From the NCBI GenBank assembly GCA_017558775.1, contig JAFYTP010000089.1, positions 1 to 62,469 of the forward strand: a stretch of DNA of 62,469 nucleotides. The letters run 5' to 3'. This DNA is from Bacteroidales bacterium (GTDB lineage: Bacteria; Bacteroidota; Bacteroidia; Bacteroidales; UBA932). Positions 1-62,469 of this stretch are shown here, piece after piece; positions within the stretch are counted from its first letter, which is position 1, and every line of letters begins with the position of its first letter. The position numbers were made by a program, and so were the translations under genes. Under the pieces are notes generated by a model. That model was not told the origin of the DNA and did not search any database. It saw nothing but the letters and a program-made list of their open reading frames with translations.

Positions 1-1001
1 CCTTCCGCGTGCGCAGTGTCGCCGCCGCCGCGGTGCATGAGTTCTTCCAGAGCCGGGGCTGTGGCTATGTGCACACCCCCATCATCACCGGCTCCGACGC
101 CGAGGGCGCCGGCCAGATGTTCCGGGTCACCACCCTGGATCCCAGCGATCCGCCCCGCACCGAGGACGGCAAGGTGGACTTTTCCAAGGACTTCTTCGGC
201 AAGAAGACCTGCCTCACCGTGAGCGGCCAGCTCGAGGGTGAGCTCGGCGCCACCGCCGTGGGCGAGATCTACACCTTCGGCCCCACCTTCCGGGCGGAGA
301 ACTCCAACACCCCGCGCCACCTCGCGGAGTTCTGGATGATCGAGCCGGAGATGGCTTTCTACGACATCGAAGACAACATGGAACTCGCCGAAGAGTTCGT
401 GAAATACCTCGTCCAGTACGCTTTGGACAACTGCATGGACGACCTCCAGTTCCTCAACGACAAGTATGACGAGGGCCTGATTGAGCGCCTGAAGAGCGTG
501 CTCGGCATCGCGTTCCAGCGCGTCACCTACACGGAGGCCGTGGAAATCCTTGAGAAGGCGGTCGCGAACGGCAAGCAGTTCGAGTATCCGGTCCACTGGG
601 GCACGGACTTCCAGAGCGAGCATGAGCGCTACCTTGTGGAGCAGCACTTCGGCAAGCCGGTCATCCTCATCGACTTCCCCAAGGACATCAAGGCCTTCTA
701 CATGAAGCAGAACGAGGACGGCAGGACCGTCCGCGGCATGGACGTCCTCTTCCCGAAGATCGGCGAGATCATCGGCGGTTCCGAACGCGAGGCCTCCTTG
801 GAGAAGCTCGAGCAGCGCATCACCGAGCTGGGCATGTCCCGCAAGAACCTCGAATGGTACATCGACACCCGGCGCTACGGCACCGTGCCGCACAGCGGCT
901 TCGGCCTGGGCTTCGAGCGTCTGCTCCTCTTCGTCACCGGCATGGCCAACATCCGGGACGTCATCCCGTTCCCGAGAACTCCGAAAAACGCTGAATTTTA
1001 A
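1..1001 (+). CDS. asnS: Asparaginyl-tRNA synthetase, 3' part
   Basis: Attaches asparagine to tRNA-Asn in the cytoplasm. The gene enters the window already open; the frame runs from base 3 to the stop at 999-1001, giving about 333 residues of a family usually 430-470 long, so the N-terminal OB-fold anticodon-binding domain lies upstream. The class II catalytic core is present: motif 2 reads [17 protein letters not shown] and motif 3 reads [15 protein letters not shown]. The AENSNT wording of motif 2 separates it from AspRS. The GTG at 9 is an internal valine codon, not a start. The stop is 6 nt before udk, so the two are probably co-transcribed. Confidence 0.95.
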
Positions 1002-1007
1002 TTCGAT

Positions 1008-1637
1008 ATGCTCGTCATCGGTATCGCCGGAGGTTCCGGCTCAGGCAAGACCACGGTCGTCAAGGCCATCACCCGCCAGCTGCAGGGCCGGGTGGTCGTC
1101 ATCCCTCAGGATTCCTACTACAAGGATTCCAGCCACGTTCCCGTGGAGGAACGGAAGAACATCAACTTCGACCATCCCGACGCCATCGACTGGAAACTGA
1201 TGTGCCAGCAGATCCGGGAACTCAAGCAGGGCCATACCATCCAGCAGCCGGTGTACTCCTACATCACCTGCTCCCGGTCCACCACGGAAACCGTGACGGT
1301 GGAACCGGCCGACGTGATCATTGTGGAGGGCATCCTCATCTTCACCTGCAAGGAGCTCCGCGACCAGCTGAACATCAAGATCTTCGTAGATGCCGACGAC
1401 GATGACCGCGTGCTCCGCATCATCGTCCGCGACGTGGCCGAGCGCGGCCGTACCATCGACACCGCCATCGAGCACTATACCGACACGGTGAAGCCGATGC
1501 ACCTCCAGTTCATCGAACCCTCCAAGCGCTACGCCGACATCATCGTCCCGCAGGGCGGCCACAACCAGGTGGCAATCGACGTCCTCACCACCACGGTGGA
1601 GAAGGCGCTGGAACAGCGAAGCCGCAAGAAGAAATGA
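1008..1637 (+). CDS. udk: Uridine kinase
   Basis: Phosphorylates uridine and cytidine in the pyrimidine salvage pathway. The 209-residue protein has the normal family length and opens with a P-loop, GGSGSGKTT, at residues 8-16, followed by the conserved QDSYYKD and NFDHPDAID segments typical of Udk. It starts 6 nt after asnS and its stop codon overlaps the ATG of the next gene by 4 nt (ATGA), which points to translational coupling in an asnS-udk-tonB-like operon. A phosphoribulokinase-type kinase is the only real alternative, and the NFDHPDA motif argues against it. Confidence 0.95.
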   Translation: MLVIGIAGGSGSGKTTVVKAITRQLQGRVVVIPQDSYYKDSSHVPVEERKNINFDHPDAIDWKLMCQQIRELKQGHTIQQPVYSYITCSRSTTETVTVEPADVIIVEGILIFTCKELRDQLNIKIFVDADDDDRVLRIIVRDVAERGRTIDTAIEHYTDTVKPMHLQFIEPSKRYADIIVPQGGHNQVAIDVLTTTVEKALEQRSRKKK

Positions 1638-2347
1638 AGCTGACACCCGATCAGAAAGCAGGAATTTACATCACCGCGATCATCCATCTCGCGGTGATTA
1701 TCGTTTTGCTCCTCTGCCAGATCGGGTATTCTGTCCAGCGGGAAAATACCTTCGTGCTGGACTTTACCAAACAGGAAGAGAAAGAGGAGGAAGTCAAGAA
1801 GGAAGAACTGCACCGCAGCGCTATCGCGCAGCTGGAGAGCATGTTGGCGACCGCCCGTTCCCAGCCCGTCCGCAACGTGACGGTGAACCGTTCCCAGCTC
1901 AAGGACGACCGCAACACCGACGCTGACCAGCTGTACCGCGACGCCGAGCGCCTGGCGCAGGACCTCAAGGACGGCCAGAACCGGAAGATCGAAGATCCGG
2001 AGGACTTCGTGCGGGAACCCGTCACGAAACCCGCCGAGACAAAGCCCCGCAAGCAGGAGACCTACAGCGGTCCCTCCGTTCTCTCCTGGTCCCTCGACGG
2101 CCGCAAAGCCACCCATCTCCCCATCCCCGCCTACCGCTGCGTGGGCGCGGGCGAAGTGACGGTCATCATCACCGTCAACAACCAAGGTACGGTCGTGGAC
2201 GCCAAGGTCGATGACGGCGCCTCCTCCAGCGACGGCTGTCTCCGCAGCTTCGCCACCCGCGCCGCCCGCCTGAGCAAATTCAACGCCTCCACCACCGCCC
2301 CCGCCCGCCAGATGGGGACAATCACGTATCTATTTATCGCACAATAA
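1634..2347 (+). CDS. TonB-family energy transducer-like protein
   Basis: A 237-residue protein with the layout of TonB. It has a short cytoplasmic N-terminus, one membrane helix at about residues 11-31, a charged Glu/Lys segment (EEKEEEVKKEE), a long hydrophilic periplasmic spacer, and a C-terminal domain at about 165-237 that looks TonB-like (GEVTVIITVNNQGTVVDAKV). TonB proteins pass proton-motive energy to outer membrane receptors, and this genome needs several because of its SusC-type porins. The spacer is not Pro-rich as in classical TonB, so it could also be a TonB-like anchor protein. The start overlaps the udk stop. Confidence 0.7.
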   Translation: MKLTPDQKAGIYITAIIHLAVIIVLLLCQIGYSVQRENTFVLDFTKQEEKEEEVKKEELHRSAIAQLESMLATARSQPVRNVTVNRSQLKDDRNTDADQLYRDAERLAQDLKDGQNRKIEDPEDFVREPVTKPAETKPRKQETYSGPSVLSWSLDGRKATHLPIPAYRCVGAGEVTVIITVNNQGTVVDAKVDDGASSSDGCLRSFATRAARLSKFNASTTAPARQMGTITYLFIAQ

Positions 2348-2379
2348 GTTCCGAAGTAATCCTTCAAACACCTGTTTTA

Positions 2380-2417
2380 GGGGATCGGCATTCTTATGTG
2401 CCGTCCCCAAATTTTAT
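2380..2417 (+). terminator. Probable intrinsic terminator after the tonB-like gene
   Basis: GGGGA-(bulged T)-CGGCA pairs with TGCCG-TCCCC around an 8-nt loop (2391-2398), followed by AAATTTTAT. It lies 33 nt after the stop of the tonB-like gene and would end the asnS-udk-tonB transcript. The T-run is short and interrupted. Confidence 0.55.
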
Positions 2418-2516
2418 AAGTATTTGGTCTGAAAAGTGATGCAAGATTTTGATGATCCCCGTATTTCAGTGGTTGGCAGACTATCCTAAAAATGTTCTGA
2501 ATCATCGCCTGATATC

Positions 2517-2548
2517 CTTGCAGATAATGATTTGAATGATTAACTTTG
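2517..2548 (+). promoter_or_regulatory. Candidate Bacteroidota promoter for the orphan SusC-like gene
   Basis: CTTG at 2517-2520, a 20-nt spacer, then TAACTTTG at 2541-2548, which matches the -7 consensus TAnnTTTG. It precedes the ATG at 2596 by 47 nt. Confidence 0.45.
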
Positions 2549-2555
2549 ATTTAGG

Positions 2556-2577
2556 AAGTGCGTTTGCACTTTTTTTT
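2556..2577 (+). terminator. Terminator-like hairpin in the leader of the SusC-like gene
   Basis: AAGTGC at 2556-2561 pairs perfectly with GCACTT at 2566-2571 around a GTTT loop, and the T-run extends to 2577. It sits directly after the candidate promoter and 19 nt before the ATG. It may be an attenuator, a backstop for upstream transcription, or chance. Confidence 0.4.
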
Positions 2578-2595
2578 GAATACACAGATTATTAG

Positions 2596-5151
2596 ATGAA
2601 AAGTCCTATTTTCCTCGCGCTTGCCCTGGCGGCATCGACACTCGCCGCCCATGCGCAATCCCCTGCCGACACCCTTCAGGATGTCCGACCCTTCAGTACA
2701 CACGCTTTAGACCTTCTGATGGCTCGAGAGCCCGGAGTGGAGGTCATCTCCAGCCCCGGAGCGCCGGGAATGACGCCGACGATCCACGTTCGTGGAATCG
2801 GCGTACTGCCGGGCATCAATCCGCTGTATGTGGTCGACGGGATGCGGAGAAGGGATCTGGACGGAATCGCGCCCGAGTCCATCGAAAAGATCGAAGTGCT
2901 CAAGGATGCGGCGGCCATGGGTTTGTGGGGACCGGGCGCTGCAGCCGGTGTGGTGGTCGTGACCACCCGTCGCGCCTCGCAGCAGGGTTTCCACGCAGGA
3001 TATGAATTCGCCGGTGGCTTCCAGAGTCTGGCCCACACACCCGAGAAAATGACGATGTCCGAGTGGCAAAAGCACTATCGGTATCAGGATCCGGATATGA
3101 AGGAATCAATTCTGCCCGGCCCGGAAACCACCTTCCTCCAAAAGCATCACCTTTACACTCAATATGGAGGGAAGAAACTGTCGGCCTACGCGGGATTCTC
3201 GGTCTTGGACAATGACGGCCCCTATGCCGGCAAGGATGACACCCACCGCCGTTATGCGGCTTCCTGGTCGGCCGAATACCGTCCGCTCCGGTGGCTTTCC
3301 CTGGAAACTACGGGACGTTGGAACCGGTCATCCATCAGCCGGGCACCGGAATCGTGGCTGGAGCGTTATCTCCTTTCGGTTCCCAAGTATAATCAGGAGA
3401 ACTGGTTTTACCTGTATTCGGACCGGGAGAATTTTTCCGAAACCGTCATCCAAGGACAAGTGGACATCCACCCCCTTCCCGGGCTGTATGTCCGGGGAAC
3501 CGGCGGATACGCCCAGGGAATGAGGAATCTGTGCGCGGCCAAATGGTCAGGCTATGGTTATGACGAGGATCCCACCCTGGTGGAAGAAGTGGATGCGAAA
3601 GCTGGTTATGAAGGGAAAAAATGGTTTCAGTGGGGCATCGAGACAGGTTGGAACGGACAATGGAGAGACCATCGGCTTCAGCTGAACGGAACATTCCGCC
3701 GGATCAAGGAAAAACAGGACAACCGGGTCATTCAAGGAACCGCCCAACTGTCTGATATCGGATTGAAGTACGGAGACGAGGCCCTTCTCGAAGAGAAATT
3801 CCTGCTTCCCTACTATGAAAGATACAAGACATTAAATTGGGAGGAACAAATATGGGAGTCTCGTTCCAATCCAACCCATATCACCACTTACAACGATTCA
3901 AAACCCGAAATGAAATGGAATGAGAGTGTCCTTTCCATCGCCTATGACTGGAAGGGCCGGTATGAATTGGGTTTTTCCTTTTTTCGGCTTTGGGCCGAAA
4001 AGCTCTTCTCCAGCGAGGGCTGGTGCGTCCCGGCCGTGACCCTGGGATGGACCTTGTCCGAGGAGCCGGTCCTTCGCCGGCTGTTGCCGGAATCCTTGAG
4101 CAACTGGTCCGTCAAAGCTTCCTGGTCCAATACGGATGCCTATGTTCCCCTCCTTGACAATCTCAATCATTGGGTAAGACACATCGGCGACATGACATCC
4201 ATCGCCACTTTCACCTCAAGCCTGTCAACGGCCGCCCGTCACCGGGATCTGACGACCTCCCTGTCCTTTCAACTCGGAGGCCCTACCCTGGACCTGTCCG
4301 CTTCCTGGTATGTCAATGACGATGATCTGACATTCTATGATTCATATTTCATCAGCGGAGACGACATCAAGCCGCATAACGAATATATCGAATCCCCTGT
4401 TTTCACTCTTCGAAACCAGGGTATAGAACTGGCGGGCGCTCTCCGGCAGAACGTCGGACCCTTCCGTTATTCTTTATCCACTTATCTGACCTTCTACAGA
4501 AACCGTGTCAGTTTCGGAGATATACTGCAGAATTTCTCGTATATCCCCTGGCAGAAGGGAGTCCCGCTTTCATTAAAGGACGGAGAACCGATGGGTGGCA
4601 GCGACGTGTACCGTATTCAGGATGGTCAGTACCTGATTGACATCCACGATACCATCTGGAAGGGGTCTCTCTTCCCGAAAGTGACCGGCGGCATCCAGGC
4701 CCTGCTCGGCTGGAACCGCTGGCAGTTGACGGTTTCCGGTCACGGAGACGCCGGCCAAACCATCCGGAGTGATGGCTTGTATGATTCCACGATCAGATAC
4801 AATCTGGATGAGAACCCGGTGATCGAGCAAGTATTCAATCAATATGGGATCGAAAACACCGAGCATGCCGTCCATAACGCCTCCTTCTTCCGCATCGATC
4901 AGTTGCGTCTGGATTATACGCTTCCCCTGCGAAACGTCTCGCTGAATCTGTTCGCCTCCCTGGAGAACTGGTTCCTGGTCACGAAGTATCCGGGCTCGGA
5001 TCCGGAACTTGCCCTCGCCTGGAACGTGCGGGAAGTGAATACTTATCCCTACACCTACACTCCCGCGCTTACGGGAGACTTCATCGGCGTGGAAACGGCC
5101 GCCTATCCCTCCACCCGCCGGACAATCTTCGGCCTCTCAATTAATTTCTAG
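2596..5151 (+). CDS. Orphan SusC-like TonB-dependent receptor
   Basis: An outer membrane TonB-dependent porin of 851 residues. A signal peptide ends at about AAHAQ (residues 17-21). The plug domain starts almost at once and carries the SusC signatures TIHVRGIG, PLYVVDG, IEKIEVLKDAAAMGLWG and GVVVVTT; the remainder is beta-barrel ending in an aromatic residue (Phe). It lacks the N-terminal CarboxypepD-reg-like domain found in the two other SusC proteins of this window, no SusD follows it, and it is shorter (851 against about 1100). Its base composition is visibly less GC-rich at wobble positions than its neighbours, which is compatible with transfer or weak selection. The substrate is unknown. 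Confidence 0.8.
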   Translation: MKSPIFLALALAASTLAAHAQSPADTLQDVRPFSTHALDLLMAREPGVEVISSPGAPGMTPTIHVRGIGVLPGINPLYVVDGMRRRDLDGIAPESIEKIEVLKDAAAMGLWGPGAAAGVVVVTTRRASQQGFHAGYEFAGGFQSLAHTPEKMTMSEWQKHYRYQDPDMKESILPGPETTFLQKHHLYTQYGGKKLSAYAGFSVLDNDGPYAGKDDTHRRYAASWSAEYRPLRWLSLETTGRWNRSSISRAPESWLERYLLSVPKYNQENWFYLYSDRENFSETVIQGQVDIHPLPGLYVRGTGGYAQGMRNLCAAKWSGYGYDEDPTLVEEVDAKAGYEGKKWFQWGIETGWNGQWRDHRLQLNGTFRRIKEKQDNRVIQGTAQLSDIGLKYGDEALLEEKFLLPYYERYKTLNWEEQIWESRSNPTHITTYNDSKPEMKWNESVLSIAYDWKGRYELGFSFFRLWAEKLFSSEGWCVPAVTLGWTLSEEPVLRRLLPESLSNWSVKASWSNTDAYVPLLDNLNHWVRHIGDMTSIATFTSSLSTAARHRDLTTSLSFQLGGPTLDLSASWYVNDDDLTFYDSYFISGDDIKPHNEYIESPVFTLRNQGIELAGALRQNVGPFRYSLSTYLTFYRNRVSFGDILQNFSYIPWQKGVPLSLKDGEPMGGSDVYRIQDGQYLIDIHDTIWKGSLFPKVTGGIQALLGWNRWQLTVSGHGDAGQTIRSDGLYDSTIRYNLDENPVIEQVFNQYGIENTEHAVHNASFFRIDQLRLDYTLPLRNVSLNLFASLENWFLVTKYPGSDPELALAWNVREVNTYPYTYTPALTGDFIGVETAAYPSTRRTIFGLSINF

Positions 5152-5165
5152 TCCTAAGATAAATG

Positions 5166-5196
5166 AATCGCCCCCACCGTTCAGATGGGGGCGATT
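5166..5196. terminator. Shared bidirectional terminator hairpin
   Basis: AATCGCCCCCA (5166-5176) pairs perfectly over 11 bp with TGGGGGCGATT (5186-5196) around a 9-nt loop. It lies between the convergent SusC-like gene and the SGNH hydrolase gene and can serve both. Confidence 0.8.
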
Positions 5197-5215
5197 TCTT
5201 ATATAGCAGGATGCC

Positions 5216-5881
5216 TTAGCGGAGCGTCTCCAGCAGCAGTTTTTCCATCAACTCATAACCGGCCGCGTTCGGGTGGACGGTGTCGGTGGTAAGGCCGTCG
5301 CGGACTTTGCCGTCGGGTCCGGCCAGGACGCTGCCGTAATCGACATAAGTGATGCCGTGACGGTCGCAGTAGGCCTTGAGGCGGGCGTTGAGGCTGCACA
5401 CTTTCTCGAAGGTGTCCGTGACTTCCTGGCGCCAGCGGAGATGGTAGGAGGGCAGCACCGAGCAGATGACCGGACGGACGCCGTTCTGCCAGCAGAGGTC
5501 GATGATGCTCACAATGTTGGAAAAGGTAACATCCTCATTATAAGGGTCGCCGAGGTTCTGGGCGATGTCGTTGATACCGCCGAGGAAGACCATCGTGGAA
5601 GCGCCGATGTCCAGGACATCGGCCCGGAAACGGAGAAGCATATTGGCCGTCTCCTCACCGCCGATGCCACGGCCGATGAAGCCGTTGGCGGCGAAGAATT
5701 CGGGGCGCTGGGACGCCCAGCCGTCGGTGATGGAGTCTCCGAACAGGACGACGCGGGGGCCGTCGGGGGCCGGGAGTTCCGCGTTGGCGGCGGCGTAACG
5801 GTTAAGGTGTACGATTTTCTGGGCCTGGGCACCCACGCAGAGGGTGGCGAAGGCCATGCACAATACAAGAATCTTTTTCAT
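5216..5881 (-). CDS. Secreted SGNH/GDSL hydrolase
   Basis: A 221-residue exported esterase or deacetylase of the SGNH fold. The start is the ATG at 5881 because it gives a clean signal peptide (MKKILVLCMAFATLCVGAQA); the open frame extends further upstream but only into recJ. Block I is GDSITDGW with the nucleophile Ser, the Gly block is RGIGGEE, block III is GGINDI, and block V is DTVHPNAAGY carrying the Asp and His. It begins 5 nt after the recJ stop, so it probably shares the recJ transcript. The natural ester is not evident; sugar O-acetyl groups or lysophospholipids are typical. Confidence 0.85.
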   Translation of the reverse strand: MKKILVLCMAFATLCVGAQAQKIVHLNRYAAANAELPAPDGPRVVLFGDSITDGWASQRPEFFAANGFIGRGIGGEETANMLLRFRADVLDIGASTMVFLGGINDIAQNLGDPYNEDVTFSNIVSIIDLCWQNGVRPVICSVLPSYHLRWRQEVTDTFEKVCSLNARLKAYCDRHGITYVDYGSVLAGPDGKVRDGLTTDTVHPNAAGYELMEKLLLETLR

Positions 5882-5886
5882 TGAAA

Positions 5887-7623
5887 TTAAATAAGTTCGT
5901 CGCGCTCCCGCATGTCTTTGAGCCGCAGCTGGAGCGTAGAGGAGCCACGGTAGAAATTCTCCACGATGGAGTAGCACACGTCGATCGGGTTGCCGGCTTT
6001 GATATGGTCGTAGAATTCGGCCATGTTGAAGCCGATGGCGGGAATCTGGCGGTAGGGCTGGGATTCCTGCATCAGGTCCAGTTTCAAATGGACACCGCCC
6101 GCACCCACTTTGCGGCCGTTGCCGGCGTCATAGACATCGTCCGTGAGGAAAACCGGATTCGCGTTGCCGGGGCCGAAGGGCTGGAACTGCTTGAGGATCC
6201 GGAAGAACTTGGGCGTGATCTGGGAAAAGTCCAGCCGGGCGTCGATGTCCACGACCGGGGTCAATTCCTGCTTGGTGATGTTGCCGGATACGAAACGGTT
6301 CATCCGCTGGCAGAATTCCGCCAGGTTCTCCTCCTTCATCGTGAGGCCGGCGGCGTAGACGTGACCGCCGAAGTTCTCCAGCAGGTCCGCGCAGCTTTCG
6401 ATGGAGGCGTACAGGTCGAAACCGGCGACGCTGCGGGCGGAGCCGGTGATGAAGCCGTTGGACTTCGTGAGGACGACCGTGGGCTTGTAATAGGCCTCCA
6501 CCAGGCGCGAGGCGACGATGCCCACGACACCCTTGTTCCAGGTGGGGTTATAGACGATGGTCACATTCTCCGTCTCGAGGGCGGTGCCGTTCGCCACCAT
6601 CTGCAGGGCCTCCTGGGTGATTTCCCGGTCGATGTTCTTGCGCTCGTTGTTGTTATCGTTGATCTTCTCGCCGATCTGGAAGGCGGAACGGTCGTCCATC
6701 GCGGTGAGGAGCTCCACGGCCAGGCGGCCGGACTCCATACGGCCGGCGGCGTTGATGCGCGGGCCGATCTTAAAGACGATATCGTCGATGGTCACGTGCC
6801 CGGGCTCGAGCTTTGCGAGGCTCAGCATCGCTAGCAGGCCCTTGCGGGGATTCTCGTTCAGCCGCTTGAGGCCGAAGTGCGCGAGGACGCGGTTCTCCCC
6901 TACCATCGACACCAGGTCGGAGGCGATGGACACCACCTGCAGGTCCAGCAGGGGTTCGAGGGTTTCGAAGTCGATGCCGTACTTGATGGAATAGCCCTGG
7001 ACGAACTTGAAGCCGACGCCACAGCCGCACAGGTCGTCAAAAGGATAATGGCAATCCTCCCGCTTCGGGTCCAGCACCGCCACCGCGGCGGGAAGCTCGT
7101 TCTCCGGAAGATGGTGGTCGCAGATGATTACGTCGATGCCTTTGCTCCGGGCGTACTCCACCTTCTCGATGGCCTTGATGCCGCAGTCCAGGGTGATCAG
7201 GAGGTTGATGCCGTTGTCGGAAGCCCAGTCCAGACCCTTGTACGAGACACCGTAGCCCTCGTCATACCGGTCGGGAATGTAGTATTCCACCCGCTTGGTG
7301 AAACGGCGGACGAAGGAATAGACCAGCGCGACGGCCGTCGTACCGTCCACGTCATAGTCGCCGTAAACAAGGATTTTCTGGCCTTTGGCGATGGCTTCGT
7401 GAAGCCGCTCCACGGCCTTGTCCATGTCCTTCATCAGGAACGGGTCGTGCAGGTCCTCCAGGCTGGGCCGGAAGAACGCGCGCGCCTGCTGGAAGGTCTC
7501 CACGCCACGCTGGACCAGCAGCTCCGCCAGAACCCGGTCCACACCGAGCTCCGTCGCCAGTCTGTCCACTTTCTCCGGGTTCCCCGGCTCGTGGACGGTC
7601 CACTTCCGTTCCGTAATGCCCAT
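5887..7623 (-). CDS. recJ: Single-strand-specific 5'-3' exonuclease RecJ
   Basis: RecJ degrades single-stranded DNA 5' to 3' in recombination and mismatch repair. The 578-residue protein has the normal length. It has the DHH-family metal motifs: motif I DYDVDGTT at residues 89-96, LDCG at about 146, and DHH at 169-171, then the DHHA1 region (GRINAAGRMESG-type segment and the glycine-rich GGHVYAAGLT) and a C-terminal OB-like part. A TAAATTTG -7 box ends only 8 bp upstream of the ATG, so the leader must be very short. It lies upstream of the SGNH gene in the same direction. Confidence 0.95.
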   Translation of the reverse strand: MGITERKWTVHEPGNPEKVDRLATELGVDRVLAELLVQRGVETFQQARAFFRPSLEDLHDPFLMKDMDKAVERLHEAIAKGQKILVYGDYDVDGTTAVALVYSFVRRFTKRVEYYIPDRYDEGYGVSYKGLDWASDNGINLLITLDCGIKAIEKVEYARSKGIDVIICDHHLPENELPAAVAVLDPKREDCHYPFDDLCGCGVGFKFVQGYSIKYGIDFETLEPLLDLQVVSIASDLVSMVGENRVLAHFGLKRLNENPRKGLLAMLSLAKLEPGHVTIDDIVFKIGPRINAAGRMESGRLAVELLTAMDDRSAFQIGEKINDNNNERKNIDREITQEALQMVANGTALETENVTIVYNPTWNKGVVGIVASRLVEAYYKPTVVLTKSNGFITGSARSVAGFDLYASIESCADLLENFGGHVYAAGLTMKEENLAEFCQRMNRFVSGNITKQELTPVVDIDARLDFSQITPKFFRILKQFQPFGPGNANPVFLTDDVYDAGNGRKVGAGGVHLKLDLMQESQPYRQIPAIGFNMAEFYDHIKAGNPIDVCYSIVENFYRGSSTLQLRLKDMRERDELI

Positions 7624-7630
7624 AGTCGTA

Positions 7631-7661
7631 CAAATTTACGCATTTCCCCCTGCAAAAGCAA
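7631..7661 (-). promoter_or_regulatory. Candidate recJ promoter
   Basis: On the minus strand TTG (7661-7659), a 20-nt spacer, then TAAATTTG (7638-7631). The G of the box is 7 nt from the recJ ATG at 7623, which predicts a nearly leaderless mRNA. Confidence 0.5.
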
Positions 7662-7678
7662 GAGGATTACGTATGAGC

Positions 7679-7705
7679 AAAAAAAACCTCCCGATTTTCG
7701 GGAGG
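7679..7705 (-). terminator. Intrinsic terminator of the deoxynucleoside kinase pair
   Basis: On the minus strand CCTCCCGA pairs perfectly with TCGGGAGG around a 3-nt loop, followed by eight Ts (A8 at 7679-7686 on the plus strand). It lies 20 nt after the stop of the downstream kinase gene. Confidence 0.85.
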
Positions 7706-7724
7706 CTCAATACGTCCAAATACC

Positions 7725-8345
7725 TTATTCCGTAGGGAAAAGACCGAACAGCTCGGCGTCGATCTTGTCGGTGATGGTCTGGAAGTCTTCGGGACGGTTC
7801 TCGAACTTGATGGTGTCCACGTCGATGATCAGGAGGCGGGACTTGTAGTCCTTGATCCAGTCTTCGTAGCGCTGGTTCAGGCCGGTGATGTAGTCGATGC
7901 GGATGGAACGCTCGTACTCGCGGCCGCGCTTCTGGATCTGGGCGATGAGGTTCGGGATGGAACTGCGCAGGTAGATCAGGAGGTCCGGCGGGTTCACCAG
8001 GGACATCATCAGGTCGAAGAGGTCGGAGTAGTTCTCGAAGTCACGGGTGGACATCAGGCCCATCGCGTGGAGGTTCGGGGCGAAGATGCGGGCGTCCTCG
8101 TAGATGGTGCGGTCCTGGATGATGATGTCCTTCTGCTTGGAAATCTCCACCACGTCCTGGAAACGCTTGTTCAGGAAGTAGATCTGGAGGTTGAAGGACC
8201 AGCGCTCCATGTCCTCGTAGAAGTCGGCGAGGTAGGGGTTGAAGTCCACGGACTCGAACTTGGGCGTCCACCCGTAGTGGGCGGCCAGCATCTTGGTCAG
8301 CGTCGTCTTTCCGCTGCCGATATTTCCGGCGATGGCGATATGCAT
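7725..8345 (-). CDS. Deoxynucleoside kinase, copy 1
   Basis: Phosphorylates deoxynucleosides in the salvage pathway, in the cytoplasm. The 206-residue protein has the P-loop GNIGSGKTT at residues 7-15, the substrate-site segment FESVDFNPYLADFY, the DRT motif (IIIQDRTIYED), and the arginine-rich LID region (IQKRGREYERSIR) of the dNK/dCK/dGK family. It is a close relative of the next gene upstream, sharing the same motifs in the same order. Base specificity (dA, dG or dC) cannot be told from the sequence. It is followed by a strong terminator. Confidence 0.9.
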   Translation of the reverse strand: MHIAIAGNIGSGKTTLTKMLAAHYGWTPKFESVDFNPYLADFYEDMERWSFNLQIYFLNKRFQDVVEISKQKDIIIQDRTIYEDARIFAPNLHAMGLMSTRDFENYSDLFDLMMSLVNPPDLLIYLRSSIPNLIAQIQKRGREYERSIRIDYITGLNQRYEDWIKDYKSRLLIIDVDTIKFENRPEDFQTITDKIDAELFGLFPTE

Positions 8346-8360
8346 AACACGTTATTTTTA

Positions 8361-8368
8361 CAAAAGTA
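8361..8368 (-). promoter_or_regulatory. Candidate -7 box upstream of kinase copy 1
   Basis: TACTTTTG on the minus strand (8368-8361) matches TAnnTTTG and lies 15 nt before the ATG at 8345. No convincing -33 element was found, so copy 1 may instead be read from the copy 2 promoter. Confidence 0.3.
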
Positions 8369-8376
8369 GCATTTTT

Positions 8377-8988
8377 TCAAAACAATCCATACAGTTCCGC
8401 GTCGATGCGGTCCGTGATGAGCGCGAAATCCTCCGGCCGGTTCAGGAAGTCCAGATTGTCCACCTCGATGGTAATCAGGCGGCCGGTGTAGTTGCCGATC
8501 CACTCGTCATAGCGCTCGTTCAGGCCGGAGAGATATTCGATGGAGATGCTCTGCTCGTAGTCGCGGCCGCGTTTGGCGATCTGGGCCACCAGATGCTCGA
8601 TGGAACTCTTCAGGTAAATGAGCAGGTCCGGCTGCTTGACCACCTCCATCATCACGTTGTAGGAGTCCATGAAGGTGTTGTAGTCGCGCTCGGAGAGGTT
8701 CCCCTGCGCGTAGTTGTTCGCCACGAAGATATGGACACCCTCCATCACGGTGCGGTCCTGGATGACGACGTCCTTGGATTTACCGATCTCGATCACGTCG
8801 TGGAGCCGCTTGTTGAGGAAGTACATCTCCAGGGCGAAGGACCAGCGCTTGATATCCGCGTAATAATCGGCAAGATAGGGGTTGTAGGTCACCGACTCGA
8901 ACTTCGGGGTCCAGCCGTAGTGGCGGGCCAGAAGCGTGGTCAGCGTGGTCTTGCCGCTGCCGATGTTGCCTGCGATTCCGATGTGCAT
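8377..8988 (-). CDS. Deoxynucleoside kinase, copy 2
   Basis: A 203-residue paralogue of the adjacent kinase, with the P-loop GNIGSGKTT at the same place, FESVTYNPYLADYY, VVIQDRTVMEG and IAKRGRDYEQSI. The two genes are in tandem, 31 bp apart. The segments that line the base pocket differ (SVDFNPY against SVTYNPY, and RTIYEDARIF against RTVMEGVHIF), which suggests that the copies take different nucleosides, as paired dNKs do in other bacteria. This gene is promoter-proximal; a well-formed promoter precedes it. Confidence 0.9.
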   Translation of the reverse strand: MHIGIAGNIGSGKTTLTTLLARHYGWTPKFESVTYNPYLADYYADIKRWSFALEMYFLNKRLHDVIEIGKSKDVVIQDRTVMEGVHIFVANNYAQGNLSERDYNTFMDSYNVMMEVVKQPDLLIYLKSSIEHLVAQIAKRGRDYEQSISIEYLSGLNERYDEWIGNYTGRLITIEVDNLDFLNRPEDFALITDRIDAELYGLF

Positions 8989-9008
8989 ACAGAGAATGGT
9001 TATCTTTA

Positions 9009-9040
9009 CAAAGTTAGGGAATTATTCCGTAAATTTGCAA
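9009..9040 (-). promoter_or_regulatory. Candidate promoter of the kinase pair
   Basis: Minus strand TTG (9040-9038), a 21-nt spacer, then TAACTTTG (9016-9009), 20 nt before the ATG at 8988. It overlaps the divergent promoter of the MBL-fold gene. Confidence 0.5.
9030..9037 (+). promoter_or_regulatory. Candidate -7 box of the MBL-fold gene
   Basis: TAAATTTG matches TAnnTTTG and lies 22 nt before the ATG at 9060. No clear -33 partner; the region is shared with the opposite-strand kinase promoter. Confidence 0.4.
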
Positions 9041-9059
9041 CCTAAATCCGGACATCGTC

Positions 9060-9761
9060 ATGCTTCAGATCAAGATTTTCCAGGTCAATCCGCTGGGTGC
9101 CAATTGCGTCGTTCTCTGGGAGGACGGCGGAAAAACCTGCGCCATCGCGGATCCGGGCTTCTATCGGCCCGACGAGGAGGAGATGGTCTTCTCCTTCCTC
9201 CGGGACAACGGCCTCACCCCCGATGCCGTCCTCCTTACCCACGGGCATTTCGACCACGCCTGGGGCGCGGCGGCCGTGGAGAAGCGGTATGGCTGCCCGG
9301 TGTATATGAGTGTGGCCGATGAGCCCGTGCTGCAGGGCAGCTCCGCCATGCTGGAGCGTCTCCAGCTGGAAAAGAAGGTAGAACCGTTCCCGTACAAGGA
9401 TGTCACGGACGGGCAGGTCCTCCATGTCGGCGGTGCCGATTGGAAAGTCATCACGACGCCCGGCCATTCTCCCGGCTGCGTCTGCTACTACTGCGAGGAA
9501 TCCTCCGTCCTCCTCAGCGGCGACACGCTCTTTGCCGGCAGCATCGGCAGAACCGACCTCATAGGCGGCGACTACGACGCCCTTATCAAGTCCGTCATGG
9601 ACAAAATCATGGGCCTTCCCGGCGAGACGGATGTCATCCCCGGCCACGGCCACCCCACCTCCATCGGTCGCGAGGCGACCACCAACCCTTTTCTCATCCC
9701 TTTCAATGAGCCCGATTCCGACTGGTGGAACCAGGACGGCATAGAATTGGAAGGTGTGTAG
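9060..9761 (+). CDS. MBL-fold metallo-hydrolase, glyoxalase II-like
   Basis: A 233-residue cytoplasmic metallo-beta-lactamase-fold hydrolase. The metal-binding motif is THGHFDHAWG (HxHxDH); further ligands are in TPGHSPG, LLSGDTLF and IPGHGHPT. This pattern is that of small hydroxyacylglutathione hydrolase-like (GloB-type) proteins common in Bacteroidota, which act on thioesters, but the true substrate is not known. It is transcribed away from the kinase pair and followed 13 nt later by a membrane protein gene, with which it may be co-transcribed. Confidence 0.85.
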   Translation: MLQIKIFQVNPLGANCVVLWEDGGKTCAIADPGFYRPDEEEMVFSFLRDNGLTPDAVLLTHGHFDHAWGAAAVEKRYGCPVYMSVADEPVLQGSSAMLERLQLEKKVEPFPYKDVTDGQVLHVGGADWKVITTPGHSPGCVCYYCEESSVLLSGDTLFAGSIGRTDLIGGDYDALIKSVMDKIMGLPGETDVIPGHGHPTSIGREATTNPFLIPFNEPDSDWWNQDGIELEGV

Positions 9762-9774
9762 GTAAATATTTATT

Positions 9775-10548
9775 ATGAAACGAACAATCCTCTTTTTCGC
9801 GGCCTGCTTCGCGGCCGCGAGTATTGCATCGGCTCAAGAAAAGCCTGTTTTCAACCCCGATCTTGCCTGGAACACGCTTCGCGCGGAAGTCGGCGTCCAG
9901 TTCCCCCTCGGTTCCGAAGTGGCCGAAAACGGCCTCCAGTATTCCCTGTCCTATACCAAGCGCATTTTCGGGCACTGGGGATGGCGGGCCGGAGCCACCT
10001 ATGCCGACAAAAACACCTCCGTACGCAATTATGTGGGAGTCCCGTTGGCGGCGGTCTACCGCTTCAATACGGTCAGTTATGGCCAACGCGTGCGGGATGT
10101 CGCAGTCACTTCCGCCCATCAGGTGGCCTGGGACAGCGCAATGGGCTACGGTTCCGACAAGATGACCCGGGACGTCCTTTCCAACGCCCTTTTCATCCTT
10201 TTCCGTGGCTTTGAAGCGTTCGCCGGCGTGACGCCCGGCTATGTCTTCGGAGACGGAACCTCCACCAGGGAAACGTATTATACCGGTTCGGGTCCCGAAA
10301 CCTACGACGTCGGCATCCAGCTGAACTGTCGCTTCACCCTCACCGCCGATGCCGGCTGCTCCTTCAACATCCCCATCCGGCACATCAGCCTGAACTTCTC
10401 CCCCGCCGTCCACTATCTCCTGACGAACAACTTCACCGAATACCGCCAGAAGATCGAGCCCATCACCGCCAGCTCCCCCAGCCAACCCACCCTCCGTCCC
10501 CTCCGCTGGCAAGCCTCCATCATGGCCGGGATCAGTTATATGTTCTGA
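9775..10548 (+). CDS. Outer membrane beta-barrel protein, unknown function
   Basis: A 257-residue exported protein of no family I can name. The signal peptide is MKRTILFFAACFAAASIASA, cleaved before QEKP. The rest has alternating hydrophobic and aromatic strands (GWRAGATYA, AVYRFNTV, AFAGVTPGYVFG, HISLNFSPAVHYLL) and ends in an aromatic residue, MAGISYMF, the usual C-terminal signal of outer membrane barrels. About 8-10 strands are plausible. It follows the MBL gene by 13 nt and is followed by a terminator-like hairpin. The role is unknown. Confidence 0.65.
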   Translation: MKRTILFFAACFAAASIASAQEKPVFNPDLAWNTLRAEVGVQFPLGSEVAENGLQYSLSYTKRIFGHWGWRAGATYADKNTSVRNYVGVPLAAVYRFNTVSYGQRVRDVAVTSAHQVAWDSAMGYGSDKMTRDVLSNALFILFRGFEAFAGVTPGYVFGDGTSTRETYYTGSGPETYDVGIQLNCRFTLTADAGCSFNIPIRHISLNFSPAVHYLLTNNFTEYRQKIEPITASSPSQPTLRPLRWQASIMAGISYMF

Positions 10549-10573
10549 TAATCTGACTTTTCCGCATATTTTC

Positions 10574-10599
10574 GGCCCGGTTTTTCCGGACCTTTTTTT
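10574..10599 (+). terminator. Probable intrinsic terminator
   Basis: GGCCCGG and CCGGACC form a 7-bp stem with one mismatch around a TTTTT loop, followed by seven Ts. It lies 25 nt after the stop of the barrel protein gene and before the ABC operon promoter. Confidence 0.6.
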
Positions 10600-10625
10600 G
10601 TTTCTGTTCGATTTTTGCAAAAAGA

Positions 10626-10657
10626 TTTGGTCGGTAAGAAAAAACCGTCTATATTTG
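10626..10657 (+). promoter_or_regulatory. Promoter of the ABC export operon
   Basis: TTTG at 10626-10629, exactly 20 nt, then TATATTTG at 10650-10657. This is the best match to the Bacteroidota -33/-7 consensus in the window, 29 nt upstream of the ATG at 10687. Confidence 0.65.
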
Positions 10658-10686
10658 CAGTGTAATAGCATACTAATACACAAGAA

Positions 10687-11400
10687 ATGCTGATTGAACT
10701 GAAGGGTATCAACAAGACCTACGATAACGGGCAGCCGCTGCACGTGCTCAAGGGCGTCGACCTGGAAATAGAACGCGGAGAGTTCGTGTCCATCATGGGC
10801 GCGTCCGGTTCCGGAAAGTCCACGCTGCTCAACATCCTGGGCATCCTGGACAATTATGATACGGGCGAATACTGGTTGGACGGCAAGCTGATCAAGGACC
10901 TTTCCGAGAAGACGGCGGCGGATTACCGCAACCGGATGATCGGGTTCGTGTTCCAGAGCTTCAACCTCATCAATTTCAAGACGGCCGTCGAGAACGTGGA
11001 ACTCCCATTATATTATCAGGGAGTCCCGCGCAAGAAACGGCACGAGATGGCGATGGAGTATCTGGAGAAGCTCGGTCTCACGGACTGGGCGTCCCACTTC
11101 CCCAACGAGATGTCCGGCGGCCAGAAGCAGCGCGTGGCCATCGCCCGCGCCCTCATCACCCGGCCCCAGATTATCCTGGCCGACGAGCCCACGGGCGCGC
11201 TGGATTCCAAGACCAGCGTGGAAGTGATGCAGCTTCTCAAGCGCCTCAACCAGGAGGAGAACATCACGATCATCGTCGTCACGCATGAAAGCGGCGTCGC
11301 CAACGAGACGGACAAGATCATCCACATCAAGGACGGCATCATCGGCGAGATCGAAGAAAACAAGGCCCACCAGGCCTGGGGCGGCCCCATGATGAAATAA
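10687..11400 (+). CDS. ABC transporter ATP-binding protein, MacB/LolD type
   Basis: The ATPase of a MacB/FtsX-type transporter, acting on the cytoplasmic face. It has 237 residues with Walker A GASGSGKST at 38-46, the Q-loop in FVFQSFNLI, the signature MSGGQKQRVAIARAL, Walker B with IILADEPTGALD, and the H-loop VTHE. The sequence type (EPTGALDSKTSVEVMQLL) is that of MacB, LolD and FtsE ATPases that use the ATP cycle to drive periplasmic work instead of translocating through the inner membrane. It is the first of five genes spaced closely enough to be one operon. Confidence 0.93.
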   Translation: MLIELKGINKTYDNGQPLHVLKGVDLEIERGEFVSIMGASGSGKSTLLNILGILDNYDTGEYWLDGKLIKDLSEKTAADYRNRMIGFVFQSFNLINFKTAVENVELPLYYQGVPRKKRHEMAMEYLEKLGLTDWASHFPNEMSGGQKQRVAIARALITRPQIILADEPTGALDSKTSVEVMQLLKRLNQEENITIIVVTHESGVANETDKIIHIKDGIIGEIEENKAHQAWGGPMMK

Positions 11401-11403
11401 ACC

Positions 11404-12666
11404 ATGCGGGAACTCTTCTACGAAATAGCCGGAAACCTGCGCAACAACAAACTCCGAACAGTCCTCACGGGCTTCGCGGTGAGTTGGGGCATCTTCCTGC
11501 TGATTTGCCTGCTCGGCGCGGGAAACGGCTTGATGAACTCTTTCATGGGTAGCGTGGCCGATTATATCTCCCAGAGCATCACGGTGCGGGGCCGATGGAC
11601 CTCAAAACCCTATGCGGGCTACCAGGAAGGACGCGAGATCCAGTTGGACGAGACCGACGTCGCCTGGACGGAAGGGCCCCGCTGGGCCCCGACGGTGAAC
11701 AATGTCACCCGCCAGACCGGTTCGACCGGCGTCACCTTCTCCCTGGACGGGAACACCGTCGCGGGCCAGATTTCCGGCGTGATGCCCGAATACCGGGAGC
11801 AGGAGAAATTAAAGATGTATGCCGGCCGATTTCTGAATCAGGACGACCTGAAGCAGCGTCGGAAGATGATTGTCCTGAGCCTCGCCCAGGCCAAGGAACT
11901 GTCTCCGAAAAACCCCGAGGCCGTCATCGGCCGATGGGTGGGCGCCGGAACGGTTTCCTTCCGGGTGGTCGGCCTCTATTATACCGACGAATCCAGCATG
12001 TACCGGACCTGCCCGATTCCCTACACCACCTATAAGGGCATCTACGATACCAGCGACAAGATTGGAAGCATCACCTTCACCCTGGACGGCCCCGAGACCA
12101 AGAGCGAACACGAGGCCTTCGAAAAGGAATACGCCGGCGCCCTGCGCCTCCGGCACGACGTGGCGCCGGACGATTGGCGGGGCATCTGGGTGAATAACGG
12201 CTACACAAGCAACATGGAGATGAACGACGCCCAGCGCTATATCCGCACCTTCCTGTGGATCCTGGGCCTCCTGACCCTCGTGAGCGGCATCGTGGGTGTG
12301 TCCAACATCATGCTCATCACCGTGAAGGAGCGCACCCACGAGTTCGGCATCCGGAAGGCCATCGGCGCCTCCCCCGCCCAGATCCTGAAACTCATCATCG
12401 CCGAAAGCGTCACAATCACGGCTCTGTTCGGCTACATCGGGATGTTCCTCGGAATGATCGCCTGCCAAATCATGGACAAGACGGTGGCACAGGATGCCGT
12501 GGACATCGGCGTGGCGAAGATCCAGATGCTGGTGAACCCTACCGTGGGTCTGGACGTCGCCATCGAAGCGACCATCCTCCTGATCGTGGCCGGAACCATC
12601 GCGGGGGCAGTCCCTGCCTGGAAGGCCGCGCGTGTGAAACCCATTGAAGCCCTGAGAGCGGAATGA
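11404..12666 (+). CDS. MacB-like ABC permease, first copy
   Basis: A 420-residue inner membrane subunit. One helix lies near the N-terminus (residues about 18-40), then a large periplasmic MacB core domain, then three helices in the C-terminal FtsX domain, which contains VSNIMLITVKERTHEFGIRKAIGA, the standard FtsX signature (residues about 299-322 in part). The stop overlaps the next ATG by 4 nt. Together with the ATPase, adaptor and TolC it would form a tripartite machine that exports a periplasmic substrate such as a peptide, drug or lipoprotein. Confidence 0.9.
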   Translation: MRELFYEIAGNLRNNKLRTVLTGFAVSWGIFLLICLLGAGNGLMNSFMGSVADYISQSITVRGRWTSKPYAGYQEGREIQLDETDVAWTEGPRWAPTVNNVTRQTGSTGVTFSLDGNTVAGQISGVMPEYREQEKLKMYAGRFLNQDDLKQRRKMIVLSLAQAKELSPKNPEAVIGRWVGAGTVSFRVVGLYYTDESSMYRTCPIPYTTYKGIYDTSDKIGSITFTLDGPETKSEHEAFEKEYAGALRLRHDVAPDDWRGIWVNNGYTSNMEMNDAQRYIRTFLWILGLLTLVSGIVGVSNIMLITVKERTHEFGIRKAIGASPAQILKLIIAESVTITALFGYIGMFLGMIACQIMDKTVAQDAVDIGVAKIQMLVNPTVGLDVAIEATILLIVAGTIAGAVPAWKAARVKPIEALRAE

Positions 12667-13919
12667 AAGCCCTGTTCGATACCGATACCTTCCGGGAAAT
12701 CCTGGACAGCATCCTCCGCAACCGCAGCCGGAGCCTCCTCACCGGGTTCGGCGTGTTTTGGGGCGTCTTCATGCTGATGCTTCTTACCGGCGGCGGTCAG
12801 GGCTTCAAGGACCTCCTGGTCCAGAACTTCGAAGGCTTTGCCCAGAACACCTGCATCGTCGCGACGAGCAACACCACCAAACCCTACAAGGGATTCAAGA
12901 AAGGCCGCGCCTGGGACCTGGAGTATGCCGATGTGGACCGCCTGAAGGCGATGGTCCCGGAATTGGAGACCGTCTCCCCCTCCGTCAGTCTGTGGGGAAA
13001 GAGCGTCACCCGCAACGAGAACACCTCGTCCAGCGCCGTCGTGAAAGGCGTCCGGGCCGACTATGCGAATATCGAGACCCCCAGGATCAAATACGGCCGA
13101 TGGCTCAATGACGCGGACAACCTGCAGGAGCGGAAAGTGTGTGTCATCGGCAAGAACGTCTACGAGGAACTTTTCCCCGAGGGCGGCAGCCCGCTCGGAG
13201 AGCGCATCTGCATCGACGGCAGCTACTATACCGTCATCGGCGTGGACTGGAAAAGCACCGACGGCATCAGCATCAACGGCAGCGCCGCCGACGCGGTCTC
13301 CATTCCCATCAACCAGGTCCGGAAGGCCTACAACCTCGGAAACGCCATCCATCTCCTATGCTTCACGGCGAAGGATGGCATCACGATGAGCGACGTCACG
13401 CCGCGCGTGCGGGAAATCATCGCCCGGAGGCATTACATCGCCCCCGACGACGAGCAGGCGATGTTCCTGCTGAACACCCAGCTCATCTTCGGCATCGTGG
13501 ACAACCTGTTCAAGGGCATCAACTTCCTGATCTGGCTCATCGGCCTGGGGACCTTGTTGGCCGGCGTCATCGGCGTGTCCAACATCATGATGGTGAGCGT
13601 GAAGGAGCGTACCACCGAGATCGGCATCCGCCGGGCCATCGGCGCCACCCCGCGCCAGATTCTCGGCCAGATCATCTCCGAGAGCATCGTCCTCACCCTC
13701 GCGGCGGGCATGCTGGGCATCGTGTTCAGCGTCCTCATCCTCGCCGGCGTGGAACTGGCGATGACGGAGGACGGCATCCTGAAGGCCGCCTTCCAGGTAC
13801 CCTTCGGCACCGCGGTCCTCGCCGCTCTCCTCCTGACCGTCCTCGGCGTTCTCGCGGGCCTGATGCCCGCCCTCCGCGCCATGCAGATCAAACCCGTGGA
13901 CGCCATGCGTGATGAATAA
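12663..13919 (+). CDS. MacB-like ABC permease, second copy
   Basis: A 418-residue paralogue of the preceding permease with the same order: N-terminal helix, periplasmic MacB core, and C-terminal FtsX domain with VSNIMMVSVKERTTEIGIRRAIGA-type signature (within about residues 306-330). Having two different permeases suggests a heterodimer rather than the MacB homodimer; pairs like this are common in Bacteroidota. The ATG lies inside the stop region of the first permease gene, so the two are translationally coupled. Confidence 0.9.
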   Translation: MKALFDTDTFREILDSILRNRSRSLLTGFGVFWGVFMLMLLTGGGQGFKDLLVQNFEGFAQNTCIVATSNTTKPYKGFKKGRAWDLEYADVDRLKAMVPELETVSPSVSLWGKSVTRNENTSSSAVVKGVRADYANIETPRIKYGRWLNDADNLQERKVCVIGKNVYEELFPEGGSPLGERICIDGSYYTVIGVDWKSTDGISINGSAADAVSIPINQVRKAYNLGNAIHLLCFTAKDGITMSDVTPRVREIIARRHYIAPDDEQAMFLLNTQLIFGIVDNLFKGINFLIWLIGLGTLLAGVIGVSNIMMVSVKERTTEIGIRRAIGATPRQILGQIISESIVLTLAAGMLGIVFSVLILAGVELAMTEDGILKAAFQVPFGTAVLAALLLTVLGVLAGLMPALRAMQIKPVDAMRDE

Positions 13920-13931
13920 AAACTATACAAT

Positions 13932-15032
13932 ATGAAAAAAATCGGTAGAATCCTGACCATCCTCCTCGCGGCCGCCGTGTTCATCGGCACCTTCGCGTAC
14001 CTGTTCCAGCGCTCCCGTCCCAAGGAGGTCCAGTACGAGGAACTGACGCCCGAAATGGGCACCATCGCCAAATCCACCGTCGTCACGGGCAAGATCCAGC
14101 CCCGGGACGAGGTCAATGTGAAGGCCCAGATCAGCGGCATCGTGGCCGAACTCTACAAGGAGGCCGGCCAGCGGGTGGAAAAAAACGAGGTCATCGCGAA
14201 ACTCAAGGTCATCCCCGAGATGAGCCAGCTGAGCGCCGCGCAGAGCCGCGTCCGCCTGTCCGAGGTCAATCTCAAGCAGGCCCAAACCAACTACGACCGC
14301 GAGAAGAGCCTCTTCGACCAGCAGCTCGTGAGCGCCGAAGCCTTCGAGCAGGTGGCCCAGCAGCTCAAGCAAGCCAAAGAAGAATACAACGCCTCCGTGG
14401 AGTCCCTGGAGATTATCCGGGACGGCGTTTCATCGTCCAATAAGTCAGGGAGTTCCACCCTCGTCCGGTCCTCGGTCTCCGGCTTGATTCTGGACATTCC
14501 GGTGAAGGTGGGCAACACCGTCATCAACTCCAACACCTTCAACGACGGTACCACCATCGCCACGGTCGCGGACATGAACGACCTCATCTTCGACGGCAAC
14601 ATCGACGAGACGGAAGTAGGCCGGATCCATTTAGGGCTGCCCGTGCGGATCACTGTCGGCGCCCTGCAGGATGTCACCATCGACGCTGCCCTGGAGTATA
14701 TTTCCCCGAAGGCCATGGAATCCGGCGGTACCAATCTCTTTGAGATCAAGGCCACCGTCAAGGTCCCCGAGGGCGTCACCATCCGCTCCGGTTACAGCGC
14801 CAATGCGGAGATTGAACTCCAGCGGCAGGAAAACGTGATGACCCTGCCCGAAAGCGCCATCCAGTTCGAAGGCGAGAAGACCTTCGTCTATATCGTCAAG
14901 GCCGACGGCGGTTACGAGCGCCGCGACGTGGTGACCGGCGTCTCCGACGGGGTGAACATCGAAATCAAGGAAGGCCTCTCCCTCGGGGAGAAGGTCCGCG
15001 GCAACCAGATCATCGACGAAAAGAAGAAGTAG
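13932..15032 (+). CDS. Periplasmic adaptor (MacA/HlyD family)
   Basis: A 366-residue membrane fusion protein. It has an N-terminal anchor helix at about 6-24, a lipoyl/barrel-sandwich half (ISGIVAELYKEAGQRVEKNEVIAKLK), an alpha-helical hairpin of about residues 95-160 (RVRLSEVNLKQAQTNYDREK and following), the second lipoyl half (SGLILDIPVKVGNTV), and a beta-barrel with a membrane-proximal domain. It bridges the ABC permeases to the TolC channel. It lies 12 nt after the second permease and 4 nt before the TolC gene. Confidence 0.92.
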   Translation: MKKIGRILTILLAAAVFIGTFAYLFQRSRPKEVQYEELTPEMGTIAKSTVVTGKIQPRDEVNVKAQISGIVAELYKEAGQRVEKNEVIAKLKVIPEMSQLSAAQSRVRLSEVNLKQAQTNYDREKSLFDQQLVSAEAFEQVAQQLKQAKEEYNASVESLEIIRDGVSSSNKSGSSTLVRSSVSGLILDIPVKVGNTVINSNTFNDGTTIATVADMNDLIFDGNIDETEVGRIHLGLPVRITVGALQDVTIDAALEYISPKAMESGGTNLFEIKATVKVPEGVTIRSGYSANAEIELQRQENVMTLPESAIQFEGEKTFVYIVKADGGYERRDVVTGVSDGVNIEIKEGLSLGEKVRGNQIIDEKKK

Positions 15033-15036
15033 CGCC

Positions 15037-16362
15037 ATGAAGAAGTTTTTCCTTGCCCTCGTACTGCTCTGCCCCGCCCTGGCCGGGGCGCAGGACCTGC
15101 GTCATCCGTGGACCCTCCAGGAGTGCCTTGACTGGGCACTGGAGCACAGCCTGACCGTGAAACAGGGCGAACTGAACCTGGCTCAGCAGGAGATCCAGAC
15201 GAACACGGCCGAGAACAGCTGGCTGCCCACGGTGAGCGCCTCCGCGAACGAAAGCATCAACTTCGGCCGCGGCCTCACCGCCGACAACACCTATACGTCC
15301 GCGAACACCACCTCCACCGGCTTCTCCATCGGCGGTGGCATGAACCTCTTCGACGGACTCGCCACGCCCAACAACATCGCGCTCGCACGGCTGAACCTCG
15401 AAGCGGCCACCAAGGATCTGGAGCGCATCCGGGACGACATCCGCGTTGCCGTCGCAAGAGCCTATGTGCAAGTGCTTTACGATTATGAGATTGTCGATGT
15501 CGCCCGCAAGCAGATCGAGCTCGACGACGCGCAGGTCGCCCGCCTGGAGGCGCTGGCCGCCACCGGAAAGGCCGCGCAGGCCGAGGTTTCGCAGCAGAAG
15601 GCCTCCCGCGCCCAGAGCGGCGTGACGCTCGTGCAGGCGGAGAACAACCTCCGGCTCGCCCTGCTGGACCTCGCCCAACTGCTGGAGTTTACCTCCAGCG
15701 AAGGATTCTCCGTCGAGCGGCCCGACGTGGCCGTGGACGAAATCGTCCTGGACATGCCCGAGCGCATCTATGCCGACGCGGTGGAGACCCGTCCCGCCGT
15801 CCTCGCCGAAGAAATCCGCCTGAAAGGCACCGAGAAGTCGCTGAAGGTCGCACAGGCCTCCCGCTATCCGTCCCTGAGCCTGAGCGGCGGCATGGGCACC
15901 AACTACTACACCACCAGCAACTCCGCCTATCCGCAGGACAAGTTCTTCGACCAGCTGTCGCACAACTTCAGCCCGTACATCGGCGTGTCCATGAGCGTTC
16001 CCATCTTCTCGAAATTCCAGATCCGGAACAACATCCGCTCCGCCCGGCTGAACCAGGACCTCCAGCAGATCCAGCTGGACAAGACCAAGCAGAGCCTGTA
16101 CAAGGAAATCCAGCAGGCCTGGAGCAACGCCGTGGCCGCGGAAGCGAAGTTACGCTCCTCCTCCGAGGCCTCCGCGGCAGCCGAAGACGCCTTCCGCCTG
16201 GTCCAGGCCAAATACGAGAACGGCAAAGCCACCATCACGGAATTCAACGAATCCCGCAACCAGCTCCTCCGCACCAAATCCGACCAGGTCCAGGCGACCT
16301 ACGAATACCTCTTCCAGTCCCGCTTGCTGGATTTCTACCGAGGCGGAGCATTGGAGTTGTAG
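15037..16362 (+). CDS. TolC-family outer membrane efflux protein
   Basis: A 441-residue outer membrane channel with signal peptide MKKFFLALVLLCPALAGAQ. Two OEP repeats are seen: the first starts WTLQECLDWALEHSLTVKQGELNL, with its short core L-A-L-x-x-S pattern, and the second is the long coiled-coil region ending KYENGKATITEFNESRNQLL, the standard C-terminal OEP signature. It completes the tripartite exporter. A candidate promoter for the next gene overlaps its last codons. Confidence 0.92.
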   Translation: MKKFFLALVLLCPALAGAQDLRHPWTLQECLDWALEHSLTVKQGELNLAQQEIQTNTAENSWLPTVSASANESINFGRGLTADNTYTSANTTSTGFSIGGGMNLFDGLATPNNIALARLNLEAATKDLERIRDDIRVAVARAYVQVLYDYEIVDVARKQIELDDAQVARLEALAATGKAAQAEVSQQKASRAQSGVTLVQAENNLRLALLDLAQLLEFTSSEGFSVERPDVAVDEIVLDMPERIYADAVETRPAVLAEEIRLKGTEKSLKVAQASRYPSLSLSGGMGTNYYTTSNSAYPQDKFFDQLSHNFSPYIGVSMSVPIFSKFQIRNNIRSARLNQDLQQIQLDKTKQSLYKEIQQAWSNAVAAEAKLRSSSEASAAAEDAFRLVQAKYENGKATITEFNESRNQLLRTKSDQVQATYEYLFQSRLLDFYRGGALEL

Positions 16363-16381
16363 GGATTTCTTCGTAATTTTG
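16351..16381 (+). promoter_or_regulatory. Candidate promoter of the polyprenyl synthase gene
   Basis: TTG at 16351-16353, a 20-nt spacer, then TAATTTTG at 16374-16381, inside and just after the end of the TolC gene. The box ends only 4 nt before the ATG at 16386, so transcription would begin at or near the start codon. Confidence 0.45.
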
Positions 16382-16385
16382 CGCC

Positions 16386-17345
16386 ATGATTGCGCAAGAA
16401 ACCATCGACGAGGCCGTTCGGCGGCTGTTTTCCACGATTGAATTCACCCACGATCCGGAGGGGTTGTACGATCCGCTCCGGTATATGGTCGCCATTGGCG
16501 GGAAAAGGCTCCGGCCGAAACTCTGCCTGACCGTATACAGCCTGTTCAACGATACCTTCGGTCCCGAGATCCTAGGGCCGGCGGCGGGGTTGGAGGTGTT
16601 CCACACCTTCACCCTCATCCACGACGACATCATGGATCGTTCGCCGCTGCGGCGCGGGCAGGAGACCGTTTGGAAAAAGTGGTCTCCGGACACCGCCATC
16701 CTCTCCGGCGACGTGATGTGCATCGACGCCTACAAGCGGATCGCGCAGGCGCCCGAGAACGTCCTGAGCGACGTGCTGGAGCTGTTCTCCACCACCGCCG
16801 CGCAGGTGTGCGACGGCCAGCAGTATGACATGGACTTCGAGAAAGTGAAGGCCGTGACGATGCGCGAATACCTGCAGATGATCGGCCTCAAGACCGCCGT
16901 CCTCATCGCCTGCTCGGCGAAGATGGGCGCGCTCATCGCCAGCGCCCCGGCGGAGATCTGCGACGGTCTGTACAACTACGGCTACAACCTCGGCCTCGCC
17001 TTCCAGGTGGCCGACGACTACCTCGACGCCTACGGCGACGAAAAGGTGTTTGGCAAGCCCATCGGCGGAGACATCGTGAACGGGAAGAAGTCCTGGCTCA
17101 CGGTCCGCGCCATGGAGAAGGGCGCCAAGGGCCTGGCGGAAGCGCTGGAATCCGACGCCCCGGCGGCGGAGAAGATCGCCACCGTGATGGACATCTACGA
17201 TTCTGTCCATGTAGCCGAGGACGCCCGCGAAACCGTCGCCCGCTTCCACGAGAAGGCGCTCGCGGCTGCCGAGAAGGTGACCGGCATCGCCGGCTACACC
17301 GTCCTCAAGCAATTCGCCGACGACCTGGTGGACCGCGTGCGATGA
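16386..17345 (+). CDS. Polyprenyl diphosphate synthase
   Basis: A trans-isoprenyl diphosphate synthase that condenses isopentenyl diphosphate with an allylic primer. The 319-residue all-helical protein has GGKRLRP at 38-44, the first Asp-rich motif DDIMDRSPLRRG (Asp80, Asp81, Asp84), and the second motif QVADDYLDAYGD. Product length (farnesyl, geranylgeranyl or octaprenyl) is uncertain; bulky residues two to five positions before the first Asp-rich motif (FTLIH) hint at a short to medium chain. It overlaps the following U32 gene by 4 nt. Confidence 0.9.
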   Translation: MIAQETIDEAVRRLFSTIEFTHDPEGLYDPLRYMVAIGGKRLRPKLCLTVYSLFNDTFGPEILGPAAGLEVFHTFTLIHDDIMDRSPLRRGQETVWKKWSPDTAILSGDVMCIDAYKRIAQAPENVLSDVLELFSTTAAQVCDGQQYDMDFEKVKAVTMREYLQMIGLKTAVLIACSAKMGALIASAPAEICDGLYNYGYNLGLAFQVADDYLDAYGDEKVFGKPIGGDIVNGKKSWLTVRAMEKGAKGLAEALESDAPAAEKIATVMDIYDSVHVAEDARETVARFHEKALAAAEKVTGIAGYTVLKQFADDLVDRVR

Positions 17346-18640
17346 GGCCGGAGGAACTGGAGATCATGGCTCCGGCGGGGAGCTTCGAAAGTCTCACCGC
17401 CGCCGTCCAGGGAGGTGCCGATTCGGTCTATTTCGGCATCGGCCATCTCAATATGCGGTCCCATTCCGCGAACAACTTCGCGGCGGAGGACCTGCCGGAA
17501 GTGATGCGGATCTGCCGCGCCTATGGACTCAAGGCCTATCTCACCCTGAACATCACCCTGTACGGTGAAGAACTGGACGAGGCCCGCCGCGTGCTGGATC
17601 TCGCCAAGGAGACGGGCGTGAACGCCGTCATCGCCTCCGACATGGCCTGCATCCTGTATGCCCGCAGCATCGGCCTGGAAGTCCATATCTCCACCCAGCT
17701 CAGCATTTCCAACGTGGAAGCCCTGCGCTTCTACGCCCAGTTCGCCGATGTCGTCGTCCTCGCGCGGGAACTGCGCCTGGAGCAGGTGAAGGAAATCCAC
17801 GACGCCATCGTCAAGGAACATATCACCGGCCCGTCCGGGAACCTCGTCCGCATCGAAATGTTCGCCCACGGAGCCTTCTGCATGGCCGTTTCCGGCAAAT
17901 GCTACCTCTCCCTCGCCGCTTACGGTGAAAGCGCCAACCGCGGCGCCTGCATGCAGGTCTGCCGCCGGGGCTACCATGTCACCGACGAGGAAACCGGCTT
18001 CGACCTGGTGGTGGACAACAAGTACATCATGTCCCCGAAGGACCTGTGCACCATCGAGTTCATGGACAAGATCATCGAGTCCGGCGTGAAGGTGTTCAAG
18101 ATCGAGGGACGCGCCCGCGCCGCCGATTACGTGAAGCGGGTCTCATCCTGCTATCGCCGCGCCGCGGATGCCGTGTGCGATGGGACGTATACTCCGGAAC
18201 TCGCGAAAGAGTTGAAGGCCGAGCTTTCCGGCGTCTTCAACCGCGGCTTCTGGGACGGCTACTACCAGGGCGCGCGTCTCGGGGAGTGGAGCGCCGTCTA
18301 CGGCAGCCAGGCCACCCGCCGGCGGGAATACATCGGCAAGGTCACCAACTGGTTCAACCGCATCAACGTGGCCGAAATCCGCGTCGAGACCGGTACTCTC
18401 CGCACCGGCGACGAAATCGCCTTCATCGGCAAGACCACCGGCTGCGTGGAGATCAAGGTCGATGACATGCGCGTGGACCTCAAACCCGCCGCCGAAGCCC
18501 CCAAGGGCACGTTCTGTTCCGTCGCGATTCCACTGGAGGACCAACCCGTGGACCATGTCAACGAGAACCCCGCGAAAGAGGCGGACGAACGCATCCACCC
18601 CCGTCGCGGGGATAAGGTTTTCAAGTGGGTCGAAGACTAG
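17342..18640 (+). CDS. U32 family protein (TrhP/RlhA-like RNA hydroxylation factor)
   Basis: A 432-residue U32-family protein. The N-terminal TIM-barrel begins ELEIMAPAGSFESLTAAVQGGADSVYFG, and the PROSITE-like U32 signature is present as EMFAHGAFCMAVSGKCYLS, followed by more cysteines (GACMQVC) that probably bind an iron-sulfur cluster. Members once called collagenases (YhbU, YegQ, RlhA) are now known for prephenate-dependent hydroxylation of tRNA or rRNA, which is the most probable role. Which RNA is modified cannot be read here. Its TAG stop is shared base for base with the stop of the convergent gene (CTAG, 18637-18640). Confidence 0.85.
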   Translation: MRPEELEIMAPAGSFESLTAAVQGGADSVYFGIGHLNMRSHSANNFAAEDLPEVMRICRAYGLKAYLTLNITLYGEELDEARRVLDLAKETGVNAVIASDMACILYARSIGLEVHISTQLSISNVEALRFYAQFADVVVLARELRLEQVKEIHDAIVKEHITGPSGNLVRIEMFAHGAFCMAVSGKCYLSLAAYGESANRGACMQVCRRGYHVTDEETGFDLVVDNKYIMSPKDLCTIEFMDKIIESGVKVFKIEGRARAADYVKRVSSCYRRAADAVCDGTYTPELAKELKAELSGVFNRGFWDGYYQGARLGEWSAVYGSQATRRREYIGKVTNWFNRINVAEIRVETGTLRTGDEIAFIGKTTGCVEIKVDDMRVDLKPAAEAPKGTFCSVAIPLEDQPVDHVNENPAKEADERIHPRRGDKVFKWVED

Positions 18641-19398
18641 AACTTCACCACCACTTTTACCGGGAAATGGTCGGAGAGTTCCGCCGTTCCCGCTGTCAGG
18701 ACTTCCGTTGAAATCACCTTCACCTGAGCGGCTTCCTTATAGGCAAAGACGTAGTCGATGCACTTGCGGGGATCCTTGGTGGAGTAGGTGAAGTCCGTTC
18801 CGGAAAGCAGGGTCCAGTTTTCCTGCATCATCCGGATGGTCTCGCTGTCCGGCTCGGCATTGAAGTCGCCACACAGGAACACGGGCTTCTTAGCGCCGGC
18901 GTAAGTTACTTTGAACCAGTCGTTCAGGGCGACCACCTGATGGATCTGGGACAGTTCCCCCGCATAATCCAGATGGACGGAGGCGAAAACGCAGTCATCC
19001 GTCTCCATGACCGCGACGCTCCGGAACTCGGAGCCATCGGACTTCGGCAGGGATATCTTGTAGCTGGCCGTCACCTTGTCACGGGTGATGACCCCGTTGC
19101 CGTAAGCGCCGCCCCGGAAGGGAAAGGCCGATGCGAACTTGTACGACCAGCCGCCCAGCTCCTCCGCCAGATCCTTCAGCTGATAATTGTCATGCCGGCG
19201 GTTGCAACTGTCCAGCTCATTGAGCGCCACGAACGCCGCTCCCGACTCCCGGATGACATCGGCAATCTCAGGGATGCTGTTGTCCACATACTTGGAGAAC
19301 ACGCCCACATTGTAGGAAACGAGGGTGATGGGACCCCGACGTTTTCCGCAGGAGACGAGCGCCAGGCACAGGAACAGGAAAGCGATCGGCTTATTCAT
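18637..19398 (-). CDS. EEP-fold (endonuclease/exonuclease/phosphatase) lipoprotein
   Basis: The last gene of the nine-gene minus-strand locus, 253 residues. The start is set at 19398, where a lipoprotein signal begins (LCLALVSCGKRR, lipobox Cys at 18), and it overlaps the preceding stop by 8 nt. Catalytic residues of the DNase I/sphingomyelinase fold are visible: the Asn in SYNVG, the metal Glu in LNELD, His in SVHLDYAG, CGDFNAEP, and the terminal SDHFPV. The fold cleaves phosphodiesters or phosphomonoesters (nucleic acid, phospholipid, inositol phosphate). The residues after the Cys are basic, not acidic, so I predict periplasmic-side anchoring. In this locus a glycan phosphodiester is a reasonable substrate, but this is inference. 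Confidence 0.8.
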   Translation of the reverse strand: MNKPIAFLFLCLALVSCGKRRGPITLVSYNVGVFSKYVDNSIPEIADVIRESGAAFVALNELDSCNRRHDNYQLKDLAEELGGWSYKFASAFPFRGGAYGNGVITRDKVTASYKISLPKSDGSEFRSVAVMETDDCVFASVHLDYAGELSQIHQVVALNDWFKVTYAGAKKPVFLCGDFNAEPDSETIRMMQENWTLLSGTDFTYSTKDPRKCIDYVFAYKEAAQVKVISTEVLTAGTAELSDHFPVKVVVKF

Positions 19399-21502
19399 GG
19401 ACCAGGCAGAAATGGGAATACAACTTGCGCTCTTTCGATTTGTTGGAAGGACGGTTGACAACGTGGGTGTCGGGATCGCCCTCTCCTTCCACACAAAGCG
19501 TGGTGGAGCCGCCACCATCCATGTTCAGGGCGTACTGGGGATTGAAGTTGTCCCGCAGGAAACGGGTCAGTTCCTTGGCGGTCATGCCTTCGCCCACGCC
19601 TGGCTGGCGGCCGTCCACGACCACCATCAGGAAATGGTTGTCGGCGGTCAGGGCCACGGCGGTCCGGGGATGGCGGACGCCCTGGTGACGGCGGGCGTCC
19701 TCGTAATCATACTTGGTCACGTCCGTCTGGAAACCCGCAAAGCTCTCGCCCACGGGGGAATAATCGTCGATAAGCATCGGGGCGCTGGAGAAGATGTTGG
19801 GCTCCGTGCAATTGGCATAGAAGGTCCGAAGTTCCTCGGTGGTCCTTCCCTTGCCGTAATAGGAGATCCGGATATCGGAACCGTCCACGAAGATGGCCGC
19901 GTCGCTCTTCCAGTTCGGGACACCGGTGGCCATCACGGTGTTGTTGGGCATGCAGGAGAGGTATTCCCCATCGACCTTTAAAACAACGGAACCGGGCTCG
20001 TAGCAGGCGTTCATCGCCACTACGGCGTCGTGCTCCTTGAACACCTCCGAAGTCGGCTTTTCCTTTTCGGTGTAGGTGAACTTGAGCTTATAGCCCGGCT
20101 TCGACATGTCCCAGTCGATGACGTTGATGAACTGCGCGCTGCCGTCGACAGAACCCGCAAACTGGCGGAACAGGATGCCGGGGGCGACTTCCTTGACGGT
20201 CCAGCCCTTTTCTTCAGGGCGATACACGAACTTGGCCGTGCGCTCCTTCAGATAGCCTTTCACATCGTCCCAGCGGTAGTACGGGAAGCCTTCCAAATCA
20301 CCAAGGTGGGCTTCCTCGCCATTGAGGAGAACCTTCACGAGGGGGTCGCCGCTCTTGCCTTTCTTGGGCTGGAAGAACACGTACTGGATGTTCGCCGCCA
20401 TCGGGGAACGGAAGGTCTGGAACCAGTAGACCAGGTCGTCCGGGTTCTCGGGGGCCTCGTCAAAGTGCTCCAGGTTCATGATCATCTCCAGGGCCATCAC
20501 CACGTGGTCGTGGCCGTAGCGGAGGTGCGCGCCGCGCTTGCCGGCGGCAAGCATCTCCGTAGCCTTCTCCACCATGTCGTCCACGATGGACGAACAAGGG
20601 GTCCGATAGGCGAAATACTCGCGGAAACGCTCATAGTTGTCAGTCTCCCAAAGGGTGGCATATTCCTCCACTGTGAAGAAATCCTTCACATCGACACGGA
20701 CATCGGCCGGCAGGCTGTTCATGCCGGCGACGAACATATACAAATCGAAGAAAGCGTCGTACGGATTCCGCAAACCCAAAGCCGCATCCGTGTTCTTGAA
20801 GAGGCGGGCAAGGACGTCCTTGTAGTTCGGGAAATGACGGAAGAAGAAGCTCTCGGAAGACTCGCCATACGGGAAGGCATACTCCGGGCCCTGATACTTG
20901 AATGGGTTCGAACCCATGTTGGGGCGCGTCGCCTGGATGTCCGTAATTCCCTGATGCTCATAGACCTTGGTCTCCGGCGACAGGCGGGAAAGCGCCGCGC
21001 AGCAGGAGGACATGCTCATGATGGAGCGGACCGAGGCGGACGAGCAGGCATCGACCATGCTCCCCTTGCCGAACACGGTCGGGAAGGACTGGACCATCGT
21101 CCGGGCGATTTCCTGATGCTGGTTCCAGCCGATTTCAGTCAGGTCGCCCACGCGGTACTGCACATAGTCCCAGAAAGGCTCGAGCTCATTCAGGAGGGCC
21201 TCACCCTTCGGGGTCAGGTTTCCCTGCTTCCGGCCTTCGGAAAGCATGTTCAGGATGACGGTATAGGCGTCGGAAGTATAGGCATAGCGGGAGCCGTGCC
21301 GGCCGTAATGGCTGATGTAAACGGCCTCGTAGCCCTTCGGAACAGGCGTGGAAGCCTTGGGCGAAAAGTCATACACGCAGTCCAGGCCGGAGGACTTGTT
21401 CCAGTCGGCGCGGACTTCTTCCCGTACGCCGAGGCGCTGGGCGCCGGCGGAAACGCTCCAACCCAGGAGCGGAACGAGAAGCAAGATCAGGTATTTTTTC
21501 AT
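19391..21502 (-). CDS. Histidine phosphatase fused to a phosphodiester glycosidase (NAGPA/DUF2233)
   Basis: A 703-residue two-enzyme fusion. After a type I signal peptide (MKKYLILLLVPLLGWSVSAGA), residues about 25-420 form a clade-2 histidine phosphatase related to MINPP/acid phosphatases: RHGSR at 68-72 carries the nucleophilic His69, and HD at 331-332 provides the proton donor. Residues about 425-703 form a NAGPA domain: AMNACY at 496-501, PMLIDD at 575-580, HPRTAVAL at 611-618, VVVDGRQ and NMDGGGSTTL at 660-669. NAGPA removes GlcNAc from GlcNAc-1-P-6-Man diesters, leaving a phosphomonoester that the phosphatase half could then remove. The start is ATG 21502, not the upstream TTG at 21517, because the signal peptide then has the usual length. 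It begins 11 nt after the agp-like stop and is predicted periplasmic. Confidence 0.85.
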   Translation of the reverse strand: MKKYLILLLVPLLGWSVSAGAQRLGVREEVRADWNKSSGLDCVYDFSPKASTPVPKGYEAVYISHYGRHGSRYAYTSDAYTVILNMLSEGRKQGNLTPKGEALLNELEPFWDYVQYRVGDLTEIGWNQHQEIARTMVQSFPTVFGKGSMVDACSSASVRSIMSMSSCCAALSRLSPETKVYEHQGITDIQATRPNMGSNPFKYQGPEYAFPYGESSESFFFRHFPNYKDVLARLFKNTDAALGLRNPYDAFFDLYMFVAGMNSLPADVRVDVKDFFTVEEYATLWETDNYERFREYFAYRTPCSSIVDDMVEKATEMLAAGKRGAHLRYGHDHVVMALEMIMNLEHFDEAPENPDDLVYWFQTFRSPMAANIQYVFFQPKKGKSGDPLVKVLLNGEEAHLGDLEGFPYYRWDDVKGYLKERTAKFVYRPEEKGWTVKEVAPGILFRQFAGSVDGSAQFINVIDWDMSKPGYKLKFTYTEKEKPTSEVFKEHDAVVAMNACYEPGSVVLKVDGEYLSCMPNNTVMATGVPNWKSDAAIFVDGSDIRISYYGKGRTTEELRTFYANCTEPNIFSSAPMLIDDYSPVGESFAGFQTDVTKYDYEDARRHQGVRHPRTAVALTADNHFLMVVVDGRQPGVGEGMTAKELTRFLRDNFNPQYALNMDGGGSTTLCVEGEGDPDTHVVNRPSNKSKERKLYSHFCLVHE

Positions 21503-21513
21503 GGTAATAATGG

Positions 21514-22830
21514 TCAAAAGGTTTCGTACAGGTCGATGGCTTCGGTAAACCGGGCCTCCAGGTCGGACAGGAGGTACAAACCATCGGCGTTGGGCGTCAG
21601 GCCCTCAAGCCGCAGGGGCAGGCTCATCGGCGGGCAGTCCGGCCCCAGGACCAAGATGCCGCGGAGCTGGTCGGCCGAAGCATAGACCAGCCAGAGATCG
21701 GCATACATCCGGCCGTCGCGGCCGAGCCACTTCTCGAAGACGACCTTGCCGCCGATCGGGGTTTTGGTCTCGATGGCGCCGGGGGCCGAATAAGGCTCCG
21801 CGCGGAGCGCCGCAAGGACACTGCCGATATTGGAGTCATGGCCGCAGAGGAACGTGAATTTCCGACCGGGTTCCCGGAGTTCGGAAAGGAGTTCCTGCAG
21901 CATCGGATGCGCCACGTTCACCGCCATGGTCGGCAGGCCGAAAAGGATGTCCTGATACCGGTCCTTGATGGAGGCGATATCCTCCCAGTCCTTCCGGGTC
22001 AGGTTGTGTCCGAAAGCGGCTTTCCGGTCATCGGGTTCTTCATAGTATTGGAGCGTCAGGGCGTCGGAAGCGGAACAGGCCAGCTTCAGGCCACCGCTCA
22101 TGCCCGGCTCATTGTTCAGCAGGAAACTGACGGCCGTAGGAATCGAGATGAAGGCGGTCGTATCGTTCCGGCCGGCCGGGCTGGCCTTGATGTCCAGCAC
22201 CTTCTCCATCAGCGCATACTGCCGCTTCAGCGGTCCCTCGGGGGTGCCCATCGCGTAGAGTTCCTCCAAGGCCTTCGACAGGCACGCGTCGGAATCCTTC
22301 GTAATCTGCGGGTTGAACACCGGGTCCATCGTCCCCAGCGGAGCGTGCTGCTCCACGACGATATCGGCCATCGGGAACATCCCAGCGGCGAACATCCGGG
22401 CCGTAGCGCGGGTGCGCTGGATGGAATTGGCATAGAACCGGACAGTCCCCTCCTCCGGCACGGCGTACTTGGGGAAGAATCCCTCCTTCACCAGCCACTC
22501 CCGGAAGAATTGGCCCATCTCCGCCTCCAGCGCGCCGCCCTTCAAGGACAGTTCGCCGGGGGCCGATGTCCACGAGAACCACTCGTGCGGCGTGATCCGC
22601 GACAGCACAGATCCGGGGCCGCTGATGGGCGACCGGATGTTGTGCCGACTCAGGATCACCATCTCGTCCAGCGCGTAACGGTCGGAGAAGCCGTCGGGAC
22701 GGACCATGAATCCCTTCGAAGCCGTTTCCGCAGTCCCCGGTGCGAGCCGGGGACTGCAGGCGGCAAGAAGAAGGAACGTAATAAGAAGGCAGATTCTGCC
22801 CACTATGGGTGTATCAAGTCTACGCTTCAT
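21514..22830 (-). CDS. Glucose-1-phosphatase-like histidine acid phosphatase, lipoprotein
   Basis: A 438-residue clade-2 histidine phosphatase that resembles Agp more than AppA phytase. The catalytic motif is SRHNIRSP (His63; Agp has RHNLRAP), and the C-terminal block GHDSNIGSVLAAL (His331, Asp332), with TPIGGKVVFEKW and YASADQLR further on, follows the E. coli Agp pattern segment by segment. It has a lipoprotein signal (FLLLAACSPRL, Cys25); no acidic residues follow the Cys, so it is probably periplasmic. It would strip phosphate from sugar phosphates. It overlaps the SGNH gene upstream by 4 nt and is 11 nt from the fusion gene. Confidence 0.88.
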   Translation of the reverse strand: MKRRLDTPIVGRICLLITFLLLAACSPRLAPGTAETASKGFMVRPDGFSDRYALDEMVILSRHNIRSPISGPGSVLSRITPHEWFSWTSAPGELSLKGGALEAEMGQFFREWLVKEGFFPKYAVPEEGTVRFYANSIQRTRATARMFAAGMFPMADIVVEQHAPLGTMDPVFNPQITKDSDACLSKALEELYAMGTPEGPLKRQYALMEKVLDIKASPAGRNDTTAFISIPTAVSFLLNNEPGMSGGLKLACSASDALTLQYYEEPDDRKAAFGHNLTRKDWEDIASIKDRYQDILFGLPTMAVNVAHPMLQELLSELREPGRKFTFLCGHDSNIGSVLAALRAEPYSAPGAIETKTPIGGKVVFEKWLGRDGRMYADLWLVYASADQLRGILVLGPDCPPMSLPLRLEGLTPNADGLYLLSDLEARFTEAIDLYETF

Positions 22831-23513
22831 TTCGTATGGTTGCTAAGAACCTTTTTCAAAATCGGCTGGATGACGCCCTCCATGGCCGTATAACCCGCCG
22901 CGTTGGGATGGATAGAATCCCGCTGATACGCTTTCTTCAAGCCCTTCGCGTCATCGACCAGCACCGAATAGTAATCGGCATACGGAATCCCTTCCGCGGC
23001 AGCCCAACTCTTGATCATCCCGTTGAGCTCGATGATTCTGTCCTCCGGACGGAAATCGGGCAGTTTCGGGAAAGAGTTGGAGGGCGGAACGGAGCCCACG
23101 ATAACATCGATATGAGCCTTGCGGGCCATCTCGGCCATCTTCTTGATACGCTCCAGGATGCTCTCGGAATCATAGGCGGCGATGTCGTTGGTGCCGCCTT
23201 CGATGACTACGCAGTAAGGGTCCAGGTCGATGACATCCTGCTGGAAACGGGCCAGCATATCCGTTGTCTTGTTACCGCTGATACCCTTGCCAACGTAACT
23301 GTTGGACTGGAAGAACGTGGGATGTCCCACGCCCTCCCGGTCCCAGTTCCAGGTGATGCTGTCGCCGATGAATACGGCCGCCGGACCCTTGTGGGAACCG
23401 TCGAGCACCACCGGTTTTTCCGGCTCGGGAAGCTCCCGGGCAGGATCCTTCTGACAGGAAAGCGCCAGAAGCACCCCTGCCAAAAGGACCGGCCAGGAAA
23501 AACGTATCATCAT
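22827..23513 (-). CDS. SGNH/GDSL hydrolase lipoprotein
   Basis: A 228-residue SGNH-fold esterase. The lipobox is LLALSCQKD with an acidic residue soon after the Cys, as in surface-exported Bacteroidota lipoproteins. Catalytic blocks are FIGDSITWNW (Ser), KGISGNKT, GGTNDI, and DSIHPNAAGY (Asp and His). It is a distant relative of the SGNH hydrolase at 5216-5881. In a glycan locus such proteins usually remove O-acetyl or other acyl groups so that later enzymes can act. It is 18 nt after the NAGPA gene and overlaps the phosphatase gene. Confidence 0.85.
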   Translation of the reverse strand: MMIRFSWPVLLAGVLLALSCQKDPARELPEPEKPVVLDGSHKGPAAVFIGDSITWNWDREGVGHPTFFQSNSYVGKGISGNKTTDMLARFQQDVIDLDPYCVVIEGGTNDIAAYDSESILERIKKMAEMARKAHIDVIVGSVPPSNSFPKLPDFRPEDRIIELNGMIKSWAAAEGIPYADYYSVLVDDAKGLKKAYQRDSIHPNAAGYTAMEGVIQPILKKVLSNHTK

Positions 23514-23531
23514 GAATTGGTTGGTTTTTTC

Positions 23532-24638
23532 TTATTTCTTGAGGATCACGAAATGGACGTTGCGCTTCCGCTCGCCCGCGTGATCATACGTATTGTTATC
23601 GCAAGGATAATTTACCACATGGGTGTCAGGATCGCCTTCGCCCTTGACGCAGAGCGTGGAGGAACCGCCGCCGTCCATATTCAGGGCGTACTGCGGGTTG
23701 AACCACTTGACCAGGAACTTGGTGAGTTCGTAGGCGTTCATGCCCTGGCTTTTCTGCCTGCCGTCCACCACGAACATGATGAAGTGGTTGTTCTCCGTGA
23801 GCGCCACCGCGGTGCGGGGGTGCTTCACCCGCTGATGATGGTTCAGATCTTCGGACTTCAGCTTATTCGCCTGCGTCAAGGAGAGCGACATGTTGCAGAA
23901 GGTCTCCCCGACCGGCTCGTAGTCGTCGATCAGCATCGGCGCGCTGGAGATGATATTCGGAATACTGCCAGCAAGGCTGGAGTAATACTTCCGCTGCATC
24001 GAAACCGCCTCGGCATAGCTCTTTCCTTTGATGTCCTTGATCTTGCCGTCGCGCGCAGGAGAACCCGCGAAGATGATGCCCAGACCACGTTCGCCATCGG
24101 AAGTGAATGCTGCCTCGCTCTTCCAATTGTCGACACCGGTATCGCCGATGGTGATATTCGGAATCTGATATTTCGTGCTTCCGTCCACACGGACGAAGAT
24201 GGATTTCACCTCGTAATTGGCGTTCATCGCCGCAATCGTGTTGCTGTTCAGCTTGAAAGCGTCAGACACCACGACCGTGGGCTCCGTAAAGAGCAGCTTC
24301 GCCTGATACTGGGTCTTGTTCAAGTCCAGGTCGATCACGAACACTTCCTCATGCACACCGGTAATGTCATCCTTGCCCGAGAAGGTGTAATAAACGACAC
24401 CGTCATCAATGGTCTTTTCAGTCCAGCCTGCGCCGGACGGCTTGACCACTTTGCCGCGGTTGGCATCCCAGGGATGGGTTTCCGTACCTCCACCGTTTCC
24501 TCCCTGTTCTCCCCCCTGTTCTCCCCCGTTGGGATTCGGAGGCGGAGGGAGCGGAAGAGGATCCTTGCCCCCGCAACCGGTTAGTAGCAGCGGGGGGAGG
24601 ATCGCAAGAAAGATAATTAACGCTTTTCGAAGATTCAT
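23532..24638 (-). CDS. Phosphodiester glycosidase (NAGPA/DUF2233) lipoprotein
   Basis: A 368-residue surface-type lipoprotein (lipobox LLLTGCGGKD, Cys22), then a flexible linker rich in Pro and Gly with repeated GGEQ units (residues 38-51), then a complete NAGPA domain at about 80-368. Conserved residues match those of the C-terminal half of the fusion at 19391: AMNANY, APMLIDDYEPVGETF, HPRTAVAL at 273-280, VVDGRQ and NMDGGGSSTL at 320-329. The human homologue uncovers mannose-6-phosphate by removing GlcNAc from its phosphodiester. The Asp after the Cys region predicts display on the cell surface, so this may be the first enzyme to meet the substrate. A single base separates it from the preceding stop. 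Confidence 0.88.
   Translation of the reverse strand: MNLRKALIIFLAILPPLLLTGCGGKDPLPLPPPPNPNGGEQGGEQGGNGGGTETHPWDANRGKVVKPSGAGWTEKTIDDGVVYYTFSGKDDITGVHEEVFVIDLDLNKTQYQAKLLFTEPTVVVSDAFKLNSNTIAAMNANYEVKSIFVRVDGSTKYQIPNITIGDTGVDNWKSEAAFTSDGERGLGIIFAGSPARDGKIKDIKGKSYAEAVSMQRKYYSSLAGSIPNIISSAPMLIDDYEPVGETFCNMSLSLTQANKLKSEDLNHHQRVKHPRTAVALTENNHFIMFVVDGRQKSQGMNAYELTKFLVKWFNPQYALNMDGGGSSTLCVKGEGDPDTHVVNYPCDNNTYDHAGERKRNVHFVILKK
24486..24527 (-). repeat. GGEQ-coding tandem repeat in the NAGPA linker
   Basis: Short in-frame repeats (plus-strand unit about ctgttctcccc) encode GGEQGGEQGGNGGG between the lipobox and the catalytic domain. The unit could change in number by slippage without breaking the frame only if whole 9- or 12-base units are gained or lost. 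Confidence 0.6.
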
Positions 24639-24639
24639 G

Positions 24640-26592
24640 CTATCTGAGTTTAGGTGTATCGCCGCTGAAGTCCCAGATCTCAGCGCTCCAGCCGATACGC
24701 TGAGCCACCTGGCTGAGGGTCTCGCCGGAGGCGGAGGCCTTGCCGTGGTAACCGAAAGCGTAGTTGCCGGCGCCCGGAGTCATCGGGTGTTCAGGGTCGG
24801 CGTCCTCCTGGTCGAACGGCTCATAGCCGCCGGCCGTCATGTTCGCTTCGCAAAGACTGAAGTCCATGTCCACCTTGCGGACGCAGCCCACCAGGTAGTT
24901 CTTGAAGGCCGTCTGGCCCACCACGGTGGCGCTTCCGTAATGCTCGACCGCGTCGGGCACGAAGTCGGAACTGAGCTTGTCGTTCCAGGCGATGCAGTAC
25001 TCGATGTGGTTCTGCGGATCCTGGTTCGTGCAGTTGTTCTTGTTGGACTTCTGGCCAGCCACGGCGCGACCGACGATACCACCATAGATGAACTGGGTGG
25101 TCACGGTCGCGGTGGAGTAGCAGTTGATGATGGAGCTGCCGGTCGCCACCAGGTCGCCGCAGATACCGCCGGCGATGGAAGCCGAGGTGACCACGGAACC
25201 GGCCGTCCAGCAGTCGCTGACCTGCACGCCCGCACCGGCATCCAAGCCGAACAGGCCGCCGACCATCTGGCCCTTGGCGTCGATGACGACGTCAGCGGAG
25301 CTTCTGGTGATGGTGCACTCGCGGGCCGTACCGAACAGACCGCCGACGTTGTTGCCGGCCGAGCTGGTGACGGTGCCCTGGACATGGACATTGTCCACTT
25401 CACAAGGCTTTCCGCCCGTTCCGCCGTAGCCGCCCAGGATGCCGCAGCCCTTGGTGGAGGCATTGATGGTCGCGTTCTTGAAGGTCACGTCGTGGCACTT
25501 GCCGAACAGCACGCCGAAGAAGCTCGGGTAGGAAGCGGCAGAGCAGGTGAAGTTGGAGATGGTATGGCCGTCGCCGTCGAAGTCGATTTCCTTGTCATAC
25601 GGGCTGGCCGCATTGACAGGCTCCCACTCCATGCCGGTCATGTCGATGTCGGCGCCCAGCTTGAACCAGCGCTTCTCACCGGCGGCGAGGTCATCCTTCA
25701 TATAGCCGAGCTGCTCGGCGTTCATGATCACCCAAGGCTTGGCCTCGGTGCCCTTGCCGGAAGCATAGTGGCTCGGATAGACCCAGCCCTTGGCGTCGGG
25801 GGTGAAAGTGTTCACCTTACCACTCATCAGGGTGGCTTCCTTGGTGAAGACGACTTCCTTCTCGATGGAGTTCTTGTCGGTCTTCACAGCCACGGTCAGG
25901 GCGGCGTCGGCAGGGACCACAACCTCGTTCCAGGAAGTGGTCATCCAGGCCGTGACGATGTGGTCCGCGGCCAGGGTGGCGTCCGTCAGTTCGAGTTCCA
26001 GCTTGTTCACCTTCGCGTCGCCGTTACCCTTGTAGAACAGCGGGGTGTCGGAGGAGAGGGTGATGTGGCTCACGGCGTTCACAGTGTCCGGCAGGGCCAG
26101 GACCATCTTGATGACGCCCGTCTGACGGAGGGCGCCCTTGTGCTCCGCGGCCCACTCGGGGCTGAAGGAGAAGCTCAAGTATTCATCGACATTGTCGAGG
26201 GAAGCCGCGTACTGGACGTGGTCCACGGAACCGTTCCCGTTCTGGGCCTGCTTGCTCCAATCGGCGCTGGCGGCCTTTTCGCCCGGGTACAGGATGGTGA
26301 ACTTTTCGCCCTTCACAGGCTTGCCGACGAACTCGGCGTACTTGCCTGAGAAGCCCTCCTTGATGGAGAAGACCTGGGAGTCCTCCTCACCGACGACGGT
26401 GAGCTTGTCACCGGCCGACCAGGACCAGGAGAAACCCACGCTGGCGCCAACTCTGGTGTCATCCTCAGGAATGCGGGCCGTGATGGTGATCAGGTCCGAA
26501 CCGTCCTGCGGGGCCGGCAGTTCCTTCACTTCCTTGTTGCAGGAGACGAGGGCCGCACCGGCGATCATTGCTGCGAGATATATCTTTTTCAT
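24640..26592 (-). CDS. Fimbrillin-like/GLUG-repeat surface lipoprotein
   Basis: A 650-residue lipoprotein (AALVSCNKEVKE, Cys18, acidic residues after it: surface type). Residues about 30-280 resemble the fimbrillin/Mfa-like family (ITARIPEDDTRVGAS, then alternating strands). Residues about 285-650 are a beta-solenoid of GLUG-type repeats, for example VGGLFGTARECTITRS and VGGLFGLDAGAGVQVSDC. The C-terminal 45 residues (NYAFGYHGKA to IWDFSG) recur in the next gene. By position after susCD it would be a surface glycan-binding protein, but binding is inferred only. Confidence 0.75.
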   Translation of the reverse strand: MKKIYLAAMIAGAALVSCNKEVKELPAPQDGSDLITITARIPEDDTRVGASVGFSWSWSAGDKLTVVGEEDSQVFSIKEGFSGKYAEFVGKPVKGEKFTILYPGEKAASADWSKQAQNGNGSVDHVQYAASLDNVDEYLSFSFSPEWAAEHKGALRQTGVIKMVLALPDTVNAVSHITLSSDTPLFYKGNGDAKVNKLELELTDATLAADHIVTAWMTTSWNEVVVPADAALTVAVKTDKNSIEKEVVFTKEATLMSGKVNTFTPDAKGWVYPSHYASGKGTEAKPWVIMNAEQLGYMKDDLAAGEKRWFKLGADIDMTGMEWEPVNAASPYDKEIDFDGDGHTISNFTCSAASYPSFFGVLFGKCHDVTFKNATINASTKGCGILGGYGGTGGKPCEVDNVHVQGTVTSSAGNNVGGLFGTARECTITRSSADVVIDAKGQMVGGLFGLDAGAGVQVSDCWTAGSVVTSASIAGGICGDLVATGSSIINCYSTATVTTQFIYGGIVGRAVAGQKSNKNNCTNQDPQNHIEYCIAWNDKLSSDFVPDAVEHYGSATVVGQTAFKNYLVGCVRKVDMDFSLCEANMTAGGYEPFDQEDADPEHPMTPGAGNYAFGYHGKASASGETLSQVAQRIGWSAEIWDFSGDTPKLR

Positions 26593-26604
26593 ACCGGATC
26601 GTGT

Positions 26605-28308
26605 TTAATTGTAGAACTCATTCTCGTCGAAATCCGGAAGCTGGCCGCCAGGATTGACGTCAGGATTCTCCACGGGAGCGGAAGCACCCTTGAAGAACGG
26701 CAGATTGCCGGAGAAGTCCCAAATGGACGGGTCCCAACCCAGATCCTTGGCCACCTGGGATGCAGTGAGGCCAGCGGCCACAGCCTTGCCGTGATACGGG
26801 AAGTTGTAATTGGTACCGCCGGTGGACTGAACGGATTCTTTCAGCGGAGAATCCGGGCTTGCGTTATCCTGGTCATAGAGCACGTTGAATCCGTTGCCGG
26901 GGCAGTCGGAGAAGACCAGGTCGGCCTTCCGCCTGCAATCCTGCAGGTAGTTCTTGACGGAGGTGAAGCCCACAATGGCGCCGGCGCTGTAGTGCACGCC
27001 GTCATCGGTCACGTCGGAGTAGATAGCCTCGTTCCAGGCGATGCACTTCTCGATGTGATTCTTGATGTCAAGGCCTTCACCGGTCTTCTGTCCCTGGGCC
27101 GCGTCTCCCACGATGCCGCCGTACTTGAAGTTGGCATGGACACGGGCCGTGGAGTAGCAGTTCCGGATGACGACTTCGCTGTAGGCCGCGTTGTTGGCGG
27201 CGTTGCCCGCGATGCCGCCGACCATGCGGTTACCGGAGATGTCGCCGGCCGACCAGCAGTTGGAGACGGTGGTGTGCTTCGGGGCCTTGCTGTTGTCATA
27301 GCCATAGATACCGCCGGAGTCGTACTTGGTGGAAACGATGGTAACATCGGCCGAGCAGGCGTCGATGGTCGCGTCGATGACGACACCGAACAGTCCGCCA
27401 GTACCGTGCGCGACGGTGTTGGTAATCTTGCCGCTCACATACACGTGGCTCACCTCGACCGGGTCGTCGTTGGAGCCGCCATAGGCGCCCAGGATACCGA
27501 TCGGACCAGAAGCGTTGGTGATATTGGCATTCGAGACCTCCAGGTCATACAGCTTGCCGACCACGGCGCCGAAGAGGCTGGTGGTGCCGGTGAAGTTGGA
27601 GATGGTGTGGCCGTTGCCGTTGAAATCGAACTTCTTGTAGGGCTCGAAAGTGTTGGCGGGCTCCCAGTCGGTGACACCGCTCATGTCGATGTCATTTTCC
27701 AGGATGAAATACACCAGGCTGCCCTCGATCATCTGAGAGCCGATCGCCTTCAGGTCATCGACCGTAGCAATGGGATAGGGGTTGTTCTCGGTGCCGGGGG
27801 CGTTGGGATCGAACTCGCTCTTGCAGAGGAGCACATACGCCGCCAGCGTATCGGCGACCGCCCAGTTGTCCGTTCCGGTGGCGTTGTCGATGGTGACGGG
27901 AAGGATGTAGTTCACGCCGTCTTCCAGGCCGGAAGCAGTCACCTTGACCTTGGCGGTCGTGGAGGACTTGCCGTAGCGCGGCATCATCACTTCGTTGGTC
28001 ACGAACTCGTAGGCCGAGCCGGGGCACATCTGGTAAGCCGTTCCGTTCGCGCTGTTGTATTTCTCCACCAGCTCGGGATCGGCCTTGAAGGTGAAGTTCA
28101 TCACGGCGTCGGAGACGTTGCTGCCCTGGGCGCAGGCCCGCAGGCTGTAGGTCTTGCTGGCGTCGGGAGCCAGTTCGACGAGCTGTTTCTCGCCGGGGAT
28201 ATCGGCATAGAAGATGCCCTTCATGGTTCCGGGAACCGGTTCCTTTTCTCTATCGCAGGAAACTGCGAGAATAGGAAGGGTCAGGAGAAGGTAAAATATC
28301 TTTTTCAT
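26605..28308 (-). CDS. DUF1735/GLUG-repeat surface lipoprotein
   Basis: A 567-residue lipoprotein; the start is ATG 28308 (MKKIFYLLLTLPILAVSCDREKEP), which places the lipobox correctly, although an ATG 12 nt upstream is also possible. The acidic residues after Cys18 suggest surface exposure. The N-terminal part (about 20-165) is a DUF1735-like domain with its typical VNYILPVTIDNATG motif. The C-terminal part repeats the GLUG solenoid and the tail (NYNFPYHGKA to IWDFSG) of the 24640 protein. DUF1735 proteins are often glycan-binding partners in PULs. It follows susD by 13 nt. Confidence 0.78.
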   Translation of the reverse strand: MKKIFYLLLTLPILAVSCDREKEPVPGTMKGIFYADIPGEKQLVELAPDASKTYSLRACAQGSNVSDAVMNFTFKADPELVEKYNSANGTAYQMCPGSAYEFVTNEVMMPRYGKSSTTAKVKVTASGLEDGVNYILPVTIDNATGTDNWAVADTLAAYVLLCKSEFDPNAPGTENNPYPIATVDDLKAIGSQMIEGSLVYFILENDIDMSGVTDWEPANTFEPYKKFDFNGNGHTISNFTGTTSLFGAVVGKLYDLEVSNANITNASGPIGILGAYGGSNDDPVEVSHVYVSGKITNTVAHGTGGLFGVVIDATIDACSADVTIVSTKYDSGGIYGYDNSKAPKHTTVSNCWSAGDISGNRMVGGIAGNAANNAAYSEVVIRNCYSTARVHANFKYGGIVGDAAQGQKTGEGLDIKNHIEKCIAWNEAIYSDVTDDGVHYSAGAIVGFTSVKNYLQDCRRKADLVFSDCPGNGFNVLYDQDNASPDSPLKESVQSTGGTNYNFPYHGKAVAAGLTASQVAKDLGWDPSIWDFSGNLPFFKGASAPVENPDVNPGGQLPDFDENEFYN

Positions 28309-28321
28309 GACTCGTTGCATC

Positions 28322-30118
28322 TTAGAAGGTTAAACCGTCGTTCCAGCCGGGATTCTGCGTGAGGGCGCCGCCCGTCAGGTTACGTTCGTTCGTCGGAATG
28401 GGATAGAGATAATCGCGGTTGTCGTCCCATTTGCAAGTGAGATTCTTGTAAGGGTTGACATTGCCGGATTCACCGTTGCTCAGGATGAAGTCCGTGCCAC
28501 CCACCTTGTATTTGGCAGGAGCCGTGCTGGCTGGGGCGGTATCGCCCGTGTACAGGAGCACGTCAGGCACACCGTCGTTATTGAGGTCATACTCGCCCGG
28601 GCCCGGGAAGTACATGCCGTAGTACTGCTTCTCGAAGATCTTGCCTTCCTTCCAACGGATGATGTCATAGTAGCGGAAGCCTTCCTGGGCCAGCTCCACG
28701 GCACGCTCGCGGCGGATCTCAAGGATGACACCCTTGTTGGAACCGCTCACGTTCTGGTAACCGCCCCAATCAGGGTTGGTGAGGAAAGGATCCGGATTCG
28801 CGTTGGCGGTCTCCATGTTCAGGTGAGGCAGGCCCACGCGGTCGCGGAGCTTGTTCACGGAGAGTTCCAGGTCGGCCTGGGTGAGGGTGCCGGCCTCGGC
28901 CTTCGCCTCGGCGTAGTTCAGCAGCACCTCGGCCGCGCGGAAGATGATCAGATCCACGTCAGAACCGCTGTAGATGTCCTTGTCGATGCCCATCACGTAC
29001 TTGATCGGATGATAACCGGTCATGCAGTGCAGGAAGTTGGGCGGGCAGGGCGTGCTGTCACCGATGCGGGTGTAACCGGGCGTGCGGATGGTCTGGGCCA
29101 GGCGCGGGTCGCGATTCTGCACCTCCGTGATGAAGTCCATCGTCTCCCAACCGGGCTGGTCGGTGAAACGGGAACCATCAGCCATCAGGTAGCTGGCGAC
29201 CAGCTTGCGGGTCATGCCGTGACGGCCCATCGTGGCGGAAATCATCGTGTTGTTGGCGCTGTGCGTCACGTTGTAAGCGGCGTTATAGTTGCGGGCCATG
29301 ATCACTTCGTCCATGTTTTCCGTAGCGGAAGAGGTGGTGAACAGGCTGTAATAGGCCTTCTTGGCACCGCCGGCAACATGGATACCGTAACCGCTGGAAG
29401 CCATGAACTCCTCGGACACCTTGGCGCATTCGTCCAGATACCACTTGTAGTCATGGGCGTTGGCGCCGTAGTCAAACTCGGTATGATACTTCCGGAAAGT
29501 GCCTTCGAACAGGAGGAAGCGGGACTTGAGCGCCATAGCGGTCCACTTGGTGACCTCGTAGGCGTTCTTGGTCGACGGCAGGTTGGCGATGGCGAAGTCG
29601 ATGTCCTCGATCATCTTTTCCATGATGAACTCACGGGAGTCGCGGGGACGGTTCAGGGCTTCCGTATCGGCGGAACCTACGGGTTTGTCGTACCACGGAA
29701 CGTCGCCGAAACGCTTCACTTTCTCAAAGTAGAAATAGGCGCGGAAGAAACGAGCGAGGCCCTCATACTTGGCGCGGACGGCCGCATCGGGGCACTTCGG
29801 CAGGTTCAGCAGAAGTTCGTTCACGTTACGGAGACTGCCCCAGCTCCAGCCGCTGCCGGAGGCGGGAATCTGACGGGTACCCTTCAGTTCATCGGTCAGG
29901 CCCATCTGGATATAGGTGTCGGCATCCTCCATGAAGAGGTCGCCGGCGCCCGGCATCATGCCGTAGAAATTGACGCTGAAGGCCTTGAGTTCCTTCTCCG
30001 TCTTGAAGAAGGTTTCAGGGGTCACGCGGTCCTGGGGAACAACGTCCAGGAGGTCGTCACAGCTGACGACGGTGGTGCAGGCCAGGAGGGAAAGCAGGAG
30101 ATATGCTGTCTTTTTCAT
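28322..30118 (-). CDS. SusD/RagB family nutrient-binding lipoprotein
   Basis: A 598-residue outer-surface lipoprotein that caps its SusC partner and binds the substrate. The lipobox is CTTVVSCDDLLD (Cys20) with acidic residues directly after it. SusD features include LDVVPQDRVTPETFF, RAYFYFEKVKRFGDVPWYD, and the C-terminal RERAVELAQEGFRYYDIIRWK and NPGWNDGLTF. The start at 30118 (MKKTAYLLL) was preferred to the ATG at 30130, which touches the susC stop. It is the partner of the 1094-residue SusC before it. Confidence 0.92.
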   Translation of the reverse strand: MKKTAYLLLSLLACTTVVSCDDLLDVVPQDRVTPETFFKTEKELKAFSVNFYGMMPGAGDLFMEDADTYIQMGLTDELKGTRQIPASGSGWSWGSLRNVNELLLNLPKCPDAAVRAKYEGLARFFRAYFYFEKVKRFGDVPWYDKPVGSADTEALNRPRDSREFIMEKMIEDIDFAIANLPSTKNAYEVTKWTAMALKSRFLLFEGTFRKYHTEFDYGANAHDYKWYLDECAKVSEEFMASSGYGIHVAGGAKKAYYSLFTTSSATENMDEVIMARNYNAAYNVTHSANNTMISATMGRHGMTRKLVASYLMADGSRFTDQPGWETMDFITEVQNRDPRLAQTIRTPGYTRIGDSTPCPPNFLHCMTGYHPIKYVMGIDKDIYSGSDVDLIIFRAAEVLLNYAEAKAEAGTLTQADLELSVNKLRDRVGLPHLNMETANANPDPFLTNPDWGGYQNVSGSNKGVILEIRRERAVELAQEGFRYYDIIRWKEGKIFEKQYYGMYFPGPGEYDLNNDGVPDVLLYTGDTAPASTAPAKYKVGGTDFILSNGESGNVNPYKNLTCKWDDNRDYLYPIPTNERNLTGGALTQNPGWNDGLTF

Positions 30119-30130
30119 ATGCGCGTTCAT

Positions 30131-33100
30131 TTAAAGGGTGATGTCTACGCCGAACATGAGTTTCTTCTGCCAAGGGTAGATCCGGAGATTGCCATTGGTC
30201 TGGGCCATTTCCGGGTCGATGTACTTGGAGTGCAGGCCGGGGGCCCAGAAGAAGAGGTCTTCGCCCGTGAAGTAGATACGCAGACGGTCCATGCCGATCT
30301 TACGGGAGATCTTCTCCGGAAGGGTGTAGCCGAAGGTCAGGTTCTTCACGCGGAGATAGCCGATGTTCTGCAGGTAACGGTCGTTCGTCTCGGTAAGTTC
30401 ACGTCCGGCACCGACGCCGGCCACGTAACCTCTGGCGCGGGGAAGGTAACCGTCCGGATTCTCCTCGGACCAGTACATCGTCTGGAAATCCTTGGGGATG
30501 AACGTGGCGAACGGACGGGCATAGAGGCTCCAGAACTGACGGACCTCCGTCGCCGGATACCAGTCCATCTTACCGATACCCTGGAGGAACACGGACAGGT
30601 CGAGTCCGGCCCAGGAAGCGCCCAGATTGACACCGAAATTGTAGCGAGGCTGGCTGTTGCCGATAACCTTGTAATCACCGCTGTCATCGACCTTTTCGGC
30701 GCCCTTGTTGATGACACCGTTGTTATCCAGGTCGGCGTACTGCAAGTCACCGGCCCGGAGTCCCGGCGCACCGGTGACGGGGTTGATGGTGCCCGTGCTG
30801 GCGACGATGATACCGTTCACCTTGGACTGGTCCACGGCGGCGGACCAGGCGGCCGCATCCTCATCGGTGGCGAACAGGCCCACGATGTGGTAACCCCAGA
30901 TGTCACCGTACTTCTGACCCTCCCAGTAAGTCTTCGCGAAGAGCTTGTCGGGGTTGTTGAAGCGGGTGATGTAAGAGACATAATCGCTGAACAGCACGCT
31001 GGCGTTGTAGTAGAAAGGCTTGCCGCCCAGCATGAAGGAATCCTTCCAGCCGAGATTGAACTCATAACCCATGGTCCTGAGGTCGGCGATATTCTCCTTC
31101 GGAGCGGTGCTGTAACCGTAGGTGGCGGGGAGAACCTCGCCGGCGGTGAGCATGTCCTTGGTGTCACGGATGTAACCCTCGGCCGTAAAGTCGAGACGGC
31201 CGTTGAGGAAGGTCATGTCGAGACCCAGGTTCTTCTGGACGGAGCGCTCCCAAGTCAGGCCGGAGGAAACCGGAGCGGAGATGGTGGCCACGGAAGGCCG
31301 GGCGCCGCCGAACAGGTAGGAGGCCTGGGAGCCCGTGTTGATGGTACGGATGGCGGGATAGTAGTCGCTCATCTGCTGGTTGCCCAGCTGACCGAAGGAG
31401 AAACGGAGCTTGGCGTTGTCCCACCAGGTCTTGAGCGGCTCGAAGAACGGCTCCTCGCTGATTCTCCAACCCAGGGAGAAGGACGGGGAGAAGACCCAGC
31501 GGCTGCCGCGGAGGAAACGGGAAGAACCGTCATAACGGCCGTTCAGTTCCAGGAGGTACCGGTTCTTGTAGTCATAGTTGATACGGGCGAAATAGCCGGC
31601 CGTCCTGACTTCGTTCTGGCCGCCGGACACTTCCATCCGCTTGTTGCCGTCTGCATCCGCACCCACCAGGTTGAGGTCGTTGAGTTCGTATGAATACAGG
31701 TCGTAACCGATTGCCTCGAGATCCTTGATGTGACGGGTCTCATAGTTGACACCGGCCATCAATTTCAGGTTGTGGATGTCATTCCAGCTCTTAACATAGG
31801 TCCCATACAGGTTGGCGGCCTTGTAAATCTGGGTGTTCATCGCCTCCGTCAGCTTGTTCTCGAAAGCGGCGCCCGTGTCCATGACCTCGATGACACCGGG
31901 ATAAGTGGAATACTCGCCGGGCATCGTGCGGTTCTGGTAGCGGGTGAGCTTGAGGGCGTAGGTGAAGTCACCCTGGATCGTCATGCCCTCGAAGGGCTTG
32001 ATGGTCACGTCGATGGTGTTGCTGAGGTTGTCCACCTTGTCGGTGTTGTTGTCACCGTTGTTCAGCGCCATCATCAGACCGTCCATCAAGGCGTTTCCGT
32101 TGTAGGTGGTCTTGTAGAGCACCGTGCCGTCCGGGTTGTAGGCCGGATAGCTGGCCGGGGCATGGGCGGAAGCGCCGTACAGGGAATTGTTGATACCACC
32201 GCGGCCCGGATAGAAGTAGGAGCTGTAGAAATAGCTCAGGTTTTCGCCGATACGCAGCCACTTGGTGACGTCAAAGCCCACCTTCGCGCGGATGTTATAT
32301 CGGTCATAATGGTCGGGTCTGATGTTGAACATACCCTGCTCGTAGGTGTAACCGCCGGAGATGAGGTAGTTCACATGGTCGGTGGCGCCGCTCGCGGAAA
32401 TGGTGTGGCTCGAGGTAGGCTTGATGTCCTTGTACAGGACGTGCCACCAGTCGGTGTTCGCGTAATAATTATATACGTCTCTGCCGGACTGGTCCTGGCC
32501 GATGACCACCCAAGGACGCTCGGGGTTCTCCACCTTGTCATTGCGGCGGTTCCAAAGCTCGACCATGTCCTCGTCGGAATAATTATACAGGCTGGAACCG
32601 TTATAGGCGCTCATGAACAGGTTGCTCAGATAGACGGAGTAGTAACCGCGGGTCTCCCAGTCGGTGGAAGCCGTCGGGGCGGTGAAACCGGCGCGGCCGC
32701 TGTAGGTGACCGTCGCCTTTCCGTCCTTCGCCTTGGTGCCGTTCTTGGTCGTGACAAGGATCACGCCCGCGGAACCTCTCGCACCGTAGATGGCCGCCGC
32801 GGCGGCATCCTTGATGACGGAGATGCTTTCCACGTCGGCCGGGTTGAGGTACTGAAGGTCACCTTCCACACCGTCCACCAGCACGAGCGGGTTGCCGCCG
32901 TTGATGGAGTTGCGGCCGCGGATGTTGATCGAGGCGGCCTGGCCGGGACGGCCGGAAGCGGAAGTGACATTCAGGCCCGGGACGGTACCCTGCAGCATGT
33001 GACCGACGTCCAGGGCGGAACGGTCCTTGAGGTCATCGGCCTTGACCACGGACACGGCGCCCGTGAGGTTGGCCTTCTTCGTGGTACCGTAACCGACGAC

Positions 33101-33415
33101 GACGGCATCTTCCAGGATGTTATGGTCTTCCTCGAGCAAAATGATGATTTGCTGGCGTCCCTGGACGGGAATCTGCTGCGACTGGTAACCCAGGCAGGAG
33201 ACCTCGAGGACAGCGTTGGGATCGACGGTGATGGCGAAGGATCCATCGACGTCGGTGACTGTGCCGGTACCGCCGGAAAGCACGGCCGCCCCGATGACGG
33301 GACCGACGGCATCCGACACCGTACCGCGCACCGTGATCTTTTGGCCATAGGCGCCAAAAGAGACGACCATACCCATCAGTATGGCCAGTACGCTGAACAG
33401 TTTCTTGGAGAACAT
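30131..33415 (-). CDS. SusC/RagA family TonB-dependent transporter
   Basis: A 1094-residue outer membrane transporter, first gene of the nine-gene locus. The start is ATG 33415 (MFSKKLFSVLAILMGM, signal peptide to about GAYGQ). Domains in order: CarboxypepD-reg-like (about 25-100, VRGTVSDAVGPVIGAAV), plug (about 110-220, with VVVGYGTTKK, INIRGRNSI, PLVLVDG, ISVIKDAAAAAIYGARG) and the 22-strand barrel ending FGVDITL. It would import oligosaccharides in a TonB-driven way with the SusD that follows. Its upstream region is shared with the divergent DUF6377 regulator. Confidence 0.93.
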   Translation of the reverse strand: MFSKKLFSVLAILMGMVVSFGAYGQKITVRGTVSDAVGPVIGAAVLSGGTGTVTDVDGSFAITVDPNAVLEVSCLGYQSQQIPVQGRQQIIILLEEDHNILEDAVVVGYGTTKKANLTGAVSVVKADDLKDRSALDVGHMLQGTVPGLNVTSASGRPGQAASINIRGRNSINGGNPLVLVDGVEGDLQYLNPADVESISVIKDAAAAAIYGARGSAGVILVTTKNGTKAKDGKATVTYSGRAGFTAPTASTDWETRGYYSVYLSNLFMSAYNGSSLYNYSDEDMVELWNRRNDKVENPERPWVVIGQDQSGRDVYNYYANTDWWHVLYKDIKPTSSHTISASGATDHVNYLISGGYTYEQGMFNIRPDHYDRYNIRAKVGFDVTKWLRIGENLSYFYSSYFYPGRGGINNSLYGASAHAPASYPAYNPDGTVLYKTTYNGNALMDGLMMALNNGDNNTDKVDNLSNTIDVTIKPFEGMTIQGDFTYALKLTRYQNRTMPGEYSTYPGVIEVMDTGAAFENKLTEAMNTQIYKAANLYGTYVKSWNDIHNLKLMAGVNYETRHIKDLEAIGYDLYSYELNDLNLVGADADGNKRMEVSGGQNEVRTAGYFARINYDYKNRYLLELNGRYDGSSRFLRGSRWVFSPSFSLGWRISEEPFFEPLKTWWDNAKLRFSFGQLGNQQMSDYYPAIRTINTGSQASYLFGGARPSVATISAPVSSGLTWERSVQKNLGLDMTFLNGRLDFTAEGYIRDTKDMLTAGEVLPATYGYSTAPKENIADLRTMGYEFNLGWKDSFMLGGKPFYYNASVLFSDYVSYITRFNNPDKLFAKTYWEGQKYGDIWGYHIVGLFATDEDAAAWSAAVDQSKVNGIIVASTGTINPVTGAPGLRAGDLQYADLDNNGVINKGAEKVDDSGDYKVIGNSQPRYNFGVNLGASWAGLDLSVFLQGIGKMDWYPATEVRQFWSLYARPFATFIPKDFQTMYWSEENPDGYLPRARGYVAGVGAGRELTETNDRYLQNIGYLRVKNLTFGYTLPEKISRKIGMDRLRIYFTGEDLFFWAPGLHSKYIDPEMAQTNGNLRIYPWQKKLMFGVDITL

Positions 33416-33448
33416 ATTATTGTGGTTAAAAACAGTGTTTCGTTTCAG

Positions 33449-33456
33449 CAAAGTTA
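33449..33456 (-). promoter_or_regulatory. Candidate -7 box of the SusC-led operon
   Basis: TAACTTTG on the minus strand (33456-33449) lies 33 nt before the ATG at 33415. There is no good -33 element at the expected spacing, which fits a promoter that needs an activator. Confidence 0.4.
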
Positions 33457-33479
33457 GCGATTTAGCAGTTCCCCCTACA

Positions 33480-33580
33480 CGTGCTCGGACAAATAGTAGA
33501 TTTTCGTAGCCGTTTGTAACGCGTAATTAATTGATATATAAAATGTATTATCAAAACGTGAGCACATGAAATAGTAGATT
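33480..33580. repeat. Direct-repeat pair, possible operator
   Basis: CGTG followed by AAATAGTAGATT occurs twice: CGTG at 33480-33483 with AAATAGTAGATT at 33491-33502, and CGTG at 33557-33560 with AAATAGTAGATT at 33569-33580. The 12-mers are 78 bp apart, in the AT-rich gap between the divergent susC and regulator genes. Next to the CGTGs are GTGCTC and GAGCAC, which are reverse complements. Binding by the adjacent regulator is inference. Confidence 0.5.
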
Positions 33581-33587
33581 AAAAATA

Positions 33588-33617
33588 TTGAATATTCCAA
33601 GATTCTGCTTATTTTTG
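33588..33617 (+). promoter_or_regulatory. Candidate promoter of the DUF6377 regulator
   Basis: TTG at 33588-33590, a 19-nt spacer, then TATTTTTG at 33610-33617, 23 nt before the ATG at 33641. The second copy of the direct repeat abuts the -33 element. Confidence 0.45.
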
Positions 33618-33640
33618 TTATAAAATTAGGAGTTTTCGTC

Positions 33641-35299
33641 ATGCGCTTTTCAAAAATACCGATCCTTTCCGCCTGTCTCGTTATTGTATTTTCCGCCTGC
33701 CATCCGAAGGCTCGTCACGAGTCCGAATGGGAGACCGCCCTGCGGGAACTGGACCGCACGCTGGCCCGGGAACAAAGCATCAATCAGATGCTGGAAAAGG
33801 ATCTCGCGGAGCTGAAAAAGCTCAGTTTCGACGAACCGGACCTCCGGGTCCGTTACCATTTCTATGACAGGATCTTCGACGGGTATCTCAAGTATGACGT
33901 GGACTCTGCCCTCCTGTATGCGCATGTCAAGGACAGGATCGCCAGCCGGGCCGGGGACCCGGAACTCCGTTTCGACGCCGCCCTGGACCTGGCGCAGCGC
34001 TATCTGATCTCCGGCACGTACCATGTGGCATTGAGCGTGCTTTATGGCATCGACACGACAGACACCCGGATTCCGGAAAACATCGCCAGCTATTACCAGA
34101 CCCTCAACTCGACCTATCACGGCCTGGCCCTGACCGCGAAGGATCCGTTCCTGGTGGACGAATACCGGGAGAGCGAGGCGGTATTCCGTAAGCTGAGCCA
34201 GGCGAACCTGACGGACGACATGATCGGCTATTATACGGTCAACGCCGACATCGACATCAAGAACAGAGAACCGCAGAAAGCCCGGAAGATGCTGGAAGAC
34301 CGGCTCCGGACCGCCGACGGCCTCACCATCCCGGACAAATCCATCCTCCACTACTGGATCGCCAAGACCTATGAGGAAGAGGGAGACCAGGATCGGGAAG
34401 TCATGCATTACGCCATCAGCGCGAATTACGACCGGCTCGCCCCGGTCAAGGCCTCCCGGTCCCTGATCCACCTTTCCCATCTGCTCTTTGAAAGGGGGGA
34501 CATCAAACGGGCCTACGGGTACATTATCCGGGCCTATGAGGATGCCACCCGTTCCGACGCCCGCATCGGCCTGGAAGAAATCAACCGGTCGCTGCCCACC
34601 ATTGTCAATGCCTACGAGAAGATGGAACAGCGCCGGGAACGGCAGTTGAGGGGCTTCCTGACCATGACCATCCTGTTCATGGTGGCCCTGGGCGCCGCTT
34701 TGCTGCTGTTGATCCGGGACCGGAAGCGGATCGGAAGGATGCAGAAGGAAATCCAGCGGAACAACGAGGAAATCAAGGCCATCAACGCGCAGCTGGAAGA
34801 CCACGTGGACCAGCTGAAGGAGTCCAACCAGATCAAGGACACTTACTTAGGTCGATACCTGTCCATGTTCTCCGAGCACATCGATTCCCTCGAGCGGTAC
34901 CGCTCCAAGCTTCGTGTCACGGCCAAATCCAAGGATTTTGAGGACATCCTCCAGGCGCTCAAGTCAGACGCTTTCATCGACAAGGAACGGAAAGTCCTTT
35001 ACGACGAGTTCGACGCCACTTTCCTGGGCGTGTTCCCGGATTTTGTCGGGCGGCTGAACGGAATGCTGCGGGAGGACGCGCGGATCGGCGAGGAACTGCC
35101 GAAGGGAAAACTGTCCAACGAACTGCGGATCTTCGCCCTCATCCGTCTCGGCGTCACCGAATCGGCCAAGATCGCCCAGTTCCTGAAGAAATCTCCTTCA
35201 ACGATCTATAACTACCGCGTAAAGCTCCGCAACGCGGCCCTTTGCGACCGCGATGACTTTGAGAAGAAACTGATGGAAATCGGTAACCCGGGCGTTTAA
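33641..35299 (+). CDS. Membrane-bound TPR/DUF6377 transcriptional regulator (SusR-like layout)
   Basis: A 552-residue one-component regulator of Bacteroidota type. It has an N-terminal signal or lipobox-like sequence (VIVFSACHPK), a periplasmic all-helical TPR-like domain (about 30-330), one membrane helix (about 338-358), a coiled-coil linker (about 360-400), and a cytoplasmic DUF6377 region with FDATFLGVFPDFVGRLN and a C-terminal helix-turn-helix (about 493-530; IAQFLKKSPSTIYNYRVKLR). The topology suits sensing a periplasmic oligosaccharide and binding DNA directly. It is divergent from the SusC-led operon and is its most probable regulator. Family assignment is from motif memory, not a search. 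Confidence 0.8.
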   Translation: MRFSKIPILSACLVIVFSACHPKARHESEWETALRELDRTLAREQSINQMLEKDLAELKKLSFDEPDLRVRYHFYDRIFDGYLKYDVDSALLYAHVKDRIASRAGDPELRFDAALDLAQRYLISGTYHVALSVLYGIDTTDTRIPENIASYYQTLNSTYHGLALTAKDPFLVDEYRESEAVFRKLSQANLTDDMIGYYTVNADIDIKNREPQKARKMLEDRLRTADGLTIPDKSILHYWIAKTYEEEGDQDREVMHYAISANYDRLAPVKASRSLIHLSHLLFERGDIKRAYGYIIRAYEDATRSDARIGLEEINRSLPTIVNAYEKMEQRRERQLRGFLTMTILFMVALGAALLLLIRDRKRIGRMQKEIQRNNEEIKAINAQLEDHVDQLKESNQIKDTYLGRYLSMFSEHIDSLERYRSKLRVTAKSKDFEDILQALKSDAFIDKERKVLYDEFDATFLGVFPDFVGRLNGMLREDARIGEELPKGKLSNELRIFALIRLGVTESAKIAQFLKKSPSTIYNYRVKLRNAALCDRDDFEKKLMEIGNPGV

Positions 35300-35308
35300 C
35301 CCGGCCTC

Positions 35309-35959
35309 TTAACCGAAAACCTCCCGCAGAACCGCCAGCGACTGAATTCGTATGGACGACTCCGTATGGTATTCTAAATAGCGTAAAAGGTCCTCACACA
35401 GCGCGTTGCGCTCCTCGCCCCGCAAAGGGATGAGCATCGACGCGGAAAAGTCCGACGTCAGGAACGGTTTCAACTGATGGAGATGCTTCTCCGCAAAGGG
35501 TGCGATATCCTCGAAAGTGGGACTGAAGCCCAGCGCCCCTGCGAACTCCAGCAGGAACCGGATATGGAAATTGGAAAAATCGCTCCGCAGCGAGTCCAGG
35601 GTCAGGACGCTTCGCACACACCACGGATATAGCCCCTCCTCCGCTTGCCCGTCCTTCACGGTCCGCAGCAGCACCTCCGACAGGAACAGACTCATTGTAT
35701 TCTTGTACAGATTGTTCCGGATCCCGTTCAACGGATCCTTCGCCGTCAGGTTCCTCGCCGACCACAAGGTCGATTTCGGATTCGGCGTCACATCCATCTC
35801 CAGGATATTCATCGGCAGCAGCAACGCCATCCCCGCCTTCTTCCCCACATGCACCAAGAACCCCCTCCGTCCATACGCCTCCGACAGTGTATGCACCACC
35901 ACCGAGTTCTCCCCGAACTTGGTGTACCCCAGTACGATAGCCTCGATGTTCTCGGTCAT
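35309..35959 (-). CDS. recO: DNA repair protein RecO
   Basis: RecO helps load RecA with RecR during recombinational repair. The 216-residue protein has an N-terminal OB fold (EAIVLGYTKFGENSVVVHTLSEAYGRRGFLVHVG in its first 45 residues; a typical RecO start) and a helical C-terminal domain. The usual zinc-finger cysteines of longer RecO proteins are absent, as in other Bacteroidota versions. It converges on the regulator with 9 nt between stops. A structured repeat element begins 14 nt upstream of its ATG, between it and rdgB. Confidence 0.85.
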   Translation of the reverse strand: MTENIEAIVLGYTKFGENSVVVHTLSEAYGRRGFLVHVGKKAGMALLLPMNILEMDVTPNPKSTLWSARNLTAKDPLNGIRNNLYKNTMSLFLSEVLLRTVKDGQAEEGLYPWCVRSVLTLDSLRSDFSNFHIRFLLEFAGALGFSPTFEDIAPFAEKHLHQLKPFLTSDFSASMLIPLRGEERNALCEDLLRYLEYHTESSIRIQSLAVLREVFG

Positions 35960-35972
35960 GACACGTGACTAT

Positions 35973-36093
35973 AGAGGGAGAAGGGTATATTTCGGAAACC
36001 TGTGGCTACCCTCGGCCACATAAGAGGGAGGGGCCCATCGAAGATGGGAGGGGTCGCGAAGCGACGGTTTCCGGAATATATCCTTCTCCCTCT
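35973..36093. repeat. REP/MITE-like palindromic element folding into a four-way junction
   Basis: A 28-bp outer stem pairs 35973-36000 with 36066-36093; 26 pairs are Watson-Crick and the other two are G-U/U-G if the plus strand is RNA. Three hairpins sit inside: TGTGGC/GCCACA (36001-36020), CCCATC-GAA-GATGGG (36034-36048) and GTCGC-GAA-GCGAC (36053-36065). The G-rich linker GAGGGAGGGG joins the first two. The layout resembles RAYT-associated REP elements or a small MITE; a structured RNA is the alternative. No clear target-site duplication was seen. It lies between rdgB and recO. Confidence 0.75.
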
Positions 36094-36095
36094 CA

Positions 36096-36719
36096 TTATC
36101 TACTTTTCAGGTATTCGGCCATGGCCCTTAAAGCCTTGCCACGATGAGAGATAGCATTCTTCTCTTCCTCAGTGATCTCCGCAGCGGTGACATCATAACC
36201 ATCAGGGATAAAGACGGGATCGTAACCAAACCCGCCTTTGCCGGCCTTTTCTCTCGCAATACTCCCTTCCATGATCCCGTCAAAGAAATGCATCTCCCCG
36301 TTAATGATCAGGGTGACGGACGTGCGGAAACGGGCTTTGCGGGTAGCGCGGGGCGTGTTGATGCCAAGCTCACGTGCATCGGCGGCCTCGTGCTCCCGGC
36401 GCTCCATCTCGGAGAGGAGACGGGCGATGTTGGCGGCGGGGTCCTTCTGGGGACCGCCGTAACGGGCGGTATGGACACCGGGGTCGCCGCCCAGGATGTC
36501 CACCTCCAGGCCGGTATCATCGGCAAAACAGTCCAGACCGGTCTTGTCGTAGATGTATTGGGCCTTCTGCAGGGAATTGGCCCGGAGCGTGTTCCCGGTT
36601 TCGGGGATATCCTCGGAAATACCGGCCTCGGCGGGCGTCATGAGCTCGAAGCCCTCGCCCAGAATCTCCTGCGCCTCACGCAGTTTGCCGGGATTGCCGG
36701 TGGCAAAAACAATCTTCAT
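36096..36719 (-). CDS. rdgB: XTP/dITP pyrophosphatase (RdgB/HAM1)
   Basis: Removes non-canonical purine nucleotides (ITP, dITP, XTP) from the pool by hydrolysing them to monophosphates. The start is ATG 36719, giving 207 residues beginning MKIVFATGNPGKL, the diagnostic N-terminus of the family. Further motifs are FADDTGLEVDILGGDPGVHTARY in part (residues about 66-88), GYDPVF and the C-terminal SHRGKAL. Upstream in-frame codons have no family match. It is divergent from the S41 protease gene, with overlapping promoter regions. Confidence 0.95.
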   Translation of the reverse strand: MKIVFATGNPGKLREAQEILGEGFELMTPAEAGISEDIPETGNTLRANSLQKAQYIYDKTGLDCFADDTGLEVDILGGDPGVHTARYGGPQKDPAANIARLLSEMERREHEAADARELGINTPRATRKARFRTSVTLIINGEMHFFDGIMEGSIAREKAGKGGFGYDPVFIPDGYDVTAAEITEEEKNAISHRGKALRAMAEYLKSR

Positions 36720-36742
36720 AGATACACTTTCGTTGAACACCT

Positions 36743-36771
36743 CAAAGATACTCCATTTTTTCGTAACTTTG
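36743..36771. promoter_or_regulatory. Divergent -7 boxes for rdgB and the S41 protease gene
   Basis: On the minus strand TATCTTTG (36750-36743) faces rdgB (ATG 36719), and on the plus strand TAACTTTG (36764-36771) faces the protease gene (ATG 36811). Both match TAnnTTTG; neither has a clear -33 partner. Confidence 0.4.
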
Positions 36772-36810
36772 CCTCGTGGCACACACTTTGTGCCTACCGG
36801 GACCTGGAAT

Positions 36811-38445
36811 ATGAAAAGAACGAAATACATCCTCGCGGCCCTCGTGGCCATCGCCGTCACGACCACCGCATCGGCCCAGTCCAAGAGTTTCTCCCTGGGC
36901 AAATGGGTTGAACTCCATAACGCCATCCTCAAGGAACTAAACCGTTCGTATGTCGATTCCCTCGAAGTGGGACGCATCGAACGGGAAGGGGTGGATGCGA
37001 TGCTGGAAGCCCTCGACCCTTACACCGTGTATGTCCCGGAGGAAGAGCAGGAAGACTTCCGGATGATGCTGTCCAACACCTATGGCGGCATCGGTGCAGT
37101 CATCTACAAACCCGAGAAGGACGGCAATGTCTTGATTAATGAACCCTACGCGAACTCCCCGGCCGCGAAAGCCGGCCTCCGCTGCGGTGACGAGATCGAG
37201 ACCATCGATGGCGAGACCACCCACGGCCTAACCAGTCAGGAATGCTCCGAGAAGATGCGCGGAAAGCCCGGCACTCAGGTGGTTTTCCGGGTGAAGAAAC
37301 TGCGCGGGGGCGACGGCTGGAAGGCGGGGGAGGTCATTGAGGTCCCCGTCACCCGCGAACGCATCGCCCTTCCTTCCATCGAATATGTGGGAATGCTCAA
37401 TGAGAACGACGGTTACATCATGATGACCAAGTTCACCGACGGCGTGGGCCAGGGCATCCGGGACGCTTACAACACCCTCAAGAAACAGGGGATGAAGCGC
37501 CTGGTGCTGGACCTCCGCGGCAACGGCGGCGGCCTGATGAACGAGGCTGTGAACATCGTCTCCCTGTTCGTGCCGAAGGGTTCCGTGGTCGTGACCTCCA
37601 AGGGCCGTGTCCAGGGTTCCGTGCAGGAGTACAAGACTGTTTCCGATCCCGTCGACCTGAATATCCCGATCGTCGTCCTGGTCGATTCCGGCTCTGCATC
37701 GGCTTCTGAGATTGTCTCGGGCGCCTTGCAGGATCTGGACCGTGCCACCATCATCGGCACCCGCACGTACGGGAAGGGCCTGGTGCAGAGCATCCGTCCG
37801 CTGCCGTATGACGGCCAGCTGAAAGTGACGACGGCGAAGTATTACACGCCTTCCGGCCGTTGCGTGCAGGCCATCGACTACAGCCACCGCAACGAGGACG
37901 GCAGCGTGGGTCACATCCCGGATTCCCTCACGCACGAGTTCAAGACGCTTCACGGCCGTACCGTCCGTGACGGCGGCGGCATCACCCCGGACTATGAGGT
38001 GAAGGGCCGGAACTACTCCCGCCTGACCTATTCCCTGGTGCTGAACGGCATCGTGGACCAGTATTCAATGAAGTATGTCCGGGAACACGAGGCGCTTCCG
38101 AGCGTGGAGGACTTCCATTTCACGGACTTTGAGGACTTTGTCGCCTTCGCGAAGGACAAGACCTTCGACTATCGTTCCTCCGCCCGCGCCCTCTTCGACG
38201 AGATGAAGAAGACCCTGGACGAGGACGGCCTCTCCGAGTCGATGTCCGGCGAACTCGCCGCCCTGGAGAAGTCCCTGGATATGGATAAGGAGACCTTCCT
38301 CCATCTGAAGAAGGACGAAATCATTCCTTTCATCGAGGAGGAGATCGCTGTCCGCTACTGGTTCCAGGAATCCGGCATCAAGGTCCGCTTACGCTATGAC
38401 GACCAGCTCCGGGAGGCGCTCACGAAGCCGGCCATCAGCTGGTAA
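36811..38445 (+). CDS. S41 family C-terminal processing peptidase (CtpA/Prc-like)
   Basis: A 544-residue periplasmic serine protease. The start at 36811 gives the signal peptide MKRTKYILAALVAIAVTTTASAQ; the frame is open further upstream but only over the divergent rdgB gene. It has an N-terminal helical region with LNRSYVD, a PDZ domain (about residues 90-180: GGIGAVI, SPAAKAGLRCGDEIETIDGE) and the S41 core: LDLRGNGGG, the catalytic Ser in DSGSASASEI, and the catalytic Lys in GTRTYGKGLVQ. Such proteases trim the C-termini of envelope proteins. The C-terminal extension of about 150 residues is typical of Bacteroidota forms. It converges on a GH3 gene with 6 nt between the two. Confidence 0.93.
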   Translation: MKRTKYILAALVAIAVTTTASAQSKSFSLGKWVELHNAILKELNRSYVDSLEVGRIEREGVDAMLEALDPYTVYVPEEEQEDFRMMLSNTYGGIGAVIYKPEKDGNVLINEPYANSPAAKAGLRCGDEIETIDGETTHGLTSQECSEKMRGKPGTQVVFRVKKLRGGDGWKAGEVIEVPVTRERIALPSIEYVGMLNENDGYIMMTKFTDGVGQGIRDAYNTLKKQGMKRLVLDLRGNGGGLMNEAVNIVSLFVPKGSVVVTSKGRVQGSVQEYKTVSDPVDLNIPIVVLVDSGSASASEIVSGALQDLDRATIIGTRTYGKGLVQSIRPLPYDGQLKVTTAKYYTPSGRCVQAIDYSHRNEDGSVGHIPDSLTHEFKTLHGRTVRDGGGITPDYEVKGRNYSRLTYSLVLNGIVDQYSMKYVREHEALPSVEDFHFTDFEDFVAFAKDKTFDYRSSARALFDEMKKTLDEDGLSESMSGELAALEKSLDMDKETFLHLKKDEIIPFIEEEIAVRYWFQESGIKVRLRYDDQLREALTKPAISW

Positions 38446-38451
38446 GGCTTT

Positions 38452-40479
38452 CTAGTAACTCAGACCGAAACCAAACGGGAAGGACGGGTCCGGAGAATCG
38501 AAGGGCACGTCCTCCTTTTGTGCCCGGACGGCGTCCATCGAAGAAGGAATCTCGAACGGCAGCTTGCTGTGCGGATTGTGACGTCCGAAGATGACGTCCA
38601 ATACCGCCGCGTCCGTCGGATCGAAGGACAGAATCATCGCCTGCGGGAGCGCCTTTAGCTCCGGTGTAATCACAAGCGAGGAACCCGTAGGGTTGATGTC
38701 GGCGACAACCGGCTTGCCGCTGTCGACAAGCTCCTGTAGCCGGGCCATTTTCACGGCCGGGAAGTCGATGTCCACCTCCTGCGGCGCGAACGGGTCCATC
38801 CGCGGTGCCGGAGGGGCGGGACGCCGGTTGCGGCCACGCGGCGCCGGGGTAGGCGGCGGGCCGAAGAATCCGCCACGGTCCGGCGAAGAAGTCGTCCGGT
38901 AAACGATGAGGTCCGCGTCCGCGGGCTTGTCCACGACGGTGCCGTACCCGGCCGCGACGGCGGGATCGATTCCATCGACATATAGTTTGATTCCCTCCTT
39001 GGCGGGCAGGGTGCCGTTGTTCGTGAGGAGCACATTGGAGACGCGCTGGCATTCCAGGCCAAAGGCTTCATTCTCAGGCGACTGAAGAACCAGGGCGGCC
39101 TTTTCCGGATCTACGTACGGGTTCTCGAACAGGCCTAGGATGAAGTGCCACTGCAGAATGCGGGATGCAGCCTGGTCGATGCGTTCGGGTGTAATCCGGC
39201 CCTCCTTGACCAGCTCCACCACCAGTTCCGGTTGGGTCTCGGAGCCCATCTGGTCCACGCCGGCATTGATGATCATCTCCATGTTGTCCTTCTTGGTGGT
39301 CTTGCCCTGGAGGGACGGCTTGAGCGGTCCGTTGCCCACCACGCCCCAGTCGGTGCAGATGGCGCCCTTGAAACCGAGTTCGCCGTAAAGGACTTCGGTG
39401 GACATGTGGTAAGAATAGTTCACGTTGAGGGAGTCGTAATAGGTACCGCTGTAGTAGCCCATCGCCGCAAGAGCACCCTTCTCAATACCCTTCTTCCAAG
39501 GGAGATAGTGGTATTCCTGGTTGTTGCCGGGATACACCAGCCAGCGTCCGCTGCCGCCGAGGTGCGGTCCGCTGCCAGGCCAATGCTTGAGATGCACGAG
39601 GATCTTCCCGGGGCCGACGTGGTCGCCCTGGGCGCCTTCAATGAGCGCGCCGGTCATCTCCGCGGTCAGTTCGGCCGATTCGGAGAAACAGCCCATGTTC
39701 CGGCTCCAGCGGGGCTCGGTGATGACATCGACCTGCGGTCCCAGGAACATGTGCAGGCCCACGGCGCGGTATTCCTCGGCCATGATCTCACCGAAACGGC
39801 GCATCATGTCCGGGTCTCCCCCGGCCGTGATGCCCACCTGGCCTTCGCCATTAGTAATGTGTGAGAAATACTGCGTACCGCTCACATGGCCACCGAGCTT
39901 AGCGCTATGACGTGGATCGGAGGAGAAAACAATGGGAATGCCCAGCCGCGACGCCTCGGCGATTTCCTGCATCCCGTTGGACCAGTTCGCGAACTGTTTC
40001 GGGGCGGCGACGCCGTTGTTCAGGATGCAGCGGAAATTCTTTTCCTCGATATAGGATTTCGCCGTGGCGGTGCGCCGCATCTGGCCCATCGCCATCGCAC
40101 CGGCATTCTGTCCGCCGGGACCGATGGGGCCGGCATAGCCCTCCTCCTCCATCCGGCGCATCATCTCCTTTTCCTCGGGCGTGAGGTCGTATTTCACGAC
40201 GCCGCTCTCATTGACGGCGATGTTGGGATGGAACATCAGGCCCACCTTCTCCTCCAAGGTCATCTGGGAGACGAGGTCGGCGATGCGCTTTTCCATCGGC
40301 AGCCGCCAGTCCTCGTACGGATCCACCTTCCCGTTTTTGTTCAGGTCCTTGAACTGAAATTTGCCTTCCGTGAGGATTTCCGCCTTGCGGGCGCCCAGCT
40401 CCGGCTGGGTGTACTTGGGTTTGCACCCCGTGGAGAGGACCGTCAACAGGACCGCTCCCAGCAGCATAGTTTGTTTCAT
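38452..40479 (-). CDS. GH3 glycosidase lipoprotein with an N-terminal EF-hand-like loop
   Basis: A 675-residue beta-glycosidase of family GH3, anchored as a lipoprotein (LLTVLSTGCKPKY, Cys19; basic residues after it, so probably periplasmic). The N-terminal TIM barrel has PRWSRNMGCFSE, LVHLKHWPG and the predicted nucleophile Asp377 in ICTDWG. The GH3 C-terminal domain follows and contains a Pro/Arg-rich insertion (about PPPTPAPRGRNRRP), and there is no FnIII tail. Residues 45-56 (DLNKNGKVDPYE) form an EF-hand-type calcium loop with ligands Asp45, Asn47, Asn49, Asp53 and Glu56. Substrate is unknown; beta-glucosidase or beta-xylosidase activity is typical. Confidence 0.85.
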   Translation of the reverse strand: MKQTMLLGAVLLTVLSTGCKPKYTQPELGARKAEILTEGKFQFKDLNKNGKVDPYEDWRLPMEKRIADLVSQMTLEEKVGLMFHPNIAVNESGVVKYDLTPEEKEMMRRMEEEGYAGPIGPGGQNAGAMAMGQMRRTATAKSYIEEKNFRCILNNGVAAPKQFANWSNGMQEIAEASRLGIPIVFSSDPRHSAKLGGHVSGTQYFSHITNGEGQVGITAGGDPDMMRRFGEIMAEEYRAVGLHMFLGPQVDVITEPRWSRNMGCFSESAELTAEMTGALIEGAQGDHVGPGKILVHLKHWPGSGPHLGGSGRWLVYPGNNQEYHYLPWKKGIEKGALAAMGYYSGTYYDSLNVNYSYHMSTEVLYGELGFKGAICTDWGVVGNGPLKPSLQGKTTKKDNMEMIINAGVDQMGSETQPELVVELVKEGRITPERIDQAASRILQWHFILGLFENPYVDPEKAALVLQSPENEAFGLECQRVSNVLLTNNGTLPAKEGIKLYVDGIDPAVAAGYGTVVDKPADADLIVYRTTSSPDRGGFFGPPPTPAPRGRNRRPAPPAPRMDPFAPQEVDIDFPAVKMARLQELVDSGKPVVADINPTGSSLVITPELKALPQAMILSFDPTDAAVLDVIFGRHNPHSKLPFEIPSSMDAVRAQKEDVPFDSPDPSFPFGFGLSY

Positions 40480-40593
40480 AGAGGTTATCGCTGGTGTTAC
40501 GTTCGCAAGGTAGTTAAAAATTTTCTTCTTTCTGCGGATTTTTGTTCGGATTTGTTATCTTTATACCCCGAAACACTGAACTAACCGCATAAT

Positions 40594-43500
40594 ATGTACA
40601 AAATCACGGAGCATCCGATCCTCACCGTTCCGGAGGAGGACCTGCATTCGTTCATCTTCGAGGGAAAAACCGTCACGGGCCAGATCGGCCAGACCATCGC
40701 CGCCGCCCTGCATCAGGCGGGCTTCCCCGTCCACCATCACAGCCTGAAAGACCGCAACCGCACGATGGAGTGCGGCATCGGCAAATGCGGCGCCTGCGAA
40801 ATGGTCGTGGACGGGCATATCCGCCGTATCTGCATCACCAAGGTGGACGGCGTCCGGGAAGTGCACCGGGCCGGGACCGACAGCTTCGCGGAGGTCACCG
40901 CCACCGGGGACGAGGCTCCGAAGAAAGTGTACAAAACCTCCGTCGCCATCATTGGCGCAGGCCCCGCGGGACTCGCCGTCCGGGAGGAGCTCCGGGCGGC
41001 CAATGTCGATTGCCTCGTGCTGGACAACAACCACACGATCGGCGGCCAGTTCCGGATGCAGACGCACCAGTTCTTCTTCTTCGAGAACCGGCGGAAGTTC
41101 GGTGGCATGCGCGGCTTCGACATCGCCGAGACCCTCGCCGGCAACTCCAGGGAAGGAATTCTGCTGGACAGCGTCGTCTGGGATATCCTGGAGGGTAAGC
41201 GCCTCGCCGTCAAGAATGTCGCCACCCAGGAAATCTTCTATGTCGATGCCGACCATCTCGTGGTTGCGGCCGGCGCGCTCCCTTTCATGCCCGCCTTCAA
41301 GAACGACGACCTGCCCGGCGTCTATACCGCCGCCGTCGTCCAGCGGATGATGAACACGGAGTTCACCCTCCTTGGCAAGAACATCCTTACGGTGGGCGCC
41401 GGCAACATCGGCTATCTCACCTCCTACCAGGCCGTGCAGGCCGGAGCGAAGGTAAAGGCCATCATCGAGGCGTTGCCCTGCGAAGGCGGTTTCCCCGTCC
41501 AGGCGAACCGCGTCCGCAGGCTCGGCATCCCGATTCTTACGTCCTACACCCTCGTGGAAGCCATTCCGAACGCGGACCGCACCGGCATCACGGGCGCTAT
41601 CATCGCAAAATGCGAGAACTTCAAGCCCATCCCGGGGACCGAGGTCCGTATCGACGGCATCGACTGCATCAACATCTGCACGGGCCTGCTGCCCGACAAT
41701 CAGCTCCTGCGCAAGGGGGCAGAAGTGTTCGGCCGCGCCTGCCACGGCGTGGGCGACGCCGTCCGGATCGGCGAAGGGACCTCCGCCGTCCTCCGCGGCC
41801 GCCAGTGCGCCTACGAGATAATGATGGACCTCGGGAAGCGCGTGGACTACAGCGCATACCTTTCTATCTCCAAAGACTACGTCGACTCCCAGCAGCGGCC
41901 TGTCCGCCTGCTGGACAAGCCCGCGATGCCTTCCGCCGAAAGAAAGGTCGCCAAGGGCTTCGTCATCGCGGACTGCCTGTACGGCTTCGCCTGCAACCCT
42001 TGCTCGTTCTCCTGCAAGCAAGGCGCGATCACCAAGAGTTCCACCTCCGTTACACCGGTCATCGACTATGACAAGTGCATCGGCTGCATGGAATGCGTGG
42101 CGCAGTGCCCTGGCCTCGCCATCTTCGGCTACCGGCTAGACCGCGGCCAGCTCTTCCTCCCGCTGGAATTCAACCTTCCGGAAGGTGCCAAGGATGTTTT
42201 CCTGGTCGACGATTACGGCCGGAAGGTGGGAAGGGGCGAGATCGAGCGCGTGATCCCCAAACCCAACAAGACAAATATCGCCGTGGTCAAGGCCACTCGC
42301 CTGGAGGGAGGGTCCCTGACCGATGTCCGCGGCTTCATCCTCCAGGAGAACTACCCCGAACCGCTTGATTTGGTCCCCTGCCACGCCGAACCGGCCGCTG
42401 AAACCTACATCTGCCACTGCGAGGACGTGAACCTCAACGAGTTACTGGAAACGCTGAAAGGCCGAAAGAGCATTACCGCGCAGGAACTCAAGCATATCAC
42501 CCGCCTCGGCATGGGCCCTTGCCGCGGTTCCCGCTGCTTACCTCGCGCGAAACAGACGCTCCATGCCCACGGCATTGAGGTCACCGGCGATTTCACCCCC
42601 CGCGGACCGATGGCGAACCTCGTCGAAATCGGCAATGTGAGCAATAATCCTGGTGGGCACACGCTCGTGCTTTCTCCGAATTTCTCGGACAATCAAATCG
42701 AGGAGGTGGGCGCCTTCGTCGCCGGCGGCGGCATGGCGGGCTCCGCCCTGTTCCGCTACCTCGCCGAGGCCGGTCTCAAGCCGGTGCTGGTGAACAAGGA
42801 GCACGGCAGTTCCTGGCGCTGCATCGCCGGCGGTCGTCCTGCCTTCTCCGTCCCCGCCCTCGCGGAAATCGCCAACGGAAACCTGCAGATATTCAAGGAA
42901 TTGCAGGAAAAGCGGGACATCGACTTCAAGATGACGCGCTATGTGAACTTCGTCCATGATGAGGCCACATACCGCAGCCTTGACGCGTCCCGCGCCTGGT
43001 CCAATGCCTATATGGTGGATAAGAAGGATTTCGCCCGAGAGATTTCCCCGTACATCAATCCGAACCTGGACATCTACTCGCACGCCCTCATCTCCCACGA
43101 CTGCTGGCAGGCGAGCCCGGGCAAGACCATCGACACGGTCCGGCAGATCGGCATCGGCCTGGGCGGCCGGGTGATGGAGGATACGGAGCTGGTGGACGTG
43201 GCGAAGACGGGAGAGACTTATCTCGTGACTGTCAGAACGTTGGACGGACGGTATCACCGCTTCAAGACCGCCATGTTCGTGAACGCCCTCGGCGCCGGCG
43301 CGGAGAAGTTCGCGGGGATGCTGGGCATCGACACCGGCCTCTTCCCGGTCCGGCATCAGGCGTTCATCACCAAGCGGCTCCCGCTGATCGGCAAGGACGG
43401 TGACTCGCTGGACATGCTCATCGACCGCCGCCATTACAAGGGGTTCTCCGCCGTGTACGGACAGCAGCTGGCCGCCACCGGCCAGATCATCGGCTGCGCC

Positions 43501-43830
43501 TCCCCGGCCTCCGATGCCGCCGAGGCGGGCAAGAACCTGAAAATCAACACTCAGGCCTTCCTGGAAATCGTCACCGAGGTCTTCACCGAATGGATCCCGC
43601 AGCTGAAGGGAATGAGCCTCCAAGCGACCTGGTGCGGCTACTACACGGAGCCCCGCTACATCGTGGACCCGGCCGCCGGCCTGTTCGTAGGCATGCGCGG
43701 CCACGGCTTCATGCTGTCGCAGTACATCGCCAAGCTGTACGTGGACACCCTCCTCGGCCGTCCCGTCCCCGCCTTCTTCGCCGACCTCGGCCTTTCCGGC
43801 TCCGGGCTCAGCGAAAACGCTTTCAAATAG
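40594..43830 (+). CDS. Fused multi-subunit FAD/iron-sulfur amino-acid or opine-type dehydrogenase
   Basis: A 1078-residue redox protein joining modules that are separate subunits in HcnABC, opine oxidase and D-hydroxyproline dehydrogenase. In order: a [2Fe-2S] Fer2_4 domain with Cys60, 65, 68 and 80; an FAD/NAD-binding Pyr_redox module with GAGPAG at 121-126 and a second dinucleotide fold at about 266-275; a two-cluster ferredoxin-like region with Cys461, 467, 470, 474 and Cys495, 498, 501, 505 (CIGCMECVAQCPG); a BFD-like [2Fe-2S] site with Cys607, 609, 643 and 648; and a DAO-type FAD domain from about 705 (AGGGMAG). No signal peptide, so cytoplasmic. It would oxidise an amine or amino acid at the DAO flavin. 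A weak -7 box (TATCTTTA, 40556-40563) precedes it. Confidence 0.85.
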   Translation: MYKITEHPILTVPEEDLHSFIFEGKTVTGQIGQTIAAALHQAGFPVHHHSLKDRNRTMECGIGKCGACEMVVDGHIRRICITKVDGVREVHRAGTDSFAEVTATGDEAPKKVYKTSVAIIGAGPAGLAVREELRAANVDCLVLDNNHTIGGQFRMQTHQFFFFENRRKFGGMRGFDIAETLAGNSREGILLDSVVWDILEGKRLAVKNVATQEIFYVDADHLVVAAGALPFMPAFKNDDLPGVYTAAVVQRMMNTEFTLLGKNILTVGAGNIGYLTSYQAVQAGAKVKAIIEALPCEGGFPVQANRVRRLGIPILTSYTLVEAIPNADRTGITGAIIAKCENFKPIPGTEVRIDGIDCINICTGLLPDNQLLRKGAEVFGRACHGVGDAVRIGEGTSAVLRGRQCAYEIMMDLGKRVDYSAYLSISKDYVDSQQRPVRLLDKPAMPSAERKVAKGFVIADCLYGFACNPCSFSCKQGAITKSSTSVTPVIDYDKCIGCMECVAQCPGLAIFGYRLDRGQLFLPLEFNLPEGAKDVFLVDDYGRKVGRGEIERVIPKPNKTNIAVVKATRLEGGSLTDVRGFILQENYPEPLDLVPCHAEPAAETYICHCEDVNLNELLETLKGRKSITAQELKHITRLGMGPCRGSRCLPRAKQTLHAHGIEVTGDFTPRGPMANLVEIGNVSNNPGGHTLVLSPNFSDNQIEEVGAFVAGGGMAGSALFRYLAEAGLKPVLVNKEHGSSWRCIAGGRPAFSVPALAEIANGNLQIFKELQEKRDIDFKMTRYVNFVHDEATYRSLDASRAWSNAYMVDKKDFAREISPYINPNLDIYSHALISHDCWQASPGKTIDTVRQIGIGLGGRVMEDTELVDVAKTGETYLVTVRTLDGRYHRFKTAMFVNALGAGAEKFAGMLGIDTGLFPVRHQAFITKRLPLIGKDGDSLDMLIDRRHYKGFSAVYGQQLAATGQIIGCASPASDAAEAGKNLKINTQAFLEIVTEVFTEWIPQLKGMSLQATWCGYYTEPRYIVDPAAGLFVGMRGHGFMLSQYIAKLYVDTLLGRPVPAFFADLGLSGSGLSENAFK

Positions 43831-43842
43831 TCCGTTTTTTCG

Positions 43843-43850
43843 TATCTTTG
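43843..43850 (+). promoter_or_regulatory. Candidate -7 box of rnr
   Basis: TATCTTTG matches TAnnTTTG, 16 nt before the rnr ATG. No good -33 element was found. Confidence 0.4.
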
Positions 43851-43866
43851 CATAAATGCAAACGAT

Positions 43867-46071
43867 ATGATCAAAAGAAGAAGAAACGGCGGAAGGCCCG
43901 CCGCACCGAAGGGAAGAAAGAAGAAAGTGAGAATCGTCCCCGAATTCACAGGGACCGCCATGATGTCCCGCGAAGGATTCGTGTTCGTACGGATCGAGGG
44001 ACAGGAAGAAGACGTTTTCGTCAAGGCGTCAAAGACCCGGGGCGCCCTCCATGGAGACACCGTCCGGGTGGCCGTCACCCAGGAAAAGGACGGCGTCGCG
44101 AGGCGCCGCAGCGGCGAGATTATCGAAATCATTGAACGCAGCAAGAAGCCCTTCGTGGGCATCCTCCACATCGTCGGAAAGCAGGCTTGGGTCCTGATGT
44201 CCTCCAAGACGATGCCCTATGACATCTCGGTTCCCGTCCCCGAAGGCGGCGTGCGCGGCATGAAGGTCGCGGCCGTCGTCGATGGTTGGGAGCGGGGCGA
44301 GACGGGCCCCCACGGCCACGTCGTGGACGTCCTGGGCATGCCCGGCGAGAACAATACCGAGATGCACGCCATCCTGGCGGAGTTCGGCCTCCCCTACAAG
44401 TTCGACAAGGAAGTGGAGAACGCCGCCGACCTCATCTCCGACGAAATCACCGACAAGGACCGCGCGGGCCGCAAGGACTTCCGGAAGGTCCTCACCTTCA
44501 CCATCGACCCGGCCGACGCCAAGGACTTTGACGACGCCCTGTCCTTCCGCAAGCTGGACAACGGCAACTACGAGGTGGGCGTCCATATCGCCGACGTCTC
44601 CTACTATGTGAAGCCCGGCTCGCCCGTCGATGCCGAGGCCCAGGCCCGCGGCACCTCCGTTTATCTGGTGGACCGCACCGTGCCGATGCTGCCGGAGAAA
44701 CTCTCCAACAAACTGTGCTCCCTGCGCCCGAACGAGGAGAAGCTCACCTTCTCGGCCGTGTTCGAGGTCACTCCGCTGGCCAAGGTCATCAACCCCTGGT
44801 TCGGCCGGACGCACATCATCTCCGACTACCGGTTCTCCTATGAACTGGCCCAGCAGATCATCGACGCCGGCGACGACGCGATGGGCCTGACTTTCGGAGA
44901 AGGCACCGAATGCGGCATCGTCCCGGACGAGGTCAAGGAAGCCGTCCTCACCCTCAACAAGCTGGCGCTGAAGCTGCGCAAGAAGCGTTTCGCCGCCGGC
45001 GCCGTGAGTTTCGACCGGCCCGAGATGAAGGTCGATATCGACGAGAACGGCAAGCCCATCGGCGTCCACCAGAAGTTCTCGAAGGAAGCCAACTGGCTCA
45101 TCGAGGAGTTCATGCTCCTGGCGAACCGTTCCGTGGCGGAGTTCGTCGCCTCGGACGGCAACATGGGCGGCAAAGCCGTGAAGAATCCCAAGACCTTCGT
45201 CTACCGTGTCCACGACGAGCCTAACCTCGAGAAAGTGAGCGGCTTGCGGGAATTCGCCGGCAACCTGGGATACAAGATGGGCCCGATCGGCAGCGGCAAG
45301 GACATCGCCCTCTCGCTGAACAACCTCCTCTCCGAGGTCAAGGAAAAGCCCGAGCTCGGCGCCATCCAGATCCTCGCCCTCCGCTCGATGGCCAAGGCCT
45401 GCTACAGCACCGACAACATCGGCCATTACGGCCTGGCCTTCCGGTTCTATACGCACTTCACCTCCCCGATCCGCCGTTATCCGGACCTGATGGTGCACCG
45501 CCTGCTGGCGATCTACCTCCGCAAGGGGGAATCCCAGTCGCTGGATTACTATACCGCCCAGTGCAAGCACGCTTCCGAGCGTGAAGTTGTCGCCGCGGAG
45601 GCGGAGCGCGAGAGCATCAAGTACAAGCTCGTGGAGTTTATGGAGGACAAGATCGGTCAGGAGTTCGACGGCCACGTGTCCGGTGTCACCCAGTGGGGCA
45701 TCTACGTGGAAATCGAGCCCACGAAGATCGAGGGCATGATCCCCTACCGAACCATCCGTTCCGACTTCTACGACTTCGACGAGGACCACTACCGCGCCGT
45801 CGGCCGCCGCAAGCACGGCATCATCAAGCTGGGCGACCCGCTCCGCATCCGCGTGAAGGGTACCAACCTGGAGCAGAAGCTGCTGGACTACGAGCTGGTG
45901 GAGCCGGAGGCCGAGAACGCCCCCGCCCCGACGGAGGACGAGTACATCGAGTCCCTCGTGGACGCCCCGATGCCGCCCCGTCCCCGTAAGCCCGGCAAGC
46001 CTGGCCGGAAACCCCGGATGGGCGCCCTGAAAGCCGAGCGCGAGCGGATGAAAAAGGCCAAAAAGAGCTAA
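43867..46071 (+). CDS. rnr: Ribonuclease R
   Basis: A 734-residue 3'-5' exoribonuclease that degrades structured RNA in the cytoplasm. Basic N-terminal tail (KRRRNGGRPAAPKGRKKK), cold-shock-type OB domains (about 25-190), the RNB catalytic domain with DPADAKDFDDALS (metal-binding Asp residues) and TSPIRRYPDLMVHR, an S1 domain (GHVSGVTQWGIYVEI), and a basic C-terminal tail (PRKPGKPGRKPRM, RERMKKAKKS). Length and order are normal for RNase R. The following GH3 gene starts only 6 nt after its stop, so RNase R may head a glycosidase operon. Confidence 0.95.
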   Translation: MIKRRRNGGRPAAPKGRKKKVRIVPEFTGTAMMSREGFVFVRIEGQEEDVFVKASKTRGALHGDTVRVAVTQEKDGVARRRSGEIIEIIERSKKPFVGILHIVGKQAWVLMSSKTMPYDISVPVPEGGVRGMKVAAVVDGWERGETGPHGHVVDVLGMPGENNTEMHAILAEFGLPYKFDKEVENAADLISDEITDKDRAGRKDFRKVLTFTIDPADAKDFDDALSFRKLDNGNYEVGVHIADVSYYVKPGSPVDAEAQARGTSVYLVDRTVPMLPEKLSNKLCSLRPNEEKLTFSAVFEVTPLAKVINPWFGRTHIISDYRFSYELAQQIIDAGDDAMGLTFGEGTECGIVPDEVKEAVLTLNKLALKLRKKRFAAGAVSFDRPEMKVDIDENGKPIGVHQKFSKEANWLIEEFMLLANRSVAEFVASDGNMGGKAVKNPKTFVYRVHDEPNLEKVSGLREFAGNLGYKMGPIGSGKDIALSLNNLLSEVKEKPELGAIQILALRSMAKACYSTDNIGHYGLAFRFYTHFTSPIRRYPDLMVHRLLAIYLRKGESQSLDYYTAQCKHASEREVVAAEAERESIKYKLVEFMEDKIGQEFDGHVSGVTQWGIYVEIEPTKIEGMIPYRTIRSDFYDFDEDHYRAVGRRKHGIIKLGDPLRIRVKGTNLEQKLLDYELVEPEAENAPAPTEDEYIESLVDAPMPPRPRKPGKPGRKPRMGALKAERERMKKAKKS

Positions 46072-46077
46072 ACTTAT

Positions 46078-48375
46078 ATGAAAATCACGCCCCTGCTGCT
46101 TGCCACTCTCATCCTCGCCGGATGCGGCGGCCGGACACCCTTGTACAAAAACGCCGGCCGTTCCGCAGAGGAGCGGGCCGATGACCTGCTGAAAAGGATG
46201 ACTGTCGATGAAAAGCTGGGGCAGCTCGTGTGTCCGCTCGGCTGGCCGATGTACGACAAGGTGTCGGCGGACAGCGTGACGATTTCCGACCAATACCGGG
46301 ATTTCATCCAGAACCAGCACGGTGGCATGCTGTGGGCCGTGTTCCGCGCGGATCCATGGACCAAGAAAACCTTGGAAAACGGACTGAATCCGACGCTGGC
46401 GGCAAAGGCGTACAACGCCCTGCAGCGCTATGCGATAGATTCGACACGGTTGGGAATTCCTATTATTCTGGCCGAGGAAGCCCCGCACGGGCATATGGCC
46501 ATCGGTACGACGGTGTTCCCGACCAGCATCGGCCTGGCATCGACCTGGGACACAGAGTTGGTTGAAAAGGTGGGACAGACCATCGGCACGGAACTGCAGG
46601 CGCAGGGCGCGACCATCGGGTATGGCCCAGTCATCGACCTTTCCCGCGAGCCACGCTGGTCCCGTGTGGAAGAAACCTACGGCGAAGATGTGCATCTGAC
46701 CTCGCAGATGGCTTCCGCGATGGTGCGGGGAACGTCTTCCAAGGGCGTGATTTCCACTTTGAAACATTTCGTGGCCTACGGCGTCCCGGAGGGCGGGCAC
46801 AACGGCAATCCGTCCATCATCGGGATGCGGGATTTGCGCGAGAACGTACTCCCGACCTTCAAGGCCGCCATCGACGCGGGCGCCCTGTCGGTGATGACCT
46901 CCTATAACTCCCTCGACGGCATTCCCACCACCTGCAACAAGGATCTCCTAACCGGCGTCCTGCGCGACGAATGGGGATTCAAGGGATTCGTGGTCAGCGA
47001 CTTGGAGAGCATCGACGGAATCGCCCGAGACCACAAGGTCGCCGCATCCCCGCAAGAGGCGGGCGAGATGGCGCTAAATGCCGGTGTCGATGTGGACCTC
47101 GGCGCGCACTGCTATGCGCAGCTTAAGGAATCGGTAGATAAAGGCCGTGTGTCGATGAAAACCCTCGACCAGGCCGTGAAGCGGGTGCTCATCCGCAAGT
47201 TCGAGGCGGGCCTGTTCGACCATCCGTATGTCGATGAGGCCACCGCGGCCGGGCTCGTCCGTACGCCGGAACACCTCGAAGTGGCCGCCCAGGCCGCCCG
47301 GGAAGGGATTGTCCTCCTGAAGAACGACGGCGTCCTGCCTCTCAAGAGCGGAACCCGAATCGCACTCATCGGCCCGAACGCGGATAATCAGTATAACCAA
47401 CTTGGCGACTACACTGCCCCGCAGGCGGAAGAGAATGTGGTCACGATGCTGGACGGCCTGCGGGCCAAGGGCGCCGATGTACTCTATGTCAAGGGCTGCT
47501 CCATCCGCGACACCCGGGACAGCCAGATCGCCCAGGCCGCCATCGCGGCGATGCTTTCGGACGTGGCCGTCGTCGTGGTGGGCGGTTCTTCGGCCCGCGA
47601 TTTCAAGACCAAATACATCGACACCGGCGCCGCCGTGGTGGATGAGGACGCCGTCTCCGACATGGAGGCCGGCGAAGGCTTCGACCGCGCCTGCCTGGAC
47701 CTGCTGGGCCTGCAAAGCGACCTCCTGAAGGCGGTCAGGGCTGCCGGAAAGCCGGTTGTCGTGGTGTACGTGGAAGGCCGTCCGCTGGACAAGAACTGGG
47801 CGGCGGAGAAGGCCGATGCCCTCCTGACGATGTGGTACCCCGGCGGCGAAGGCGGCACCGCCCTGGCCGATGTCTTGTTCGGCGACTACAATCCCGCCGG
47901 ACGCCTCCCGGTGAGCGTTCCCCGGAACGTGGGCCAGCTCCCGGTCTACTACAACAAGAAGAATCCGCGCGGACACGACTATGTGGAAATGTCCGCCGAT
48001 CCGCTTTACCCCTTCGGTTACGGCCTGAGTTACACGACCTTCGAGTACTCCGACCTCACCGTCTCCGGCCGCGTTCCCGATGTGGAAGTGACGGTCAATG
48101 TGAAAAACACCGGCACCCGCGACGGCGACGAGGTGGTCCAGCTCTATGTCATCGACCCGCTGGCCTCCACCGTCCGGCCGCGCAAGCAGCTGCGCGCTTT
48201 TGACCGCGTCTTCGTGAAGGTCGGAGAGACCGTGCCTGTTACCTTGAAACTCGGACCTGACGCCTTCTCCTTGGTCGATGCGGCCGGAAAGACCGTCATC
48301 GAGCGGGGTGACTTCATCCTCGAGGTGGGTGCCTCTTCCGAGGACACCCGTCTGAAAGAAACGATTACATACTGA
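46078..48375 (+). CDS. GH3 beta-glucosidase-like lipoprotein
   Basis: A 765-residue GH3 enzyme with all three usual domains: the N-terminal TIM barrel (predicted nucleophile Asp308 in FVVSDLES; EPRWSRVEETYGED before it), the C-terminal sandwich domain (LLKNDGVLPL, IGPNAD, TMWYPGGEGGTALADVLFG), and a terminal FnIII-like domain (VNVKNTGTRDGDEVVQLY). It has a lipobox (LILAGCGGRT, Cys16) and no acidic export signal, which suggests periplasmic location. It starts 6 nt after rnr and ends 2 nt before the GH2 gene. It would remove terminal beta-glucosyl or related sugars from imported oligosaccharides. Confidence 0.9.
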   Translation: MKITPLLLATLILAGCGGRTPLYKNAGRSAEERADDLLKRMTVDEKLGQLVCPLGWPMYDKVSADSVTISDQYRDFIQNQHGGMLWAVFRADPWTKKTLENGLNPTLAAKAYNALQRYAIDSTRLGIPIILAEEAPHGHMAIGTTVFPTSIGLASTWDTELVEKVGQTIGTELQAQGATIGYGPVIDLSREPRWSRVEETYGEDVHLTSQMASAMVRGTSSKGVISTLKHFVAYGVPEGGHNGNPSIIGMRDLRENVLPTFKAAIDAGALSVMTSYNSLDGIPTTCNKDLLTGVLRDEWGFKGFVVSDLESIDGIARDHKVAASPQEAGEMALNAGVDVDLGAHCYAQLKESVDKGRVSMKTLDQAVKRVLIRKFEAGLFDHPYVDEATAAGLVRTPEHLEVAAQAAREGIVLLKNDGVLPLKSGTRIALIGPNADNQYNQLGDYTAPQAEENVVTMLDGLRAKGADVLYVKGCSIRDTRDSQIAQAAIAAMLSDVAVVVVGGSSARDFKTKYIDTGAAVVDEDAVSDMEAGEGFDRACLDLLGLQSDLLKAVRAAGKPVVVVYVEGRPLDKNWAAEKADALLTMWYPGGEGGTALADVLFGDYNPAGRLPVSVPRNVGQLPVYYNKKNPRGHDYVEMSADPLYPFGYGLSYTTFEYSDLTVSGRVPDVEVTVNVKNTGTRDGDEVVQLYVIDPLASTVRPRKQLRAFDRVFVKVGETVPVTLKLGPDAFSLVDAAGKTVIERGDFILEVGASSEDTRLKETITY

Positions 48376-48377
48376 AT

Positions 48378-51300
48378 ATGAGAAGATTGCCGATTCTCCT
48401 CGCCCTTGCCCTGCCCCTGGCGGCATCGGCCCAAAGCCTGCCCTACTGGCAGGACGTGACCGTCACCTCCGTGAACGCCGAGACGCAGCGGACGGAAACC
48501 GTCTGGTTCGCCGACCGCGCCGACGCCCTGAAAAAGGGCTTCCGCGAGAGCGAGAACTATGTCGATTTGAACGGGGTGTGGGATTTCAAGTATTTCGATG
48601 ACTTTCACGAGATGGAGCGGTTCCTTCGCTCCGCTCGGAATGACAGCGACTGGAACAAGATCGTCGTTCCGGGGAACTGGGAGATCCAGGGATACGGGGT
48701 GCCGATCTATACCAACATCCCGTATGATTTCGCGCCGGTGGATCCGCAGCCGCCGACGCTGCCGGAGGTGTTCCCTGCCGGCGTCTACCACCGGACCTTC
48801 ACGGTGCCGAAGGGATGGGCCGGCCGGACCGTCTACCTGAACCTCGCCGCCATCAAGTCCGGCACCTATGTGTATGTCAACGGCCAGGAAATCGGCTATT
48901 CCGAGGACTCGAAGAGTCTCGCCCGCTATGACATCACGAAGGCGCTCAAAGAAGGCGATAACGACTTGATTCTCAGAGTTTACCGCTACTCCACCGCTTC
49001 CTGGCTGGAGTGCCAGGACTTCTGGCGTATCAGCGGTATCGAACGGGACGTGTACCTGTCCAGCGAGAAGACATCGACACAATTCGACTTCAGCGTCGTC
49101 TCCTCCCTGGACCCGACACTCACCAAGGGCGTCTTCCGCCTGAACCTGCGCTCGCAGGCGCCCGCTGAGGTGTTCTATGAGCTGATCGACAAGGACGGAG
49201 AAACCGTCGCCGACGCCATTTTCGAATTTAAGGGAGAGCTGACCACCGTCACCGACACCATTCCCGACGTGCGGAAATGGAGCGCCGAGACGCCGGAACT
49301 GTATACTCTCCTGCTCCAGGTCAATGGGGAATACACCCGTTTCCACGTGGGTTTCCGCCGCATCGAGATTGCTACCGTCAAGGATGGGGACCGTGATGTG
49401 AAAGCGCTCCTCGTGAACGGACAGCCGGTCAAGTTCAAGGGTGTCAATATGCACGAACACAACCCTTACACTGGCCACTACCAGACGAAGGAAAACATCC
49501 TGCAGGACCTCCAGTTGATGAAAATGGCGAACATCAACGCCATCCGCACCTGCCACTATCCCCAGCCCCGGGAGTTCTACGAGCTCTGCGACAGCTTGGG
49601 CTTCTATGTGTATGACGAGGCCAACATCGAGTCCCACGGCATGGGCTACAAGTTGGACCGCACGCTCGGTAACAATGCCGCCTGGCAGGACAAACACATC
49701 GACCGTATCCTGAACATGTATCGCCGCACGGCAAACTATCCGTGCGTGACCATCCTCTCCCTCGGCAATGAGGCCGGCAACGGAGTGAATTTCTACGAGG
49801 CTTACCGCGTCCTCAAGGAGTTGGAAAAGGACGGCCAAAACCGACCCGTGTGCTACGAACGCGCTGAAAGAGAGTGGAATACCGACATGCTCGTCCCGCA
49901 GTACCCCACTGCCGAGTGGTTCGCCCGGATGGGTGAGAAGGAGAACGGCCGGCCGGTGGTGCCCTCGGAATACGCCCACGCGATGGGCAACTCCACCGGT
50001 TCCATCGACCTTCAGTGGGAGCAGATTTATGCCCATACGCACCTGCAGGGCGGATTCATCTGGGACTGGGTGGACCAGGGCCTGTATGACGAGGCCCGCG
50101 GCTGGACCTACGGCGGCGACTACGGCGTGGACGCCCCCTCCGACGCGAACTTCCTGTGCAACGGTCTCGTCAATCCGGACCGCGACCCGCACCCGGGCTA
50201 TTACGAGGTGAAGCATGTCTATCAAGACATCGCCATCACCGGCGTCGCTCCGGAGGAAGGCCGGTTCTCCATCCAAAACCGGTTCTATTTCAGGGATTTG
50301 AACGACTATGTGGTCCATTGGCGGCTTGAACGGGACGGCGTGATGGTGAAAAAGGGCAAACTGTCCTTCTCCACCCCGGCGCAGGGTTCCGAGGAGTTCA
50401 CCATCAAGATTCCGAAGCGGAAACTGCGTCCCCACGGCGAATACCGGATCTTCTTCGAAACGCAGACCGCCCGCGCTTTGGCGCTGCTCCCGAAGGGCAC
50501 CATCGTCGCTGTGGATGAGGTCTTTATCAAGGACACCGGCGAGAAGAAATCCTTCAAGAGCCGTCCGGCCGAGGTGACGGAAACCGACACGGAAATCCGC
50601 CTCGAAAACGGCAAGGGCGCGCTGGTCTTCGACAAGGCCCAGGGCATCGTGACAAGCTATACTTACCGGGGAACCAATCTGGTCGATCCGGAGTTCGGCC
50701 TCCGTCCGAACTTCTGGCGCGGTCCCATCGACAATGACTATGGCAACGGCCAGCAGGTCCGGGCCCATATGTGGAAAGAGGCCTCCCAGGCCTTCCAGGC
50801 CACGGTTTCCATGAAGGATGGAGCCATCCACGCCGTCTATGCGCTGCCTACCGGATGCTCGATAGAGGTGGACTATATGCTGCTGTCGAATGGGCTCCTC
50901 AAGGTTTCCGCCGCTTTCAAGGGCGCGGGCAGCAAGCCGGTGGATGTTCCCCGCATCGGCTTCCGCTTCCGCGTGAAGGAGAATGACTTCCAGTATTTCG
51001 GTCGCGGTCCGGTGGAGAACTATATCGACCGTAACTCCGGGACCTTCAAGTCCGTCTTTACGACGAAGGCCTCCGACGAGTTCTATCCTTACGTCCGGCC
51101 GCAGGAAACCGGCCATCATACGGAGACGGAATGGCTGTCCACCAAGATGCTTTCCGTCATCGGCGACGGCCTCTTCGAGTTCAACGCCCTCCGGCACAGC
51201 GTCGAAGACCTGGACAGCGAAGAGTCCGACCAGCCGTTCCAGTGGAACAACTTCGACAATCCACCCATCCACGACGAGGAAGCTGCGATGAAGAACCACA

Positions 51301-51515
51301 TGCGTCGGCAGACGCACATCTGCGACGTCCCGGACCGGGAGTTCACGGAGATATGCATCGACGGTGCCGCCTCCGGCGTCGGCGGTTACGACAGCTGGGG
51401 CGCGCGTCCCGAACCCGCCCGCACCGTCTGGTCCACCGACAACCGGGAATTCGGATTCACCCTGGTTCCCGCAAGATCCATCAAACTGAAAAAAGCAATC
51501 AATTATGCGTACTAG
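48378..51515 (+). CDS. GH2 beta-galactosidase (LacZ-type), exported
   Basis: A 1045-residue LacZ-like enzyme with signal peptide MRRLPILLALALPLAASAQ, so periplasmic. Five domains are visible in order: sugar-binding jelly roll (VPGNWEIQGYGVPIYTN), Ig-like, the TIM barrel with predicted acid/base Glu465 in SLGNEAG and nucleophile Glu531 in PSEYAHAMGN, a second Ig-like domain, and the C-terminal Bgal_small_N domain (FWRGPIDNDYGN, FQYFGRGPVENYIDR). It would release terminal beta-linked galactose, here perhaps from N-glycan antennae. Its last 11 bases overlap the start of the fucosidase gene. Confidence 0.92.
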   Translation: MRRLPILLALALPLAASAQSLPYWQDVTVTSVNAETQRTETVWFADRADALKKGFRESENYVDLNGVWDFKYFDDFHEMERFLRSARNDSDWNKIVVPGNWEIQGYGVPIYTNIPYDFAPVDPQPPTLPEVFPAGVYHRTFTVPKGWAGRTVYLNLAAIKSGTYVYVNGQEIGYSEDSKSLARYDITKALKEGDNDLILRVYRYSTASWLECQDFWRISGIERDVYLSSEKTSTQFDFSVVSSLDPTLTKGVFRLNLRSQAPAEVFYELIDKDGETVADAIFEFKGELTTVTDTIPDVRKWSAETPELYTLLLQVNGEYTRFHVGFRRIEIATVKDGDRDVKALLVNGQPVKFKGVNMHEHNPYTGHYQTKENILQDLQLMKMANINAIRTCHYPQPREFYELCDSLGFYVYDEANIESHGMGYKLDRTLGNNAAWQDKHIDRILNMYRRTANYPCVTILSLGNEAGNGVNFYEAYRVLKELEKDGQNRPVCYERAEREWNTDMLVPQYPTAEWFARMGEKENGRPVVPSEYAHAMGNSTGSIDLQWEQIYAHTHLQGGFIWDWVDQGLYDEARGWTYGGDYGVDAPSDANFLCNGLVNPDRDPHPGYYEVKHVYQDIAITGVAPEEGRFSIQNRFYFRDLNDYVVHWRLERDGVMVKKGKLSFSTPAQGSEEFTIKIPKRKLRPHGEYRIFFETQTARALALLPKGTIVAVDEVFIKDTGEKKSFKSRPAEVTETDTEIRLENGKGALVFDKAQGIVTSYTYRGTNLVDPEFGLRPNFWRGPIDNDYGNGQQVRAHMWKEASQAFQATVSMKDGAIHAVYALPTGCSIEVDYMLLSNGLLKVSAAFKGAGSKPVDVPRIGFRFRVKENDFQYFGRGPVENYIDRNSGTFKSVFTTKASDEFYPYVRPQETGHHTETEWLSTKMLSVIGDGLFEFNALRHSVEDLDSEESDQPFQWNNFDNPPIHDEEAAMKNHMRRQTHICDVPDREFTEICIDGAASGVGGYDSWGARPEPARTVWSTDNREFGFTLVPARSIKLKKAINYAY

Positions 51516-52839
51516 CTTATTCCTGACCGCCCTGGCCCTGGCGGTCGCCTCCTGCGTTGAAGAGCCCTATGGTGCCGTTCCCTCCCCTTCCCAGCTGGAA
51601 TGGCAGGCGATGGAGATGAACATGTTCTGCCACTTCGGCCCGAACACTTTCACCGGAAAGGAATGGGGCGACGGAACTGAGGCCGAGGATTTGTTCAACC
51701 CCACGGACCTGGACTGCCGTCAATGGGCCGCCACGGCGAAGGCCGCCGGCTTCAAGGGCATCATCATCACCGCCAAGCACCACGACGGTTTCTGCCTGTG
51801 GCCCAGCCCGGTGAGCGACCATACCGTGGCGCAGTCGAGCTGGCGAGACGGGCAGGGCGATGTGCTCCGGGAACTTTCCGACGCGTGCAAGGAGTATGGG
51901 CTGAAGTTCGGCGTGTACATCTCGCCTTGGGACCGCAATGATCCGCATTACGGAATGCCGGAGTATAATGATGTGTTCGTCCAGACGCTGGAAAGCGTCC
52001 TTGGAGGAACCTACGGACCGGTTTTCGAGCAGTGGTTCGACGGTGCCAACGGCGAGGGCCCGAACGGCAAGAAGCAGAAATATGACTGGCCGTTGTTCAA
52101 CGGGACCGTCTTGAAACTCCAGCCGCAGGCCGTCATTTTCAGCGACGTTGGACCGGGATGCCGGTGGGTCGGCAACGAAGAAGGACACGCAGGCCGCACC
52201 AACTGGGGACGGCTGGAGACCTACGGATTCACGCCCGGTCATGGTGGACCGCCTGTCGACACCCTGAACCAGGGCAACAAGTACGGAAGCAGCTGGATTC
52301 CCGCGGAAACGGATGTGTCCATCCGTCCGGGCTGGTTCTGGAGAGCCTCCGAGACCCCGCAGGTGAAATCCGTCCAGGAACTCCTGAAAATCTACTACGA
52401 GAGCGTCGGCCGCAACTCCTTGCTCCTGCTGAACGTGCCGCCGGATGACCGCGGACATATCGACCCGGCGGACTCCACCCGGCTGATGGAGTTCCGGGGC
52501 GCCTTGGACGCCATTTTCTCCGACAATCTTGCCGACAGGGCCCGGATCCGTAGGAAAGACTATGTTTGGACCGTCAACCTGAAGAAACCGAAGACCTTCA
52601 ACCGCCTGGTGCTCCAGGAGGATCTCACTCTCGGACAGCGGATTGCCGCCTTCACGGTGGAAGCCCGTGTCGATGGACAATGGGAGGTTGTGGCGGAAGA
52701 AACCACCGTCGGCTTCAAGCGCATCGTCCTCCTTCCGAATGTGACGGCCGATGCCGTGCGCGTCCGGGTCGATGAATCCCTGGCGAAACCGTTCCTCAGT
52801 ACCATCGCCCTGTATCAGGACGACATCTATCGCGAATAG
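51505..52839 (+). CDS. GH29 alpha-L-fucosidase lipoprotein
   Basis: A 444-residue fucosidase with a lipobox (LAVASCVEEPYG, Cys17; Glu residues follow, so possibly surface-exposed). The catalytic barrel has MFCHFGPNTFTGKEWGDG, AKHHDGFCLWPS, and the predicted nucleophile Asp179 in FEQWFDGANGEG. The short catalytic part and wording fit subfamily B, which prefers alpha-1,3/1,4-fucose of Lewis-type structures. The last 100 residues form a beta-sandwich like the domain following GH29 barrels. It overlaps the GH2 gene by 11 nt and is 1 nt from the DUF1573 gene. Confidence 0.88.
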   Translation: MRTSLFLTALALAVASCVEEPYGAVPSPSQLEWQAMEMNMFCHFGPNTFTGKEWGDGTEAEDLFNPTDLDCRQWAATAKAAGFKGIIITAKHHDGFCLWPSPVSDHTVAQSSWRDGQGDVLRELSDACKEYGLKFGVYISPWDRNDPHYGMPEYNDVFVQTLESVLGGTYGPVFEQWFDGANGEGPNGKKQKYDWPLFNGTVLKLQPQAVIFSDVGPGCRWVGNEEGHAGRTNWGRLETYGFTPGHGGPPVDTLNQGNKYGSSWIPAETDVSIRPGWFWRASETPQVKSVQELLKIYYESVGRNSLLLLNVPPDDRGHIDPADSTRLMEFRGALDAIFSDNLADRARIRRKDYVWTVNLKKPKTFNRLVLQEDLTLGQRIAAFTVEARVDGQWEVVAEETTVGFKRIVLLPNVTADAVRVRVDESLAKPFLSTIALYQDDIYRE

Positions 52840-52840
52840 C

Positions 52841-53587
52841 ATGAAGAATCTGTTCCTTTTCCTGGCATTGCTGCTGCCCGCCGTGGCATGCGGTCCCCGC
52901 GACGGAATCCGGACTGTCCGGATCGCGGAGGGACAGGATGCGGACCTCGGGACGATCAAGGAGATCGAAGGACCGGTGACCGTCCGTCTTCTCATTCGGA
53001 ACGACTACCCGGACACCCTCCGTCCGGTCCAGCTCTATACGCCCTGCGGATGCACGCAAGCCCGGTTTGACCAAAAACCGGTGGCGCCCGGCGCGGACGA
53101 AATCCTGGAAGTGACCTATAATCCCGCCTATCGGCCCGGGCCGATGCGGGAAGAAATCCAGGTTCGATACACGAACTCGCCCGTACGCGTGCGTACCTTT
53201 TCCATTACGGGAAATGTCGTCGGCTTCAACCATCCGATCGAGGAAGACCGGCCGTACGCATTCGGGGAAGGCCTGTATATGAGCCACAAGGTCCTGAGCT
53301 ACGGAAGCCTGCGCCCCGGGGAGACAGGAGACTTCTTTTTCCGCCATGGAAACGGCAACACCCGCAAAGCAAACATCGTCTTTGATATCCCCGATGCTTG
53401 GAAGCCGTATGTCCGGATGCGGCAGCCCGGAAAAATGAAAGCCGACCAGCGGGACACGATCCATGTGAAATTTACGATGCCTGAGGGACTTGACTCCGTA
53501 GAGTTCGCCCTGCAGCCCCGAGTGAACGGAAAAAAAACGGAAGACAGCCTGCTGATTCGTGCCTGGAAAAGGCATAATATTCAATAA
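52841..53587 (+). CDS. DUF1573 domain lipoprotein
   Basis: A 248-residue lipoprotein (LPAVACGPRDG, Cys17). The start is ATG 52841, one base after the fucosidase stop. The first half is a DUF1573/ASH-like Ig fold with the typical YTPCGCTQARF and ILEVTYNP motifs (residues about 65-105); the second half is another beta-rich segment. DUF1573 proteins are common in Bacteroidota envelopes; no enzyme activity is known. It ends the glycosidase cluster, and its role there is unknown. Confidence 0.75.
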   Translation: MKNLFLFLALLLPAVACGPRDGIRTVRIAEGQDADLGTIKEIEGPVTVRLLIRNDYPDTLRPVQLYTPCGCTQARFDQKPVAPGADEILEVTYNPAYRPGPMREEIQVRYTNSPVRVRTFSITGNVVGFNHPIEEDRPYAFGEGLYMSHKVLSYGSLRPGETGDFFFRHGNGNTRKANIVFDIPDAWKPYVRMRQPGKMKADQRDTIHVKFTMPEGLDSVEFALQPRVNGKKTEDSLLIRAWKRHNIQ

Positions 53588-53664
53588 TTATGCGTAACTT
53601 CACCCTCCCCAAACGGGGACAATAGCAGCACAAAACAACACAACCAACTAATCAACAACACCTT
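53588..53664 (+). promoter_or_regulatory. CA-rich unstructured leader of the SusC-OmpA gene
   Basis: The 77-nt gap contains a small hairpin (TCCCC-AAAC-GGGGA, 53606-53619) with no T-run, then a long stretch of almost only A and C up to the ATG. Such G-poor leaders keep the ribosome site open in Bacteroidota that lack Shine-Dalgarno pairing. No convincing TAnnTTTG box was found. Confidence 0.35.
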
Positions 53665-56600
53665 ATGAGTTTCCAACTTGAAAGAGTTCTGGCAAGATTG
53701 ATCTCGGTCTTGCTAGGGCTGTTCATCGCTGGCGGACTCGCCATGGCCCAGACCAGGACCATTACGGGAACCGTCACGGATGACTATGGTGAACCGCTCA
53801 TCGGCGCCAGCGTCGTTGTGGAGGGGGATACTTCGACAGGTGCCATCACCGACCTGGACGGTCATTATTCCATCACCGTCCCGGCATCGGCAGAGGCCCT
53901 GCGCTTCTCCTACATCGGCCAGGAAGACGCCGTCGAGACGATTGGAGGCCGTTCGGTCATCAACGTCACCCTGGCATCGGGGAGCATCGCCCTTAACGCG
54001 ACGGTGGTCACCGCAATGGGCATCCGCAAGGAGGAGAAATCCCTCTCCTACAATGTCCAGCAAGCCAAGGTCGAGACGGTGAGTCCGGTGGGTTCCTTCG
54101 TCAACGGCCTCAACGGCAAGGTGGCCGGCGTATCCATCAGTCAGTCTTCCACCGGCGCGGGCGGCGCATCCCGTATCGTGATGCGCGGTTCCAAGTCCAT
54201 CTCCAACAACAACAATGCGTTGTATGTGATTGACGGTATCCCGATGCAGTCCCTGCGCGGAAGCCAGCCGGAAGGCGTCTATGCCGGCGCCGGTCAGACC
54301 GGTGACGTGCTCGGATCCCTCAACCAGGACGACATCGAGTCCATTTCCGTTCTCTCCGGCCCGTCCGCGGCAGCCCTTTACGGTGCCAACGCGGCGAACG
54401 GCGTGATCATCATCACCACCAAGAAGGGCGAGAAAGACCGGCTGGACATCGACTACTCCAACTCTACCACATTCTCCCGCGCGTATGTGATGCCGGAGTT
54501 CCAGAACACCTATGGTCCTTCCTCCCCCGGTTCCTATTACAGCTGGGGCACAAAGCTGGACACCCCGTCCTCCTGGAACCCGCGCGACTATTTCCAGACG
54601 GGCGTGAACGAGGTGAACTCCCTTTCCCTGTCCACCGGTAACGACCGCAGCCAGACCTACGTCTCCGCCGCCGTCGCCAACGCCCGGGGCATCGTCCACA
54701 ACAACAACGTGGGCCGCTACAACCTCTCCTTCCGCAACACCACCGACCTGGTGAAGGATCTCCTCACGCTGGACGTGAACATGACCTACGGCCGGGTGAA
54801 CGAACAGAACATGATCGCCCAGGGCGAATACGGCAACCCCATCGTCCCGGTGTACCTGTTCCCGGCCGGTGACGACTTCTCCAAGGTGCAGGTGTATGAG
54901 CGTTACGACGCAGGCCGCAACATCAAGACCCAGTACTGGCCCTACGACTTCGAGCACTCGATGCAGAATCCCTACTGGATCACCGAGCATCAGAAGTGGC
55001 AGAACCAGAAGAACCGTCTGATGGGTTCCGGCCAACTCTCCTTCAAACCTTTCAAGTGGCTCACCCTCAGCGCCCGCGCCAAGTATGACCGGACGGACGA
55101 GGTCCATGAGCGCAAGTTCGACGCTTCCACCAACACCCTGTTCACGGAAGGTTCCAAGCACGGTTTCTACGGCCGCGTGAACCAGTACACCGAGCAGAAG
55201 TTCGGCGAGGTCCTCGCCACCTTCAACAAGTACTTCGGTGACAATGTGTTCAACCTCTCCGGCGTGGTGGGCGCCAACATCGACGACATCACCTTCCGGT
55301 CCGACAACACGTCCGGTCCGCTGAAGACCGTCAACAACAAGTTCGACCTGAACAACATCGACCAGAACAGTTCCCACACGCTGCTTTCTTCCAACGGCTA
55401 CTGCTACCAGAACCAGTCCGTGTTCGCTAACGCCCAGCTGGGCTGGCGCAGCAAGGTCTACCTCGACATGACCTACCGCGTGGACTGGAACTCCGCCCTG
55501 TACACCGCCGGCGGCATCACCTATCCGACCGTTGGCCTTTCCGGCATCGTGACCGAGATTCTTCCGTTCCTGAAGAGTTCCTTCTTCCCGTACTGGAAGA
55601 TCCGCGGCTCCTACTCGGAAGTGGGTAACGCTCCGGATCCGGCCCTGTTCCTGCTGGATCCCCGCCTCGAGCAGGTGAGCGGCAACGTCGCCACCAGCGC
55701 CCGCCGCCGCAACACCGAACTCGTCCCCGAACGCACGAAGTCCTGGGAACTGGGCACGAACATCCACTTCTTCGACAGCAAGCTGCAGATCGACGCGACC
55801 TGGTATTATGCCAAGACCTTCAACCAGTTCTACGATCCCCGCATCTCCACCACCTCCCTTTCCGGGGACATGTTCCTGAACGGCGGCCGGGTGGACAACA
55901 CCGGTATCGAGATGGCCCTCCGCTTCGACGACAACCGCGGCAAGTGGAATTACGGGACCTACCTCACCTGGACCTGGAACAAGAACAAGATCGTGGACCT
56001 GCAGTTCCGCGATCCCGAGAGCGGCACGCTGCGTGACGGAAACGGCCTGCCCATGGGCGGTTTCGGCGGCGTGAACAACTTCCTCTACGAAGGCGGTTCC
56101 CTGGGCGACGTCTATGTGACCACTATCGCCACGGACGAGCACGGCTATTACCAGCTCAACTCCGACGGCATGATCATCGCCGACTATGAGGAGAAGGATA
56201 TGATCTATGCCGGCACCACCGACGCCAAGCACCGCCTCAGCTGGGGCGGTCACCTGGGCTACGGCGGTCTCACCTTGAACTGGCTCTTCACGGCCCGTCT
56301 CGGCGGCGTCGCGATTTCAAAGACGCAGGCCATCCTGGACTATTATGGCGTGTCGCAGGACACGGCCGAAGCCCGCGAAATCGGCTATTTCGAGTTCAAC
56401 GGCATGAAGACCACCAACGTTCAGGGTTACTACCAGACCCTCGGCATCCGCGACGGCGTGATGAGTCAATACGTTTATGACGCCACGAACGCACGCCTCG
56501 CCGAACTCTCCCTGAACTATGATATCCCGGTGAAGCGGTTCGGCTCCTGGGTCAAGGGCATTACGCTCTCCGTGGTGGGCAACAACCTCGCTATGCTGTA

Positions 56601-57201
56601 CCTCAAGGCCCCGTTCGATCCGGAGATGACTTCCAACGTGGGCACTTACAACCAGGGCGTCGATTACTTCATGCAGCCTTCCACCCGGAGCCTCGGCTTC
56701 GCGGTGAAGCTCCGCTTCGGCGGCAGCACCGCCTCCGCCGTCAAGGCCGCTCCGGCCGCAAGCGCCCCCGTCTATGTTCCTTCCGAGCCCAAGGTAGTCG
56801 AAAAGATCGTCGAGAAGGTGGTCGAGAAGGAAGTGGTCAAGGAGGTCGTGAAAGAAGTCAAGGTTCCTGCAGACAAGGTCGACAGCTACAATGACGACCT
56901 GTTCTTCCTGATCGGCAAGGCCGAAATCCGTCCGGAGGAAGCCTTCAAGCTGGGCCGCATCTGCCAGGTCCTCGCCGAGAACCCGGAAGCGACGATCACC
57001 GTGACCGGCTATGCCGACAGCGGCACCGGCACCGACGAGATCAACCGCGAACTCTCCGAGCAGCGCGCCGCCCGCGTGGTGGATATGCTCGCGCAGGCCG
57101 GCATCGACCGCAACCGCATCACCACCGCTTCCGTCGCCGGTGACCGCGACGCTTCCTTGAGTCCCGAAGCCAACCGGGTCGCCGTATGTATCGTCAAATA
57201 A
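53665..57201 (+). CDS. SusC/RagA TonB-dependent transporter with a C-terminal OmpA domain
   Basis: A 1178-residue outer membrane protein. After a signal peptide (to about GLAMA) come a CarboxypepD-reg-like domain (about 30-105, TITGTVTDDYGEPLIGASV), the plug (about 110-235: SRIVMRGSKSI, ALYVIDGIP, SISVLSGPSAAALYGANAANG) and the barrel up to about 1025. Then come an Ala/Pro linker and a VVEK-rich charged repeat (about 1043-1071), and an OmpA-like domain at 1072-1178 with LAENPEATITVTGYADSGTG, NRELSEQRA and the final NRVAV. The Asp and Arg that hold diaminopimelate in OmpA are kept. Both ends of an even-stranded barrel are periplasmic, so the OmpA domain could bind peptidoglycan. It is the first gene of the second locus. 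Confidence 0.9.
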   Translation: MSFQLERVLARLISVLLGLFIAGGLAMAQTRTITGTVTDDYGEPLIGASVVVEGDTSTGAITDLDGHYSITVPASAEALRFSYIGQEDAVETIGGRSVINVTLASGSIALNATVVTAMGIRKEEKSLSYNVQQAKVETVSPVGSFVNGLNGKVAGVSISQSSTGAGGASRIVMRGSKSISNNNNALYVIDGIPMQSLRGSQPEGVYAGAGQTGDVLGSLNQDDIESISVLSGPSAAALYGANAANGVIIITTKKGEKDRLDIDYSNSTTFSRAYVMPEFQNTYGPSSPGSYYSWGTKLDTPSSWNPRDYFQTGVNEVNSLSLSTGNDRSQTYVSAAVANARGIVHNNNVGRYNLSFRNTTDLVKDLLTLDVNMTYGRVNEQNMIAQGEYGNPIVPVYLFPAGDDFSKVQVYERYDAGRNIKTQYWPYDFEHSMQNPYWITEHQKWQNQKNRLMGSGQLSFKPFKWLTLSARAKYDRTDEVHERKFDASTNTLFTEGSKHGFYGRVNQYTEQKFGEVLATFNKYFGDNVFNLSGVVGANIDDITFRSDNTSGPLKTVNNKFDLNNIDQNSSHTLLSSNGYCYQNQSVFANAQLGWRSKVYLDMTYRVDWNSALYTAGGITYPTVGLSGIVTEILPFLKSSFFPYWKIRGSYSEVGNAPDPALFLLDPRLEQVSGNVATSARRRNTELVPERTKSWELGTNIHFFDSKLQIDATWYYAKTFNQFYDPRISTTSLSGDMFLNGGRVDNTGIEMALRFDDNRGKWNYGTYLTWTWNKNKIVDLQFRDPESGTLRDGNGLPMGGFGGVNNFLYEGGSLGDVYVTTIATDEHGYYQLNSDGMIIADYEEKDMIYAGTTDAKHRLSWGGHLGYGGLTLNWLFTARLGGVAISKTQAILDYYGVSQDTAEAREIGYFEFNGMKTTNVQGYYQTLGIRDGVMSQYVYDATNARLAELSLNYDIPVKRFGSWVKGITLSVVGNNLAMLYLKAPFDPEMTSNVGTYNQGVDYFMQPSTRSLGFAVKLRFGGSTASAVKAAPAASAPVYVPSEPKVVEKIVEKVVEKEVVKEVVKEVKVPADKVDSYNDDLFFLIGKAEIRPEEAFKLGRICQVLAENPEATITVTGYADSGTGTDEINRELSEQRAARVVDMLAQAGIDRNRITTASVAGDRDASLSPEANRVAVCIVK
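56791..56877 (+). repeat. VVEK-rich repeat linker between barrel and OmpA domain
   Basis: In-frame codons encode repeated VVEKIVEK/VVKE units rich in Lys and Glu, likely a charged helix or extended spacer about 29 residues long. Similar linkers precede OmpA domains in many Bacteroidota outer membrane proteins. Confidence 0.6.
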
Positions 57202-57212
57202 CTCAGTGCCCT

Positions 57213-58793
57213 ATGAAAAAGAATATTTCCAAATATATGCTTGCGGCGGCCGTCATCCTGACCGCCCTCGCAGGGTGCACCAAGGGTTTTGAGCAGATCA
57301 GCAAGAACGTGTTCGGCGTCAGCGACGAGCAGATGGCGGAGGACGGCCTCGCCCTCGGCGGCATGCTGCAGCAGCTGGAGCGATCCGTCATCGTGTACCG
57401 CGACGGCACCTGGCTGGACTCCGACTATCAGATCATGTACAACCTGTGCGCCGAAACCTGGTGCGGTTACATGGCCCCCACCCTCAGCGACGGCCATAAC
57501 GCCGGCTGGGACGTGAACGACGGCTGGCACCGCCGGATGTTCGTCGTCAAGTACCAGTACGCAATGGGCGGCTACAATACTTTCGAGACTTCCGCCCTCG
57601 AATACGGGATGCAGAACGAGCTGGCGCTCGCCAAGGTCCTGAAAGTGGCCTCGATGCACCAGGTGGCCGACTACTACGGTCCCATTGCCTACTCCCATAC
57701 CGGAGACCTGTCCAACGTCTATGACCCGCTGGACCAGGTATACAAGCAGTTCTTCGAAGAGCTGGACGAGTCCATCGAAATCCTGGAGAAAGTGGCCGCC
57801 ACCGGCGCCAAACTGCTGGAGGACTATGACCTCGTGTATGGCGGCGACGCCGTCAAGTGGGTCCAGTTCGCCAACTCCCTGCGCCTCCGTCTCGCCCTCC
57901 GCGTAAGCTATGCCACGCCCGGCCTCGCCCGCGAGGAAGCCGAGAAATCCCTGGCCAGCCCGTTCGGCTTGATCACCGCCAACAGTGGCAACGCCGTCAT
58001 CGCCGAGCCCGGTGTCCGTCATCCGATCTACACCATCAACGTGGAGTTCAACGACGCCGACACCCAGATGGGCGCCTCCCTGGATTCCTACCTGAACGGT
58101 TACAATGACCCCCGTATGTTCCTGATTGCCAAGCCTGCCGGCGACGGCAAGCTGCACGGCGTCCGTCCGGGTATCGCCCCGTCCAGCTGGACCAATTACA
58201 AGAACACCGCCGCAAAGGTGTCCGCCCCCAACGCCGGCCTCTACAAGATCTGCTGGATGAATGCCGCCGAAGTGGCCTTCCTCCGCGCCGAAGGTGCGCT
58301 GAAGGGCTGGGACATGGGCGGTACAGCCCAGGAGTTCTACGAGCAGGGCATCAAACTCTCCTTTGAGGAGTGGGGGGCCGACGGCGCCAGCGCCTATATC
58401 GCCAACAAGACCGCCAAACCTGCCGAATTCCGCGACAACGTGGCCCGCGCCCATGCCTCCGCCCCCTCCACGGTGACTATCGCCTGGAACAATGCTGACT
58501 CCGACGAGCTGAAGCTCGAGAAGATCGCCACCCAGAAATGGATCGCCCTCTTCCCGAACAGCGCCGAAGCCTGGGCGGAATACCGCCGGCTCCACTATCC
58601 GGTGCTTGTCCCGCCGGCCAAGAACTTCTCCGACGGCATCGTGAATACCGAGCAGGGCATCCGCCGGGTCCCCTACCCCGTGTCCGAGCAGACCGACAAT
58701 CCCGAAGGCTATGCCTCCGGTGTCGCGGCTCTCGGCGGGCAGGACAACGCGGGCGTCCGCCTGTGGTGGGACGCCAAGCCGTTCAACAATTAA
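57213..58793 (+). CDS. SusD/RagB-like lipoprotein (SusD-like_2 type)
   Basis: A 526-residue lipoprotein; the start is ATG 57213 (MKKNISKYMLAAAVILTALAGC), 11 nt after the SusC stop. It has SusD features in the divergent SusD-like_2 style: GFEQISKN after the Cys, MHQVADYYGPIAYSH, FFEELDESIEILEK, LRLRLALRVSY and the C-terminal KLEKIATQKWIALFPNSAEAWAEYRR. It caps the SusC-OmpA transporter and binds the glycan at the surface. Confidence 0.9.
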   Translation: MKKNISKYMLAAAVILTALAGCTKGFEQISKNVFGVSDEQMAEDGLALGGMLQQLERSVIVYRDGTWLDSDYQIMYNLCAETWCGYMAPTLSDGHNAGWDVNDGWHRRMFVVKYQYAMGGYNTFETSALEYGMQNELALAKVLKVASMHQVADYYGPIAYSHTGDLSNVYDPLDQVYKQFFEELDESIEILEKVAATGAKLLEDYDLVYGGDAVKWVQFANSLRLRLALRVSYATPGLAREEAEKSLASPFGLITANSGNAVIAEPGVRHPIYTINVEFNDADTQMGASLDSYLNGYNDPRMFLIAKPAGDGKLHGVRPGIAPSSWTNYKNTAAKVSAPNAGLYKICWMNAAEVAFLRAEGALKGWDMGGTAQEFYEQGIKLSFEEWGADGASAYIANKTAKPAEFRDNVARAHASAPSTVTIAWNNADSDELKLEKIATQKWIALFPNSAEAWAEYRRLHYPVLVPPAKNFSDGIVNTEQGIRRVPYPVSEQTDNPEGYASGVAALGGQDNAGVRLWWDAKPFNN

Positions 58794-58805
58794 TGCAGCG
58801 TGAAC

Positions 58806-59936
58806 ATGAAAAAGATATTGAGCATATTCCCAATCGCCCTGGCCGCCATCGCGGTCGCCAGCTGCGACACCAAGGTGGAGAAGCTTGAAATCCAGCATTT
58901 CAACACGTACGACCTCGAAAAGGACGCTCAGGATCCCTACTATGCGGACCTCCGCGAATGGAAGCAGTCCAAGCATACGATTTCGTATGTGTACTTCGCC
59001 CGCTGGGCCCCGCCGGAAGGCGCGACCAGCCTCTTCATCGAATACAAGACGATGCGTCCTCGGCTGATGGCCCTGCCGGATTCCCTGGATATCGTGAACC
59101 TCTGGATGGGCACGCCCATGAAGGAGGAATACACCGACGCCTGTTTCTACGGCAACGTCAAGAACGCCGAGACCGGCGAGATTGAGCGTGCCCCGATGCA
59201 TACGTATGACTACTCTCCGAACGCCTACGCGGACCTCGAGTACTGCCAGAAGGTCAAGGGCACCCGCTTCGTGATGCACGCCGACGCCTCCCACTACGGC
59301 CAGGAGTTCGACCTGGACGGCAAACACTGGGTGGTGAGCGGCAGCGACCGCGAATCCATCGAGGCCTATGCGAAGCTCGTCGTCGACATCGTGAACACCC
59401 ACGGCCTGGACGGCGTGGACTTCGATTTCGAAGGCTGGGGCGCCACCCAGATGACCTGGGCTATCCAGAAGGCCGGCGAATACTTCGGTCCGAAAGGCTC
59501 CGATTCTTCCAAGCTCCTCATCGTGGACTACTTCGGCGCCGCCCCCAGCGGCGACATCGAACCGTACATCAACTATCTCGTGAAGCAGGCCTACTCGATG
59601 CAAGGCTCTTCCGTGGGCGGCCCCGGCTGGTGCCCCGAGTCCAAGATGGTGTACTGCGAGCAGTACGAACAGTCCTCCGGAGACGGCCCGAACTATCTGA
59701 ACGGCGGTTATCCCACCGGAATGACCACCGAAGGGGGCGCTAAGATGTATACCCTGGAACGGTACGCCCGCTACGCCAACGAAGCCGGTAACGGCGAAGG
59801 TGGTTTCGGCGCCTACTACATTGACAATGACTATGACAACGGGGTGGACGCGCTCCAGAAAAAAGGCTATTCCGGGACCTTCTCGAACTACGCCTTCCTC
59901 CGTCGCGCCATCCAGATCGTGAACCCTGCCAAGTAA
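58806..59936 (+). CDS. GH18 endo-beta-N-acetylglucosaminidase-like lipoprotein
   Basis: A 376-residue lipoprotein (AAIAVASCDTKVEKLE, Cys20 with acidic residues after it, so probably surface-exposed). The GH18 active-site motif DGVDFDFE is at 202-209 with predicted acid Glu209. The form without insertion domains and its place in a SusCD locus resemble Bacteroides ENGases that cut the chitobiose core of N-glycans. The start is ATG 58806; a GTG 6 nt upstream is less likely. It lies 12 nt after susD. A chitinase is the alternative, but the locus context favours ENGase. Confidence 0.85.
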   Translation: MKKILSIFPIALAAIAVASCDTKVEKLEIQHFNTYDLEKDAQDPYYADLREWKQSKHTISYVYFARWAPPEGATSLFIEYKTMRPRLMALPDSLDIVNLWMGTPMKEEYTDACFYGNVKNAETGEIERAPMHTYDYSPNAYADLEYCQKVKGTRFVMHADASHYGQEFDLDGKHWVVSGSDRESIEAYAKLVVDIVNTHGLDGVDFDFEGWGATQMTWAIQKAGEYFGPKGSDSSKLLIVDYFGAAPSGDIEPYINYLVKQAYSMQGSSVGGPGWCPESKMVYCEQYEQSSGDGPNYLNGGYPTGMTTEGGAKMYTLERYARYANEAGNGEGGFGAYYIDNDYDNGVDALQKKGYSGTFSNYAFLRRAIQIVNPAK

Positions 59937-59946
59937 GATGAGCCCT

Positions 59947-61188
59947 ATGAAAAAGTACATCCTACTCCTCTCCGCCGCGGCCCTTTGCCTTGCCGCGTGC
60001 ACCCAAAAGGCTGACAAGTTCGATTACAAGCAGGAAATCGCCCTGATTACCGGGACCGACGCCTCGCCCGTCTCCAAGGACCAGATCCTGGCGGACGAGA
60101 TTCCGATCTCCTACAACTTCTCCGTCTCCCTGACGGGCATCGCCCCGGAGGACGTCAATGTCCATATCGCCTACGACAGCCTGGCCGTCATCCGGTACAA
60201 TGCCTTGAATAAGACCAACTATGCCGCTGTACCGCGCAACACGTTCGTCATCAATGATGAATACGTCACGATCAAGAAGGGAACGGCCACTTCGCCGATG
60301 ACCTCCGTCACCCTCCGGGACAACACCTTCATCGAGGAAGGCGTCAACTACGTGATTCCGCTCGCCGTCGCCTATATGGACGGTGGGAAGGCCGGCATCC
60401 TCGACGCCTCCAAGAACCTGTTCATCAAGATCGGCAAGACCATGGAGACCTTCTCCCTGGACATCCCGGGCACGGGCGTTTACAGCACCCACAGCCTCGG
60501 CGCCGGTTACAACCTGAACACCTGGACCCTCGAGATCAAGGCACACCCGTACAACATGAAATCCCGCGGCAATGACCAGCTGTGTCGGTTCTGCTGCTGG
60601 AACGAAGATGGCGGCGGTCAGGTCCTGCTCCGTTTCAACGAGAACGGAAAGCCGTGGAAGACCCTGGACATCGTGGCTCCTTCCGGCCGCTATGTCACCG
60701 GCGCGACCGGCGACCCCAAGACCGGAACCTTCGAACAGAACCAGTGGTACATGATCTCCATCGTGTGGGACGGATCCAACATGTCCGTCTACATCAACGG
60801 TGAGAAGGATACACCCTCCGAGAATTCTGTTTCCGGCAACCAGGGCTTCAACCTGAATCGCTTCGAGATCGGTATGTCCTGGGGTGGCTACGGCAATTCC
60901 CAGAGCTATACCGGCCGTATGGCCGAGATGCGTATCTGGAACATCGCCCGCAGTGCCAGCGACATCGCATCCACCCAATGCTCTGTGGATCCCAAGTCCG
61001 AAGGCCTCGTCGGCTACTGGAAGATGAACGAAGGCGAAGGCCACATCTTCCACGATTCTGTCGCCGGCAATGACATGGACTGGGACAAGTCTGAACGCCA
61101 GAAGAACGAGAGCGACTTTGTCACCACACCCGAGGCCGGCGCCGCCGTCTCCTGGGTGAAGGACGAAAAGAACAAGTGTGCACAATAA
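59947..61188 (+). CDS. DUF1735 and LamG-domain surface lipoprotein
   Basis: A 413-residue lipoprotein (ALCLAACTQKADKFD, Cys18, surface-type). The first part (about 20-165) is DUF1735-like with EEGVNYVIPLAV; the second (about 175-400) is a concanavalin A-like/LamG sandwich with TWTLEIKAHPY, QWYMISIVWDGSNMSVYINGE, MAEMRIWNIARSASDI and GLVGYWKMNEGEG. Both domains suggest glycan binding, so a surface glycan-binding protein is the best guess. It follows the GH18 gene by 10 nt; ATG 59947 gives the correct lipobox distance. Confidence 0.85.
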   Translation: MKKYILLLSAAALCLAACTQKADKFDYKQEIALITGTDASPVSKDQILADEIPISYNFSVSLTGIAPEDVNVHIAYDSLAVIRYNALNKTNYAAVPRNTFVINDEYVTIKKGTATSPMTSVTLRDNTFIEEGVNYVIPLAVAYMDGGKAGILDASKNLFIKIGKTMETFSLDIPGTGVYSTHSLGAGYNLNTWTLEIKAHPYNMKSRGNDQLCRFCCWNEDGGGQVLLRFNENGKPWKTLDIVAPSGRYVTGATGDPKTGTFEQNQWYMISIVWDGSNMSVYINGEKDTPSENSVSGNQGFNLNRFEIGMSWGGYGNSQSYTGRMAEMRIWNIARSASDIASTQCSVDPKSEGLVGYWKMNEGEGHIFHDSVAGNDMDWDKSERQKNESDFVTTPEAGAAVSWVKDEKNKCAQ

Positions 61189-61209
61189 AATAACTAAACA
61201 AATAATCCA

Positions 61210-62469
61210 ATGAAAAAGTTACTGACTGCATTCGCCATGGGGCTTCTCCTCATAGGATGCGCCCGCGAGTACGACGACTCCGAACTCCGCAACCGGGTCA
61301 CGACGCTCGAAACCAAGGTGGGTAACCTGGAAGCCAACATGAAGGCAATCCAGACCGCCACCAACGACGGCATGTTCGTCCAGAAAGTCGAAGAACTCAT
61401 CGAGGACGGCAAGGTCGTCGGCGTGACCGTCACTTATACCACCGGCCAGGTGGTCACCTTCCAGATCTCCGGCGCCGGCGCCGAGACCAACCTTTCCGCC
61501 GTCCGCAATTCCGCGGGCAAGCTTTGCTGGGCCCTGAACGGCCAGATCATCCAAGTGGACGGAAAGGACCTCGAAGTGGGCCAGACCCCGACCTTCTCCG
61601 TGAAGGACGGCCATCTCATCGTGACCGTGGACGGCAAGTCCACGGACGTGGGCGCCATGGGCGGCGGCCTGGGCGACGCCATCTTCAAGGACATCAAGGT
61701 CACCGAGAATGCCGTGATCCTCACCCTGGACGACAACAGCACCATCGAAATCCCCTTCGCCAAGGCTTTCAAGCTGGTCATCGCGAAAACTCAGTACGCC
61801 GTGACTTCCACCGAACCCTTCGACATCCCCTACACGGTGGACAACAAGACCTCCAACACGGTCGTGGACGTGTTCACCGACGCCAATTACGAGGCCGTCG
61901 TCGATGCCGAGAAAATCACCGTCACCCCGCTCGTCGTCGCCAAGGGTTCCGCCCTTGCCTATGCCGACTCCCAGGTGGGCCTAACCTCCATCGTGAAGCT
62001 CTCCTTCGGCGCCGAAGCCGAGCCGGACACCTTCGAGATCACCGACGAGAGCATTGAGTACATCGCCGAAGCCAAGGACGCCACCGTCGAGGCCCACGCC
62101 GTCTCCAACCTCGCCTTCGAAGTGAAGCCGCAGGTGGACTGGATCCATTTCGTGGAAACCCGCGCCACCAATTACACCATCATCCTGAAGGTCGATGACA
62201 ACCCGTCCGAGGAAATCCGCACCGGCGCAGTGAAGATCGTCCGCGCCGGCACCGAGGATGTCCTCCAGACCATCACCATCGCCCAGAAGGCCGGCGAAGG
62301 CGAGCCTAAACCGGAGATGGAGCCCTATACCCCGGCCGGCTGGGACAAGGTCTTCAATATGTCCGACTACAAGGTCAACACCACTTTCATCTGGGATACC
62401 CCGCTGGCCCTGACTCCGGGTTCCCTCACCCTCCAGTGGAAGTTCTGGTCCAACCATTGGAACGACCAC
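61210..62469 (+). CDS. DUF4988/BACON-domain surface lipoprotein, 3' end missing
   Basis: An open frame of 420 codons that runs off the window end with no stop. It has a surface-type lipobox (LLLIGCAREYDDSE, Cys17), a short coiled coil (about 22-50, LRNRVTTLETKVGNLEANMKA) that belongs to a DUF4988-like domain with VTVTYTTGQVVTFQISG, a beta-rich middle, a BACON-type domain at about 290-365 (VDWIHFVE, VKIVRAG, TITIAQKAGEG), and at the edge the start of another sandwich domain (SLTLQWKFW) that resembles LamG. BACON domains often bind mucin or other carbohydrate. It follows the DUF1735-LamG gene by 21 nt. Confidence 0.85.
   Translation, partial: MKKLLTAFAMGLLLIGCAREYDDSELRNRVTTLETKVGNLEANMKAIQTATNDGMFVQKVEELIEDGKVVGVTVTYTTGQVVTFQISGAGAETNLSAVRNSAGKLCWALNGQIIQVDGKDLEVGQTPTFSVKDGHLIVTVDGKSTDVGAMGGGLGDAIFKDIKVTENAVILTLDDNSTIEIPFAKAFKLVIAKTQYAVTSTEPFDIPYTVDNKTSNTVVDVFTDANYEAVVDAEKITVTPLVVAKGSALAYADSQVGLTSIVKLSFGAEAEPDTFEITDESIEYIAEAKDATVEAHAVSNLAFEVKPQVDWIHFVETRATNYTIILKVDDNPSEEIRTGAVKIVRAGTEDVLQTITIAQKAGEGEPKPEMEPYTPAGWDKVFNMSDYKVNTTFIWDTPLALTPGSLTLQWKFWSNHWNDH

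Follow-up and report, generated by a model that had tools for sequence, protein, structure and literature searches.

A nine-gene operon on the minus strand of a Bacteroidales genome (UBA932 lineage; assembly GCA_017558775.1, contig JAFYTP010000089.1) probably takes up and dismantles a glycan with glycosyl-1-phosphodiester links (sugar-1-P-x-sugar); we put the probability of this reading at roughly two in three. The operon occupies positions 18637–33415 of the window, i.e. the whole stretch of 62,469 nucleotides that was analysed. NAGPA and phosphatase genes cluster, are fused in both domain orders and share operons with SusC/SusD and EEP genes; a phosphodiester-glycan system is therefore the best reading. 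This agrees with the original prediction of such a pathway, in which phosphomannan was among the substrates considered; phosphomannan is not favoured by our analysis and the substrate stays a predicted one.

All nine open reading frames are co-directional, with intergenic gaps of -8 to +18 nt (0, 1, 12, 1, 18, -4 and 11 nt at the first seven junctions), from the ATG of SusC at 33415 to the end of the EEP gene at 18637. The direction, tight spacing and limits given for the operon in the original prediction were thus confirmed, and matches to Pfam, NCBIfam and solved structures support the families it had named (SusC, SusD, NAGPA, SGNH, Agp-like, fusion and EEP). The features are:

30131–33415, minus: SusC/RagA TonB-linked outer-membrane transporter (TIGR04056, 1.5e-253, above cut-off)
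28322–30130, minus: SusD-like surface lipoprotein (PF07980, 2e-47)
26605–28320, minus: S7, surface lipoprotein with a BT_3987-like N-terminal domain (PF08522, 2.9e-18) and GLUG-type repeats
24640–26592, minus: S6, surface lipoprotein with GLUG-type repeats (S6 profile against solved structure 3n6z, 3.7e-51)
23532–24638, minus: predicted NAGPA phosphodiester glycosidase, lipoprotein (PF09992, 9.3e-22)
22827–23513, minus: SGNH/GDSL esterase lipoprotein (PF13472, 1.3e-28; solved relative 3p94, 1.2e-37)
21514–22830, minus: Agp-like histidine acid phosphatase of the glucose-1-phosphatase type (6rmr, 7.1e-76; PRK10173, 1.4e-96, under the cut-off of that family)
19391–21502, minus: fusion of a histidine phosphatase at the N-terminus (sequence similar to MINPP, with an HD motif; 7r5y, 5.4e-37) and a C-terminal NAGPA domain (PF09992, 2.1e-24)
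18637–19398, minus: EEP-family phosphatase/phosphodiesterase lipoprotein (PF03372, 6.2e-19), from a conserved ATG at 19398
33641–35299, plus: divergent DUF6377 protein adjoining SusC, candidate regulator (PF19904, 6.9e-69)

The genes for SusC and SusD are adjacent, as in SusCD loci generally. The tandem SusC/SusD pair, the surface lipoproteins, the exported enzymes, the single operon and the divergent putative regulator are features of a Bacteroides Sus-type polysaccharide utilization locus. The difference lies in the cutting enzymes: a Pfam search (E<0.01) found no GH or PL in the nine genes, only the SGNH esterase, and a phosphodiester glycosidase is the candidate for the depolymerising step. 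The claimed lack of glycoside hydrolases accordingly stands for these nine genes and fails as a rule, since a few related operons carry GH78, GH97, GH20, GH31 or GH130 genes. Homologues of the DUF6377 protein adjoin the operon in loci L071 and L075, and its putative regulatory role is suggested by this position. Rfam and tRNA scans of the whole window were empty.

The co-occurrence in related genomes on which the original prediction had staked itself is found. In the same-genus genomes G000–G036, 21 of 68 NAGPA matches had a histidine phosphatase no more than 5 kb away, compared with 1.36 expected and a maximum of 6 in 2000 draws; this proximity test is independent of the fusion query used below. 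The other 47 matches had no listed phosphatase within that distance. A scan with the fusion as query gathered 77 loci, so that their NAGPA and phosphatase counts arise partly by construction. Ruminant stomach appears in the titles of 34 of these loci and 34 more carry rumen-catalogue labels; the bacterium of the window is likewise of a kind found in ruminants. NAGPA and phosphatase are fused in 57 of the 77 loci, in the order phosphatase-NAGPA in 36 and NAGPA-phosphatase in 22, L146 having both. A tree built from 73 phosphatase domains has the phosphatase-NAGPA form at three positions apart from one another, and its well-supported branches require four or more changes of this label; gains and losses are not distinguishable among them, and long branches were flagged. 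The domain arrangement changed repeatedly and the pairing stayed.

The wider gene set recurs as well. An EEP gene belongs to the same operon in 26 of the 77 loci; for SusC or SusD the number is 28, the stretches often ending early, which partly accounts for the 49 operon runs in which neither was seen. Agp genes are present in just eight. The order SusD-S7-S6-NAGPA-(SGNH)-AGP-fusion-EEP is repeated in L111–L114, L116 and L117; SusC is present in L112–L114, and the stretches of L111, L116 and L117 end in SusD. SGNH is absent from L112 and L116, and L111, L116 and L117 have a second S6 gene. Because this order recurs, the gene set is not a chance assembly. Several sufficiently long stretches share SusCD, GLUG, SGNH and EEP genes. 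L115 retains, at the same site in the chromosome, the fusion and EEP genes alone. Across 40 examined stretches, many NAGPA genes sit in other settings (e.g. L089, L092, L099 and L102–L106). Gene set, order, conservation and fusions were thus established at the level of sequence.

Both NAGPA domains of the window exceed the PF09992 cut-off of 25 bits (78.5 and 87.1 bits). The match in the fusion comprises residues 509–704, numbered from the TTG at 21517. The lone NAGPA lipoprotein aligns to the solved NAGPA structures 6pki (6.8e-9) and 3ohg (7.1e-7), the latter presumably BACOVA_00430. The core of human-type NAGPA (R before T/S-A, DG, NxDGGGS) is present in the alignments; among 18 sequences R275, N320, D322 and G323–325 are invariant and D292 and S326 nearly so. 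R275, D292 and N-x-DGGG are residues to be expected of working enzymes. The domains thus resemble the uncovering enzyme in family score and core residues and differ from it in their setting, as they occur in SusCD operons and are joined either to GLUG-type repeats or, with either domain first, to a histidine phosphatase. Relatives of NAGPA may also target other linkages. Excerpts of two reports describe comparable combinations: surface calcineurin-like phosphoesterases fused to NAGPA (PMC11488536), and a pairing of NAGPA with another enzyme, next to repeats that bind the cell wall (PMC12419801).

The N-terminal domain of the fusion falls below the cut-off of His_Phos_2 (0.0019; 4.2e-14 for the Agp-like protein) and matches solved histidine phosphatases, namely 7r5y over residues 33–431 and MINPP (4fdt, 2.3e-28). 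The orthologue in L071 is 78% identical. The similarity to MINPP-type phosphatases extends over the whole domain and includes the catalytic RHGxRx motif, which reads RHGSRY in the window; RHG, to be expected of active enzymes, is kept in 72 of 75 phosphatase domains. Since the named solved relatives are inositol-polyphosphate phosphatases, these matches would also fit a system that scavenges phytate or phospholipid head groups by means of inositol-phosphate phosphatases and feeds phosphate rather than carbon. MINPP is defined by the proton-donor motif HAE. This motif was found in none of the 75 domains (two unread), the window included; 72 have HD, as does 7r5y, and one has HSN, the window reading GHDH. 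Fusion to NAGPA is a further difference from MINPP. The Agp family, too, has inositol phosphatase in its NCBI name, and GDPD genes occur in 2 of the 77 operons. However, it is hard to see what NAGPA, SGNH and GLUG proteins would do in phytate use, although NAGPA is part of the same polypeptide as the phosphatase, and the sugar hydrolases added in a few related operons point away from phytate. We consider phosphate scavenging of this kind unlikely.

The Agp-like protein resembles E. coli glucose-1-phosphatase in its match to 6rmr and its HDSN motif, which is the motif of E. coli Agp; it differs in a lipoprotein-like start and in its score on PRK10173, 323.7 bits against an NCBIfam equivalog cut-off of 425. 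The description as an Agp-like phosphatase therefore holds for the family, and the name does not fix the substrate.

Homologues of the EEP protein share the ATG at 19396–19398, from which the gene overlaps the fusion gene by 8 nt; they do not support the longer reading frame from 19518. The expected active-site residues (N, E, H, D-N, D-H) are kept. A DNA-repair enzyme (exodeoxyribonuclease III, 16.2 bits, cut-off 99.05) and a toxin-like enzyme (NCBIfam CDT-B family, 21.8 bits, cut-off 189) were both rejected. The four best solved relatives of the EEP profile are 3l1w (9.9e-22), 3mpr (2e-20), the mannosyl-6-phosphatase 4c1r (1.2e-19) and 3g6s; 3mpr and 4c1r align identically and are probably the same protein. 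Because of the resemblance to 4c1r the enzyme may be a monoesterase: its membership of the EEP family was correctly predicted, and the phosphodiesterase activity ascribed to it is not compelled.

We take 4c1r to be part of the yeast-mannan system of B. thetaiotaomicron, and S7 has a BT_3987-like N-terminal domain. Both observations would suit the use of yeast or fungal phosphomannan, with NAGPA removing mannose-1-phosphate caps and the EEP and histidine phosphatases removing mannose-6-phosphate. However, 3l1w and 3g6s match the EEP protein as well as 4c1r does, and the operon is without mannanases. The yeast-mannan locus is defined by the α-mannosidase families GH92, GH76, GH38 and GH99. Pfam detected none of them in the nine genes, and no α-mannosidase is among the 25 of 49 families listed for the 63 extra genes of related operons; for this reason phosphomannan is not favoured and appears an improbable substrate. 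The sole mannose-linked family seen was GH130, with a single gene that follows an iPGM gene in L149.

The original prediction had called S6 and S7 GLUG surface proteins. Neither reaches the Pfam GLUG family in the window (E<0.01); Pfam assigns S7 only its BT_3987-like N-terminal domain and gives no match for S6. The label is upheld indirectly, by homologues of the two proteins that reach GLUG (9.9e-21 and 3.9e-19) and by the match of the S6 profile to 3n6z. Although 3n6z bears the label 'putative immunoglobulin A1 protease', we dropped a protease function for S6, because the match covers profile positions 274–518 only, the repeat region. S7 homologues adjoin SusD in related loci, and S6-NAGPA and S6-SGNH fusions occur in L085, L178, L179 and L181. 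Either protein may hold an unrecognised enzyme, e.g. a lyase or hydrolase.

A second SusCD cluster with GH18, GH2 and GH3 genes lies nearby at 46078–61188. It is GH18-like and contains a BT_3987 domain, and the human uncovering enzyme belongs to the NAGPA family, which would agree with joint degradation by both clusters of phosphorylated N-glycans (GlcNAc-P-Man type) from host or protist. In the one genome compared that has the full operon (G003), GH3 and GH2 are conserved, but GH29, SusC2, SusD2, GH18 and LamG are unmatched (E<=1e-20) in the next 39 kb. On this comparison a fixed link between the clusters was rejected, and we regard joint degradation as very unlikely.

For the preferred phosphodiester-glycan pathway we propose the following scheme, in which each reaction, its cell location and the order of steps are inferred from knowledge of the families. 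SusC and SusD, together with the two GLUG-type lipoproteins, would capture and import the glycan. Hydrolysis of the sugar-1-phosphate bond would fall to the NAGPA lipoprotein and to the C-terminal NAGPA domain of the fusion; one sugar would be released, and the other residue would keep a phosphomonoester. This phosphomonoester would be removed by the histidine phosphatase of the same polypeptide, with the sugar-phosphatase-like EEP and the Agp-like phosphatase, and acyl groups by the SGNH esterase. The resulting pieces would need only ordinary downstream glycosidases. More tentatively, a microbial cell-wall or capsular phosphopolysaccharide seems a likelier substrate than yeast phosphomannan.

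If the scheme is true, the operon offers a genetic handle on the breakdown of phosphate-containing glycans by gut Bacteroidales, which annotation based on GH and PL families would overlook, because the cutting enzyme lies outside them. The fusion would be a bifunctional phosphodiester glycosidase and phosphatase, whose coupling is directly testable through the two domain orders. The genes would also provide a marker set by which degraders of phosphoglycans or microbial walls could be found in the rumen; microbial cell turnover there matters for nitrogen and phosphorus use. No such locus was found described in the titles and abstract openings of the open-licence papers listed.

A bolder and rather speculative extension is that the operon represents a SusCD class of ruminant-gut Bacteroidales in which phosphodiester hydrolysis, not glycosidic cuts, depolymerises the glycan. 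The fused NAGPA-phosphatase would then be a two-step enzyme that cuts the repeats of microbial wall or capsular phosphopolysaccharides and removes the phosphate, and some relatives would instead import the sugar phosphate by an antiporter. An MFS gene is part of the operon in 12 of the 77 loci. The five MFS genes scanned (L119, L129, L137, L145 and L075, the last being the same locus as L176) are closest to PgtP/GlpT/UhpC/UhpT, a similarity only, as all matches are below the curated cut-offs (best TIGR00881, 225.6 vs 407.75 bits). In L176 the organophosphate-antiporter-like gene occupies the Agp slot. A strict mutual exclusion of Agp and MFS was rejected, since both are present in L153, the sole operon sharing them.

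The nine genes lie head to tail on the minus strand of contig C59, which the window covers entirely and which belongs to a draft genome of 2.63 Mb (128 contigs, completeness 87.7%). Read from 33415 to 18637, they encode SusC, SusD, two GLUG-type surface lipoproteins (S7, then S6), a phosphodiester glycosidase (NAGPA), an SGNH esterase, a glucose-1-phosphatase-like enzyme (Agp), a fusion of an N-terminal histidine phosphatase with a C-terminal NAGPA domain, and an Exo_endo_phos-family lipoprotein (EEP). The spacing at the first seven junctions is -4 to +18 nt, and EEP overlaps the fusion gene by 8 nt if the EEP start backed by homologues is used. The families, coordinates and close packing described in the original prediction were borne out. 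The operon and its neighbours are:

18637-33415, minus strand, nine-gene operon
33641-35299, plus strand, DUF6377 gene, divergent from SusC
46078-61188, plus strand, second SusCD cluster with GH3, GH2, alpha-fucosidase-like, GH18-like and BT_3987/LamG genes

The operon is flanked by apparent housekeeping genes, those for polyprenyl synthetase and U32 peptidase at one end and those for RecO, Ham1 and S41 peptidase at the other. In nine related loci the U32 and polyprenyl-synthetase products show 91-95% identity, against 78-80% for the fusion protein in L111-L117, so the operon would either be evolving faster than its flanks or have been exchanged. A hydrophobic stretch followed by a cysteine marks a lipoprotein start, and by eye SusD, S7, S6, NAGPA, SGNH, Agp and EEP all begin in this way. 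The fusion and SusC carry a signal-like N-terminal stretch. From these starts, all nine products would be expected to act outside the cytoplasm.

Family profile searches gave clear assignments for SusC and SusD. No GH or PL family was detected by Pfam in the nine proteins (E<0.01), in agreement with the predicted absence of such enzymes. Both NAGPA domains score far above the Pfam cut-off for PF09992 (78.5 and 87.1 bits versus 25), and the core of the separate NAGPA aligns to a solved human-type NAGPA. In 18 sequences including the fusion's domain, R275 and N320-x-D322-GGG are invariant and D292 is nearly so. The first 430 residues of the fusion match the histidine acid phosphatase 7r5y (5.4e-37) and the MINPP structure 4fdt (2.3e-28). 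Its proton-donor site reads HDH rather than the HAE of MINPP; among 75 such domains, 72 have HD, one has HSN and two were unread, with no HAE in those read. Agp is nearest to glucose-1-phosphatase (6rmr, 7.1e-76) and falls under the NCBI equivalog cut-off, while the nearest solved relatives of SGNH are GDSL-like lipase/acylhydrolase structures. A profile of 20 EEP proteins matched 3l1w, 3mpr, 3g6s and 4c1r at 9.9e-22 to 1.2e-19. 4c1r is named mannosyl-6-phosphatase in the match list; as its alignment is identical to that of 3mpr, the two seem to be one protein. The EEP residues that we presume to be catalytic are invariant across the 20 proteins.

By analogy with the human enzyme, NAGPA would hydrolyse the sugar-1-phosphate bond, so that one sugar is released and the other residue keeps a phosphomonoester. 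The phosphatase half in the same chain would then perform the step expected after the NAGPA half. Agp would handle the sugar-1-phosphates that a cut on the opposite side of the diester would yield, and EEP, if 4c1r-like, would be a second sugar phosphatase. PMC11488536 reports a parallel pairing, NAGPA fused to surface calcineurin-like phosphoesterases; in the related locus L143 a calcineurin-like phosphoesterase adjoins the fusion.

NAGPA is present in 48 of 61 same-genus genomes (own included) versus 8 of 40 genomes from elsewhere in the order. A search with the fusion protein in the own genome and 60 relatives found matches to its phosphatase or NAGPA part in 42 of these 61. In same-genus genomes G000-G036, 21 of 68 NAGPA matches, spread over 11 genomes, have a listed histidine-phosphatase match no more than 5 kb away (expected 1.36; maximum 6 in 2000 draws), and seven overlap one directly. 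The remaining 47 are away from any listed phosphatase. Several of the NAGPA genes inspected occur in quite different settings. A NAGPA-group profile matched 14 of 393 genomes of the order (own included, 9.8e-152), the others only as distant relatives (best 1.4e-37); with few genomes of this genus, the draw gives no frequency within it and says only that the specialised form would be rare outside. The own genome holds 12 matches to the fusion protein (phosphatase or NAGPA part), two listed ones being on the window contig, and a tandem phosphatase gene pair on C11 (e.g. C11:4818-7380); by these matches the phosphatase type looks expanded there.

A scan of genome contigs with the fusion alignment (best 80 of 191 candidates) yielded 77 loci. 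Their titles name a stomach compartment in 34 cases (water buffalo 15, yak 8, goat 5, roe deer 4, sheep 2), RUG or RUI labels, which we take to be rumen catalogues, in 34, and horse faeces in one; eight are uninformative. Because the query was the fusion, the presence of both domains is partly built in. Domain order is independent of the query: of 57 loci with a fusion, 36 have phosphatase-NAGPA and 22 NAGPA-phosphatase, L146 having both. More distant NAGPA-phosphatase proteins occur in L088, L090, L091 and L108-L110. In a tree of 73 phosphatase domains the phosphatase-NAGPA form occupies three separated places; the well-supported branches require at least four changes of this label, gains and losses being indistinguishable, and the tree program flagged a risk that certain long branches were falsely joined. 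A third partner arrangement, an Agp-type domain fused to a MINPP-like phosphatase domain, is seen at L140:4720-7245.

The predicted co-occurrence with the SusCD pair also held, SusC or SusD being found in 28 of the 77 operon runs, many of which stop inside the operon. The runs further contain S6 (30), S7 (30), EEP (26; 18 window-type, 8 of a second type), SGNH (23), an MFS gene (12), Agp (8) and GDPD (2). A DUF6377 relative occurs in four of the 77 loci and adjoins the operon in L071 and L075.

In L176 (the same locus as L075) the order is SusC-SusD-S7-S6-NAGPA-SGNH-MFS-fusion-EEP, with MFS in the Agp position. The MFS protein best matches the organophosphate transporters PgtP, GlpT, UhpC and UhpT; the five scanned were each under every curated cut-off. 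Read from gene content, phosphate might be stripped outside in some species and the phosphorylated sugar imported in others. The alternation is not strict, L153 carrying both genes, and the own genome gave only weak or partial matches to MFS (30% identity; a 91-residue piece, 54%, at a contig edge). Own-genome locus L085 (C70:1-10739) encodes S6-NAGPA (1032 aa) and S6-SGNH (1081 aa) fusions, which possibly belong to the same system; S6-NAGPA and S6-SGNH fusions recur in L178, L179 and L181. L115 keeps the genes that border the operon at either end (polyprenyl synthetase 91%, U32 94%, RecO 88%, S41 86% identity), and between them L115:7450-12824 holds the fusion and EEP only; SusC to Agp and DUF6377 are absent, which may reflect either true gene loss or the assembly. 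The RecO-S41 segment is apparently inverted.

Utilization of a phosphodiester-containing glycan is in general a likely interpretation of the operon, but phosphomannan, one of the predicted substrates, fits less well: 63 of 73 extra genes of related operons have a family (49 in all), and no mannan family is among the 25 listed. Extra genes seen with related operons comprise two each of GH78, GH97, GH20 and GDPD, single GH31, GH10 and GH130 genes, and a calcineurin-like phosphoesterase. One GH97 exceeds the cut-off for retaining alpha-galactosidase, and the GH130 gene follows an iPGM gene. Some of these genes may be neighbours rather than operon members. Gram-positive wall and capsule phosphopolysaccharides are variable in composition. 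Varied rhamnose-, galactose- and hexosamine-type hydrolases round a constant phosphodiester core might, by analogy and with moderate to low confidence, mirror this variety. Glycerol phosphate is reported in rhamnose-rich streptococcal polysaccharides (PMC12235971).

No comparable locus was found in the literature searched, mostly titles and abstract openings of open-licence papers, which is weak evidence of novelty. The component families and the SusCD-type frame are already known, and the gene combination and the fusion in two domain orders appear new.

The second SusCD cluster (GH18-type) is not kept in G003, the sole genome tested, where GH3 and GH2 alone are conserved. At 53665-57201 (plus strand) a SusC-like TonB-plug protein has a C-terminal OmpA domain (residues 1080-1160), which may tie this transporter to the cell wall.
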